From Cristatella mucedo (Eukaryota > Bryozoa > Phylactolaemata > Cristatellidae): a DNA stretch of 64,000 nucleotides. A program made the translations under genes and the position numbers. The stretch lies in assembly GCA_009760855.2 (NCBI GenBank), contig WPIO01000029.1, forward strand, positions 3,252,501-3,316,500. The letters are read 5' to 3'. Positions 1 through 64,000 of the stretch are shown here, one piece after another. The notes beneath the pieces are model-generated. The model had not been told where the DNA came from and did not search any database. It saw nothing but the letters and a program-made list of their open reading frames with translations. Within the stretch, counting starts at the first letter, position 1; the number at the start of each line of letters is the position of its first letter.

Positions 1-153
1 GCCGCGATTCCGGACCTCCAGCATAATCTTTTCAGACCAGAGGGTGGCAATGAAGTTCTCGGGAAATGTTTCCGAGAACTTGCACAACAGTTCTACTGCT
101 TTGTTAAGAACATAATTGCTACCATCTTTTATATCGTCAGTATAGCCAACCAT
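1..153 (-). CDS. Unidentified open frame running off the left edge
   Basis: On the minus strand an ATG at 153 opens a frame of 51 codons that stays open to position 1. It has mixed, protein-like composition (MVGYTDDIKDGSNYVL at the start, then an amphipathic stretch containing FSETFPENFIATLWSEK). A stop lies a few codons upstream of the ATG. It could be a short exon, the start of a gene leaving the window, or a transposon-derived fragment. I recognise no family, and no splice site was resolved. If it is a gene, it would be divergent from the homeobox gene to its right. Confidence 0.3.
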   Translation of the reverse strand, partial: MVGYTDDIKDGSNYVLNKAVELLCKFSETFPENFIATLWSEKIMLEVRNRG

Positions 154-356
154 AGCTGCATCCTTTCATTGAGGTCTTACGCACATAGTTCTTGAGATTG
201 CTTCGACCCGACTCTGACGGTGCTGCTCCTGAATCAGGTCAGCCGTGTTTTCGACTTCGAAACGCTATATTTTTTAGAGCAGCTATCCGCAAAATAAATA
301 ATTAATTGTGATTCTACTTTCGGAAATTCGGTAACCCTGGTTACCACCATCGGGCT

Positions 357-357
<1 letters not shown>

Positions 358-431
<74 letters not shown>
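358..431. repeat. (TG)n microsatellite
   Basis: An uninterrupted TG dinucleotide run of about 37 units. The histidine/threonine and cysteine/valine open frames across it are artefacts of the repeat. Confidence 0.98.
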
Positions 432-434
<3 letters not shown>

Positions 435-598
435 GAGCTGTGGTGCCAATGTGGTGCCAATGCGTCGTTCGTGGGAGCCGTTTCGGCATCTCGTTAATGA
501 TATAATATGCTCGCAACGTAAATTCCATCGACGCTGTCATTTAGGTCGCTAACCATGCGATCGATGTCGCTGTCATTTAGGACGGCAGCAGGACCACC

Positions 599-781
<183 letters not shown>

Positions 782-839
782 AGTGAGGTGCCTCCGAAGA
801 ATACTTCCACTCGACTAACTACCAGACGTTTTAGACAAT

Positions 840-2232
840 GGCGCAAACTCGTCCCTTTTCCTCACTGATCGCAGCAGCGAGATTTTCGAAATATTTTAGC
901 ATCTCATGAAAAGCTGGTTTGTCAGCACAACATGGCCTGACCGGTACGAATGCAGTCGAAAACCCGTGCAGCGCCGCCAGCGGAACTGACGTACTGCGCC
1001 TCCCTTGTCAATGCGTGTCATCGTTTACGGAATTTCGAGATTTGCGCAGCTCTGCGTGAACGGTGAGGTCAACCGTCAGACCGGCGGCGGCCGCTGTCGA
1101 GAGCGAAATCCCCGAGAGCCGCCGGGAACCGCACCGAGCCCCGCCCACAGAGCGCCGTACTTTGCAGCCGTAAGATAGGATTTACCCGTTAAATGTGCCG
1201 GCGCCTCTCTGGCAGACGACCGCTAACCGCAAGTGCTGCACCGGCCTTTCAGGCCGCCGACCCCGCCGAATACCCGTCGCCGCCGCCACCGCCGCCATCG
1301 TCGGCGACGGCCCGGCTCAGATAAACCAGGCGGCCGGCGAAAAGCTGCGGTGGCGCCACGAGAACTCGAGCGCCGCCTAGCGGCGACGCGCCGTGGCGAT
1401 CCGATGGTGGCGCCGGCATTCCTGCTGGCAGCGGCGGCTATAGCTGCCGCGCGGCAACAGAGCGGCGGAAGGCGCGCGACGGGCGCCGTTTCGCCGCCTC
1501 CTGCGCCGCGTCCGTCTCTACGCGCCCACCCGCAACTTCCGCGCGTGCTCTCGACGCCCCCGCCCACCTTCCGCTCGCGAGCTCTTGCATTCGTTCCCGG
1601 TTCCGCGAAGGCGCCGTTCGCGGTCGCCTCGGCGCCGCTGCCACAGCGCTTGCGGCGGCGGCGGCCACTCTGGATAGTACCAACTCCAAAGCGTTGCGGC
1701 AGCTCGCTTTGACGAGCACGACAAGCGTCGGCGCGGCGGCGGCGGTTGCAAAAGGGGCGGCCGGCCGATCGCTTTTGCACCCGTGGGCCGCAACCGCGAG
1801 AGAAGCACCTGTCGTCGCCGGCTCTCCTGCTGGATCAGTCAGGCGCCGCCGGAGCGGCGCTGCCCCCGTCTCCTGCCGGATCGCCTTTGATGAGCCGCCG
1901 GCTCGGCGCGTTCCTGGCCCACGTGGCGGCTGCCGGCGGCCGAGCGACGAGCGGCTCCGGGGGCGGAAGCGACCAGCAACAGCAGCGCGAGAAGTGCGAG
2001 GCGAACTTTGCAGAGCGCGAACGCTTCGCGACCGCCCGGCGGCTGCCACTCGCCCGTAGTATCGGCGGCGGCTCGGTTCGGTTGGAAGGAGGCGACGGCT
2101 GCCCGACGCGAAGCGGCGCCACTGGCTGCCCCAGGACAACCGGATGAGGAAGCGGCGCTCGCTGAGGGCAAGCGGGCGGACTCGGTTGCCCCTGACGCAT
2201 CTGACAGCTTTGCCCTTCGGTTGCCATTGTAG
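840..2232 (+). other. GC-rich intron sequence upstream of the homeobox exon
   Basis: CpG-dense sequence, strongest from about 1070. Many overlapping long open frames occur on both strands, as expected of high-GC DNA, and none shows a recognisable domain. It ends in a pyrimidine-rich tract and an AG at 2231-2232 that serves as the splice acceptor for the exon starting at 2233. I searched for the homeodomain N-terminal half (helices 1 and 2) and did not find it, so the preceding exon probably lies left of the window. Confidence 0.55.
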
Positions 2233-2763
2233 GTCAAAATTTGGTTTCAGAACCGCCGCATGAAGTTCAAGAAGGTCAATTCGAACCGGAGCGATAGGAT
2301 GGGCGACGGAAAGTCCGACGCCGACTGCGGACCGGCGTCCGGCGTTTTCCACGATCGCGGGTCATTCGGCGCGGCGGCGCAGTCGGAAGCCGTCGCGGCG
2401 ACAAGAAGAGACGGCGGCGTACTGGACCCGCTTAACCTCACCGTCAAAGCCGACGGCGGCGGCGGCGGCAAAGTACTCGACAGGGCTAGCCTAAGCTACG
2501 CCGCGGCGGATCCTTACGCAGGCGCCGCGGCCGCGGCAACCGCCGCCGCCTCCGCGCAGCAGCCGCCGCAGGTGCACGGAGTCGACTATTTCTCGAAAGC
2601 GTACTCGTACGGCGCGTACGCCTATCAACCGTCCAACGCGTTCGCGCTGAGCGGAGCGCTTCCCGGCCTTCCTTTTGGCCAATCGGCGCAGCAGGAGCAC
2701 AAGATGTACGGCGGCTATCCGTCCGTGTACAACGGCTATTACGGCTACCACAAGTCCGAGTGA
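2233..2763 (+). CDS. Hox-type (ANTP-class) homeobox gene, last coding exon
   Basis: A sequence-specific transcription factor, partial at its 5' end. The exon opens with VKIWFQNRRMKFKKVN, which is homeodomain residues 45-60: the second half of recognition helix 3, with invariant W48, F49, N51 and R53. The AG just before it places an intron between homeodomain residues 44 and 45, a position used repeatedly in homeobox genes. The remaining about 160 residues are low in complexity: Gly/Ala runs, then a Tyr-rich tail containing YGGYPSVYNGYYGYHKSE, ending at TGA 2761-2763. Family assignment is uncertain. RRMKFKK resembles insect zen/Hox3, whereas KKVNSNR after the helix recalls posterior Hox proteins (KK-M/L-N-R). 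A long C-terminal tail is more usual for Hox3. EVX, caudal and labial are less likely from the residues seen. Confidence 0.85.
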   Translation, partial: VKIWFQNRRMKFKKVNSNRSDRMGDGKSDADCGPASGVFHDRGSFGAAAQSEAVAATRRDGGVLDPLNLTVKADGGGGGKVLDRASLSYAAADPYAGAAAAATAAASAQQPPQVHGVDYFSKAYSYGAYAYQPSNAFALSGALPGLPFGQSAQQEHKMYGGYPSVYNGYYGYHKSE

Positions 2764-3530
2764 GGAGCGAGAGGGAGCGCTAGCGAGCGAGCGCCACTCG
2801 CGGCCGCCGTGCGCTATCCCCGCCGCCAGCGGCGGCGTCCGCCGAGGCAGCCGACGCTGCCGTGGCCCGGCCGAGCGCGAGGCGCCGGCCGCCGCCGCAA
2901 GCGCTCGACGAGCTCAGCTCTCTCGACCTGCGCACTAGCGGCTCGGCAGCGCTGAGGGCGGCGCGCCGGCTGACGAGTGCCGCGCCGCCGCGCTTCGGGA
3001 GGGATAACTCCGGAGCACCAGAGCGAGGAGAGGCGGAGCGGACCAGGAGTGCAGCTGCTGTCCGTCGAGTATCCGTCGTCGCGCCGAAGCGCGGCCTGAA
3101 GCCGCGCGGAGGACGCTCGCCGGCTCGACGCGGCGGAGATAAAGATTGATTTATATTCGAGTCGCGTCTCGGAGCCGACGCGCGATTCAAGAGCCGCCTC
3201 ATTAGCGCGGCCGACGTCGCGGCGCTTACGACAGCGTGCTCGCGGGGCGTAACCGGCGGCGCCGAAGCGATGCGTCGCGCTGCGTCGGGTCGGCGCCGCA
3301 CTCGTTCGAGGGCGACGCCCACAGGAAGTTGCTGAGCCGCGACGCAGACAAGACGAGAGAGCCGCGAGTCCGTGCAATCGGCCGTCGGCTCGCCCGGTCG
3401 CTGCGACCCATCGTCGCGCTGCGACCCATCGTCGCGCTGCGACGCGGCGGCACGAGCGCCGCCGCATCCGACCTCGCCTTCCATTTCACCGGGAGGCACT
3501 GCTGAGAGATGCTTCATCATCCTCCCGCTT

Positions 3531-3540
3531 TCGAGAGAGA

Positions 3541-3626
<86 letters not shown>

Positions 3627-3661
3627 TAGAAAGACCAAGAGAGAGGGAGCGAGAGGAAGGG

Positions 3662-3700
<39 letters not shown>
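3531..3700. repeat. (GA)n microsatellite, compound
   Basis: Two long GA tracts (about 3550-3621 and 3666-3701) separated by an imperfect purine-rich stretch. With the (CT)n tract at 601-778 they bracket the homeobox exon, in opposite strand sense. Confidence 0.97.
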
Positions 3701-3704
<4 letters not shown>

Positions 3705-3818
3705 CAATCTGCTGCCCCTTTTCCGCGGCTCACGGGCCACGCTCGCTGCTTTCTACGGCTTCAAGCGATAGCTGCTCAAATGCGCAGCGTCACGGTTTTG
3801 GAACAATCTACTCAGTTA

Positions 3819-3824
3819 AATAAA
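3819..3824 (+). terminator. Candidate polyadenylation signal AATAAA
   Basis: A canonical AATAAA hexamer about 1.06 kb after the homeobox stop codon, followed by AT-rich sequence. Assignment to this transcript rests on position only. Confidence 0.4.
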
Positions 3825-3829
3825 GAACA

Positions 3830-5079
3830 ATTATTTGAATTATACTTATAACAATAGTAAGCTACCGGCGCCATTGGAAAAGCTAGACTCGCTGTTTGGC
3901 TGGAGTACTTATGCTCTGGGCTAGACGCGCTTTCGGCCAGAGTTCGCCTCCGTTGGCGACGAGCTTTCCCGACGCCGAGCGAAATCTCCCGCATGGTCGA
4001 CAGAAAGAAACTTTAGAAAGTTAATAGAATTGATTGGGAGTCGATAGAAGCACGCCGAGGCCTAAGCACGTCGAGATCTCCATTACTCGAAGCTGAAAGC
4101 ACGGGTGGGCTTGCACCCTTTGCACGGTGCAGACAGCTAAATCCGGTTGATGATCGGATGCCATCCGGTTGATGATCGTGTATCGACGTTCGCGACGACG
4201 CATCCTCAGCGCGTCGCTGCTGCTTTTCGGCGGCCGTCAGGAAACGCACGCTCGCGCGCGTTTGCCAACGCCCCCCCCCCAAGGACGAGTGTCGCCGCCG
4301 CCGCCGCCGCCGCCCCCTCCCACTTTCGAGAGAGTCCTCTTCGAATGTCCCTAAGGGCGACAGGCTGATGCCGGAGTCTTGGGCCAGTGCTGCTTGCGTC
4401 GAAGGAGCGGGCAAAGGCAGGATGCTCTATAGGAGCGCCGAAGCAATGGCCGCGCGGAGCGAGCGAGACGCTCGACTCGCAGCGAATTCTTTGAAGAGAA
4501 TTGTTTCTTCATTAAAAACCTCCGCGAGAAGCTCCGCTGGTCCGGTCGGTCGCGCGCCGCCGCGCGTCTGTGCGGACTCGTCGCTGTGCCGCCTCTGCCG
4601 TCGCTGCCGCCTCTGGGACACTGGGCTCCACGACACTGCTCAGGATCGAGCGCGACCGGCCAATAGAAAGTAGGCTGCCCAAAGATCGAACTCGACACCC
4701 TGAGCACGGTGCTGAGAACGCTACAGCAGCCGCCGCCGCCGCAACCGGCCGCGTGGTGGCGCAGCCGGCGCGGTGCTGCTGCCACTGGGCTGCCACATAC
4801 ACACACCTGCTGAGCCGCCCGATGGTGACGAGGCATCACCGAGCACGCACCGGTCAATTTTGTTTAGGGCTAATCTGGTCCTCATCGAAAGGTCCACGTC
4901 GGTAGCTGTTAAATTTGTGAGTGAGTGCAGTTTTGCATGCCAAAAGACTGTAGAGACAACAGGGCTGCTTATTGCAAATCGCGGGCGCCACGCGGAAGAT
5001 GGTGGCCCACCGGGCCGACCATAGCCCCAAAGAATATGGAAGGCTGCGAATGGACTCGTTGTTAAGGGGCGAAAGTGGA
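3830..5079. other. No gene seen
   Basis: GC-rich intergenic sequence with poly-C (about 4269) and CCG runs. A 16-bp motif is duplicated at 4140-4155 and 4163-4178. The open frames on both strands have skewed composition and no recognisable domain. Confidence 0.5.
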
Positions 5080-6296
5080 AAGAGGAAGAGAACTGCTCTC
5101 CTCCATGTTAACAATGACATTCTATGGGGCAACGATGGCGGGAATGTCACTGCCCTAGTTCTGCAAGATCTGTCAGCTGCCGTCGACACCATTGATCACG
5201 ATGTTCTACTTAAACGATTGAGAACAACGATCGGTCTGACAGACGAGGCACTGGCGTCATTCAAGTCGGACTTGTCCGGTCGTGTTCAATCCGTGTCATC
5301 TGGGGGTCAGGTCTCATATACGAGACGGATCACCTGTGGAGTCCTTCAAGAGTCCGTCCTTCGGCCCCTTGCTGTTCTCCATTTATACTTAACCCCTTGG
5401 AAAACTGATTAAGGCCCGTGGAATAGGATAGCACTTTTATGCTGACGATACTCAGCCATATTTGTCATTCAAACCGTCGGAATCAGCTGCAGCAACTGAG
5501 AAACTGGATACTTCCCTTGCCGAAATTCGATCCTGGGTGTCGGAAGACTTCTTGAAACAAAATGACGATAAAACCGAACTGCTGCTCATAGGACACCCTA
5601 AGCGTGTGGCTGGATTAAAAGGCTTTGCTCTTCTAATAGGTGATGATATTATGCGACCATCGCCACGTGCTCGAAATTTATGTGTCGTTTTCGACAGCTG
5701 CCTCAATTTTAAAAGCTTTATTCAGGAGACTGCTTCTATTGCTAGCCATCACGTCCGATCCCTATCAAAGATTAGGAGCTGTCCTCCGCAGTGGCTTGCA
5801 AAAAATTAACTAGCTCCTTAGTTCTGTCTCGGCTTGATCATTGTAATTCCCTTTTGGCTGGGCTGCCAAATAAAGCAGCTAGGCCACTGCAGCTGACTAT
5901 GAATATGGCTGCAAGGCTAGTCTTCAAGTCCCAGAGGCTTGAGCACGTGTCTCCTTTGCTAAAAGAGCTAGGATGGATGCCGGTTGAGCAACGGATACAG
6001 AGCGAAGTTCTTACGCGGATCCACAAGGCCCGTCACGGCTTGGCTCCTTCGTACCTAGCTAAACTGCTGCACCAGTTTCAGCCTCTTCGCGCCCTCAGGT
6101 CCTGTATGGACAATAAATTAGCTGTTCCATTCCTCCACTTAAAGACCGTTGGCCCAAGAAGCTTTAGTGCTCTGCAGGTCCTAGACAGTGGAAGCCGCCT
6201 CCACAATTCTTACGCAGCGACAACTACTTTCCTGCTGCCGACTATGGCTCATCCGGCTGTCTTGCATCTTGGCTGGAGCCAAGTGAAGAAGATGCT
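5080..6296 (+). mobile_element. LINE family B copy (CR1/L2-type), truncated at both ends
   Basis: A reverse-transcriptase fragment of a non-LTR retrotransposon, closely related to the copy at 48.6-49.9 kb. Readable blocks include a decayed [12 protein letters not shown]-type block near 5335, a degraded active-site region near 5440-5460, the KTELLLIGHPKRV block at 5572, and the C-terminal thumb region with SRLDHCNSLLAGLPNKAARPLQ near 5828. Stops and frameshifts break the frame (near 5410, 5808 and 6308). It stops short of the 3' tail normal for the family. Confidence 0.85.
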
Positions 6297-6330
6297 TTGC
6301 TGCTGCTAGCCTTGTACTTGGTCGTGGGCC

Positions 6331-6362
6331 GGAGAGAAAGGGAGAGAGAGAGAGAGAGAGAA

Positions 6363-6397
<35 letters not shown>
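6331..6397. repeat. (GA)n microsatellite
   Basis: An interrupted GA dinucleotide tract just after the truncated end of the LINE B copy. Confidence 0.95.
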
Positions 6398-6399
<2 letters not shown>

Positions 6400-7629
6400 A
6401 GTCTGTTCCGCAGTGGATTGAAGGATTTCAGCCTCTGCCACGGAGCATAGCAGCTGCAGCTGCGGGTTCGAGGATGGCTCGGCCTTGGGAGGAACCGTGA
6501 AGAAGATGCTTGATCCGTTAGGCAGATGGCGCGAAGTCCCGGCAACCGATGCTAGGTCGCTAGGCCTCAATGTGCCTGACAATCCTCTTCGCTTCCTTTG
6601 GGCCTGAATCGACTTTGCTGACCTATAGGAGTACTGGGCAGGCTGGTGCACACTATTACGCCCGCGGCGAGTCGATCAAGGGCAAAGACAAGTGCAGTAT
6701 TATTAAAGACAGCAGGACTTAACGTGGCAGCTCCTGCCCGCCGATAGTTGCGTGCCACTTTCAGCAGGTCCATTCGCGTCTGGGCCTTATCTAATGATGA
6801 ATGACTGAACGATGACTGGCAATGTCTGAACTCAGCCGTTAAGCAAGGATGGCGGAAAAAAGCCTCCCGATTGTTGCAACCACTTAGCTTTGCACGTAGA
6901 AAGCTCTGGCTCCCCCCCCCCCCCGGAGAATTATAGAGCGACCGAGTGCCAAACGTGCGTACTTCTCAACAAGTGTGATCTAACTTCTATGTCTTCAGCT
7001 ATCTCTTCACACCAGATTGATGGTAGGAAAATTTAAAAAGAGCATTATTTTTTGTCTTTGCCGCTGCTGTCACGCACAGTTCAAAAGGGGGTCCAGTCAA
7101 GTTCTCTTTCGCTGTAACCCAAACGAGCAGTGAAAACTGAAATTTATTTCGCAGAAAACAACGATTGGATAAAAATCTTCGCCCTTGGGTCTTAGCGGGG
7201 GGGGGGGTAAGGTGCTCGAACTTTAGCACCCGAGCTGTGGATTTGAGCCCTGCAGCCGACAGTCCTGCATTTATTTCCCTCAGCAAGTTCGGCCTACACA
7301 GGCGCCTGTAAGGGTCTTTATGGCTGTATGGAGAAAAGACGGCTCCTTGAGGGTAGCTCCAACATGGCGCCACCAAGCCAGTGTACGCGCAATGTGTCCT
7401 CGCCTGCGAATAATGCCCTAGGTCATAAATATCCACGATCGCCTAAGGATGCTGAGGTGTACTGCAGCGTCGTCCTTATGGGCGACGCTGCACCGGTAAC
7501 GATCCATCTTTGTTTGCCCTCCTAGGATCTGCAAAAGATTAGAAATTCTTTAAAATTAAGCTAACTAAGTATATCTGCTCTATAGAGCCAGAGAAATGTG
7601 ATGTTTCGGTTCATTCAAGTCACACCTAA
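6400..7629. other. No gene seen; possible tRNA-like repeat near 7205-7270
   Basis: Intergenic sequence with poly-C (6912-6924) and poly-G (about 7196-7207) runs. Around 7205-7270 the text is reminiscent of a tRNA promoter (GTAAGGTGCTCG, then GTGGATTTGAGCCC) and resembles part of 43.36-43.44 kb read on the opposite strand. It may be a third, old SINE family. Confidence 0.3.
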
Positions 7630-7768
7630 GAATCCGCTTACAAGGCTTCGGTATTGCATACCCTTGGGCTGTGAGTGCGCTATACAAAACTCTCCTGCGT
7701 AACACCCACATGGTCTTTATGACTTTGTGGAGTTACAGACGGAGATACATAACATAGCATTGGCAAGG
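7630..7768 (+). mobile_element. LINE family B 3' end fragment
   Basis: Matches the family B 3' region by eye: GGCTGTGAGTGCGCTATAC, then CTCCTGCGTAACACCCAC, then the terminal GGAGTTACAGACGGAGATAC block. Confidence 0.75.
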
Positions 7769-7860
7769 TTATTTCAGTTGATGGCTCCGAATTATGGGTG
7801 TGCTGATTAATACCACCCGGCGTACTACAACCAACCAAGGCTTTTAAAGTGGTAACACTA

Positions 7861-7996
7861 TAAAAAATACAATTAATTTCGCATTGTGCACTAAGAGAAC
7901 TTAATCTCTATCCAAGCGCTTTACATATGCCACAGGACTCGTGTCCACGACTGTGGTTGTTATAGGCGAGCATCTTACTTCTCGGCCAAACCAGGG
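7861..7996 (-). mobile_element. SINE2 copy (tRNA-like head, LINE A-like tail)
   Basis: Read on the minus strand, it starts with CTGGTTTGGCC, has a box B-like segment in the middle, and ends in the GAGATTAAGTTCTCTTAG tail shared with LINE A. Confidence 0.7.
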
Positions 7997-7999
7997 TGG

Positions 8000-10499
8000 T
8001 GTTATACATCAGCTAGTGAGAAAGTCCCGCAAAGCTGACATGTCTACGTTCGTCTTTCACGGGCGCCATCACTTGATGACCTTTGAACTCATTGCGCTCG
8101 CTTGTCTGCCGATCAAAACGTACTGCTTTCGTTAGTTTTCTGTTGTTGGGCCCGCTGGCGTCCCTTAGAAAGCGGCGCCGATGGCACAGCCACTGTGCAC
8201 GAATCAAGATCAGGCAAGACATTGTCTTCCACGTCGGCCAACAGGGTATCGCACGAGTTGCACCTCAACGCCAGAGACATTTAAATTTCGTAAACGTAAT
8301 AGAGACGTCTCGCGAGATCCGTCGCGTGAGCCTAAAGAAAACGCCGCTGGCTGCGGTACTCAAACAAGACGGCAGCACAAGACGATCGCTCACATGCGAT
8401 CTTAACTCAGTAGCGTTTCCTGCAGCGTTTCTCGGCGCCGCCGTCGAATCACTGGCAAAGCGGCAGCAAGGGATGCAGCTCCGCGAGCTTCGGACGATGC
8501 ACTCCGCACTCGGTTACTCGATGCCAGCATCGAGGGAACATGGTTGAATGCACTATGGCGTACACAGCCGCCCGTCGCCGTTGGAACGAGAGGAGCAGCT
8601 TGGCGAGCAGGTGCTACTGCTGCTGCTGCTGCCGCAGCCGCCGCCGCCGCCGCCATTGCTGCTGCTGCTGCCCGCTGCCGCCGATGCTGCTGCCGCTGCT
8701 ACTGGTTAAGTCTGTGGATCGCTCGACGCGAGTTGACCGTCCCGCCAGGCTTCCAATTTCCTTCTCGTTAAGAAATGGCTCGTCGGTCGAACAAGGATGA
8801 ACTGAGAACAAAATGACTCGCCAGAGAAACACCCACTTAGACCCTACAGAGCGTAATTACATTACATTGAGAGAGTGAAGTCGTCGCAAGCTCGTCGATA
8901 AAAGCTTTCCATTTTTCTGGTAGACACACTGAAGCGTCTGAGCACGATCCATGTCTACGAAGCGAAGTGCGTCTACGAAGGCGGCAGCCGCCATGCTTTT
9001 TTGGGTCTTTTCCCGATTGGTCGGCTGCCTCCCAAGTCTCTGTTCTTCTGTCACCAAGAAGTAGACAGCGCGGCTATATCTTCTAACCCGGCCCTCGAGA
9101 CTCGGATCCTACCCGTCAGCCGCCAGTCCCCCGCCCCTTACCGGTTAAAATCAATGAGGCAAATGATTCTGGACAACTAGCATAAAACGGAAGTACTGAC
9201 AGAGGTACCATAGTCTGGGCAAGTTTCGTTCGTGCTCACGCCTAGATCTCCCAGTTTAGCCACTTACTGGCTGAGAAAGTAAACATAGGGATTGATATTT
9301 GGGCCAACAAATTAGTACTTAATCGACAGCAGTCACCTTGCAAATACCATGAATATGTCAAGATTGATTCATCCAGTGAAGTCGTTTGCTGAAGGTCTGG
9401 CTACCGATGGGGCCACGGCTGCTGGCATTACTTTAATTATTTTTTGTGAGGTCACAGAGAGAAAAATTCGGCATTGCACATCATTATACTCGTTTGCAGC
9501 AGCTAAATGCTGCTTAGACAATTAAGCAATTGTAGAATAAATCTGGCTTACATGTTGTCACGACTACCCAACCCTATCGGAAAAAATTCATAAAGATGAA
9601 GCAGAAAATTGGTCTATTATCTGTCAATCCTGAGATAGTAATGCAAACTTCAGTAATCACGGGTCGGTAATGCAAAGGCTGACTGGTCATCTGCAAATAA
9701 GATAGACAAAAACACAAATGCAGCACCAACCTGCAGCTGTTCCGCAGTCTCAAGGCTAAGACCTGTCGTTGCACTGATGCACCTGCTTATGGCCTTAATC
9801 GCGGCACTCTCTTCATCCCGAATCCAGCCACTGAGTTGGTGCATACCCAGCCACTGATTGCATGCAACGACAGGAAATAGGAAGATGTACAGCACACCGA
9901 GCCTGAACGTTCGCCCGCGTGGGGCGCAGCTTTAGCGCGATGCAGAGAAAGAACGACTGGCTTGTCGACGTTGCTTGTCAATCGACTGGCGTAGATTACG
10001 TGAGCACCTGCTCGCCGCGTTGTCGAGAGTCAAGAAACGCTAGCAGTTGTGGTAGCCGTCGCTTTGGCATGAGACATTTGGTCGTGCGACGTCGGCGGGT
10101 CCGAGTGGGCATTCCTCCGCCGCCAGGCGAGCCGCCAGCGCCTCGCAGTGTCTGTCGCGAAAGGCCTCGTGTTAAGGCGAGCCGGCGTCTCGTCAAACCA
10201 CCACTCGGCGCCCGCTAGCGAACGCCTGTCGGCTCGTTGCTCCCGTGAGCCCTTTTACAGGAGACCCGGGTGGCAGCTAGTGGAGCCGTGCGTCAACGGC
10301 CTCTTTTCTAATGGACTTTCTAATTTTGGGATCCCAAAAGCGGCAGATTTCGTAGCGGCACCTGGAGGGTATACATGCGGGATCGATCCATTAGAACGGT
10401 TCTCAGCGATCGCTCTCGACACTCAGCCCGACTAGACGCGGCTCCAAATGATGCCGAGCTCAAATGTGGCTCGGTGACTAAAAAAGAAATAAACTACAC
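8000..10499. other. No gene seen
   Basis: Mixed sequence with a GCT/GCC trinucleotide-rich stretch at about 8612-8710, a short LINE B tail at 8829-8868 (AACACCCAC followed by ATTACATTACATT), and a moderately GC-rich patch at 9900-10250. A 154-codon frame at 8083-8547 has no family resemblance and no splice context. Confidence 0.45.
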
Positions 10500-10595
10500 C
10501 CTGAGCGCGACACGAGCCCACGACCTCGGTCGTTAAATATATTCACCTTGACCTTGGTCAAGGCGAGCACCTCAACCATCGGGCTGAGCCAGCGG
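10500..10595 (-). mobile_element. Degraded SINE2-like tRNA-derived fragment
   Basis: The minus-strand reading gives CTGGCTCAGCCCG, then GGTGCTCGCC, then a box B-like GTCGTGGGCTCGTGTC. An insertion of about 25 bp separates the A and B box regions compared with other copies. Confidence 0.5.
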
Positions 10596-10599
10596 GGAC

Positions 10600-13500
10600 G
10601 AAGGATGCTAGCATTCAGCAATCCCATTAAATAAATGAGCTACTGACTAAATTTATTATCGTCGTCCGAGACCTGTCTATGAGTAGGCTCAAGAGGACAT
10701 TTTTAATGTGACCTTGACCATGGCGAATGGTCTCAGGACTAGGATGGCTAAAGGGCGGTAAGGTGCCAAAGCCGGGGCACTTCCATTCCGCTTCGGTCCG
10801 AGGGAGTGGGTTGGGACTTGCCGGCCCCCTTCGTTATGCCTACGGTCTGCATACAGTGAGTTCTCACTGAAACTGCGGCATGCTAAATCACCCTGTCTAT
10901 GACTGCCTAGACATTTACGTATTATTCGCGGTTCCTGAATTGTAACGGTTTCGAACAAGTTATGCGATACTCCACGATTAGATAGCAAAGCCGAGGTCGC
11001 GAATTAGGCAGCCAGTTGTGCCTTGCTGTATGTAGCTCGGCTGAGCTGTGCTGCTCTAGACTTTGAGCCGTACGAGAGTTGTTAAATACACGCCATGACC
11101 GGAAATAAATGGAAGCACGTGGCCCTCCGGTGCTGACGTCCAGGCAGATCTGCGCGAGGGATATGAGTTTTCCCCATCTTCGTTGCTGCCGCGCTTCGCT
11201 GCTTTCGGCATGTCGACCTTCGTGTCGACCTTGGCGCTGCACCTACGCTAGTCGCTAGCCGCGTAAAAAGGTTCCAGCTTGGCCGGGATTCGTCGTGCGT
11301 CAGCGAGGACTAGCAACGTAACGAGCACTGCGTTTGCGACCTAGTTCTGTCCAGATTGGGAGCCGGCTGCATACCCTTTGCGACTGTACCGTAGTGAACC
11401 ACATTGTATCTGCACACAGCACTAATGATGCGGCCCTCGGCTTGATGGCCACCGGGGCCCGCCGCCCCCCCCCCCGCCTCGACCGCCGTCTAACTGTCCT
11501 ACCGCCGATCTGCATATCTGCTGGCATAGAACGAATGAGCAACGCCTACGTTAGACTGCGCTGGTGATTCATTATTATAATAGCGAGAGACCATCTCGCC
11601 CTCCCCCGTCACGACGTCTGGGCTAAGCCGCGATTTGACTGCGGTCGCAGACCTGAGGTTCGACACGAAATTCCCGCGCTTCCCGCTTTGCAGCAAATGT
11701 TAAGCGCCTAGAAAGAGATTGAGTTCTTTGAGGGCGCTGTATCAAGTGCATTATTATTATTATTACTATTATTATTAATACAAACCTCCCGCTGCGGCAG
11801 CAACGCCCCGCCGCCGCGCACGTCTGGAGGACGAGTTCAACCGCCGAATCAATTATGGCGGTTCTGGAAGCTTATCCATATCAATGGTCGGCGCTTGGCG
11901 CCTCGAAGTTTATGTTCGAGCTTGAGTCGTCTGCTCGAGCTTAGTTAGACCGTCCGGTCAGCAGGTCAGCAGGAGAGTCGAGTGCAGTGTGCACAGCACC
12001 CGCCAGCTGACCGCTGGTGCTCGTCGCCTTGTTGTTCTTCATTTTGAACAGTGACGACTGTGCATGGGCGGGTAGGCACTGAGCGTACCGCGGACGAATT
12101 GGCACGCTGCTTGCTTTCGCGGTGCACCCGAGCAGTAGGGCCCGGACTACGGTGTGGCGTGGTTCGAGTCGTACCCGTGTCTGGTCGAGTTCGGTCAATG
12201 CCATTCTACGCTCAGGTCTCTTTCTAACGGCCCTCGCACTTTCGGAGCGCTTGCAGTTTACTGGAGCGAAAGGAACGCAAAGTCGAACATTTACCTCTTT
12301 AGCTAAGACCTAAAATGATGCGAAGTCAGTGCAGATGGTGACAGTAGCCAGATGCCGGTTCCAGACTTCTCGTACAAACGAACTGAGGCCCGATCGCCAA
12401 AAGACTTCAATTTAGCGTGAGGACGAGGCGAGATGAGGACTGGCGGCCGACGTGCGAGTAGCGTGAGGCTGCACTGGAGGAGAAGAATGAGGTCAAATAG
12501 GCAGGCTGGTGAAAGCGACCTGCAAGCCTGAGAGAGGATTTTGAAGTCGATTAGATGCTTGACACGTGATCTCTCCTGTTTCTGGCTTGGGTTCTTCCTT
12601 CAAAGCCGCATCGCAAAGCTGGCTGCTACTACTCTGCTTTACGACGCCACTGCATTGCTACATCCGCTGCTACCACTTACTCGGATATTCTCCTGACTCC
12701 GATCTCTCTGCTCCCCTTTTTTGCGTCCGATCCTCGGGCTGCTGGCTGCTCGATTTCAAACCGAAGGGCGCCAAGACACACCGAATGCGCTAAAGAAAAT
12801 ATCTAGCCCAGCACCAACTTAGTCCTCACGGCTTCGTGGGCTTACAGACGCTGAAACAGACCCAGGCTCAAGGGAACACGCACACATGCACACGGAGGTA
12901 CATACGGCTGGACACCTGGTCGCAATTAAAATTGGATGTCACCCGCCGCCCCCCCCCCCCCGCTTGCTGCAGGCCATTACTTTCGATTGGTTCTTTCTGT
13001 GTTTTCGAGTCGAAGACGCGAGCCGGCACGTACACACAGGCAGACACACCGTAACCTCTCAACAGTGTCAAACCGAGGCTCACGACCCATTCGTGGGCCA
13101 ACGGTCGTGCGTACACTCACTCAGTCCTCGTGGCTTTGTTGAGCTACAGACGGGAGATACCATTTGAATTTGAATTGGTGACGTGGACAGACTGAAGCGT
13201 AGTCCGCCGTTCGCCAGTACAGCGATTCCTCCCACACTTCGGCCGCTGCCGCTGTGACACTCGAGGTGGCGCCCTACGGAGATCCGTTGTATCGTCCTGC
13301 TTCTTTTAAGCTAAGCACCGGATGAGCTGCCCGTGCTCTTTGGGCGAGCAAGTCTGCACTCAGACTACATACACCTGTAGGATGCCGATGCAGGTGCCCT
13401 CCCTCCCCTTCCCCCTTGCTACGACGCCTACGGTTACTGGACCAGAGAGCGAGGCCGACCAAAACGAGCCACGCCCGGCCTATCAGCAAGGCTTCTCGAT

Positions 13501-14050
13501 GCATTCGTCGCTCTTGGCTCGAAGGAGCTCAGTTTGAGCAGAGGTCGAGGCCAAGGACCAGGAGACCACCGCCGAGGCATCTCTTTACGTTCGTCAACGG
13601 GCAAGAGGCATCTTGATGAAAGCATGGCCACTGGCAGCAGAGCTGCCGGCGCGCGAAGCTCGACCAACTGAGCCCTGGCCAGCATCGCCTCCGCCTCCGC
13701 CGCCGCCACCGCCGCCGTCCATTAGCAAGCCGACGTCGGAGCCGCTCGCCAGTCGATCCGGGCAATTTCGTCCATTCTTCGTCAATTAATCGCTTGCCTA
13801 TTGCGGGCAGTCACCCGCAGTCAAATTTATGCGGCGATCGTCTCCGATGGGTCTGCGAGATTGTCCCACTGGCTCCTTCTGTCGTCGCAGTCTATGGGTC
13901 GCATTAATGGCGGCCGGCGGCGTGCCTATCCCCCGTCTCGTAGGCAGTCTGGGATATTGTCTACGTCGAACTGTGTGGACATTTTCAGCTTACTTCCTGT
14001 GTGAAGATCATTCTTGGCACGCAACGGAAGTCGGGTGATTACCGAAGAGG
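10600..14050. other. No gene seen; scattered LINE tails
   Basis: Contains a LINE A tail (11690-11775), two short LINE B-like 3' ends (about 12812-12850 and 13113-13165, each with a CTTACAGACG or CTACAGACGGGAGATAC block), poly-C runs (about 11463-11475 and 12949-12961) and a GCC-rich stretch near 13690-13720. No open frame looks like an exon. Confidence 0.45.
11690..11775 (+). mobile_element. LINE A/SINE2-type 3' tail
   Basis: GCGCCTAGAAAGAGATTGAG followed by TTCTTTGAGGGCGCTGTATC and an (ATT)n run. Without a body it cannot be assigned to the LINE or to the SINE. Confidence 0.7.
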
Positions 14051-14054
14051 GTGC

Positions 14055-15125
14055 GAACTTACCACGTAATGTAATGTACATATTTCTGTCTGTAACTCCA
14101 TCAAGGCGCACGGACTAAGTGGGTGCTACGCTGGTGAGTTTTCGGTAGCCTAAGCGGCTTTCGGTGCTCATGCGGCAGCCAGCAGACTCGATCTCGTCAT
14201 GCAAAGAGAGCGCGATAAGCAAACCCGAGTCGAGAGGGTATTCGAGGAAGTGAATAGCATTGATGTAATAGCTCACGTTTGCTGAAAAGGTGCGCTGCAG
14301 TCAGCAGCAGGAGAGAAGATGGCGTTGGGTAAGAATTGTGGAAGTGAGTTCCACGGTCAAGGAGCCCTCGGATCAAAATAATCAGCCGCAAGCAGTTTGC
14401 AAGCTAATGGACGGAGCCCTTAATTTATTGTCCGTTAAGGACCCGAGAGCAAGAGGAGACTGAAACTGGCACAGCAGTTCATTAACGTATGGAACCAAGC
14501 GATGGTGGGCCATGTGAGTCGAAGTAAGAACTTTACGCTGCATCCATTGATCGAGCGGGAGCCATGGCGGATCCTTCAGCAAAGAAAACACGTGGTTTAA
14601 CCTCTGGAATTTATTGACTAACCTTGCAGTCGTATTTATCCCCATCTGCAGAGGTTTAATGGCTTTTGTCGATTACCCCAGCCAAAACTGGGTTACATTA
14701 GTCTAGCCCAGACAAAACCAGTGACCAAATAAGACTTATAGCCAGGCACCGTGATGGACAGTCTCTAATCTTAGACAGGGATCGAACGTCACGCGTAGCT
14801 GCGGAAGCGGTCTTTCGTATGCAGCCTTCAAACTGTAAGCATTTTATCAAAGGAGACGCCAAAATTCGGAACACATTATGATAACCACCATACAGTATCA
14901 CCCAATTAGAAGTGCAAAGTCTTCTCGCCCAGCCGTACGCTATGAGTGTGTACGAGCTCGGTTATAATATCGCTTAGGAAGAAAATTGGCAGATGTCCCG
15001 TATCTAACTTTTTCAAGGCAAGCATTCAGTTTATCAGTAGTTTGAGCTTATGCTAACGATTTAAAGTACAAGTACAGCTGGGCATCGTCAGCATTGAAGT
15101 AGTAGCCGATTCCTTGGGCCCGAAT
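14055..15125 (-). mobile_element. LINE family B copy, degraded
   Basis: Minus-strand copy from the ATTAC-type 3' end (14063) through the thumb region to an active-site-like segment near 15060-15100 (NADDAQLY, where an intact element would have YADD). It carries many frame breaks. Readable pieces include the INTTARLVNKFQRLNHVFSLL block at 14560-14645. Confidence 0.8.
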
Positions 15126-15129
15126 GAGT

Positions 15130-15675
15130 TTTCCGAGATGCTCCGAAAACTAGCCGACAACTCTCTAGAGAGAGATTCGGTGTTTCTAGCTCGTTTAGGG
15201 GGCCGGGAGAGGGTTCGAGACCCCGACGCAGCTATGCAAAATAGCGAGAAGCCGGCAGGCAGCGATTTTCAAAGACTGCTGTGGGTCGAGTTCGAAATGG
15301 CGTGTGGCGACCTGTTTAGAGTTGTGCACGGTCGAGAGTTTGGAGCTGCATATAGCCCCGACAGCATTGCAAGGCAGATAATGAAAAATAAGTAACAAAC
15401 CAAGCAGGGCTCCTAAGTGACTCGAAGTGTCTGCTTCCGTTATTTTTTCCTGTTGGAAGCTTTCGAGGCAAGCGAGGCTTGTCGGTGCCCTCAAGTGAGT
15501 CTCTGTATTACTGCCCAGTAGCAAGCGGTCTATAACCCTCGAAAAAGCCACAAGCTCAAATATCTTAACGATGTTAAATTTGCCGTAATGAACATATTGG
15601 TGTGTGATAAGATAATAAAGGAAACCATTGCGAAGCGTACGCCGATGATCTTTGGCTTTCCACTGATGGGTTGCA
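15130..15675. other. No gene seen
   Basis: Unique-looking intergenic sequence between two LINE B fragments. The open frames (plus 15114-15395, minus 15195-15551) are unrecognised. Confidence 0.4.
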
Positions 15676-15990
15676 TGTAATGCCTCTCCGTCTTTAACTC
15701 CACGCAGCCTCGAGGACTTAGTGGGTGTTACACTGTAGTACTTTCTATAGTCGTACTAAAAGTCAAAGAGGCTTCCGGTGAGCATACTGTAGCCAAAAGA
15801 CTTCACCTCAATCAATAAGGAGTAAGGCCGAAGCATAGTTGAGTCACGAGGGCAGTTGAAGAAAGTAGTAGCACGGAAGTAGCAGCTCGAGGCGGCTGGA
15901 AAGGGCGTGCCACAGTCGGCAGCTGGAGATTAGATGTCGTAGTACGAGGATAGTAGTGTGTAAGAGCTGTGGAAATGAGTCATCAGCGAT
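15676..15990 (-). mobile_element. LINE family B 3' fragment
   Basis: Minus-strand match to the family B 3' region: a CCGTCTTTAACTCCACGCAG-type end, the CACTTAGTGGGTGTTAC segment and the upstream block around CCACAGTCGGCAGCTGGAG. Confidence 0.75.
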
Positions 15991-15999
15991 TCACTTCAT

Positions 16000-17885
16000 G
16001 TGGCGGGTCAGGAGGCATATTTTTCTTAAGTAACTCGGTGTGCAGGACAAGCTTTGGTACCGGCTGGCATTCGGCTGCGGTACATTACCCTATTTGATTG
16101 GCTGTTTCTGGTAAGTAGGAGCGGGACGATTGGACCAAGGAGAGAGCGGGACTCGACGTCAATTCGGGGCGGTCGGTCGTCTGCTGCTTCGTTGGGATCC
16201 TGCAAGAGAAGATACTCGGCTGTTGCACTGGAATCCTGATGGGGAATATTGGTTCGCTTAAGCCCGTTAAGGGGCTTGATTCGCGATACTCAGCGACCGC
16301 CTTTGTGCGCATGCGCCGAACCTGAGCCGCTGGGGCGCTTCCACAGCGAAGCCTGCACCAAGCCGCCTAGAGGGGTCTCGCTAGTGCGGTTAGAGGAATG
16401 GAAATTACCACAATTAGTTGAGAAGGTATCGATCGCTCGTCTATTTCTCGAAACTCGGGCTTCCATTTGAATTGTGGATAAGCTACTTCCAATGATCGGC
16501 TCTCCTGACTATCGATGTGGACTACGGCGACTTCCGATCGCCGGTTTTGGCTCGTAAGGCGTCAAAAGAGCGGTTTATTATACGGCAATCAGTTTTTATC
16601 CATAAATCATATTTACATGTTGACACCATGCATTTTATCTCTAACCATTATATGCTAGTTGACATGTAGATGCCATCACAAACTATGTGATCATGCTTCC
16701 TGCACAGCAAATGTAAAGTGAATAGAAAGAGATCGAGTTCTCTGAGGGCGAAATACAGATCTATTATTATTATTATTATCCAGAAGTTTGCGCCTGTAAG
16801 AGCTCCACATGTTTTCAGCACTCGCACACTGCAGGCATCATTTTTGAAAATTGCATCTATTTCATAAAATTCACTCCGAAAACTGAATTTCAAGTTTGGC
16901 TGCTTTACAGGGTTATTCGTGCACCCGAAGCCTGCTGAAATAAGGAATTGTATCCTCGGCGCCGCATTACAGCAACTTGGGCGCATTACGTTCAAGATGC
17001 TTCCGCCGCAGCGCCACTCGTACGTGTTTCAACTTACAGGACATCGCGCTCACGAGGCAGTCAAAATACAGCATGCATACCTGGGCTAGTACTTATGTAC
17101 CTGCATACATCTGTACATGTGCATACCCGGATTTACTGTAAATACAGTCCTATACGGTACATACAGTATGCCAGTGGATGTCGAAATATAGAGCACTAAG
17201 AAATCAGTTTCTCGTGATCGCCAATTAAATACGCTAGTGACGTATGTCTGTTGAAAACGCAATCCACTAGGCGGATGTGGATGACGCGTGGATGCTGCTT
17301 TCTCGCCATGAAGTTAATGCGAGACCAGTGATTGCGTCCGAAGCTAGACTATCGCCCGCTCAGCTAAAATGGTGGTTAGCATGCAACAGATGCTTACTGA
17401 ATCTCGAGGCAGTCCGCTCGCGTATATGGAGAATTTTCCGGATCTTTTTCCAGGATCCCAAGTAAGTTTTTTTCTTCCACTACCATGTCCACTGACTTTC
17501 CCACACAGCCGAGCGATTGGAGAAGTCACGTGCCTGAAATGTCAGGAACCGACGTAGTGGAAGGCTCATTTTTTGGCCATGTCTGAGAAGACTCGGAGTC
17601 ACCATCTTTGATGCGGAATAATCACTATCGAAAAATTGTCAAAAGCTGACGGTTCGCTGTGCACAAGTACGTCTCGGATGCAAGCAGTTTTACTGCTGCT
17701 AGGGGAAGCCTAACGAACGAGTTGAAAATTATTAAAAAAGATTTAGCATTAAAACTTACATTGCTCTTTCCTTGCCGTATTTGACCCGCTCTTCTGAGAA
17801 ATGCCTGCGACCCAAAAGAATGGCTATAACCAGGTCCGTTACTGGTTATCTGTCACTGTGCTTATTCTCGACCTGGAGTTGCCAT
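16000..17885. other. No gene seen; contains one LINE A tail
   Basis: The only recognisable element is the 3' part of LINE A at about 16590-16782 (+). The rest shows no exon-like frame. Confidence 0.4.
16590..16782 (+). mobile_element. LINE family A 3' end
   Basis: 3' UTR text (ACATGTTGACACCATGCAT and similar) followed by AAATGTAAAGTGAATAGAAA, GTTCTCTGAGGGC and (ATT)n. Confidence 0.75.
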
Positions 17886-17889
17886 GTCC

Positions 17890-18345
17890 ACCACGGCATG
17901 GCTTGGCTCCTCCATACGGCTAGCTGAACTGCGACACCAGTTTCGGCCTCCTCGTGCTCTCGGGTCCTGTGTGGACAATACATTAGCTGCTCCATTCCTC
18001 CGCTTAAAGACCGTTGGCGACAGAAGCTTTAGCTCTGCAGGTCCTAGACTGTGGAACTCCTTTCCACAATTCTTACGCAACGACAACTACTCTCCTGCTG
18101 CCGACTATGGCTCATCCTTTCCAGCGGTCCTGAGCTGCTACTTCCATGCCACTCACTACTTCAACTGCTCTCTTGACTCTGCTATGCTTCCCATTTTTTC
18201 TTTGTTTGCGTGACATGAAGTCTGTTGGCTACAGAATGCGTACCGAAAGCCGCTTAGGCTGTGAGTGGGCTATACAAAACTCTCCTGCGCAACACCCACG
18301 TGGTCTTTATGGCTTAGTAGACTTACAGGTGGAGATAAATTAGAC
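17890..18345 (+). mobile_element. LINE family B 3' fragment
   Basis: Begins in the reverse-transcriptase C-terminal region and runs through VGDRSFSSAGPRLWNSFPQF (18010-18070) into the non-coding 3' end (CAACACCCACGTGGTCTTTA), stopping before a clear pentamer tail. Confidence 0.85.
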
Positions 18346-18954
18346 TAAATTTATTGAGGCGAGTATTAGTGCTGTCGGGCTGGCTCACTTCGGAGAAACG
18401 CCGCCGCGAAGCGGCGCGCGCCAAAGGCACGCCGCCCTGGAGGGCTCGCTCGCGTTCACCCTGCGTATGAACGGGCGTACGTAACTGTCCGGAGAGCCAG
18501 CAGAGCTGCTGCTTGCCGCCGATGGCGCTTCTCCCGCCCGGGACCTCTCTGCGATAGGTCTAAAAAAAAATTACTTCTGCTTCTCCTGCACAAATTTATT
18601 GTCGGTCCTTCTAAAAAAATAAAATAAAGAGTTGTCCCTTCTAGAAGTTTGCTCGCCATGCACACCAACAGCGCACGGTCCCAGTCACATTTAACCAAAA
18701 ATGTGATTGACCCCTGAGCGATTGCCTCCTTCTGAGAAACGATACGACGCTGCGCACCAAAGGCGCGCCGCCCCAAGAAGACTCCAGAGCCGCTATCTGA
18801 GTACGCTCGCTCCTCAGCGAAAGCCACGTGGCCGCTAGGGCACTATGGCTACCGAGCATCCAAGGAGGGGGCGCCTGTTGCGCCGCTTACGGGGGAGCCC
18901 ATAGCGGCCCCTAGCATGACTTGCCGTCGGAGCTGGTCGTAGCTAAACAAATGA
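18346..18954. other. No gene seen
   Basis: Moderately GC-rich sequence. It repeats a short motif containing GGC(A/G)CGCCGCCC near 18427 and 18763, each next to a GCTCGCTC or TCGCTCC segment, hinting at a diverged local duplication. Confidence 0.35.
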
Positions 18955-18990
18955 ATAAATATTAGCTGATTTAACAGCCTAATTTGTACA
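18955..18990 (-). mobile_element. SINE1 3' end remnant
   Basis: TTAGCTGATTTAACAGCCT matches the 3' end of the SINE1 copies (reverse strand). It abuts the LINE A tail that follows. Confidence 0.55.
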
Positions 18991-19819
18991 TAATAATAAT
19001 AATTCACTTGATAAAGCACCCTCAGAGAACTTAATCTCTCTCTAGGTGCTTTACATTTGCTGTAAAGTGAAATGCAATTGAATGGTAAGTAAAATCATGC
19101 TTGAAAAACAAACGAAATGAATAATATGGTTAGGGGTGACATGCACAGGGTCAGCATGCAAATGTGGTTAGTGGCAGCATGCACAGTGTCAGCACGCATA
19201 AGCAAATCAAGGACAAATCACAGGGACCCGCTAAATGCTGTCCTAAATAGGTGTGTTTTTAGGTTCCTTTTAAATGTGGTCAGGTCAGGGGATGTTCTGA
19301 CGCAGGTCGGGAGGGAGTTTCAGGCTTTGGGAGCATACGAACTAAATGCACGGTCTCCAAAGGATTTGAGGTTTGTACGAGGTATTTGTAGACTGTTGGA
19401 TTCCGAAAAGCGGGTGGTACGATGCTTGGCCTGATGGGGCAGTATATCTGACAGATAGGCTGGAGCCATAGAATGAAGAGACCTAAAAGTGAGCGACAAA
19501 ACCTTGAAGTCGATCCGTTGCTTGACTGGTAGCCAGTGCAGGTCGGCGAGAAGTGGAGTAATGTGGCAACTGCGACGCCCACGGCAGACAAGTCTAGCTG
19601 CCGAGTTTTGCACCAGCTGCAATCGCCTGATCGCACATGCTGGTAGGCCAGTAAGCAGTGAGTTGCAGAAGTCGAGACGGGATGTCACGAATGCATGGAC
19701 CAACTTAGATGTGGTATCTTTATCTAAACAAGCCCGAATTTTAGCGATGTTATGAAGCTGAAAATAGGTGGATTTGACTGTGAAGCTGATATGGTCGTCT
19801 AACGAGAGGTCGCTTTGGA
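18991..19819 (-). mobile_element. LINE family A copy, 5'-truncated
   Basis: A non-LTR retrotransposon fragment on the minus strand. It has an (ATT)n tail at 18991-19003, the shared GAGAGATTAAGTTCTCTGAG-type tail, a 3' UTR, then an open 127-codon stretch (19320-19703). That stretch carries the reverse-transcriptase C-terminal thumb region: SRLDFCNSLLTGLPACAIRR, then [20 protein letters not shown], then HWLPVKQRIDFKVL. It ends where SINE1 sequence starts at about 19820. Confidence 0.88.
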
Positions 19820-19952
19820 AGTATAGTGGCAGAAGAGCTTTAACGGCTATTACCGTCGCTTGCAGTGGGCATTAAAGGATCGCGCACTGCAAGATCCGAG
19901 CCCGTGACCTCGGTCGTGAAGAGCGAGCACCTTACCTCTTTAGCTATCACAA
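19820..19952 (-). mobile_element. SINE1 copy
   Basis: The minus-strand reading contains GAGGTAAGGTGCTCGC, a box B-like GTCACGGGCTCGGATCTTGC, the GGCGATTCTTTATCG-type middle in decayed form and GGTAATAGCCGTTAAAGCTC. Confidence 0.75.
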
Positions 19953-19959
19953 CCCGTAA

Positions 19960-21128
19960 CTACCGTGCGACTACCGCAAAGGGCGCTCTATTACCTGCAC
20001 TGCGATCGCGGTTTAGTCTAAAGTCAAGCACGTAACGCGAGGACACGACGCGTTCCTCCATCGCTAAGTTTTGGCTCGATCTTTTCTACAGCAAAATTAC
20101 GAGTGTGGTATATGATGTCTCGTCTCGACAGAAGAGATTCGTGCGCATATAAGGAATAAGTTTTTGCCTCGCTAACCATAAAAAGGACATTTAGACTCGG
20201 TAGTAAGAGCTCATGCAGTTAAAACACGCGTGGGTGGATGACAATAAGCCCCACGCTTCGTGCTTATGCCTGCAGAAAGCTGGAACTTGCTACTGTTGAT
20301 CTATATTTCAAGGGCAATAATATGATGACTAATACATCAAAGGCGCAGCCATAGTTAAAGCTCGATATGTTTATTTCGGGAAGCCGGCCTTTATACGGCT
20401 TGAGAAGCCAGAGATTATGATGGTATACGATAGCTTGGAAATGGCTTATGGTAACGTGACGGCGTCTAATACCAATACAGCATCTGTAAAGTGCCTACAA
20501 AGAGATTCACTTCTCTGAGGGTGCTATACAAATGTATTGTCATTATTTTTATTAGCCCTGACAAACGATATAAGAAAAGCAGCGGTCGCTCTTTCTAAGC
20601 TGGCTAAATTCACTACAGAGTCTGGATACCTAGCCTGCGTACCTGTATACCTTAATAATGTACCTTGTGTGCATTGTTACAAATGGGTATTGCGGCATTC
20701 ACGTCCGTAAATAACTAGGCCCGGAAAAACAGCACTCGCAACGGTGCTAGTCCCAGCCGACGAGCGACAAATACATGTGAAGCCCTTAGCCTAAAAATCA
20801 CGGCTAGCGACTTTAGCGTACAGCACCAATGCATGCATGTATGCCGAAAGTAGTGGAACGTGGTTACAACAATGAGCATCCGTAATTTATGATAAAAAGC
20901 CCACATCCGTAACGCAGAGAAGCTTATCTGACTGCGATTTAAGGTCATATGGGTTTAATAGAGGGTCATGACGCATAACATCTCTCGCCTGTCTCTATGG
21001 CCAAGAGCACAACTCAGCTTAAATGCAAAGGCAAACTGCCGAAAAGCAATTAACTGCCTATTACACGGCTTTGGCTTTTATTCTGCCTTGACCATAGACT
21101 ATCGCATAATCTATCTCTAGCCGTTATA
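19960..21128. other. No gene seen; one LINE A tail
   Basis: AT-richer unique sequence. A LINE A-type tail lies at about 20480-20555 (+): GTAAAGTGCCTACAAAGAG, then GAGGGTGCTATACAAATG. No exon-like frame. Confidence 0.4.
20480..20555 (+). mobile_element. LINE A/SINE2-type 3' tail
   Basis: A tail-only fragment with the conserved AAAGAGATT...TTCTCTGAGGGTGCTATAC block and a T/A-rich end. Confidence 0.7.
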
Positions 21129-21604
21129 CCGCATTTTTACGAGTATAAGTCGCACTTTTTTCATTGATTTAAAAAAATTATATGAGAATTATAAACTGAA
21201 AGTCAATATTTGACACCAGCAGGAAGAATTAGAAGAGCCAGTATCAAACATGTTTGTGAATAGTTTTTACATGCTCGGGAGAGCATAAAAACAGAAGTCA
21301 TTGCGAAGTCGTTCAAGAAGACGGAAATTTCAAGTCTGCTGGATGGAACTGATGATGAGTGCAATCTATGAGAAAAGTGACAATTCAGACATTGAAAATT
21401 TTTAAAAAGACTACGAAGATGTTAGTAGCGATACTAATAACGAGTTTTTTCTAACTTGATGATTAAAGCAAACTAATATGAATACAAAATAATCTATATA
21501 TTCAATAAAAATACTTTTCAATATACAACTTTTTCAAAAACTTGTGTCCATAAATTTAGGGTGTGACTTGTACTTGGGTGTAACTTATTCTTATAAAAAT
21601 ACGG
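21129..21604 (+). mobile_element. pogo/Tigger-type DNA transposon, internally deleted
   Basis: A 476-bp element flanked by TA dinucleotides (21127-21128 and 21605-21606). Its ends are inverted repeats matching at about 21 of the first 27 bases: the left begins CCGCATTTTTACGAG, and the right, read inward, begins CCGTATTTTTATAAG. Inside, 21291-21371 (+) encodes TEVIAKSFKKTEISSLLDGT followed by DDE and a stop shortly after. That resembles the C-terminal tail of pogo-superfamily transposases as I remember it (KSFKK-C-G-I-x-N-A-L-D-G-x-E-D-D). The catalytic DDE core is absent, so this is a non-autonomous deletion derivative. Confidence 0.75.
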
Positions 21605-21609
21605 TAATA

Positions 21610-22320
21610 CAGAAACAATGAAAATGAATATCAGTCATAATCTGGATGATTTATCACGCCGCCGTTTCAGTGCTTCATGGACAGGACGTGTTGGACATTC
21701 GGCTCTGGCACGGTAAGCACAACGAAGGAAACACAAAAGCTCCTCTCTAATCGATTCATATTCGCGCAGCAAGGCCTATCCAAGTGGCTGAAGTAATTGG
21801 CTAATTGTGGAGACTGGCTTGCTCGCTAAATATTGCTAGTGTCACGCTCAGGAGGAATCACCGCCGGGCCGGAAGTTTAGGGAATTTTCTACTGCATAAA
21901 ACGTGCTTTTGTACTACTTTTCCAGCAACCGCACGTGATATCTTGGTATCTGCCTTCTAGAGCACCTTTTGTTTTACAAATAGCCGCTTGAACTTTCGGC
22001 GTCGTTTCCGACTTAAACTGCCGCAAGACTTTCTGAAGGTGCGAGAGCAATAATCATCCGTCACTGTACTGCATGGTATTTTGGAAGGTGGGCAAAGCTC
22101 GACTTTTTTATGCAGCACAAATAGGCGCCACTTCGACACCCAGAATACGCGCAGTTAAAACGGGTTTTTACCTCCGCAAGCTTATGCCGGAAGCTACGGA
22201 GAGTCGGCGGCCCGCCCCGGAAGCTTATGCGGCAGCATGGCGGCCTCCTTAGCTTCGACCCGTTGTTAATGACGTTGGTCTCTTTGCTCACCGCTTTAGC
22301 GTGCGCCTAGTGCGAAAAAT
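21610..22320 (+). promoter_or_regulatory. Upstream region and 5' leader of LNPK
   Basis: The proximal 160 bp become GC-richer. They contain two CGGAAG cores resembling ETS sites (near 22188 and 22218) and an ATGGCGGC core resembling a YY1 site at 22237, a pairing common in housekeeping promoters. Two upstream ATGs open short frames: 22227-22310 (28 codons including stop) and 22237-22269 (11 codons including stop), both closed before the LNPK ATG at 22321. The transcription start is not determined, so the leader may be shorter than this. Confidence 0.4.
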
Positions 22321-22347
22321 ATGGGCGCCGTAATCCGAGTTCTGAAG
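22321..22347 (+). CDS. LNPK: LNPK coding exon 1
   Basis: Nine codons, MGAVIRVLK, then donor GTACGC at 22348. Human LNPK starts MGGLFSRWR, so length, Met-Gly start and basic character agree. Phase 0 at its end. Chosen because it is the only Met-Gly exon I found upstream with a donor in the phase required by exon 2. Confidence 0.8.
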
Positions 22348-25300
22348 GTACGCCCGTCCTTATTATTTATTTGCGCTATCTTTGAAAGATGTGGCGCTAA
22401 GCAGACGCTTGCAGCTACGTTGCTGTCGTAGTTGCCTGCGAAATGCTGCAGCACTTTAAAGCGCGTTAACGACCGGAGGAGGCTTAACGTCGCAATTCGG
22501 AAGCTTCAAGACCCCCTCCCGCTTAAGATCATTCTTGCGGCGAAGAGATCCGACATTTAGAACTGAATGAGCAGCTACACAGGACAAGCCTATAGCGGTG
22601 CATTTAGCCGTCCGATCTAGCACGTGTGGGCAACCGCTCTCTCAGCTACTGTACTCACTTATTCTCTAACCAGCTCATTGCTTTATCATCTGCGCCGTCT
22701 GCTGTCTTAAAATTTCAGAATTTCAGTGTTAGTGAGCCATGCCCGTTGCACATGCTCGGTTAATGAAGAGACCTCCACTCCCCGCCCATCGCCCTTGGTC
22801 AGCCTATAGATGGTGTTAGACTGCCAGGCAAGGCTACAAAGACGGAATCGAGGCCTTCTTGACTCGAATTGCACAGTCGCTGCGCTGCGGCCGTTTTAGG
22901 TCACGACCGCAATGGAGCCTGCAGATTGAACATAGTAAGCAAGTGAGCTAGCCTCTTTTGAAACCGCGTCAGCTTAGCCCATGTACTTATTACTTCCTTT
23001 TTAAACGTTAGCATAGCCTCTTTTGAAACCGCGTCAGCTTAGCCCATGTACTTATTACTTCCTTTTTAAACGTTAGCTACGTCTGATGAGGCTCGTTATA
23101 GTTTCCTTCAAGAGTGCTTAGATAGGTATTCCTGCATAATCAATGTAATGAATGTCCCTCGCGGGGATCAACAAACCGGTGAACGGCAACCTGTGTACGG
23201 TTCTATGTGCTAATGCGAATCGCCCGTAAGGCAAGGATGAAATGCGGGTACAATTTTTTTCTCAGCCTATTTAACTAGACAGGCCTTAGCTAAGGAGCTT
23301 CCAAGTATGAAACCTCGATGCAGCCTTCTCGTCTGATTTAGATCCACTTCAAATCTTGTTGCCTGTCGTGTTTTATGCCCTTAACCATTTAGTCCATCTT
23401 TAGGCTTCAGCAGTTTTACTTTTTGCGGCTCAAGCATCAGATCTTTGTCGGAGCCATATTTTGCTGGCTGCCACCAGCAGTTTGCCATAGCTGGTTGACA
23501 TAGCTAGCCGTATTCATTGCAAAGGGCATGCCAATAGCCGGACTATAGCTGTTGAAAGTGCAATAGAAAAACGATGCTTATTGTACCACACCCAAGCCCT
23601 TGTGACGTCGCAAGGGCTCGAAGTTTGCAGATATCTTTACTTGGATTGTATGCTCCTTTTTAGGAGGTTTGTCTAACCTGCTTTGCTGACAGTGGCTTAT
23701 ATGCAGCTAGCATTTTGTGAACTTATTGCACGGGTAGCCTTTATTTTGTTTCGAAAAGTCACACTACGTATTGCGATGCCATGGACGGTTACCAGGTGGT
23801 TTTAGAGCATTTTTAATTACTGCCTGTCGAAATGGGAAAGTAGTTGTCAGTCACCTATGGTTTTGAGACACTCAACTCTTGATTATGCCATGGCATGTCC
23901 CTCTTTCTCCCTAGTGCTGCAATATCTCATTAGGAAGTTTAGCCTTAATTACATCCGGCTGGCGGTTTGTCCGCATACTTTCTACTGCTTCTTGAAACAG
24001 GTCTTGGCTGGGTAGCCCTGCTCCTCTCTGCTCTTGGCTACTTGCGATATGAGTGACGACAAAACTGGGATGGCTGTTGATCCGACAATTGATAACTGCA
24101 ATTGCTGTTCTCTCACTCATCTCTCTCCTCTCGGTTTTAGCAGATTGACCTATTTATACTGTTTCCTACTTACAAGGTCATGATGATAATCGAACACTTG
24201 GTTCAAGGGGAGGCCAATTTTTTTTTCTTTCATTGAGCTTTGCCCCTATTCGTTACTCGAAATGCCTATTCGATGTGGGTGTGCCGATATGATAGATCTG
24301 TGCGTTTAGCTGTGCCTCGAGTCAACCTTAAATCTCTTGGAAACTTTGCCTTTAGTTCGCATGCTCCCAAACCCTAGAACTCTCTCTAAACTGACGTCAT
24401 GCCATCCCCTGACTTACGACATTTAAAAGAAGCTAGAAATGCACCTTTTCCTCACAACATTTGCTGGGTTAATGTGAATTGTCCTATGTATGCTTACATG
24501 TGCTGATACAGTGCATGTTGTCACTAACCGTACTGACATGCTTCCTTTACAGCATATGGACAATGCCTAGAAAGGGATTTAGTTCTCTCGTGATGCTATA
24601 CAGATGCATTATTATTATTAATATATGCCATGTCCTTGTCCAGGTTTTCCCGCAATACCTCGTCGATACCCTATTGCCTGCATGTTGCAAGGCAGCCTGC
24701 GTGCATACATGTTTGCATTGAGGCTATCACTTTTGTGTGCATCATTGGAGCTGCATTTTTTACATGGTGTATATATGCCTAATGTTCTTAAATATCCGTT
24801 TTCCTTCGGAACCAAGGTAACTTTAAAAAATGATTGCTTTGTCTTACGGAGCTCCAGGTCTTTAAGATGCCACCAGAAAACGAGATTTGTATGAAGAAGT
24901 AATATTGATAGAGACAATATAGGTGGCACCTCATTTTACTTATCAGGTGGAACAAGACACAACACTTGCTTGTGTTGCTAGTTTGTCTCACTTTTTTAGC
25001 TTTTGACAGTCACAAATATTGAAGCATATTGTCTTTCAGCTGTAAACATGCTGTGACCTTTTCATCGATTTCTTGCTTTGTTTAATACCCGTAGAGCCTG
25101 TGGAGCTACGGGTCTCAAGCTCCCAGAGCCCGTGCTCTGGAGCCAGATTTGATGCTTACACGTGATTGTTGCTGGGAAGCGCCAAGCCCTAACGTTAAGA
25201 TGTAATGTAATGTAATGTAATGTATCGCCGTCTGTAACTCCACAAAGTCATAAAGACTATGCGAGTGTTATGCAGGAGAGTTTTGCGCACTCGCAGCCTA

Positions 25301-28300
25301 AGCGGCATTCGGTTGCCAACAGACTTTGTCTCAAGCAACAAAGAGAAAGTGGGAAGCATAGCAGAGTCGGGGGAGTAGTTGAGGTAGTGAGTAGCATGGA
25401 AGTAGCAGCTCAGGACTGCTGAAAAGGATGAGCCATAGTCGGCAGTAGTAGAGTAGTTGTCGTTGCATAAGAATTGTGGAAGCGAGTTCCACAGCCTAGG
25501 ACCTGCAGAGCTAAAGCATCTTCGGCCAACGGTCTTTAAGTGGAAGAATGGAACAGCTAATTTATTGTTCATGCAGGACCTGAGGGCACGAAGAGGATGA
25601 AACTAGTGCAGTTCAGCTAGGTGTGGAGGAGCCAAGCCGAGGCGGGCCTTGTGGGTCAGATGCTTTCCGAATCGGTGATCTCTGACACATCCATGAAATA
25701 TTACTGCCCAGCATTTAAATGTCTCCTCACTGAAATAGCCCCTGAAAATTGTGACTATATCGAAAACCAGATGAAGCATCAGATGCCCTCAGAGCAAGCT
25801 CAGTTTATTCACCCATTTTGCCCCTAGTAAGCCAGCCCACGTGGCAGCTTGCACAATCTCTCTCCATCAATATTGCTTCCTTATATCACACTAACCTTCA
25901 TAGGGTGCTGTGTTGGCCTGGAATTTGTAAAACATTGTAATTTTCTTGGCTAAATCTTGAATCTTGGACGGTCACCTGAAGATACCTCCCCCAGACTTGC
26001 TTGTAGTGATGCAAATGAGCATGCAGCATGCCGATGTTGGAAGGTATACAAACGTAGAAGAGCTTGGGGGCAATGTATTCTTAAACGTTAAAACGTGTTT
26101 ATCGATTATTTGTTGCAGAGATCAAAGAGCACTGTTGAAATTCTAGAAGACATCGACAAGGTCAGATCGAAGTAGCAATTGCTCCTGTGTGCAGTTGCAA
26201 GCCTTTTGAATGGATGAATTGGATGTGTGCCACCTTGTCCATCTGCTTCCTTGCATTTTGAACATCTTTTTTTTTCAGAGCATGCAACTATGTGCATTTG
26301 ACTTGAGTAGTGCTTTGTTTGTTAGTACTGTTTCCAGATTTTAGGCAATAGAATCAATATCTGTTGCTCTATCGTGTGTCATGCAGAGTGCCGGCTACAC
26401 CACTTCGTGTTTGACTCATAGGAAATTGAATTACGTCGAAAGCTTCGTCAACATAATCTACACCTTCAAAGAAAGTATGCCGTGGGCCTGGTGCTCTACT
26501 CGGCGATGGTCTACATCGGCGTTGGAATCTTTTTGGTTGCCTACTATTTTCCCACTCTTCAGTGGATGCATCGTATTTTTTGTGCGATCCCGTTCCTGCT
26601 ATTTCCTCCACTGTGAGTAGTACAGCATTTGAACTGCTTGCAGTGTTAGTCCGAGCAGCGGTACTGGCAATGTTGTGTTAGTGAGCCGTGATGACACACT
26701 AGATAAGGTGGTTGCTTTTCACGACCTCGGTCCCGAGGTCGTGGGTTCGAATCCTGCTATGGGCGATTCTTTATTGCCGCTGCAAGCAGTGGTGATAGCC
26801 GTAAAGGCTCTTCTGTTGCTATGCAAAAAAGGCTGTTAAATTAGCAAGCATTTTGTGTGACCGCCTTGCTTGTCGTGTTCTGCATAGTGTGTCTTGTAGT
26901 GCGCCTGGGCAGTATGACTGTAAGCATGGGGTGCTCTCGAGCTGCCTGCGCGAGTGGCTGGAAATCGGCGGCCGAATGCCGTTGTCACCTGCCGGCCTGA
27001 GAGGGAGCAGAGCTAGTGCTTCGTTGGTCAGTGCCCCTTGCTGTTCGATATTCTATCCGATGATGTGCTCTCGTGAGGTCTGATGTCGGTCGCCAGGGCA
27101 GATGCTGCTAGCTGTGATTCTGCAGCATCAATTGTGATATACAGGCTACCGTGCTCGTCGTCGTCGTCCTCCTCTTATCAGGCATCCCGTGCTTCCTGCC
27201 TGTTCCTTTATCTTCCTTGAAACCAGTCCGATGCGACTTCTGCCCGGTCGGCAGTAGTGGCCTGCTCTCACTGCTGCTGGCAGCTGCCTCGTTACTTCCG
27301 TCGGGAGATCTGGCCGCTTGATCGTCGTCTGTCTCCTCCTGCTCCGATTGTCGGCCGGTTCTTCTTGCTGCCTTGGTTTGCTGCCAGTTTGCCCGCTCCT
27401 TCCTGTCATTCATCTGCTTCTTGCCACATATTCAACCCTTTTGTTTTTACCGGTCTCCTCACAACTGAATGACGTGTGCCATTTTGTATCGCTCAGCATC
27501 TTGGTAAGGGCATGGTCGCTCGCACTGCTTGAGCACTGCTTGACCTCGATTGGCCCGAATGCGCTTGACCGAGTTGAACATCCGAAGCAACCTGGAGCAG
27601 AAGGCACCCGGCATTCACCTTCGTACAGCTATCTTCATTTGACAATCATTTGTGCCCGACACCGAATTGTTGTGCAGCCTGTGGGGCTCCTCCAATTGCC
27701 GCGCTGTGGGGCTCTTCCTCCACTCCACAATTCCCACAACTTGTTGGCAGCTGTGCGCTTTTTCAACGTGCTGTCGAAGTTCTGCATAAGCAAGTAGTAG
27801 CTGCTCTGGCAAGCAGCGTATGAGCACGCTTCACGCGGGCATTGGATTTGCTGCCGTCACCGCGTGGGGCGCTCTCCTTGCAGTCTCGAGGTGATTATTC
27901 GCTGCTGTGCCAAGGCCAAGGTTAGCCGTGCAGACGTATTGGCGAGCCTCTGCTCCTTGGTTCATTCACAGTAGCACTACCTTTTAGACTCTCCGCACAT
28001 GCCTTTTTCGTGCTGATGCCCCGTGTGCCTTCACGTGGTGATGCTTCGTCGCATGGCCCTGTTGCCCCCGACTTTCATGTAGGTCCTCCTTGGCTTCAGC
28101 TGTGAGTGTTATTAGACTGCTTTCTCTTTCCCCCGTCGGCCATGCTTCATTCGACAATTTTGGTTTCAGGATATGGATGCTGAGGAAACTTCTGCACTGG
28201 TACTTCGTCAGGCGTATCGAAAACAACGGTTAGACCCTTAGGCTGACGAGCTGCAACGGCTGCGCTCACTGCAAGCCGTTGCATGACAGCCGCCTTAGAA

Positions 28301-31300
28301 TGAGCATCAGTTGGCCGCTTCTCTTTTCTTTGCAGATTCAGCCCTTCAGGAGCTCAAAGAGAAGAAGAAATCGCTAGTAAGTTCGCTTGCAAGTCGGGGT
28401 GGGGGCAGAAACTGGCCTGCAGGCATTTGGAGGGGCGCACACACACACGCGCACACACACACACACGAGTGCAGTCAGTGCTCAACAGGTTGGCCTGCCG
28501 AGTAACAGAATTACTAGAAGTAGAATCTCTCCCGTAAGTTTTTAATCACATTTCTCAGCTGCATGCAAAAAAAAGATTTCATAGCCAGTCAGCAGCGAAT
28601 CCGGACTACCGGCTCTCAAGAAAGTGCATAGCAGATTGATATAGCACTGTAATAGCCAAGAGACACTTGCCTATTTACACTACGAGTGACTGGTTATAGC
28701 AGAATATTTATCATTCTTCAGCAAGTATATATTCAATGAGCATATGCTCAATCTTGATATTCAAGGGAAGGCACGTAATAATGTTTACTTTGAGCATATA
28801 TAGTCCTGAACTTGGCTGTTGTGTATCGACTTAAACGTGTTGTCACTCACTTTTAGGTCTCTTCATTATCTGGCTCCAACATATCTATCAGAACTACTTC
28901 CCAACCAGGCTAGGCATCGCACCACCCATTCCTCTGGCTCAGATCGTTTAGCTGTGTCTCTAGCCTACCTCAAATCCTTTGGAGACCTCGACTTTAGTTC
29001 GTATGCTCGTAAATCTTCGAACTCACTCCTACTGACTTCGCATCCCCTGACTTGACGACTTTTGAAAGGAAGCTACAAGTGCACCTGTTTCTCGAAGTAT
29101 TTGGTGGGTCCTTGTGATTTGTCCTTTGTGTGCTATTCGTGCTGACACCGTACATGCTACCACTAACCATACTTTACATGTTGATACTATGAATGTCACC
29201 TCTAACCAACCATGGTATGCTTTGTTGACGTCATGCATGTTACCACTAACCATTTATTCATGCTTTCTTTGCAGTGTATGTAAAGTGCCTAGAAAGAGAT
29301 TAATTTCTCTGACGGTGCTAAACAAACTTATAATTGTCATTATTATTATTGTGTCTTGATTGGGTTTTGGGTACACTGAAAACATGTAGTATTTGTATTT
29401 GCTGACGAGCAGTTCTCTGTGTATTTTCGTTCTATGATTTTGCTTATTTTTTCATATGCTAGCACGAGCGTCGTATACCTATCTGCTCATCCTGTTCCCC
29501 TAAAGCAGAGTCCTCCTCAGATTTTTAACATTGGATATCAGCACGAGTTTTACACAAATCCGTTGTATGTCTTTTCTTTTTGACTTGGCAAGTTTGAATC
29601 AAAACTGTTTCTCTATTCACGTTAGTGGACGTGCTGAGTGCCTTCCTAATTTCAGATTAATGAACTAGAGGTCAAGCTGTGCATTGGAAATTGCTTTTAC
29701 ACAATTCATGTGTATAAAGTTATGTAGAAATAATGTGCATGCAGCCACAACTTTTGTTACATCCCGAAAATGATAAATTCCTGTATATTTCTGCAAAACT
29801 GATGTTAAATATGTTTTCAAGACAGTGCCCTCTCCAAGTTCAACAACTTACTTAGGAGAAAGGTTAAGTATACAAAAAGTGTGAATATACAATGAGAAAA
29901 ATCTTCAGTTTGTTTGCTAAAAAAAGTCTGGAAAAACGTCAAGCCAAAATTGTAATCTCCATAGCATCCAAAGTAGGTCTTGAACATTAATACTGAAAGT
30001 GAAACTAGGATAACTGTTTCCTGTAGTAAGAGGCATCCAGTGCTAATCATTGCTTGTTTTCAGCATACTTGTGCATCTGCACGTAGCAGTTACCGACCCA
30101 GAAGATCGCCTGCTCCCGTAGTTGTGACTAAACCGGGCTCTAGCTTATTTTTATGGGCAAATGATCGCATTTTCTAGTATGTCTTAGAAGTAAGTTGTAC
30201 AATGCCTGTTCACTCTGTTTATAGTTTGAGATTTTTGAGAAATAGTTCTCCATTGCTATTAACAATTTTACTGAGCATATGTAAATCTGGTTTTGCACAA
30301 ATCCATCAGAGATCATCAATTTTGGGGGCCCAACAACATGCATGACCACTAACATAGGTGTGGCGCTTTTAGTATTACATGTAATCGGCTCCCTTTTACC
30401 TCCAGTAAAGCTTTATTCCCAACCACCATAATTGTATTCCTGGTGTATAATAAAAAATAGCATTTAAACATCTTGCATTGTTATGGACAATCACACTCTG
30501 ATGTGAATGCTAAAAAAGCTTGCTTAAATTTGTGCATTGTGTTCTCATTATTTCTAATTATTAGTTATTTCTATCAGTTGCGAAGAAGCTCCATCTCATG
30601 TTTGTGATGTGATCAGATTAAGTCATACCAATTATCATGGCAACTGTGTGATTAAGGTCATAATGATGTCCAGCTAAAGTGGTGAGAACTTCTGATCCAG
30701 TGATAAGCTAATAAATCTAACACGACACTGGTGAATTCATGTCTCAATAGATTGGTGATTGTGAACAGCCGATTTTCTTTTTAATGTAGTTAGAAGAGGT
30801 CATGGAAAAGGAAACATACAAGAAAGCAAAGGAAATTCTGGAGAAATTCGATCCAGAACAATTCAAAAAGCTAGAGGTAGGATTTTTTTCATGCCCGGCA
30901 CTTAATTAACATGCTGCAATGCTTAAAACTGCAGCTTTGTCTTTGTGGTGTTGTCTTCCACCTTTGCCGAATTAAGCTATGTTTATTTAATTGCTATTTC
31001 ATTGTATTATGTTAGGGGAGCGAGTATTGTGAACTCGGGTGCCCTTGTAAAGCTAGGTAATTGATGAGAGTTGGTAATGCGCGGTAGCTGCTTGCTTATT
31101 TAATACAGAATAACCATAATAATAACACGTCATTTGTATAGCACTATAAGAGAACTAAATCTCTATGCAGGCACTTCACAACTGCACGAGAAGCAATAAC
31201 CAAGGGTTAATGACTTGCATGGTATCATGCCTTAGGCAAGCAAGCAAAGGCACACAAGTATCAGGCAAGACTGCCTTGCTAAAAGACGTGAGGCGACACT

Positions 31301-34300
31301 TAGGGCCATCAGTTAGCCTGGCTAGTTACATGCCCTGAGTCACAAGGAGGTCAGCACGCAAAGCACATGGTAGCAAAACAGATAAGTACACTAGGGTTGG
31401 GTAACCTAAGCGGAACAGGCTTGTCTGTAGCCTATACTTAACACGATGCAAAAGGCACTGCTGGTTGTCGCAAAAGCTTTAGGTGAGTATTGTACTGATG
31501 CTGCATACGAACTGAAGGACAAGAAACCATCTGCTTTGTTCTCGAATTTCAGCCCTCCCTCGTGTCCTTCAAGCCCTGCCGATAAACGCAGACCGACAAT
31601 CGGTCGCCATCGTGTATCCGGTAGTGTGGTACAGCCTAGTGTGCAGTTGAAATAGTTGTTTATCTTCCACCGCTTAATGAACTAGCCACCACTGAGTGAA
31701 GCAGCTATGAGCAGCATCATCGATCGGCCAAAGAGCATTATTTTGCCTGCCTCTCAGCTGACGTGTAGACAGCTAACAAAATAGAAGACGAGTTTGGAGG
31801 AAAAGGTAGAAAAGAAAAGAAGAGTTATCAGTCTGGGTTTGATGGTGTCTAGTCTTGCCTGTGACAGGCTGCTCGGATCAAACCACCACTTCCGATTGAC
31901 GGCCGATGTCAGACCGAGTCCGGTGACTTTGTACTCGCGGTTCTTCTCACGTCAGCCAGGGATGAGGACCGTGAGAACTTTTCCTTTTTATTGAGCTGCC
32001 AGTTTTTTGCAAGCATAGTTTCACTTGGGATCTATGTGTGCACCAAGCAGACAAAGCCTTGTCAGACATTCGTTTGTTGGTTCCCATTTTCCTTTATTTT
32101 TGATGCATGGGTCTTAATGCACACATGCAATGGTTTGCATGCGTTGCTGTAGCTATTCAACTTAGTGCTATTTATGTGCATTGATGGCTTTCTTGGCAGT
32201 GATTTGACAATGTTTGTCTGTAGATCCGTCTCACGTATTCATGCCAAGTGACATTGCCTTACCAGCATGAGGCTGAACAGTGCTGAACCGTCTGAGAGAA
32301 TGGCAAGCCTGGGCAGGCGATCAGTGCACTCCGAGGGCCGTGATAATCTGTACCCAGGTTTCTCTCTCCACTAAGCAACAGCACTGCGCATGTCTTAGAA
32401 CACCCCTGCCATTCTACTCTCATGTTACAACCCCTCCACCTAGTGTTGGGCTTTTGCCCGAATCTGTCCGGCTCATCCTTAAGTCAAACTGGTGCCCACC
32501 ACGCTACACACTGTCTAGATTTGTACTTGAAGCCCGTAAAAGTTAACCGCATTTTTGCATTCATCTGTCCTCTCCCTTTATCCGCCTTCCGCTTCGTGAT
32601 GTTGTGAGGGGTATGCTTATGAACTGGGTTGCTGCTGCACTGAGCAGTGCAGTATGAGCTGTGCTGAGTGCGCTATGAGCCGTGCATTCTCTCCGGTAGG
32701 CCCTTTATGATGGAACCGAGCGCATCACCTCGCATTGTGGTTTCTTAGCTTTCAGGTGGCGGCAACACACATGGCCGAAAACACTGTCTTGTCCTGTTCG
32801 CACCGGGACACTAGTTGCAACTAAGCAAACCATGGCTGGCTTTCTGACCCTGTCTTGTGCCACCCACGTGATGCTCGAAGCCAGCGCCTTTAGCCTCGTT
32901 GTAGTGCATGCTCCCTCCCTCCCTCCCCCACCCCGAGGGCAGCAAAGCCATTGGTTGTGCTGCCGTCGGCTCGGCACTGCCTTGCACTTCGGCACATTTC
33001 ACTCGTGCGCTCATTTGCTGCAGAATGCCAACATCGAAGAATCGGCAGGCATTCCTCTGTCGACTCCGCTTCGGCTGCCGCCCGGAACAGGTATACGAGC
33101 AGCAGCAGCATTGCCATTGCACTGATGATGCCCCGAAGCAAACTCGCCGACCGAAGTAGCGATGGCATGCAGAGCATTGCTTTGCTGCTCAGTTAAGCTG
33201 CCCAGTGGCTCCCAAATTGAATAAGCCTTGGTGAGAAGGGCGGCAGCAATGTGGAGGAGTAGTAGACTGATCGCGAACAGCCGCTGGCCTGATCGGGGGT
33301 AGTCAGACCGTGTTCGTGTCATCAGTAGGGGGCAGCTTGACCGGCACAGGGGCACGGTTGGCCAGCGATGGGGTGTTTGTCGGTGGGCCAGAAGTCACTC
33401 GCTGCATCGCTGCTGCGGGTAATGCCAAGTGCCGCGCTCGCATTTGCAGATCTTAGGCGGAGACCAGTCGGTGGTGGCGGTCCTCTGCAGCAAGCGGTTC
33501 TCTCCGCTCCGCAGCTGGCATCGACGCCGTCTGCCCCACAACTCTCGCAGATGCAGGTTCGGAGCATGATGACTCCGATGCTGCCTCCTCACCTGCAAGG
33601 TCATCCAGGTAAGAGTTTTCCCACGTTTCTGTTACATATCTGCTTGGTGCCTGCTGTGTCTGCCTCTTTTCAGAGACGTGTGATCTGCTACTGAACCGTA
33701 TCTGTAAAGAAGCTTAGAAGCAAGAGAAAATCCTGGATCGTGGCGTTATCGTAAGTCTTGTTGCTGTCAAGTCAGCAAAGAACATGCCTGTTAGAGCTAC
33801 ACTGCATTACTGAGTTGCACACATTGCTAGTAAATGCTTCGATGACTAACGTGTGACTACATTTATTGACCGTGTGTGACATCTGCCGAGTATCACTGTG
33901 ATAGCTGCGCTTCCTAGACTTTGCACTTTCTGTTGTCGTGTTTTTTGCCAAGTCTTAGCACCGCAGTGCTCCAGGCTTCAACTTCGGCTAGTTAGTCGTG
34001 ATGCCGCTTGATTGGATTTACTTCACTTTCACATTGCTGTTCCGGTTACGAAAAGGATAGGTTTTTCGTAAACCTGTCCTGTCTACATTTAAATGTCACT
34101 ACTAGCTTTGCGCGCCTTGTTTTTCTCGTGATTCGAATGGTTCCAGGTTATTCGTTTGCAGCTTTTTTCATTTTGCGAGGCCATGCCACAAATGCAGGTG
34201 ATGGCTTGGAAATACGACTTGCAATCGACCGACTTGATTGCATGTTAGTCTTGCAATTACTTTAGGTTATGGATTTGCCGTCTTTCCACTCTATGACACT

Positions 34301-37300
34301 AATCCTTCATGACGTCGTACCTGCAAACTCGGCTTTGATGTGCCAGCCATTGTGCTGGCGTGTGCAGTGCTCAGACCAGAAATCGTGCTTAGCTTTGCCT
34401 GCCCATCACTGCATCGTAAGCAAACGTCGTGCTCTCATGTTTTGGATGTGTGTAGATTGCTGCTGTGGTAGCTGCTGCATTACCATCGCCATGTCAACCG
34501 TAAGGCCTGTGATCAGCAAAGGTCGTATTGCATCGACGTTTCAGGGTTCCAGCAAGCACCTCGACTGCCTATGCCGAGACACGTGCCTCCAAGGGAACGG
34601 TCGGCTATGGACAGGCTTGTCGAGTATCTTGTTGGTGATGGACCAAACCAGCGTTATGCCCTTATCTGTAACCAATGCCTCTCACATAATGGAATGGCCT
34701 TAAAGGAGGAGTTTGAATATCTCAGTAAGTGATCTAGCAACTTTCTGAGCTACCAATCGGCTGTATTGCTCGTCAAACTGTTGCATTGTGTAGTATGGTA
34801 GCATTCGTAGAGTGGTCACTCTGGCTTCCTCTGAGACACTTTTTATGTTGTCTGTCAGTCTTTTGTTATAGCTGCTTAGCTCTTCATTATAGCAGAATGC
34901 TTTCGGCAGAACAGTAGTACATACTTTTTTCTTTTTTTACTGACTTTCATTATTTCTTGACATGGTGACTCGCCGATTTTTGGTTGGACTTTCCACAGAA
35001 AGTGCAAAATGAAGTCAGTTTTCATATTCTTATATGTGCTGCTTTGTGTGGCCCTGCCCAGTACTTGAACTTGTAGTCAGCCATTCATTCTGCCAGAGCC
35101 TAAGGTTCCGAGCTCTCTTCTTAGACAACACTGCTACTGTGAGGAACGCCTGAGTAGTTATTGAGGCGTACCCAACGATGTGGAAAGCAGTGCCGTCGTA
35201 TGGGAGCCATCAAAGAGTAGTGTATGTCTACTGTTTCTTAGCTCGAAAGATAGAAAGTGAGTTCACTGCTTTGAGAGCTTACAGCTGAAGCATTTAGCTT
35301 GGTATCCCTTTTTTGGACTGGAAGCGCCATTGCAGCCCATCTAATTGTATGTATGCATGTATGTGTTTATGTTTGTATGTGTGTATGTCACTGTGTTAGA
35401 ATTGTGGAAGTGAGTGTCACAATCTAGGACACTTGGAGCAAAATTATCTATGACCAACAATATTTAAGTAAGAGAATGGAGCTCAGTTAGTGTCCTAGGG
35501 CACCAGGAGGTTGTAACTAGGAAGTGGTTGGTGTTATGTATGGAGGAAGGAGCCCAGCTATGGCAGACGTTATATGTTAGAATTCAGAGTAAGAATTCTG
35601 TTCTCTGGGAGCCGTGGCAGCTATATGAATCGCCTTAATGGCGTTTTTTAGGCAGCCCTGCCATTCCTGAGGTACTTAAGTCTAAAGACAGCCAGGAAGT
35701 CAGGACAATGCCAGACACAGCACTCTGTGAGTAGCCCCTGATCATGAAAAAACTTAAATCGACATCAGGCAGTGGAAATGGCCCCTCGAATACAACATGT
35801 AAATGTCAGGCTGTCAAAGAGGATGCCTAAATTAGGAGCACCCTACGATGATGGAATCATCTGGATCAACCATCATCGTTAACGTGACTCATACTGTCTG
35901 CACCATGCACTAATTCGTTACTTGAATTAATTAACTGAAACCGAAATAGTCTAACCCTGTGAGCGCGTTGTGACCTTGTATGATCACCGATTAGACAATG
36001 GTGCAACGAGCCACTCACCCGCAGCACCCGATTTTTCTAAATGCAGTCATCGTGTCGATAGACCATGCTAGTAGCTTCTGGACTCACTTTGTTCAGACCA
36101 AAATTTGCGTTGTACCGTACCGTAACGTAACCGTTGGTGACCATCCTGCCAACCGGCTAGCCGGCAGAAGCATAGCCAATCGGCACAAGAGTTAATTTAG
36201 GACTCGGTGGTATGCTTCACATTATGTGTGGAGCACTAGGTTCCATCGATATGATTTATTTGGCAACGAGCCAATATAAGAAGCTAGTATGCACACGAGG
36301 CCAATCAATGACGTGTAGTGCTGTGCTGCAATCCCAAGGTCTACAATGTAAATAGGCTGCCGTAACTGTCACCTGGCCTCGATAAAGCAGGAAGCTTTCG
36401 GTGGCCAATAGGCTGTCATTTGTCAGGTGAAGCGGTCCTTATCGATTCATTCTCAGGTCCAAACCAGTCGGCTGTGGAAGGATTCTTTGCCTGGCCACAT
36501 GCGGAAAGCCGACTCTTTGCTGCCAACTTTATATAATAAAAATATAATTCGTTTATATAGCGCCCCAAGAGAACTTCATCTCTATTCAGGCGCTTCACAT
36601 ATGCCTCAGGGCTCGAGCCCACGACCTCAGCCAGACCTTGGTCGGGGCGAGCACCTTATCCGCTGGGCCAAACCAGCTCGGCAACTTTGTGACCACTACA
36701 CTATACCAACATTGGCTACTAATTGGTCTTTTCTGTTTCACTAGAAGTGATAAGCCGAAATCGGCTAATAGTCACCGTGTATCACCGGGTGACCTGTTGC
36801 CGATTTGTGGTCACTGATTTTCCAGGCAGGTCTTAGCCATCCATGCTGTCCCCACTCACGACTTACTAGACCTTGGATTTGGTCTCATGCAGTGATAAAA
36901 TAAATTAACAATAGAACGAAAGACGCCCTATAGCTGAAAACGCATGCAGAATCAAAGAATCTTTACCCTTGACCCTCTTTTCTCGTGACATTGGTGTTCT
37001 TGTTTTCGGGTTGAATGATTTGGGTCTTACTTTCGAGTAGGATTCGACGTTGTGACCCCCACCCCCTTAGTTTTTTAAGATTCTACTTCTCGAGTGGTTC
37101 CTGACCGCTGTCTTTGTTCTCTTTTGACTCATTAGACATTTGCTCTCTCCGAAGCTAGCCAAAGTCATTGCTTCGGCTCACACTCGGCTTCTGTTGTGGT
37201 CTGTGCTAGTGTTTCCACTTCCGCTATGCTGAAGCCCTGCGGCAGCCTGCTGTTGCCACCCTTCTTCCTTAGCAACCATCTATTCTTAGCCGCGCTCTTC

Positions 37301-40300
37301 TTACCTGTTGCCTCTGAAGTTGTTGTGGCAGGGTTGTACTCGGCTCGGTCACTCAGCCAACGCTAATTATCAATGCCACAAATGTTCTTTGAGTAGTTTT
37401 GTCGACCGACGGATTTGTTCGAGCACCATCAGTTGACGGTTGGCCATTTCATTGGCAGGTTTCAGGTGCTGCTATTGCTACGGTGTAAATCACGCCAGAA
37501 AGCAGCGGCCCAACGCTCCATTGCTGGAGCTGAAGCCGGCGCTCCGCGAGGCGGACAGCTCGCATGATGAAGAGCTTGACGACGATGAAGGGGCCATCGC
37601 CGGTGCTGCCAACGGCGCATCCGAGTCGGTTGAAGAAGACTTTGGCAACGATGGTGATGGGGAAGGTGTAGTGAGTGAGGACATTGCACACGGTGGTGCT
37701 ACGGATGAGCAGGGTAACGATGAAGCAGGTGAGAGCATGTGTGCACATGTGTACAGGCGCCAGAGCACAATCGCACTCGTGTTGGCGTGCACGTGTTTGC
37801 CAGTTTTCGTCTGTATGGATGCATGCTTGTGTTTTGGTAAATGTGTGCATCAGTTGCTGCTGTTGCTGCGACCACTCCTGTCGCTGGCTCTGTTCTATGC
37901 CACCCATGCCACTGCTAGTGTCTACATCAGGGGCACCCGTTGCTTCTTGCCTTTGTACGTGGCCATGTTAAGGATCGGTCGTTTGGGGGAGGGGCTAGGC
38001 CGTCAAGTCGACTTACACTCGCTGCTGCATCGTGCACCGAGTGCTTCAGCCTCACTCAGAAAGTGAGATGGAGAGAATCGGAGACAGCTCGACTCCTCCT
38101 TGTGCAATCTCGGGCAGAGTAGAGAAATCTCGAGCGCCCCACTGCAAGATGGTCAGCACTGATCCGTGTAGCTGCGCTGATGATGCACTGCTCTGCGTCG
38201 GTATAGAGACTGAGCATGGAGTGCAAGCCCCTGTGCTTTAGGCTTTCCCTTGGTGTTGTTTTTGCGCAATTAATGCATGGAGTCTGGGAGATTTGAGCAC
38301 GAAACCGGTCTCAGTGTCCGTGCAATAATGGTTAGTGGGCATCTTCCTTAGCAGAGCCGGTGCTTTTTTAATCCTAATACAACCGTTAGGACGTCTTTGT
38401 TGTCGGTCTAGTTAGTAGACATCCTTTAAAAAGTGTGCTGCAGCCTCCGACCCTCCCTCGACGGAGCTGCACTCTCATTCGGTAGCTCAACTGATTAGGC
38501 ATGTGCTCCCCCCCCCCGATCGCAGATGGTTTGACTCCGATTGGGAAAGTTAGCCTGGATCTGTCCTCAGAATCTCGACGTAGTAGTTATTTTAAACCGT
38601 GACCGAACTAAGCACAGACCATGTCGAGCAGGTTGTGCTGTGTGCAGGGCATCATTAAAGCAGCTGAAAACTGTTATGCTTTGAATGCAGTGGCAAGTCT
38701 TAAATCTTAACTCTTATTGCTAGCTTACCCTGTAGACAAGATGCCACAATGCAGCCCCTTGTTATATTTGAGACCTCTTTAACAGATGCAGTCCTCCGGG
38801 AGAGCTTAGACCTACTACTGCCTGTAGGCCTTCGCTCTGTCAACGATTGGTCAGCTGCTCCTTGCCTCCCTACTTCCTATAGCTCGGTGCCCCCAGTTCG
38901 TCCTGCCACTTACTCCCTGAATTAGTTCAAAAGTAGGCTGGAAAGCTTGCCTTTTTGTTATCATCTTCAGGGTTGATGGATTTGATCACTGACCTACATT
39001 AATATGACAGTCCCTCCGGTCGTAGTGCATGTACTTTCATTGTCCACTATTGTACACCTCAGTTAATCGTTGTTAGTTTGCCTGGGCTGCATTTTTGTCC
39101 ATTTGGACGAGCTTTGGCCGTTGTACTTCTTCTTAAAGGCAATATGCCTTTTACGATTGTCAAGTGGCCGTGCAACCCACTGGGTTTTGCCGTGCTGTGC
39201 AAGCCCGTATACATCTATTCATTCACTAATGCACAGGCGGACAAGTCGATCAGCTTAAAATGTCGATCTCCTTAGATATCTTTGGTGTACCTCTGATATC
39301 AGCCTATTATCTATGAGTTGACTTTGCTGTGTCGAATGCAGCAGGCCTCGGTAATGGGACTCGGCGAAATTATTTTCTAGCTTCATCGGGGATGTTCCAT
39401 GTGTGTAACAGATAAGAAAATGCTTTTCTTGAAACTATTAGTGACAAGTCTGCCAACCCAAAAGCCTAACAACTCTTGGTGAGCGAGCCTTGCTGCCTCG
39501 TGCCACCATCAGTTGGGCATCGTATGAGATGCCCAAGCTGGTCAGACGTGGCAGTAATAACCTTGGCAGTCAGCAATGGCGAGGCAGGCAGCCATGTGAG
39601 TGTACCCTACTGTCCACCACCAGGCTTGTCACACTGCTTCTCAATGGACTAGTTGTACCAAGGTTTTGAGTGAAGCCGCTTTGTTCGTACTTGCAGAATG
39701 TTCAATACTGGTTCTCTGTGTGCTGTTTAATCGTATCACCCCCAATATGTAACGGCTCGCCGATTTGGCTAAGAAGATTTGACCTATAAATGCAAAAGCC
39801 GTGATAAGTCAACGGTCGTTATGCTGGAGAGATTTTCGTTTTGACAATTTGATTTATGCACATGATCAGTGCCCGAAATTCTACATCTTGTGCAGCAAAG
39901 TAGAATTAGAAGCATGGCTGAAATATGGGAGCAGTCGGTGAATTGGCAGGGGGAGGACATTGACGTTAGCAGTCTCTAGCGAAATGAGCTGCTCATCTGT
40001 TACCCTCAGTCGATTGTGAGCAAGGGGAGGTTGATACTGCTTCAGCAGTTCAATAAGGTACAGAAGTGACAAGCCATGGAGGATCTTCAAGAAGTTCACC
40101 GCCGTAGAAAGATTTTCACATGAGCAGTGTTGCCGCCTCTCTTGTAAGACTGCTAGTTGTCGTTTGGGGTCTGGGTTAAAGACATATTGCTTTGTGTAAT
40201 TGTGTCCTTTTCGAACTAGAAGTGCAGCTTTTGCTGCAAAAGCTTAGCTGCTTCTTTCCGTTTATGCTTCCTATTATAAATCGACGGCAGCATATGGCTT

Positions 40301-40692
40301 TGACTCGGTCCGCACCTGAATTAATGTGGGACGTCGTTGCAGATGAAGCTCTGTTAGAGCAATGTCTGCAACCTTTTGCTCTTTGTCAGTCTGCAGATAT
40401 AGCGCTGTGGGCATGCCACACTGCTGAGGAGTCATGCAAGCGCCAGACTCGATTGAATTGAATGAGCTTGTGGTTCGCTTGCCCTAGCCTTGTTGACCGA
40501 GCTGGTTTGCTTGCTAAGACGGCGGTTATTTTCTTAGCCTTTGGTGCACACTTGACCACACGATAGCAAGCCGACCCGTGGCCATGTAGCTCTTTCCAAT
40601 TCTCAGTGGCAGGAAGGTTTGAATGGTCACCGTCAGCAGCCGTCTGCTTTCCTAACTCGAGACGGATTCCCGTTCTTTTCGCTAGAGCAGAG

Positions 40693-40768
<76 letters not shown>

Positions 40769-41124
40769 TCACTCCGCTGTTTAGTGGAGCTGAACGCCCG
40801 ATTGAGCATCCTAATAAACTGTTCAGTTCAGTTAGTGGTCAGCATGCCAGCATTAACGACAGTGACCACTAGCCTTCGGTGTGTGAGAACACTGCTCTTG
40901 AAGCCCCGATGGGCTTCTAAGGCTGTGTTCATTTTCTTTTCTCTTTGCGTCGGTTCGCACGCGTGGTACTGGTTATGCTAACGAGCTAGCTCCACTTGGC
41001 TGAGTGGCCAGTATCGTGCTTCGACTGTTATCTTGTAGTTGCTTCAGCCGCAGGAAGCGTTGAAGCTCGACTCCCTCAGGTGACCGAGTCAGACGGAAGT
41101 GCAGATGCCTCGACCGTCAACTGA
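22321..41124 (+). CDS. LNPK: Lunapark, ER three-way-junction protein (complete gene, 11 coding exons)
   Basis: Lunapark sits in the endoplasmic reticulum membrane and stabilises three-way tubule junctions. The spliced frame is 1194 nt (397 residues; human LNPK is about 428), and all ten junctions agree in phase. Order: MGAVIRVLK, with Gly2 as a potential myristoylation site; STVEILEDIDK (human STVEVLESIDK); a basic helix; two membrane segments (about 42-66 and 75-100) with a short loop; a conserved helix with LEEVMEKETYK, identical to human at those residues; a proline/glutamine-rich linker (about 150-240); and the Lunapark zinc finger with Cys266, Cys269, Cys288 and Cys291 (YALIC..C, FRCCYC). 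An acidic C-terminal tail follows. The segment that gives the family its name (LNPARK) reads VNHARK here. Introns hold LINE and SINE copies. The final exon is the least certain part. Confidence 0.95.
22949..23077. repeat. Perfect tandem duplication, period 65 bp
   Basis: The 64-bp block at 22949-23012 recurs without visible change at 23014-23077. It begins TAGCCTCTTTTGAAACCGCG and ends TTTTTAAACGTTAGC. Identity of the two units suggests a recent event (or an assembly artefact). Confidence 0.97.
24290..24620 (+). mobile_element. LINE family A 3' fragment in LNPK intron 1
   Basis: Starts in the C-terminal coding end (NLKSLGNFAFSSHAPKP-like) and runs through the 3' UTR to AATGCCTAGAAAGGGATTTA and (ATT)n. 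Confidence 0.8.
25201..25662 (-). mobile_element. LINE family B 3' fragment in LNPK intron 1
   Basis: Antisense to LNPK. The 3' terminus carries four to five ATTAC pentamers (25201-25223 on the plus strand as TGTAA repeats). Its coding part reads NNKLAVPFFHLKTVGRRCFS near 25510-25570. Confidence 0.88.
26119..26160 (+). CDS. LNPK: LNPK coding exon 2
   Basis: Fourteen codons, RSKSTVEILEDIDK, phase 0 at both ends. Acceptor TTGTTGCAG; donor GTCAGA. Matches human RTKPSTVEVLESIDK, the conserved segment before the first coiled region. Confidence 0.93.
26422..26612 (+). CDS. LNPK: LNPK coding exon 3 (first membrane segment)
   Basis: 191 nt, starting after GACTCATAG and ending before GTGAGTAG with two bases of a split Leu codon. 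It encodes the basic helix EIELRRKLRQHNLHLQRK, then the hydrophobic YAVGLVLYSAMVYIGVGIF, then the loop and the start of membrane segment 2 (IFCAIPFLLFPP). Corresponds to human residues from EIQALEEFREKNQRLQK onward. Confidence 0.94.
26684..26856 (+). mobile_element. SINE1 copy in LNPK intron 3
   Basis: tRNA-like head with a near-consensus box B (GGGTTCGAATCCTG at about 26743), the middle GGGCGATTCTTTATTGC, GTGATAGCCGTAAAGGCTC and an AGGCTGTTAAATTAGC end. Same sense as LNPK. Confidence 0.88.
28170..28228 (+). CDS. LNPK: LNPK coding exon 4 (end of second membrane segment)
   Basis: 59 nt between TTTGGTTTCAG and GTTAGA. It completes the split Leu codon, then encodes IWMLRKLLHWYFVRRIENN, matching human IWSIRTVIIFFFSKRTERNN. 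It ends one base into an Asp codon. Confidence 0.92.
28336..28376 (+). CDS. LNPK: LNPK coding exon 5
   Basis: 41 nt between TTCTTTGCAG and GTAAGTTC. Completes Asp, then SALQELKEKKKSL, matching human EALDDLKSQRKKI. Ends in phase 0. Confidence 0.93.
28438..28467. repeat. Short (CA)n microsatellite
   Basis: An imperfect CA run in LNPK intron 5, just downstream of exon 5. Confidence 0.85.
28815..29352 (+). mobile_element. LINE family A 3' fragment in LNPK intron 5
   Basis: Reverse-transcriptase C-terminal text (NVLSLTFRSLHYLAPTYLSE) followed by the family A 3' UTR with CATGCTACCACTAACCATAC-type repeats and the tail AAGTGCCTAGAAAGAGATTA ending in (ATT)n. Confidence 0.88.
30790..30876 (+). CDS. 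LNPK: LNPK coding exon 6
   Basis: 29 codons between TTAATGTAG and GTAGGA, phase 0 at both ends. LEEVMEKETYKKAKEILEKF then DPEQFKKLE. LEEVMEKETYK is identical to the human protein. This exon gave the first firm identification. Confidence 0.97.
31115..31190 (-). mobile_element. LINE A/SINE2-type 3' tail in LNPK intron 6
   Basis: Antisense tail: AATAATAACACG, then TATAGCACTATAAGAGAAC, then AAATCTCTATGCAGGCACTT. Flanking sequence to about 31530 may be a decayed LINE A body but is not clearly readable. Confidence 0.6.
33024..33090 (+). CDS. LNPK: LNPK coding exon 7
   Basis: 67 nt between CATTTGCTGCAG and GTATAC. Encodes NANIEESAGIPLSTPLRLPP then GT, and leaves one base of an Asp codon. Starts in phase 0 as exon 6 requires and hands over the phase needed by exon 8. 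The joined text PPGTDLRRRP corresponds to human RPGQEIRQRT. Confidence 0.82.
33450..33608 (+). CDS. LNPK: LNPK coding exon 8 (linker)
   Basis: 159 nt between GCATTTGCAG and GTAAGAG. Encodes the low-complexity Pro/Gln/Ser linker (LRRRPVGGGGPLQQAVLSAP and on to MLPPHLQGHP). Linker composition rather than sequence is conserved in the family. Confidence 0.87.
34545..34724 (+). CDS. LNPK: LNPK coding exon 9 (first half of zinc finger)
   Basis: 180 nt between CGACGTTTCAG and GTAAGTGA. Contains MDRLVEYLVGDGPNQRYALI then CNQCLSHNGMALKEEFEYL, almost identical to human. Supplies zinc ligands Cys266 and Cys269 of the Lunapark zinc-binding domain. Confidence 0.97.
35395..35690 (-). mobile_element. Decayed LINE family B fragment in LNPK intron 9
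   Basis: The plus strand has TTAGAATTGTGGAAGTGAGT and following text that parallel the antisense copy at 25460-25650, but with many substitutions. A much older copy than the others. Confidence 0.55.
36532..36681 (-). mobile_element. SINE2 copy in LNPK intron 9
   Basis: Read on the minus strand: GAGCTGG, then TGGCCCAGCGG (an exact fit to the pol III box A consensus TRGCNNAGYGG), then GGTCGTGGGCTCGAGCCC (box B region), then the shared LINE A-like tail GAGATGAAGTTCTCTTGGGG and an A/T-rich end. Best-preserved SINE2 in the window. Confidence 0.88.
37459..37728 (+). CDS. LNPK: LNPK coding exon 10 (second half of zinc finger, acidic tail)
   Basis: 270 nt between TCATTGGCAG and GTGAGAG. FRCCYCYGVNHARKQRPNAP supplies Cys288 and Cys291 and replaces the family hallmark LNPARK by VNHARK. 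It continues into an acidic, disordered tail (SSHDEELDDDEG and on to DEQGNDEAG). A longer frame reads through the donor but loses the acidic character. Confidence 0.95.
37729..41053 (+). other. LNPK: LNPK intron 10 (3.3 kb)
   Basis: Contains poly-C (about 38510), a decayed minus-strand LINE C-terminal fragment at about 39885-40110 (reads KILHGLSLLYLIELLKQYQP) and a (GA)n microsatellite. No further exon was recognised. An unseen exon here cannot be excluded. Confidence 0.55.
40694..40765. repeat. (GA)n microsatellite
   Basis: An uninterrupted GA run of about 36 units in LNPK intron 10. Confidence 0.98.
41054..41124 (+). CDS. LNPK: LNPK coding exon 11, terminal
   Basis: 71 nt after acceptor GCTTCAGCCGCAG. 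It completes the split Gly codon and encodes SVEARLPQVTESDGSADAST then VN, with stop TGA at 41122-41124. Ser/Asp/Glu-rich composition fits the acidic C-terminal tail and the phase is exactly as required, but the sequence is not conserved enough to prove it. Confidence 0.65.
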
Positions 41125-41799
41125 TTGGGAGCCTGCTACTTCATCTGTACCACCCTCGTCAAAAAATCCTCGTGAAAGTACCCACCGATGTGCTCACCCT
41201 AGAGCTGCGTATCTCTCCTCGATATGCCAGTGACTGGTATTCGGTGCAATAGGTCGTGGAGCTGTCCCTGGGTCTCTTTTGCTATTCCCGTGGCCGTAAT
41301 AATTTATTGCTTTATGGAATACAAGTCTTGCTCAGTTTTTCTTTGGTTTTCTCTTGTGTTGCATTGACCATACGTACCTCTGGTGACTGCCGAGTAGATA
41401 GCGTCGTGATCATGATGTCGATGATGTGCACACGAAGCCTGCTAAAGATTGCCCCCCCCCCTGTCTGTGACCCCTATTCACAGCCATACCGATTCCGAGT
41501 ACTGGTGCTAATTATTTCCACTCTGTTCCGTAATATGCTCTGATACCTCTACGCAATTGTTTAATAATACTAACATGTGTTGGTGCTGCTGTCTGCAAAA
41601 GGTATTGCTGTTGCATGTGGGAGAAAAATCGGCCTCGATTGGGATTCCCTTCGAGGAAGTCGTGTTAAGGTAAGAAGAGAAAACGTTTTTTTGCCGAACA
41701 CAGCCTGCTGAACCAGCAGTGTAGACCACTGTAGAGGAATGCTCGTGTTGAGCATTACTGACGCACTCTGACCTCTTATTGCATTGGATGTGGCATTTA
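41125..41799. other. Probable LNPK 3' region; no other gene seen
   Basis: Sequence after the LNPK stop, with a C run at about 41452. No canonical AATAAA was found here, so the end of the transcript is not placed. Confidence 0.4.
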
Positions 41800-43012
41800 T
41801 GTGAAGTCGGACCTCAGTGTGTTCGATCCGCAGTCAGGTCTCGTCCACCAGACCAGTCACATGTCGAATTCCGCAAGGGTCCGTTTGCTGTTTGCGTTCT
41901 CGATTTATACTCAAATCTCTGGGGAAAGTGATTCGGGCCCATGGAATAGGCTTTTTATGAAAAATTTTATGATGAAGATACTCAGCTGTATTTGTAATTT
42001 AAACAGTCGGAATCTGCTGCAACGACTGATAAACTGAGTGCTTGCCTTGCAGACATTCGATCCTGAATGTAGACAAATTTTCCCTAAACTAAACGACGAT
42101 TAAACTGAACTGCTTCTCATAGGACATCCCCAGCGTGTGGCTTCACTAAAAACTGCTAATTTGCTAAGGCTTACTAGAAGGCTAATAGGTGATGCTGTTG
42201 TGAGATCATCACCGTGTGCTTGGAATTTAAGTGTCGTCTTCGACAGCTGCCTACATTTTGAGAGCAACGTTAAGAAGACTGCTTCCACTTCTAGCCATCA
42301 CGCCTGATCTCTATCTAAGATTAGGAGCTGTCTTCCACGGTGGCTTGCAAAAAATTTAAGTAGTTCCTTGGTTCTGTATCGGCTAGATTATTGTAATTTC
42401 CTTTCGGTTGGGCTACCGAAAAAGCCATTAGGCCAGTGCAGCTGGCAATGAATATGGCTGCAAGGCTAGTTCACAAATGCCAGAGGTTTAACCTCGTCTC
42501 TTCTTTGCTGAAAGAGCTAGGATGGCTGCCGGTTGATTAACGGATACAGAGCGAAGTTTCTCGCTTACAAGGCCCGCCACGGCTTGACTCCTTCATACGT
42601 AGCTGAAAAACCACCGGTTTTAGTCATCTCGCATACTTAGGTCCTGTATGGACAATAAATTAGCTGTTCTATTCCTCTACTTAAAGACCGTTGGCGACAA
42701 AGCTGTTGCTCTGCAGGTCCTAGACTGTGGAACTCGCTTCCACAATTCTTACGCAATGACAGCTACTCTCAAGCTGCCGACAATGGCTCATCCTTTTCGG
42801 AGGTCCTGAGCTGCTACTTCCATGCTACTCACTAACTCAACTGCTCTCCCGACTCTGCTATGCTTCCCACTTTCTTTTTTTTGCGTGAGATGAAGTCTGT
42901 TGGCTACCGAATGCTTACCGGAATTAGGCTTTGAGTGCACTATACAAAACTCTCTTCCGTAATACTCACTTAGTGTCGGTGATTTTGTAGAGTTACAGAG
43001 ATACACTACATC
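41800..43012 (+). mobile_element. LINE family B copy, degraded
   Basis: From a decayed reverse-transcriptase block (near 41830-41900) through a degraded active-site region (about 41960-41990) and the thumb to the family 3' end (GTAGAGTTACAGAGATACAC). Multiple stops and frameshifts. Confidence 0.82.
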
Positions 43013-43127
43013 ATCAAACTGGCAGTGATTTTTGGGATGTATTCCAGTCGGAGCTCGTGATTTGTCATCACACCACACACGGCCTGCGGGACTCAGAATG
43101 CCTGTGGTCAGCGGAATTAAAGTAAAG

Positions 43128-43160
43128 ATCAGCTGATTCAATAGCCTCGCTACTAAAGGG
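43128..43160 (-). mobile_element. SINE1 3' end remnant
   Basis: GATCAGCTGATTCAATAGCC matches the reversed SINE1 end. It lies directly next to the SINE2 copy that follows. Confidence 0.45.
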
Positions 43161-43170
43161 GCAGAAAAGT

Positions 43171-43318
43171 CTGAGCTGGTTTGGCCCAGTGGTTGTGCTC
43201 GCCCTGACCAAGATTTGGCAGAGGTCGTGGCTCGAGCCCCATGGCACATGTGAAACGCGTGAATAGAGATTAAGTTCTCTTAGGGCGCTATACAGATGAA
43301 TTATTTATTTATTTATTT
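43171..43318 (+). mobile_element. SINE2 copy
   Basis: GAGCTGG, then TGGCCCAGTGG (exact box A consensus), then GTCGTGGCTCGAGCCCC (box B region), then GAGATTAAGTTCTCTTAGGG CGCTATAC and an (ATTT)n end. Confidence 0.88.
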
Positions 43319-43620
43319 TGGCAACTTATAGGGAATATTCAGCAAGCAGTAAGGCGCTACCTGCTGCAGAACTCAAGTCCACGGCCTACGTCATGAAGTG
43401 CAAGTACCTCACTCAGCTCTGGGCTAAAGACCTAGCGACAACAAGCGCATGTTATCGATCTGATCGATCTGCCTGGAAGACAGCTCACTTGTTTGTCCAA
43501 TGGGAATTTCTTAAACTAGACACAAAATATACAGAAACCGAACTTAAAAAGGTCAAGTTGAAGCTGCTGTCAGCACTTGAGGACGTTTATAACGGACCGT
43601 CCTCTGTGCAGACATAACCT
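43318..43620 (+). other. Unrecognised 100-codon open frame
   Basis: An open frame of 99 residues ending at 43617, Lys/Leu-rich in its second half (KYTETELKKVKLKLLSALED). Its first third (AAELKSTAYVMKCKYLTQLW) resembles a frame at 7200-7260 read on the opposite strand, where that part looks like a tRNA-derived repeat. A repeat-derived frame is therefore more likely than a gene, but the Lys-rich part is unexplained. Confidence 0.3.
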
Positions 43621-43677
43621 CTCTCTAGGGTAAGTTGCAATGCAGAGCATGGAGTAAAAAGCTAGGTAAAGGTTAAG

Positions 43678-43835
43678 GTTAGCTGATTTAACCACGTTAT
43701 TGATATATAGCGGCAGACGAGCTTAAAGAGCCATCACTCACTTCAGTGGGCAATAAAGAATTACTCGTTTCGGGAATCGAGCGATTGCACCATCATTGCC
43801 GTGATATGTTAGCGCTTTACTATCGGGCTTAGACC
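43678..43835 (-). mobile_element. SINE1 copy, degraded
   Basis: The plus strand shows TTAGCTGATTTAACCACG, then GCGGCAGACGAGCTTAAAG, then CAGTGGGCAATAAAGAATTA. This is the reversed SINE1 order with loss of box B quality. Confidence 0.65.
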
Positions 43836-43839
43836 CGGC

Positions 43840-45429
43840 GGTTTCTGAACACATTAGCCAGTGAACAAGTGCACGAACGTCTCTTTAGTCGTTGTCATTC
43901 AAGAAGCACTTGATCTAAAAGCTCCTCTACTTAGGAGCTTGATGCTTAGCTAATCGTCTACCTGATTCTTCATTGCTCAGCCGTTTGCATCCAGGATCGT
44001 CCTACAACGGCACTAGTATCACGCTAAAATTTGGCAGGAAAGACGTAAGTGTACCCTAACTCGATGGATACCCTGCTTCCGGTTTGGATAGCTACCAGCA
44101 ACCTAAAGTACAGGACACGGTAGCCGAGCTCCACTCGGTATTCTCCACTGGGACCAAAACTGTATGACCCAGGTTTTTGGATAATTTAGTAAACGAGCCC
44201 GATTTGATCACGGCAAACACATTCGATCCCGATCATGCTGTTTAGGCGACCTCATTGCACAAAATGTGCAGGCTCACGAGTTTATTAGCACGATCATTAA
44301 TCATATGTCGAACACCAGTTTTTTAACTTGAGCAATTTCAAGAGTTTAACAGTTATTACGTCAAAAGCAAATCAGCGCCTATATCAAGATAGGTTTGTTG
44401 GTTAGTCCGTGATTCACTGACATGACTTTTACATAATAAAAATAATATAATCTATTTTTATTCTAACGTCTTCCTAAATCTTTCTTACGGTCTAGGCATT
44501 TAATATTAAAGACTTTGCGATATATTTATAGAACTACCATGACGGGACAGCAATGACGAGCGTAGGTCCAAAAGAGGGAGTAATTTTGCCCCTTTCCATT
44601 TGTAGCCACAACATGCACCATCATAGGTGAAATCGAATATGCCTTGTTGCGCCTGCATTTGGTAAGCGATGGGCATGCATAGATGGAATCTGTCCGCGGC
44701 TCTTCATGGGTGCGCTTACTGCAAAGTTAACACAAAATGAGATGGTCAACACGTCTGTACGTTCCGTAGTCGTAACTCAATGCTGATTCGCTATCCGAAG
44801 TTGAAAAATAAATTTTATAAAATTATTTACATTTTTGTTTTATAGAAAATCACAAAATAGAAGTTTGAATTGCGTTTTCACTTACCCTCTTATACAGATT
44901 TTGCTCCATTGACTAACAATTCTTAAGCTCGGCAATCAATGGGACTGTCTCACCAGTTAGGTCAGCGGACACTCAGACCCGCCTTTCAAGGAGAAGTTAG
45001 ATTTGACCCTGTCCTTTTCCCGAATGCAAGTTATAAGGCTGATAAAGGCGTTAGTTCAGGTTACTGCCTCAACTTCAATATCCCGTATTCTGACTGAGCA
45101 TTGGATTAACTTTTCATTGATTCATGGGCTCGCTAAAGTAAAGAACATTTTTTTTTTATTAGATCACTTTTACAGATACTCCGAAGTCTCTAACAAACGG
45201 TAGCCCAGACAACAAGCACAGCATGCTTGTGCGAGTGCAGCCTGAGATCTCAACCCGTAGCCGTAGGCTGCAAGGTGCTCGCACTCGTGGAAACGCGACC
45301 TACAAGTGGGTGGAGGTCTGCCGTCGAGAACGCTCCCCTGAACTTAACCCCACCCACCCCGCCAGAAGCCCAGTTGCCTCCTTCGAGCTACCGCCAACCT
45401 TCCGGGTTCGAAAAAGTCCGAGTTCGACG
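43840..45429. other. No gene seen
   Basis: AT-rich unique sequence. No readable repeat family, RNA gene or exon. Confidence 0.4.
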
Positions 45430-47415
45430 AATTACCGCAATCCACTCTAATTACGCTAAGGTTGCCGGAAATTAGCGTTGCCGAGCTCAAATCTTGCGCT
45501 GATTGTAGTACACGATCGAATTTATGTATCCCCCAAATAAATATCACATAGCTTCGTACAAGCGCACCTATACAAATGAGCTTCGACGCAGGACGCCTGT
45601 ACTACAATCCACCGCAATTCATTCTAGTTCCCGTCAAATCCATCACAAATAAGCTGCTCACAGCTCCAAAAAACTTGGAATATCAAACTACGCTACACGT
45701 ACAATGTATCTAGAAAATTTTGCGAAATTCCGCTCACGCGTTCTCACGAAGTTCACTGAAATAGCATTGCATTTGCCCAGGCCAATACATTCCACCGAGA
45801 AACGACAGAAATCCAGTTCGAAAAGCTCCTGTTTTGATTGCATATGACAGTACACTCTGCGAAAATTATACTTACAAAATTTCATTTGCATTGGCACGGC
45901 CGTTTTCGTGCAATGCGCTGCAATCGACTGCAGTAGCCCAGGCCAATACAGCAATCCACTTCAATCCTCTGCACACAAAAAAATTAAAATCGCTTGCGCC
46001 GAGTTCCGGTTTTTATTGCATATTAAAGTTCACCTTGCTGTGTGCACAACCACGTAAAATTAAAAAATAATTTGCATCCTCGCACTGTGGCAATAGGCGG
46101 CAATCGCCTGAAATGACCTGGGAAACTACCCCAATCCACTCTATTGCACTGCAAATCATCCTCAAATTGCCATGTCGAAGCTCTAATTGACATTGCATAT
46201 AAGACTAGACTCAGTTCAAAGTGCACCCACAAAATATCGCTCCAATATGCTCACGAGTTCTCACACAATGAATTGTAATCGACTACAACAGCCCGGTCCC
46301 ATACCTCAATCCGCCGAAATCTGCCTCACAGCGACCAGAACGCGTACACTATAAGCTCTAAATATGATTTCACGCTGCTCTACTCTTCAGTTATTGTGTA
46401 TTCGCATAACTTTATTGCAATTGCCTCGACTATTCTGCCACAATGCACTGCAATCGACTGCAACTGTTCGGGCCAGAATGTCAATCGACCGCTAGCCTCC
46501 GCAAAATGACCAGAATGCGTATACTTTAAGCTCTAATATTGATTGCACGTTGCTCTAATCTTCGGTTATTGTGTAATCGCACAATTTCACTGAAATTGCC
46601 TCAACCATTCGGCAGCAATGCACTGCAATCGACTGCAATGGTCCGGGCCAAACAGGCAATCTACAGCAATCTGGTGCAAAATGCCCTGATGAAATCGGTT
46701 TTGCAATGCACCCATTTTAATGCATGTTACAAAGCACACTGGTTAAAGTCAACCACATCATTTTAACTAGTTGCGCCAGCACAATCTCGAGCAATGCATG
46801 GAAATCTATGGCAAAGGCTCGGCTCAATGCAACAATCCACTAAAATCCTTGGCAAGTCGACCCCAAATTGGCTGCACGAAGTGCTAATCGTCATCGCATT
46901 TCACATTTCTTTGGGCTAAGAGTGAAAACGTAGGACTTTCGAGCTATTTTGTACGTCAATTTTCAACAATGCATGGCAATCGACTGCAATGGCAGGGACC
47001 AATACCGCAATCTGTGGCAAATCGACGAGAAATCGGCTGCACCAAGCTCCAATTCTCATTTCACGTAATATCTCACGGCGCGAGAACATACTTTTCACCC
47101 ATTCAACCAGCTCTGACCATTCAATCTTGAGCAATGCATGGCAATCAACGGCAATGGCCCGGGAAATTACGGCAATCCATTATGATCCATCGCAAATCGC
47201 TGGAAAGTGACTGGGCCAAGATCACCTGTCACAGCGCACCGTGTTTGAAGTTCAATCGCATCCTTTCAACCAATTACGCACGTACGATCGCGAGCAATCA
47301 TTGGCAATCGGCAGAAATGGCCCGAGCCAATACCCCAACTCGCGGTAAATCGACGAGAAATTGGCAGCTCGAAGCCCCAATTGTCATTGCATATAAAATT
47401 CCGCTGCGTCCAAAG
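45430..47415. repeat. Degenerate tandem array, about 12 units of ~175 bp
   Basis: A core related to CAATGCACTGCAATCGACTG followed by CAATGGCCCGGGCCAATAC and GCAATCC recurs at about 45437, 45603, 45764, 45911, 46091, 46267, 46441, 46617, 46792, 46967, 47132 and 47295. The spacing in the middle is 174-180 bp, and 147-166 bp at the edges, where placements are approximate. Each unit also carries a second block related to CGAAGCTCTAATTGACATTG about 80-100 bp further on. Units differ from one another by many substitutions, so the array is old. No coding frame survives across it. Confidence 0.85.
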
Positions 47416-47473
47416 TAAAACCATGGCGTTTTAAAGATGCTTTGCTCGTTAACTGTCAGCAATATCAGCAACG

Positions 47474-49930
47474 ATGTTCTGCACGAAGGCCTGCATGAGT
47501 CGCAGATTCCTTGACTGTCTGGAGAATTTTGGCTCGGTCCAACACGTTAATCATATCACCCACGTCGGTGGCCATATTGTAGATCTCGTGATCACTAAGG
47601 GTGTCCTCCCCACTGACCTTGTGGTGTGCCCACTGACCCTCTCAGATCATTGTTCGGTCTCGTTTACTGTTCCTGCTCCCATGTACGTACTGGGTAATGT
47701 CGAACTTGTCAAGCGACGTAACTTACAAAGCATTGACATAGAAAAGTTTTTGCAATCTGTTTATGATGCAGGTCTTCTTGATCTGCATTAAGACTCGACC
47801 GGCAGCCTCGATACCCTCGCTGATGCAACGAACATGACACTCAAGAATGCTCTTGACAAGCATGCTCCCGTTCATTCTATCCGTGTACAAAGTCGTGGAG
47901 ATTCCTTTCAATTTACAAAAAAACTCCTAAAGATGCGCCAGGTTAAGTGCAGCCTTGAATGTCGTTTCAAGAAATCAGGGTCTGATGCAGATCTAGTCAA
48001 TTTCAAAGACTTCATTCGAGTTTACACCAGGAAGGAAGTTTAAAAAAGCCAGGGCTTCTTTTTTCATCCGGAAGCTGAATTCCTGCCAGTCGGACCCTAA
48101 ACAGATTTATAAGACAGTAAACCATTTACTGGGGAATGCTGTGAGGTCTGACTCCCCAGATATTACCGGCTCATCCGAAAAATTGTTAAGCCTTCTTTAC
48201 TGAAAAAGTTATGCACATTTGTGCCTCCATAAAGCCCCTTCCGATTAAATAAATTGCGGTTCCACAACCTGTGACCTTCCTTAAAAGGTTCTCCGAGGTT
48301 TCTGCATGCGATGTGGCTACCTTAATAAGGTCTAGTAAAAAGAGCTCGTCTCCTGAAGACCTTCATCTCTGTGGTCTTCACTAGCAGACCAACTTAGCCC
48401 TGCCATAACCAAGATTTTTAATGTTTCTCTGGGAAAAGGGGTCGTCCCCAAGTCCTTCAAATCGGCAATCGTTCGACCCATACTTAAAAACCCTGGTTTA
48501 GATACAGAGGTCCTTGCAAACTATTGCCCAGTTTCCCTTTCTTGTGAAAGATTCTCAAAAAAGTTGTTGCTAAGCAGCTGGCTGAACATATTGAAAATAA
48601 TGGAATGTCAGAAACATTTCAATCAGAGTTCAAGCGGCAGCACTCCACTGAAACTGCTGTCCTCCGTGTTAACAATGACATTCTAAGTGGCAACGATGAC
48701 AAGAATGTCACTGACCTAGCTCTCTAGCTCTGTCTGCTACCTTCGACACTACTGATCACGATGTTCTGCTTGAACGATTGAGTATAACGATCGGTCTGGC
48801 AGACGAAGCACTGGCGTGGTTTAAATCGTACTCGTCTGATCGTGTTCAATCCGTGCCGTGTGGGGGTCAGGTCTCACACACGAGACTGGTCACCTGTGGA
48901 GTCCCTCAAGGGTCTGTACTCGGTCCCTTGCTGTTCTCCATTTATACTCAACCTCTGGGGAAAGTAATTAAGGTCCATGGAATAGGATATCACTTTTATG
49001 CTGACGATACTCAGCTGTATTTGTCATTCAAACCGTCGGAATCTGCTGTAGCAACTGAGAAACTGAATGCTTGCCTTGCCGAAATTCGATCCTGGATGTC
49101 GGAAAACTTCTTGAAACTAAATGACGATAAAACCGAGCTGCTGCTCATAGGACACCCTAAGCGTGTGGCTGGATTAAAAGGCTTTGCTCTTCTAATGGAT
49201 AATGCTGTTGTGCGACCATCACCGCATGCTCGGAATTTAGGTGTCGTTTTCGACAACTGCATAAATTTGAAAAGCTTCATTCAGAAGACTGCTTCTACAG
49301 TTAGCCATCACGACCGATCCCTATCCAAGATTAGGTGCTGTCTTTCACAGTGGCTTGCAAAATATTTAACTCGCTCTGTAGTTCTGTCTCGACTTGATTA
49401 TTGTATTTTCCTTTCGGCTGGGCTACCAAAGAAAGCGACTAGGCCACTGCAGCTGGCTATGAATATGGCTGCAATGCTAGACTTCAAGTCCTAGAGGTTT
49501 GGTCACGTGCCTCCTTTGCTAAAAGAGCTAAGATAGCTGCAGGTTGAGCAACGGATACAGAGCAAAGTTCTTAGGCAGATTCACAAGGCCCGCCACGGCT
49601 TGGCTCATCCATAACTGAACTGCTTCAACAACCAGTTTCAGCTTCCTCGCGCCCTCAGGCCCTGTGTGGACAATAAATTAGGTGTTCCATTCCTCCGCTT
49701 AAAGGCCGTTGGCCGAAGACGCTTTAGTCAGTGCTCTGCAGGTGCTAGACAGTGGAAGTCGCCCCCACAATTCTTACGAAACGACGACTACTTTCCTGCT
49801 GCGACTATGGCACATCTTTTTCAGCTACCGAATGCGTACCGAAAGCCGCTTAGGCTGTGAGTGCGCTATACAAAACTCTCCCGCGTAACACCCACAGTCT
49901 TTACGACTTTGTGGCGTTACATTACATTAC
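47474..49930 (+). mobile_element. LINE family B, longest copy (endonuclease end to 3' tail)
   Basis: A CR1/L2-type non-LTR retrotransposon, 5'-truncated inside its apurinic-type endonuclease. Frame 47474-47791 holds the end of that domain (HITHVGGHIVDLVITK, then LSDHCSVSF with the terminal SDH catalytic motif). The reverse transcriptase is frame-broken from 48450 to 48770, then open from 48778 to 49494, with [17 protein letters not shown] and the active site [13 protein letters not shown] (YADD at about 49000), then KTELLLIGHPKRVAG. Later parts are broken again (stop at 49492-49494). The 3' end is GGCGTTACATTACATTAC. It begins within 60 bp of the end of the tandem array. Confidence 0.92.
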
Positions 49931-49939
49931 GAATTCATG

Positions 49940-50585
49940 GACCGGCATGGCACTGGTATCCTTATCTAAAAAGCCCCGAATCCTTGCAATGGTACTCAGG
50001 GGAAAGTACGTGCCTTGACTGAAGCTGATAAGCTCATCTGGTGAAAAGTTATTTTGGAAGAGGGTACACAGATTCCGTCCAGAGGCTACAAGAAATATTA
50101 AGTAAAGCCTGCCTGCTGTCGTTCCAATCTGTAACTATTATAAGACAATAGCTGTCGCCTTTTTATCCATCTTAGCTGCACTGTAGATCGTGAAAGAAAA
50201 AAAGACCGTCAATAAAAATGTTGCAGCATGCTCATCACAAGATCACGCATAATGCTGAATCGAGTACAAAACGCACCTACATGTATATTAAGCCCAGCAG
50301 GCACAATCTACCCCTGTAATAAGCTAGGTTTGTAAGTTCGTCTTTATGCGAGTCACAGTCGCTGACGCCATGTTTAAATTGAGCTATTGGTGAAATATCT
50401 ATGGTACTACAATCGTCGTAGTTGTACGGGTAGAGCAATGCGTGTCAAAAAGGGTGAAAATTTGCTAATTGCCATATGTACCTGCAACATGCACTCATAG
50501 TTGAAATTGAACAGGACGCAGAATTTCGCAGGACAATGGATGAAGAAGGGTTGCTCAAAGGCTGGCCATGGCATTCCACCACCTC
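49940..50585. other. No gene seen; possible LINE A trace
   Basis: Text near 49930-50050 (CATGGACCGGCATGGCACTG and following) is weakly reminiscent of antisense LINE A around 19690-19800. The rest is unassigned. Confidence 0.3.
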
Positions 50586-50589
50586 TTTT

Positions 50590-50725
50590 TTTAATAATCC
50601 ATTTGTATAGCACCTTAAGAGAACTTATTGATCTCTATTCAGGCGCTTCACGTATGCCACGGGGCTCGAGCCCACGACCTCGGCCAGACCTTGGTCAGAG
50701 AGATCAACTTAATCACTCGGACAAA
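50590..50725 (-). mobile_element. SINE2 copy
   Basis: The plus strand shows TTGTATAGCACCTTAAGAG, then GATCTCTATTCAGGCGCTTC, then GGCTCGAGCCCACGACCTCG and GGCCAGACCTTGGTC. This is the reversed SINE2 order. The box A end is decayed. Confidence 0.82.
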
Positions 50726-51002
50726 TGCTGTCACCCGAAGTGGCGACTGGCGCTTCGGCTTGGACCAACTGAGTTGGCATATGGGGAAGCTGCCAGAGTG
50801 AGGTCGGCCGACCGGAAGCCGTGCTATCTGCCTTCAGTATGCGATGGACATGCATCAATATAATTTGCACGGCCCGGTGGCTTTGTGGAACCCCCCAGGC
50901 GTGGCCAGCTTTAGGATGTTTTACGGCCATCTACTATATCCGAAGGCAACCGACTGCCACCTCAAAGGCATGGACACATTTAAAAGCAGCAGTCCCACTA
51001 TG

Positions 51003-51080
51003 ACTTAATAATAACAACACCTTGTTATAGTACCTTCAGAGAACAAAAATCTCTTTCCAGACACTTTGCATAATGAGAAA
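51003..51080 (-). mobile_element. LINE A/SINE2-type 3' tail
   Basis: AATAATAACAACACC, then AGTACCTTCAGAGAAC, then AATCTCTTTCCAGACACTTT: the reversed shared tail without a body. Confidence 0.6.
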
Positions 51081-51484
51081 GGGAGCATACCAGCTGATCT
51101 TGATGCTTGCAGCATGCAGCAAATGATAATATCTATTTGGAGGGGAGGGGGAAGGAGCACCATCTATGGCTGCAATGGGCTCCAAACATAACCAGTAGGG
51201 CAGCAAATGAGCATCACGGACGGCCTAAGCTATCGCACCTACGGTCAGCATGATAGACTGTCTTAAGTATATCATGCCTTCGCGTCAGACCTTGCACGAT
51301 CCTCATGATCCCATCTAACTTAGTTGCTGCATCAGCAGGCAGATGACATAGTGATGCTTTATGGCTAGCACTTTAAGGAGTACCTCGCACGGATCGCGAT
51401 TTCGGCTAACGTCAATTCAAGCGTCGTGACAAGCAGAAAAGTTACAGCAGATGCTTGTTCTTTCTGTCTGTCTCTGTCTGTCTG

Positions 51485-51485
<1 letters not shown>

Positions 51486-51552
<67 letters not shown>

Positions 51553-51565
51553 TCTCTCTCTCTCT
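51486..51565. repeat. (CT)n microsatellite
   Basis: A CT run of about 80 bp flanked by CTGT tetranucleotides. A GACA/CAGA stretch with similar content sits at about 52020-52045. Confidence 0.97.
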
Positions 51566-51599
51566 TTATCTCTTTATCTCTTCGCCATCCTCCTCGTCC

Positions 51600-52602
51600 T
51601 CCAAGCCACTGCATCTCGTAGCTTCTGCTGACATCACTGGCACATGGACGTGTTGCAGTGTGCGGCCAGCTACCAGCCATGTGTAGATCTGTGGACGGTG
51701 TACAATCAACCACCACTCTCACAAGCCTGAAAAAACGACAGGCGCGCACATGCCTGCATGCACACCGCATGCACGGCAAGCCGTCGTTCAGAGGTATGCG
51801 CTTAAAGAACGCTCCAGTAAGCAGCAGCTATATTAGCGCAGTCGGACAGATCGCAGCCGAGACACTGCAGCCTCTACAGTCGGCGAGCAGCATATCCGTG
51901 CAAGATCGTTTAAGTGCGGCAACAGAGAGGTGTGACGAGGAGCGCTGGTGTGGCTGGCCACGCGAAGCCTCATCGTGCCGCTATGCGACCAAGACAAAAT
52001 GCATGGAGCCGGGTCTTGGCAGACAGACAGACAGAGACAGACAGGAGCACCACTGCCTGTCACCGACCGTCGGAATTGCACTGGCAAGCGGCTGACGGCG
52101 GCAATGTTGCCTCTTGCCAGTGCTCCGGCTCTAAATTCTAAATTCTGATTCTAAACCGCCAACGCTGAACGTGACAGAGAACCATCCCTGATGTTTGCTC
52201 CATCCACACAGCCAGCTACCAGCGGAAGCAGTGAGTGCCACCGCTCTGCTGTCGGTCGGAGCAGAGCCCAGCTGCCTACCGCTCGTCCAAACTTGGGTTA
52301 TCCACGTGCACGGTAACAGTGCCTACGCACATAGCGCTACCGTTATAAATTAATAAGTCTACGGCCCACGAGCCAGTGCACGCTAGCCTTCACACGAAAT
52401 AATTCTGCGGCGGCTGAAGAGAGACACCCGGCAGAGAGAGAGAGAGAGAGAGCGAGCGAGCACTGCCGGTGCAGCAGCCGCTGGCCACGACGCGGTGCCA
52501 GTCGGTGAGAGGGACGTCGCAGCGAGGCCGGCAGCAGGCAAGCACCACGGGCTGTTGGCAAGTTAAAGAGCTCTCCTCCCGACAGCAGCTGCCGAGCGGT
52601 GC
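51600..52602. other. No gene assigned; may hold further CTNNAL1 exons
   Basis: Moderately GC-rich. On the minus strand a (CT)n tract at about 52435-52451 precedes a TCTCTTCAG, after which AAELFRVKASVHWLVGRR is open to a stop near 52347. It does not resemble catulin, and I do not call it. Confidence 0.3.
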
Positions 52603-52767
52603 CTAGCGGCCGATGCCGCCGGCTTGGGACGCATCGCCGCAGACGTCGTGCGTCAGAGCGAGCAGTTCGTGAACGACAGCGGTCCACGTCGAGCGCACCG
52701 TTTCGAAGTTCTCCTCTGCCGTGCGGCTGGTGGCGTTCTGCGTGAGCACCCTCGCGGCGAGCTTCAG
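52603..52767 (-). CDS. CTNNAL1: CTNNAL1 exon, most downstream seen
   Basis: Begins after TCTCTGAATTCAG with [20 protein letters not shown], then [24 protein letters not shown], matching the human segment from SAAETLTLHPSSKIAKENLD to LLREI. The frame stays open to TAG at 52605-52603. No convincing donor was found, so the true exon end lies somewhere at or before 52603. A terminal exon is unlikely, because human alpha-catulin continues for roughly 200 residues. Confidence 0.8.
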   Translation of the reverse strand: MKLAARVLTQNATSRTAEENFETVRSTWTAVVHELLALTHDVCGDASQAGGIGR

Positions 52768-55700
52768 CTGAATTCAGAGAGACGAAAGCAGTTGGCGATG
52801 AGGTGGACAGACTAACTGACGTTCACACTGCCAGAAGCTATGGTGTCCGCTTAGCCGCCGTTCGCCGCCATGCCCGCACGCAAGCATTTTCTATGTGCTG
52901 CATAAAGCCATAAAGGCGCAGCCAGGCGACTTACGATGTCGAACACCGACGCAAGGTAGCCACGTATGCATTCGGCCCGCACGGCATGGCTCTCTGCTAT
53001 GGCCACATGCTGAAGCAGCCGGCAGGCCTGGAAAAGGAAATCGAACGGAAACGTAAGCTGAGCTGCCGTGCGCAGCAGCACAGCACAGGTTCGGTCAGAC
53101 GTCGTCAGAATTTCAGCCTCGTTCGATCGCTCGGTCTTGATCTTCTTAATCAGTGCTACAGGACATGCGTGATACCAGTGGCCGTTGCACGACAGCTGCT
53201 ACCTAAGTGACAGCAAATAGCGAATCGCAAGGGTGTGCAGCCTAGATTCTGAGCACCCTCAAAGATGATGGTGAAAAGAGAAGTCAGCAAAAGTCGGAAT
53301 GCATTTGCAAGGAAATTGCTGGACCATTTGCAATCGCTCATCTTAGCCAGCATACGAACGGCATTTTTATTCTTATGGATGTGTGTGCTTATATGCATGT
53401 ATATGTAAATACAATACTTGTGTGTGCATGCGGGTGTGCGCACGCATGCACGTGTGAGCGTGCATGCGTCTGTGTGTTTATGCTCGCAGAGGTGTGTGCG
53501 TGTGTGCGTGTGTGCGTGCATGCGTGATAGCCATGATAGCCCAGGAGACAAGGTGCTCTTCTTCACGAGCGAGGTCGTTGGTTCGGAAGTCTTTGGGCGG
53601 CCCTTTATTTCCAGCTACAAGCGATGCAAGTCGGTGAGAGTGCCACATTTCACATATCTCAGCCTTTTGGCTGAATGCCATGCTCCAGTCTAGTCTTTCC
53701 ACAGTACTATACTCATACTCACAGTACTATAAGATCGTATTATGGGTGAGGATGGGTGACATGGATTTATTTATGCTGAAGCAGATGATTCAAGCCAAAT
53801 GCATATCCTTGCACTTCATTTCGGAAACACTGCGGCTTACATAATAGATAAGTGGTGTTGTGAAAGCTGTTTTCAGGGCTGTGCCCTAGAGCTGCAGATC
53901 CACAGAAATTTTCATCGGCATTGACATTGTACAAACGGACCATGTAGTGTACAACAGCAGAGCAATGCAGCTGCAGCTTAATTTGCTTCCGGGCTGTTGT
54001 GGCTCTCAACCGAAGGTTGTCCTAAAATGTCTATAATTAACATAGAAACCTGTTTTCACTGCATGGTCTCCCTGCTGTACATGATGCATACTAAGATCTT
54101 ATATATGCAATCACAGGATGCCAGCTAGGTTAACGAGTAGTACAACACTACTACCACTCCTGGTGCCATGCAGATAAGGGGTACCGAGGTACTAAATTCT
54201 ACGACAGGCACCGGTGTTCAAGAGATCATCCAAGGAACCTCTGAAATATGGGGTACCTCAGGGATCTGTGCTTGGTCCTGTTCTTTTCACGATTTATATT
54301 CTCCTTCTTGCAGATTTGATTGCCAAACACAATCTAGGCTTTCACTTCAATGCAGATGACACTCAGTTGTATCTTTGCTTCGATCCCCCAGTCCTCCAGC
54401 ACGTCAAATTCTCTCAACTCCTTTGCTGCATGTATTGATGGATGGAAACTTTCTTAAATTGAATTATAATAAAAACCAGCCAACTAGTTATGGGAAAACC
54501 AAGCGTGATTCAGAAATTGGAAAGGCTATCGCTAAAACTCGGCTCTGTCATCATATCTCCTGTTGAATCTGCACGAAATCTAGGTGTCACGTTCCAAAGT
54601 GATCTTTCGTTAGACGACCACATCAGCTCCACAGTCAAGACTGCCTACTTTCAGTGACACAGCATTGCTAAAATTCGGGCTTATTTAGACAGGGATACCA
54701 CACCTAAGTTGATCCATGTATTTGTGAAATCCTCTCTCGACTTCTGTAACTCACTGTTTGCTGGTCTCTCGGCCTGTGCACTCAGGCCCTTACTGCTGAT
54801 GCAAAACTCTGCTGCTAGGCTTGTCTGTCCTGGGTGTCGCAGTTGCCACATCACATCACTTCTTGCCGACCTACACTGGCTCCCAGTCAAGCAATGCATC
54901 GACGTCAAGGTTTTGTCACTCACGTTTAGGTACTTTCATTATTGGGCTCTAGCCTACCTACCAGATCTACTCCCCTACCAGGCGTCGAACCACTTACTTT
55001 TCGAAATTTAACCGTTTACTCATACCTGGTACAAATCTCAAATCCTTTGGTGACAATGCCTTTAGTTCGTATGCTCCCAAACCCAGGAACTCACTCCCGA
55101 CTTGCGTCACGACATCTCCTGACTTGTCCACATTTTAACAAGAAACTAAAAACGTGTCTATTTATCACAGCATTTAGTGGGTTCCTGTGACTCATCCTAC
55201 ACGTGCTTATGCATGCAGACACTGTACATGCTGCCACTAACCAAAGTTGCATGCCGACCTTGTGTATGTCACCCCTAACCATGATATTCTTGTTGTTTAT
55301 TGAGTATGCTACCACTAACAATTCGACCGTGCTTCCTTTGCAGCAAATGTAAAGTGCCTAGAAAGAGATTGGGTTATCTGAATATCAAGTGTATTGTTAC
55401 TACTATTATTATCATTAGTATTATATCGACTTGTTTTCTTCACAACACATGTAAAGTGCCTAGAAAGAGATTTAGCTCTCTGATGGTGCCATACAAATGC
55501 ATTACTATTATTATTATCATTAATGATCCCAGACCATGGAAAGATGTATCACAACTTTTTTCAACGACCAAGTTTTCCGGCAAGCTGAATATATATTTCA
55601 TTCAATTGTATTGTATTCACCTTGCCCTTGTTTCTGCTTAAACGACAAGTAGCGTATGACAAGCAGATCTGCAAGTGACTCTGCTGAGAGAGCTGGTCCA

Positions 55701-56905
55701 TTTTTATATCTGCACGAGCTGGAATAGTACAACAACAATAATAATAATAATAATGAGCATTTGTATAGCATCATGCGAGAACTAAATCTCTTACTAGCCA
55801 CTTTACATATGCTGTAAAGGAAGACCCCGTGAACTTAAGTAATGAAGAATAAGCAAGCAAGTTCGATGAGGTGGTCAAATTTTTTTAAGATCAGATGCAA
55901 AATCCTACGAAGAAGGCTTTGGCAATCGCCATGATCGGTGAACAAGTTTTGTGCCCCAGAGTAGCAATACCCACTCTACCCTATGTATTCAAGGGTTCTC
56001 TTGAGATTTGCTGCTAGTTTTTCTTCACTCTTGAGCACAACCTTGGTACATTGCTAATATACGTATCACATCTGCCACCGAATGGCCCCCTGGGAGTTTT
56101 TTTTATAGCATTATATGAAGGCAGCCGATGGTCGCAGCAACGCTTACTGACATTTCGAGCAATAACGTCCAAGGGCATGCATGCCACGTTCGGAAAGCCC
56201 CGTGCATACTTGCCTCTATGATCTGATCGTTGCGGTCGGCGAGGCGTGCGACAAGCGTGTCTACATATTCTCCATCGCCCGTCTGCGCTGCGGTGAGCAG
56301 CGTACTGAGCAGCGCACCATCGGCCACGCCCTGGTCCGTGCCTGCAGCAACGGCTTGCACCCGTGCCGCCGCTACCAGCTGCAACGGTGGAAAGAGCGTG
56401 CTCGAAAGGCTTAGCAGCAGCAGCAGCAGCAGCGCTGGGCCTTTACTCGCGGTAACACGGCCGTTCATCGGCAAGCAAACGGCACGGCTCACTCTCTAAG
56501 GAAAAATGAATAATGCAGTTACCCACGATGCACTGCACTGCTAAGATTCGAGAAGGACCATCCGACCGAAGAATGGGCATACTGAAAGTGAGAATGACAC
56601 TTTGCTTTGTCTTGCCTACAACAAACATGTCGCATCGCTTTTCGCTAGTTTGCCGCTGCAGTTTCCCTCTTCTGAGTTGCTTTTTTTTTGTTCTCTCACG
56701 TGGTGGTCGATAACGTCCTAGATATGGGAAGCTGTCGCCGTGCGATTTAAAGCCGCAATGCGCATACGTACTACGTAGCGAGAAAGCCGAAAAAAAATTC
56801 GTAGGCACGGCAGCCGGTGTACAGCACACGATTGTCGGATGCCTCAGCCACATTGGCATTCAAGGCAGATCAGATCGTGCGACTGGATTGGGCACTGCGG
56901 TAGCA

Positions 56906-57003
<98 letters not shown>

Positions 57004-58389
57004 AGGGAGATGCTCCATCCAGTGCTCCCTTTTCTTGCAGGCACTCGATTTGCAACCGTCTCGCTAGCGAAGCTGCCTGCAGCCGCCACTGCACTTCGAC
57101 TTGCCGACGACTGCATGCCTGATCGGCCGAAGCTCGACCCGGCTAGTGGCCGCCTTTGGCCACTCCCCCGCCCCCAGCCCTGGCGAGAGCCTATCGCTTC
57201 GAGACATTGCGAGCACCAAGTATCGCACTGCGGCAGCAGTAGGGCTTTGCGTCTGCAAAAAGAAATGCCTTTCCGGGGGGGGGGCTCCTTCCATCTGCGA
57301 ATATTTCCGGTGGCGGAGGGCGACGGTTCTTTGCTGAATGGCCGAGTCTTTACACTGCACTTGTCGGTCATGGGTCTTGAGCCGGCGAGCAGTGTCGTCG
57401 TGAGATGCCTGCTTCGAGATCCTCAGCAAACTATCTAGTGCTCACCCGAGTAGTTGTCCCGGTTCCAATGCCACTATGCTGCTTGGCAAGATGGAGCTGC
57501 TTGAGCTGCTAGCATGGGGGGGGGAGAAGTAGTACTATGCTGGAGCAGAAGACAGGAAGTACACGCCGAGGTGGCACCCTGGGGTAGAAGACTAGATAGT
57601 ATTACTGATCCCCAAAATTCTGGACAAGCCCGGAGGCAGCTGTGAAAAGTGGTGACTGATCATATATCGAAAGAGGGCGGGAAGTTCTTTCACTTAGTGC
57701 TGGCCGCACTGTATAGTCCGTCGCACGATCGCTATTGGCTGCTCCTCAACCATCAGCTGACGAGTCCGCGCCCACGCTGGACTACCTCTGCCCAGGGCTC
57801 CCTGCGCTGCTGCAGATGTGACACGCCACGAAAGCTCCCCCAGAGCCGACGTCTATCAATCCATTTTCTGGCGCACTTCGAAAGCCTGCGCGCAGTGCGG
57901 TGCAGGCACCGAAGTGCGGCTTCTTTTTTCTCTATTTGTTTCCATTAATTTCCTTTTTAATTCATTAATTTATTAATTTAACTTATTTTAATTTTTAATG
58001 CGCTCATTTTTCCGATGCCACAGCACAGCAGCGGGCTCGGCAACGGCTGCCCGGCTCTGAGCCGCTGCTTCCAGCCATCATCTGACATGACGATACACTT
58101 CCAACGATCACCTTCGTCCGGAGACTTAGTGTAGCCGGTCAAGCTCAGAGAAAAGAGGTCAGGAATCAAATTAATCTGCAATATGGAACTGCATGGAATC
58201 ATCGAATCATGTGAACCGTCGAGCCGAGTTTATTAATGTTCATGCCTGATTCTGTAGCAAGTGTAGCCACCCAGCACAGAAAATCACCAGATAGGCACGT
58301 ACCTGCTTGTACATCGCCTCGAGTGCGCTGGCAGCTTCATCCACGGTGTGAATATACTCTGCTTTAAAACCAGACCCGTCGTCAGCTGC
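52603..58389 (-). CDS. CTNNAL1: Alpha-catulin, internal part (four consecutive exons)
   Basis: Alpha-catulin is a cytoplasmic scaffold of the vinculin/alpha-catenin superfamily, linked to Rho and NF-kappaB signalling and to the cytoskeleton. Four minus-strand exons (58389-58303, 56378-56214, 53027-52935 and 52767 downward) join in phase 0 throughout. They cover a helical stretch of about 170 residues corresponding to the second half of the human protein. Diagnostic text: [12 protein letters not shown] (human LVETCRLLRHIS) and [21 protein letters not shown] (human LTLHPSSKIAKENLDVFCEA W). Alpha-catenin and vinculin share the AxENxxxFxxxW pattern but lack the CRLL-x-H motif as I recall them. 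Both ends of the gene are missing: upstream exons lie to the right of 58389 and downstream ones to the left of 52603, and I could not place them. Confidence 0.87.
52935..53027 (-). CDS. CTNNAL1: CTNNAL1 internal exon
   Basis: 31 codons, phase 0 at both ends, between acceptor TTCCTTTTCCAG and donor [26 protein letters not shown] then [11 protein letters not shown] aligns with human TCRLLRHISGTEPLEITCIH. Confidence 0.9.
53370..53520. repeat. TG/CATG-rich low-complexity stretch
   Basis: Imperfect TGTGTGC/GCATG repeats within the intron between two CTNNAL1 exons. Confidence 0.85.
53528..53625 (+). mobile_element. SINE1-like tRNA-derived fragment
   Basis: CAAGGTGCTCTTCTTCACGA, then GAGGTCGTTGGTTCGGAAGT (box B-like), then GGGCGGCCCTTTATTTCCAG follows the SINE1 head order, with a diverged 3' part. 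Antisense within a CTNNAL1 intron. Confidence 0.6.
54205..55525 (+). mobile_element. LINE family A, longest copy, with a double tail
   Basis: A CR1/L2-type element antisense within a CTNNAL1 intron. It contains [19 protein letters not shown], the active-site block [14 protein letters not shown] at about 54335-54376 (N where most relatives have Y), then the thumb with [38 protein letters not shown] and a 3' UTR. It ends with two successive tails: 55345-55420 and 55455-55525, each with AAAGTGCCTAGAAAGAGATT and (ATT)n. The frame is broken near 54437 and 54567. Confidence 0.9.
55732..55830 (-). mobile_element. LINE A/SINE2-type 3' tail
   Basis: (AAT)n, then TTTGTATAGCATCATGCGAG, then AACTAAATCTCTTACTAGCC and CTTTACATATGCTGTAAAG: a reversed tail copy. 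Confidence 0.72.
56214..56378 (-). CDS. CTNNAL1: CTNNAL1 internal exon, with probable GC donor
   Basis: 55 codons, phase 0 at both ends: [55 protein letters not shown]. Acceptor TTCCACCGTTGCAG. The only donor that keeps the frame into the next exon is GAG|GCAAGTATG, a strong GC-AG consensus. A GT donor two bases later would shift the frame. A leucine run seen upstream of the acceptor is an intronic (CTG)n tract, not a signal peptide. Confidence 0.85.
56911..57001. repeat. (CT)n microsatellite
   Basis: An uninterrupted CT run of about 45 units in the CTNNAL1 intron between the exons at 56.2 and 58.3 kb. Confidence 0.98.
57010..58302 (-). other. CTNNAL1: CTNNAL1 intron remainder
   Basis: Contains G runs (about 57278 and 57516) and an AT-rich patch (57935-58010). 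Several open frames, none exon-like. The flanking exons are already in matching phase, so no extra exon is required. Confidence 0.5.
58303..58389 (-). CDS. CTNNAL1: CTNNAL1 internal exon, most upstream seen
   Basis: 29 codons between GTTGATGGCAG and donor GTACGTG, phase 0 at both ends. [20 protein letters not shown] then SALEAMYKQ, followed across the junction by LVAAARVQ. Position and helical pattern fit the human region ending in LKKELHSTATQLAADLL. An alternative acceptor six bases downstream would remove two residues. Confidence 0.75.
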
Positions 58390-59264
58390 CTGCCATCAAC
58401 AAACGAGAGTCGTGGACTAAACAAAGGTGAAGGTCACATGGCAGCAGAAAAGGCAGCAATAACGACAGCACTAACCGAAGCTGCTACGGTAACATAACCA
58501 AAAGAATCTGCCGTAACAATCGTGTTATACATCGGAGCAAGAAGCAGAAGCAGCAGCAGCAGCAGCAGGGTTATAGGAAAAGAATCTGCCGTTACAGTCA
58601 TGTTACACACGGGACCACTACTACAAACGAACTCTTGTCATTCAGAGCCACGGGTGATGGATACGACCTTGTACTTGAGCGTACTCGGAAGCTGGTGTTC
58701 ATTATTAAAACATAGTGGTAACAATTCCTCCAATCATTACCCATGCAGGCCCGCGTCTGTCTTGCTGGTGGGCTGAGATTGTTTGCAGTAGACAAAGTCA
58801 CTTAGGCATGCAGCTGAACTCTTATTAAAAACGTAAATAAGAGCATTCTCGGAAGCATATATCTTAAACAAATGAACTGCAAGACAGATGGAAGCTCTGC
58901 TGCCTTTTTAAAAAGTGGCATCAGCAGCAAGCATTAGATGGGGCTGAACACAGTTCGACCAGCTATCAGCAGCAGGAAATGGTCACCAGCAAGCAGCATG
59001 CCACTGTTGGCTGACAAGTCAATGCCATGGTTGTAGCAAATGATCGGAGTCTAGGGAAGAGGGTAGGGGGAATAATGTCTCAATTCGCCAAGACGTGGAC
59101 AATAATGGCCATCATATTTAACTATGCAGTGATGCCATGCCAGCAATGCCTTTCAGATTGGTATGGGCAGAACTTAATAAGCATTTAGTGGCCATGCCAC
59201 TAGAATGTCACCGATAGCTCTACGTCAGCAGGAAGTAGCAGCCGGCTGCTTTCAAGCCACTAAC
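58390..59264. other. No gene placed; probable CTNNAL1 intron
   Basis: Contains a short (AGC)n run at about 58540-58567. Upstream catulin exons should lie on this minus strand to the right, but none could be recognised. Confidence 0.4.
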
Positions 59265-59610
59265 ATTACTTGCACGCTGACCCTGTGCGTGTCGCCCCTA
59301 AGCATGTTGCCGTGATGGCACACTAGGTAAGGCGGTTGCTTTCACGACCTCGGTCCCGAGGTCGTGGGTTCGATTCCTACGGTGGGCGATTCTTTATCGC
59401 CACTGCAAGCGGTGGTGATAGCCGTAAAGGCTCTTCTGTCACTATACAAAAAGAGGCTGTTTAATCAGCTAGGATTTTTGTTTGTTATTGAGCATGCTAC
59501 CACTAACTATTCGATCGTGCATCCTTTGCAGTAAATGTAAAGTGCCTAGAAAGAGATTAAGTTATCTGAGGGTGCCATATCAAATGTATTATTATTATTA
59601 TTACTATTGT
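59265..59610 (+). mobile_element. LINE family A 3' end interrupted by a SINE1
   Basis: 3' UTR text GTGCGTGTCGCCCCTAAGCA at the left resumes after the SINE as TTGTTATTGAGCATGCTACC, then GTAAATGTAAAGTGCCTAG and (ATT)n. The uninterrupted version is at 55262-55420. Confidence 0.88.
59308..59478 (+). mobile_element. SINE1 copy inserted in a LINE A tail
   Basis: The best-preserved SINE1: box B GGTTCGATTCC at 59367-59377 fits the pol III consensus exactly, followed by GGGCGATTCTTTATCGCC, GGTGATAGCCGTAAAGGCTC and GAGGCTGTTTAATCAGC. Confidence 0.9.
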
Positions 59611-59611
59611 G

Positions 59612-60017
59612 CCGGCTGCTATCAAGCAGGCTGCTAAAGTGGAATAAGAGGACGCCGGTCGGCTGAATAAGCTAGTGCCATAGAAGTAGCAAGGACGAAT
59701 GGAAAAGAAGTGCTAGAGTCGGCAGCAGCAGAGAAAGTGAAGTTTGCAAGAATGTCAGGTACGACAACCCTACACCCTAAGACTTGCAAAGCAAAGGTAT
59801 CTCTTACCAACAATATTTACAAGAAATTGTACAGAGGACAAAAACAATGCAATGAAGCATTTGGGAGCACGCCACCTAGATCAGAGGGAAAGTGTATCTA
59901 TCCACTGCACCACAGGTAGAGCTATACCTCCATGGTCGAATAAGAAGGAGCAGTATAGCAGAATTTGTTGACTTTATGACCAGCCTAGAGGCCACACTTA
60001 GTACTAACTGTAAAAAA
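59612..60017. other. No gene seen; possible LINE B trace
   Basis: GCTATCAAGCAGGCTGCTAA and CTAGAGTCGGCAGCAGCAGA near 59617-59735 recall the antisense LINE B 3' region. Not firmly assignable. Confidence 0.3.
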
Positions 60018-60187
60018 AAATACTAGCTGATTTAACAGCCTCTTTTTGTATAGCGACAGAAGAACCTCTACGGCTATCACCACCGCTTGCAGTGGTGATA
60101 AAGGATCGCCCACTGCAGGATTCGAACCCATGACCTAGTGGCCGAGGTAGTGAAAAGCAACCGCCTTACCTAGTGAGTCATTACGGC
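60018..60187 (-). mobile_element. SINE1 copy
   Basis: Reversed SINE1 order: TAGCTGATTTAACAGCCTC, then GACAGAAGAACCTCTACGGC, then GGATTCGAACCCATGACC (box B), then GCAACCGCCTTACCTAGTG. Opposite orientation to the copy 540 bp to its left. Confidence 0.88.
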
Positions 60188-62020
60188 TGTAGAGATCACG
60201 TGGTATCTTTTATAACCTAAGCAATAACAAATTTTTAGTAGTCTCAACTCGAGAGAATCAAGAAGCCGGTCCAGATCGTTAGCCTTTCATTTCGGTAAGC
60301 AGCACATGCTCCATGCGATGAAGCAAGTAATCAGTCTTTGGGATAAATCTGCCAAAAGCCAGGTAATTGATTGACGGCCACGTGACATGCAGAAGGCGAG
60401 TATTAGACTACGGTTTCGCAATTGCACCTCTGACTGATATATGCAAAGCCTCTGATCGCAACTAATGTTTAACTCTACCTAGGGGAAGTTTAGTTCATCA
60501 TAATTTAACTTAGGAACGTTGGCCGACATCCAGGAGCTAATGTTTGCAAAACATGAGTTCGGTTTTACAAGCACTGAGAGTTGAAACTACATGCAAAGTC
60601 TTCGGAGCCTGCACAGCTGATATGACAGCAGATACCGCAAGCTTGAATTACCTGGTCGAGAGACAGTGCATAGAAGCAGAATGGCAAAAGGGACCAACAA
60701 TTCCGAAGGAGTTCCACAAACGATAGGACTGCTATTTCAGACCTGATAATTTCGCGACACAATTTAGACTCAGTCGGATAGCTACAATGCGAGCCCAGCC
60801 AGCGCCTCAACTGTCAGAACGACTGCTGTTCTCGATGTTTGTGCAAGGCTCGGTTGATCAATGATGTGAATGCTGCCAAGTCACAGCTTCTGAAGAGTCA
60901 TTGGTCACGTGGAGAAGTGAATGTTTCAGTAGAATGGTGGTGCGTATAGGTAGATTGATTGAAATTTGAGGGAGCTAATCTTTACTACATGGGCCAAAGG
61001 TTGACAATCTTCTCAAGACCTTTCAAGACTCGTCATAAAAAAAGAAGACTGGGGGGTCATTTTAGCCACAATCTCAGAACTCAAATCAAGACTTTTCATA
61101 CTTGAAGGTAACAAAGGCCGACTGCAAAATAGCTTAAGAAAAAACCACTGCGCGCATCTAGGGAGGCCTTGATAATCCAAGCAAATCGCTGCGCGAACGT
61201 TGTCCACTAAATAACATAAAAAGAGGGGTTGGTATGGGGCCAGCAAGTGACAAGCCTTTTTCCTGGCCCTAACTATTGTAACCACCATATAGTCCTTACA
61301 GGGAAGGCTGATCTGAGGAAAACGCAGACAGCGCGTCTACAACAGTAAAGCAGCTGCAACTCGATGGATGCAGCAGCCGAAGGAGGAGCACGAATAGAAG
61401 CACGAATCGTGCACCCATCGTAACAATAGTGATTATGCTAATAAACATTTAACAATAAAATAGAATAATAAACGTAAACTTAACAACTAGCACCACAGGA
61501 TAACTGAATATATTTCTAGGCACTTGATATTTTGTGTAGGAAAGTTGCATGCTACCAATGAGAATGTTGGTGATATCATTTACTCTTGGAAAGTTGGCCA
61601 ACATCCCAGGAGCAAATAGGAGAAATATTACTGCAATATTTCAAACCCTCGGATGCTGCTTCGATGGTTGCAAATCTGACTACTCCAGTCTTGCAGACTG
61701 CTCTTGGTCTGCCACCATAACGTGGCTGCCCTATAAGCTGCCACTGACCTGCCAGCTGTTACAAGCAAGGCGGTCCTAAGCATATCGGCTAGGCTTAGCC
61801 ACAAGTGTCGTCTGCCTGTTGCACGAGCGATGCAGCAGATCGTTATGTCGGCGAAAACTAATGCCGCTGTCCTTCCCCCTTATTATTGTGCATCATCTGC
61901 TTAGTATGCATGCTGAGCCAGCATGCATAGGTGATAGCAGCAGAAGCGGAGGAGGCAGCCGCAGCGGAATAGGACACAAACAATAAGGCTGCAATTGTCT
62001 GGGGGATAGGTACCGCTACT

Positions 62021-62086
62021 GCATGGGCCGATAGTCTGTCAAATACAACCGCTGCATGGGCCGATAGTCTGTCAAATACAACCGCT
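62021..62086. repeat. Perfect 33-bp tandem duplication
   Basis: Two identical units, each beginning GCATGGGCCGATAGTCTGTC and ending CAACCGCT. The period is a multiple of three, but no gene is apparent. Confidence 0.96.
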
Positions 62087-62389
62087 GGTGTAGTTAGCAT
62101 GCAGTTACGAAAGCAAAAGGCAGCAGAGGTGCAAGCCTGCATGCAGGACCCGAAACTAGGACTGGTAGTCTCATTTCCAAACCAGGCACCATAAAGCATC
62201 CGAGAATACACCAAATGTGAAGAATTTTGAGTATCAGGATATTACTAGGCTACGCTTTCATACAAAGCTCTTTGGCCGCTGCCTTTGCAAGCGATTTGCA
62301 GAGGAAGCTGGACATTTTTCAACCTGACCAAATATTCTAAATAACGCATGAGATCTTGCCCGCTCGAGCACACTCATGATGCACTCCCA

Positions 62390-62391
<2 letters not shown>

Positions 62392-62440
<49 letters not shown>
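62392..62440. repeat. (CA)n microsatellite
   Basis: An uninterrupted CA run of about 24 units. Confidence 0.98.
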
Positions 62441-62444
<4 letters not shown>

Positions 62445-63382
62445 ACATGCATATGACGTCGTTGACGCAACAGCAACTGATATGGCATGAGCATTTCCTG
62501 GGCAGATTTAAAGTAATATTTATCCATAATGCGATACCAAAGCTCAGCATGCATATAACACGTTACCTTTATTAGCTGGAGGGGCAGGGAGAGAGGTTGG
62601 ATCCTCCAGATGCGACTAACGAGATCCGACTTAAAACAACAGTTTGACAACGAAGCATTCTCACTGAACCAAATTAACTGAAAACGTTTGTTTCACAGCA
62701 TGATTTAAACCCCTGATATTAAAAGTCTGCAAAAGAACCCGTCATAATTCTTGTATGTCGGCTGTAGATCAGCGACATTATATTTAGTGACATTTCAATT
62801 CAAGAGGCTACAGAAAAATACTCCTCATGTTGGAATGAGGGAAGTAATATAGCAGGCAGCTAATTTAGCTACACAAGTACTGTACGACAACTGTTGTTCC
62901 AGCTAGATTTTCCTTTTGCTATTTCTTTGTCTTGGTGATCCCATCGCTAAAAATCTACTCCTTTCCTGGCATTCTTGCGTTGACCGGGAGCACTGCACGA
63001 AATTGATAATTACACGTTCACGCAGTTTCATGCAAATTTGTACACATACCAGGCCCCTATATTAATAGGCCATCAACGACTCAATTGACGATGATATAAC
63101 TTTACAGGCCAGTGGCCATTTGGAGGTTAGCATTTTTTGCTCCACATGTGCACCTATTAAAATTATGCTAGTGCAAGTGTGCATGCCCGAGGGCACGAGC
63201 TTGTGCATGTAGGTCCGCACAAAGTACACTTACATGTATGCACATGTGCATACATGTAAGCATGTGTGTGGTGCATGCATGCATGCATATCACATGAATC
63301 ATGCACATGCACACACACCCTTGGGTATGCACTGCCATTGCCTCTGGTTCTTAGAAGGGTGTAGGGCCTTTCTACTAGTTCT

Positions 63383-64000
63383 ACTTTATATCCCTCCCAG
63401 CCGTCGAGCACCTCGAATTCTCTCAACTCACTTGCTACGTGTATTGATGACATCTACACATGGATGGCAGCAAATTTTCTAAAACTAAACGATGATAAAA
63501 CTAACTTACTAGTTATGGGCAAACCCAGTGTGATTCACAAATGGAAAGGCTGACGCTCAAAATTGGCCCTGCCAGCATATCTCCTGTTGAATCAGCTCGA
63601 AATCTAGGTGTCATGTTCCAAAGTGACCTCTCGTTAGACGACCACATCAGCTCCACAGTCAAGTCTGCCTACTTTCAGCTACACAACATTGCTAAAATTC
63701 GGGCTTGTTTAGATAAGGATACCACGTCTAAGTTGGTCCATGCATTTGTGACATCCCGTCTTGACTTATGTAACTCACTGCTTGCTGGCCTACCGGCATG
63801 TGCGATCAGGCGATTACAGCTGGTGCAAAACTCCGCAGCTACGCTTGTCTGTCATGAGCGTCGAAGTTGCCACATCACACCACTTCTCGCCGACCTGCAC
63901 TGGCTACCAGTCAAGCAACGGATTGACTTCAAGGTTTTGTCGCTCACTTTTAGGTCACTTCATTCTGTGACTCCAGCCTATCTCTCAGATCTACTCCCCC
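63383..64000 (+). mobile_element. LINE family A copy, cut by the right window edge
   Basis: Begins just after the reverse-transcriptase active site (NSLNSLATCIDDIYTWMAAN-type text) and continues through [15 protein letters not shown], the thumb region SRLDLCNSLLAGLPACAIRR and [15 protein letters not shown] to the edge. Parallels 54390-54980. One frame break is visible near 63550. Confidence 0.88.

What the first reader, a model, noticed from the sequence alone, without database searches (positions are those of the whole stretch)
2233..41124. Hox-type gene next to Lunapark, same orientation
A Hox-type homeobox gene ends about 19.6 kb before the first codon of LNPK with no other gene recognised between. 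In vertebrates LNPK sits beside EVX2 and the HOXD cluster and shares its enhancers. If this homeobox is a Hox-cluster member, the linkage would be an ancient bilaterian trait or a retained fragment of a cluster flank. EVX is not visible between them. The linkage is seen directly; its evolutionary meaning is inference.
Basis: partly seen in the sequence, partly recalled or inferred. Interest (0 to 1): 0.78.

Follow-up and report, generated by a model that had tools for sequence, protein, structure and literature searches.

The report
Lunapark gene beside partial Hox cluster
In a spiralian animal, probably a flatworm, the membrane-shaping gene Lunapark sits next to the front end of one of two partial Hox clusters, whereas in vertebrates it sits at the back end, so the link is real but not the vertebrate layout.

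Summary
The window has the last exon of a Hox-type homeobox gene X (2233-2763, +) and, 19.6 kb downstream on the same strand, a complete Lunapark gene (22321-41124, 11 exons, 397 aa). Between them a six-frame Pfam scan finds only one weak retroelement fragment. The window lies on a 4.67 Mb contig. Upstream, same strand, lie a Hox4-type gene (31 kb) and a Lox5 gene (141 kb), so this is a spiralian Hox cluster; another contig carries Post2-, Lox5- and Hox4-type genes in the same order. The interpretation needs correcting: LNPK lies on the 3' (anterior) side and reads with the Hox genes; in vertebrates it is a 5' flanking gene beside EVX2. The two EVX-like genes here lie on other contigs. Which Hox gene X is stays open: the first half of its homeobox is not visible, and 2,500 bases left of the window read N. 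LNPK was found once though many homeobox genes are paired. A rearranged remnant of an old Hox-LNPK neighbourhood seems somewhat likelier than chance; comparison with other animals, not available here, would decide.

The parts
2233..2763 (+). last coding exon of gene X, Hox-type homeobox: homeodomain positions 45-58 (VKIWFQNRRMKFKK) plus C-terminal tail, 176 aa, stop at 2761-2763
   Evidence: acceptor ...ccattgtag before GTCAAA
22321..22347 (+). LNPK exon 1 (start codon, MGAVIRVLK)
26119..26160 (+). LNPK exon 2
26422..26612 (+). LNPK exon 3, first hydrophobic segment and most of the second (by eye)
28170..28228 (+). LNPK exon 4
28336..28376 (+). LNPK exon 5
30790..30876 (+). LNPK exon 6, charged helix-like stretch (by eye)
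33024..33090 (+). LNPK exon 7
   Evidence: without it the frame breaks
33450..33608 (+). LNPK exon 8
34545..34724 (+). LNPK exon 9, first half of the zinc ribbon (CNQC)
37459..37728 (+). LNPK exon 10, second half of the zinc ribbon (CCYC) and an acidic stretch
41054..41124 (+). LNPK exon 11 with stop codon
2764..22320 (.). interval between X and LNPK; no Pfam match other than one weak reverse-transcriptase fragment
   Evidence: six frames, E up to 0.01
5363..5587 (+). RVT_1 fragment (retroelement remnant) inside the interval; E 0.0017, 18.6 bits, below the cut-off of 29.6
   Evidence: residues 867-941 of the second frame

Best explanation
LNPK is the first recognisable gene beyond the 3' (anterior) end of one of two duplicated, partial spiralian Hox clusters (Lox5 - Hox4 type - X - LNPK, all on one strand). 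X is the 3'-most Hox gene visible there, most likely an anterior-group gene (Hox1-3 type). LNPK itself makes the usual ER-junction membrane protein. The neighbourship is most likely a rearranged remnant of an old Hox-LNPK neighbourhood: the two kinds of gene stayed close while local inversions changed side and orientation and EVX moved away. Shown: LNPK and Lox5 identities, order, strand, distances, EVX-like genes on other contigs. Inferred: Hox group of X, common ancestry of the linkage, any shared regulation.
For: Lox5 with KLTGP at positions 64-68 and a Hox4-type gene on the same contig and strand. One LNPK match in the genome. No domain-bearing gene found between. My arithmetic, not a call: 6 visible Hox loci with 20 kb on each side make 240 kb of 572 Mb, so a randomly placed gene falls there with probability about 0.0004; LNPK is an immediate HoxD neighbour in vertebrates (PMC4778128 and PMC2080641, passages).
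Against: Opposite side and, by recall of the human map, opposite relative orientation to vertebrates. EVX-like genes lie on C55 and C507. ATP-synt_C, the family of ATP5MC3 (a vertebrate LNPK neighbour, recalled) but also of other c subunits, has 0 of 7 matches on C221. GST_C_6, a family that holds metaxins (recalled) but also rang in 4 of 14 prokaryote controls, has 2 matches, on C376 and 5 Mb from the Hox genes on C665, none on C221. Contigs are not chromosomes, so these results exclude only closeness within 4.67 Mb. The chance figure was made after the fact. No other animal genome could be compared.
Confidence: 0.5

Rival explanations
1. Independent neighbourship: rearrangement brought an unrelated single-copy gene next to a broken Hox cluster, and the likeness to vertebrates is coincidence.
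For: Wrong side and orientation; EVX-like and ATP-synt_C genes not on the contig; cluster split over two contigs and with few genes visible; in planarians Hox genes do not cluster (PMC4815179, passages), so flatworm genomes reshuffle a lot.
Against: Low chance of landing within 20 kb of a Hox gene (my arithmetic, about 0.0004 for a named gene).
Confidence: 0.4
2. X and LNPK are linked by sequence, but X is not a Hox gene proper (another ANTP-class gene with an intron after position 44), or X-LNPK is joined to the Hox contig by a scaffolding error at the N stretch.
For: Only 14 homeodomain residues are visible; the first half was not found in 150 kb upstream or in the whole-genome searches; 2,500 bases read N between X and the Hox4-type gene. 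Mox-, Cdx-, Dlx- and Dbx-type homeoboxes here also end near position 44/45 (names by recall).
Against: KIWFQNRRMK-KK is Hox-like: the best solved-structure matches are HOXA9, Antp and HOXC9; X reads the same way as the Hox4-type and Lox5 genes and lies where an anterior Hox gene is expected.
Confidence: 0.1

Closest known systems
Vertebrate HOXD - EVX2 - LNPK flank
   Same: LNPK lies directly beside a Hox cluster
   Different: Here LNPK is on the 3'/anterior side, same strand as the Hox genes, and the EVX-like genes are on other contigs; in tetrapods Evx2 and LNP are 5' flanking genes (PMC4778128, passages)
Cichlid HoxDb remnant (lnpb - hoxd9b - hoxd4b - mtx2)
   Same: A reduced cluster still flanked by LNPK
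   Different: lnpb is upstream and mtx2 downstream there (PMC2080641, passages); here LNPK stands on the side where mtx2 would be, and the family that holds metaxins has no match on this contig
Reduced Hox sets of Platyhelminthes (PMC4815179 and PMC5831810, passages)
   Same: Recognised here: one Post2-type, two Lox5, two Hox4-type and X; no Hox5, Antp, Lox2 or Post1 recognised (these four are reported absent in flatworms)
   Different: Genes lie in order on two contigs, not scattered as in Schmidtea; no Hox1, Hox3 or Lox4 could be recognised as such

Membership tests
Lunapark (LNPK) | lunapark zinc ribbon (PF10058) with two CxxC pairs | tested here: met
   E 2.7e-19, 69.1 bits, residues 246-294; CNQC and CCYC
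Lunapark (LNPK) | N-terminal Met-Gly, two closely spaced membrane segments, coiled coil after them | tested here: inconclusive
   seen by eye in the 397-aa model; no transmembrane or coiled-coil predictor run
Hox gene (gene X) | full Hox homeodomain | not testable with these tools
   only positions 45-58 visible; the first half was not found in the visible sequence
Hox gene (gene X) | Hox-type recognition helix KIWFQNRRMK | tested here: met
Hox gene (gene X) | member of a Hox cluster, same strand | tested here: met
   Hox4-type at 3223651 and Lox5 at 3113969 on C221, +; an N stretch of 2,500 bases lies between X and Hox4
Hox gene (gene X) | hexapeptide upstream of the homeodomain | not testable with these tools
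   upstream exon not visible
Lox5 (L003, L005) | Lox5 parapeptide KLTGP at positions 64-68 | tested here: met
   both genes read KKE(H/N)NIAKLTGP; definition in PMC5431905, passage
Hox4 (L004 on C221, L002 on C665) | homeodomain closest to Hox4/Dfd | tested here: inconclusive
   against 11 recalled references: L002 HOXB4 92%, Dfd 90%, Scr 88%; L004 HOXB4 87%, Scr, Dfd and Antp 85% each; no tree built
Vertebrate-type HOXD-EVX2-LNPK linkage | LNPK on the posterior (5') side of the cluster | tested here: not met
   LNPK is 3' of Lox5, Hox4-type and X
Vertebrate-type HOXD-EVX2-LNPK linkage | EVX between Hox and LNPK, or nearby | tested here: not met
   the two EVX-like genes are on C55 and C507
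Vertebrate-type HOXD-EVX2-LNPK linkage | shared enhancers | not testable with these tools
   needs expression or chromatin data

The most novel reading that the evidence does not exclude
LNPK was already a close neighbour of the Hox cluster in the bilaterian ancestor, and this animal keeps the neighbourship on the other flank after local inversion, perhaps because Hox control elements lie in or near LNPK introns.
Probability: 0.4. Interest if true: 0.65.

Novelty: new variant of a known kind. Interest (0 to 1): 0.42.

Why it matters
If LNPK and Hox were neighbours in the bilaterian ancestor, the regulatory partnership known from limb control at HOXD would have a much older base, and LNPK introns in invertebrates would be a place to look for Hox enhancers. 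A case on the opposite flank would also show that closeness, not order, is what was kept. If it is chance, it is a warning against reading deep meaning into a single neighbour pair.

Tried and rejected
Rejected: LNPK plus X as the vertebrate EVX2-side flank (side, orientation, EVX location). Rejected: the two Lox5 and the two Hox4-type genes as alternative haplotypes; they differ at 5% and 12% of homeodomain residues and, within the 3.2 kb loci compared, align only around the homeobox. Rejected: X as a recent copy of another visible gene (next best match E 0.2). Not decided: Hox group of X. Of its 16 residues 45-60, recalled zen and HOXA9 match 14; recalled lab, Dfd, Antp and AbdB and the window genome's own L004, L005 and L037 match 13, which does not discriminate.

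Led nowhere: mir-10 search (nothing rang in this genome or in the controls, so uninformative); Rfam scan of 140 kb of C221 gave only two 28S rRNA matches, and of the window, L024-L028, L002 and L003 gave none. Mitochondrial code test for flatworm origin: COX1 found on C688 with 11 TGA inside, but its letters could not be fetched. Pfam scan of 49001-63999 in six frames: one RVT_1 and three Atrophin-1 matches, all below their cut-offs, Atrophin read as low complexity. 41125-49000 and the LNPK introns were not scanned.

Papers: no invertebrate case of LNPK beside Hox turned up in ten searches. Of the six that bear on LNPK, 55, 99 and 100 were listed in full (8, 4 and 1 papers); 10, 34 and 50 listed 30 of 144, 20 of 195 and 20 of 54. 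PMC7815833 was opened (its LnP is a statistic) and PMC10506793 (no hit in the main text). Subscription papers are not held, so this is weak evidence of absence.

Full report
What was checked. The window is positions 3252501-3316500 (+) of contig C221 (4.67 Mb) in a 572 Mb assembly of 688 contigs. I rebuilt LNPK by hand from splice sites: 11 exons, 22321-41124, + strand, 397 aa, no frame break. The lunapark zinc ribbon scores E 2.7e-19, and a whole-genome search with that family gives one match, this one. The homeobox exon, here called X, runs 2233-2763: 14 homeodomain residues from position 45 on, then a tail of 162 residues. Between them lie 19,557 bases in which six-frame Pfam scanning finds one weak reverse-transcriptase fragment only; a gene without a Pfam domain would escape this.

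Is X in a Hox cluster? A homeodomain search of the whole genome gave 91 matches (a lower bound: 150 of 167 candidates scored), of which I read 49. On C221, + strand, there are two complete homeoboxes upstream of X, at 3113969 and 3223651. The first carries KLTGP at positions 64-68, the Lox5 parapeptide (PMC5431905, passages read). X follows at 3254733. C665 carries in the same order and strand a posterior gene (11633496; 67% to recalled HOXA9 and AbdB; the label Post2 is by recall), a Lox5 (11746971) and the Hox4 type (12041927). The animal is therefore a spiralian outside Gnathifera; KLTGP is reported from lophotrochozoans and flatworms. The small recognised set without Hox5, Antp, Lox2 or Post1 fits Platyhelminthes (PMC5831810, passages). 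That last step is inference.

Which Hox gene is X? Open. Its recognition helix fits Hox in general: the best solved-structure matches are HOXA9, Antp and HOXC9. The first half of its homeobox was not found in the visible 150 kb upstream. Whole-genome searches with Hox3- and Hox1-like queries gave no further half that scores like a Hox gene; several weak matches in those lists were not read. The 2,500 bases directly left of the window read N, either withheld or an assembly gap, and the missing exon may lie there. By order (3' of Hox4) an anterior-group gene is expected. An identical 14-residue helix in insect zen (a Hox3 derivative, recalled) fits, but so few residues cannot decide; HOXA9, a posterior gene, does as well over 16 residues.

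How the linkage compares with vertebrates. In tetrapods Evx2 and LNP are 5' (posterior) flanking genes of HoxD (PMC4778128, passages); in cichlids lnpb is upstream and mtx2 downstream of the HoxDb remnant (PMC2080641, passages). Human LNPK reads against the HOXD genes (recalled). Here LNPK is 3' of the cluster and reads with it. Two EVX-like genes are on C55 and C507 (first halves 69% identical to the query each). The family that holds metaxins (GST_C_6, not specific; it also rang in 4 of 14 prokaryote controls) matches on C376 and at 6.62 Mb of C665. ATP-synt_C matches, which include ATP5MC but also other c subunits, lie on other contigs (0 of 7 on C221). So an intact shared flank is excluded within this contig; contigs are not chromosomes, and wider linkage is untested.

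Chance or descent? Six visible Hox loci with 20 kb on either side cover 240 kb of 572 Mb, so a given gene lands there by chance with probability about 0.0004 (my arithmetic). That speaks for some inherited closeness; the wrong side and orientation, and the absence of the other flank genes tried, speak against. I put inherited but rearranged linkage at 0.5, independent neighbourship at 0.4, and a mis-join or a non-Hox X at 0.1. No other animal genome was within reach, so this weighing is inference.

Duplication. Many homeobox families are seen twice (Lox5, Hox4 type, EVX-like; by eye also Barx, Emx, Islet, Nkx2.1, POU-III, Meis and Irx types; names by recall), which suggests a whole-genome duplication. 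LNPK was found once, so a second copy was probably lost; whether it once lay beside the C665 cluster is unknown.

Function. LNPK most likely stabilises three-way junctions of the endoplasmic reticulum, as in other animals (established for the family, recalled). X most likely is a DNA-binding regulator of body-axis identity. Whether they share control elements is not tested.

Noticed in passing
L021:1928-2680 (-) = C221:3221928-3222680: Fragment of 28S ribosomal RNA (two Rfam LSU eukarya matches, E 1.1e-32 and 4.8e-12) about 1 kb upstream of the Hox4-type homeobox.
   Followed up: no
C74:112605-194490 and C566:5842-15612: Thirteen half homeoboxes on the minus strand (10 on C74, 3 on C566), most about 4.8 kb apart; looks like a lineage-specific tandem expansion. 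Only one was read (C74:194490), somewhat Cdx-like by eye.
   Followed up: partly
own genome: Many homeobox families occur as pairs on different contigs, which suggests a whole-genome duplication.
   Followed up: partly
C665:11633496, 11746971, 12041927: Second partial Hox cluster, Post2 type - Lox5 - Hox4 type, same strand, over 409 kb; Hox clusters of flatworms are reported as disrupted (PMC5831810, passage), so kept order would be of interest if this is a flatworm.
   Followed up: partly
C221:3250001-3252500 and the stretch ending at C665:11632500: Stretches that read N upstream of homeobox exons; unclear whether withheld or assembly gaps.
   Followed up: no
window 5160-5590, 41900-42700, 48715-49494, 54229-54378 and others: Several decayed non-LTR retroelement pieces (reverse-transcriptase-like by eye, weak RVT_1 matches), one in a 259-aa open frame at 48715-49494.
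   Followed up: no
C166:4375626-4376390, C83:2826-3735, C549:2641741, C299:634220: Further COX1-like pieces besides the match on C688; probably mitochondrial DNA copied into nuclear contigs.
   Followed up: no
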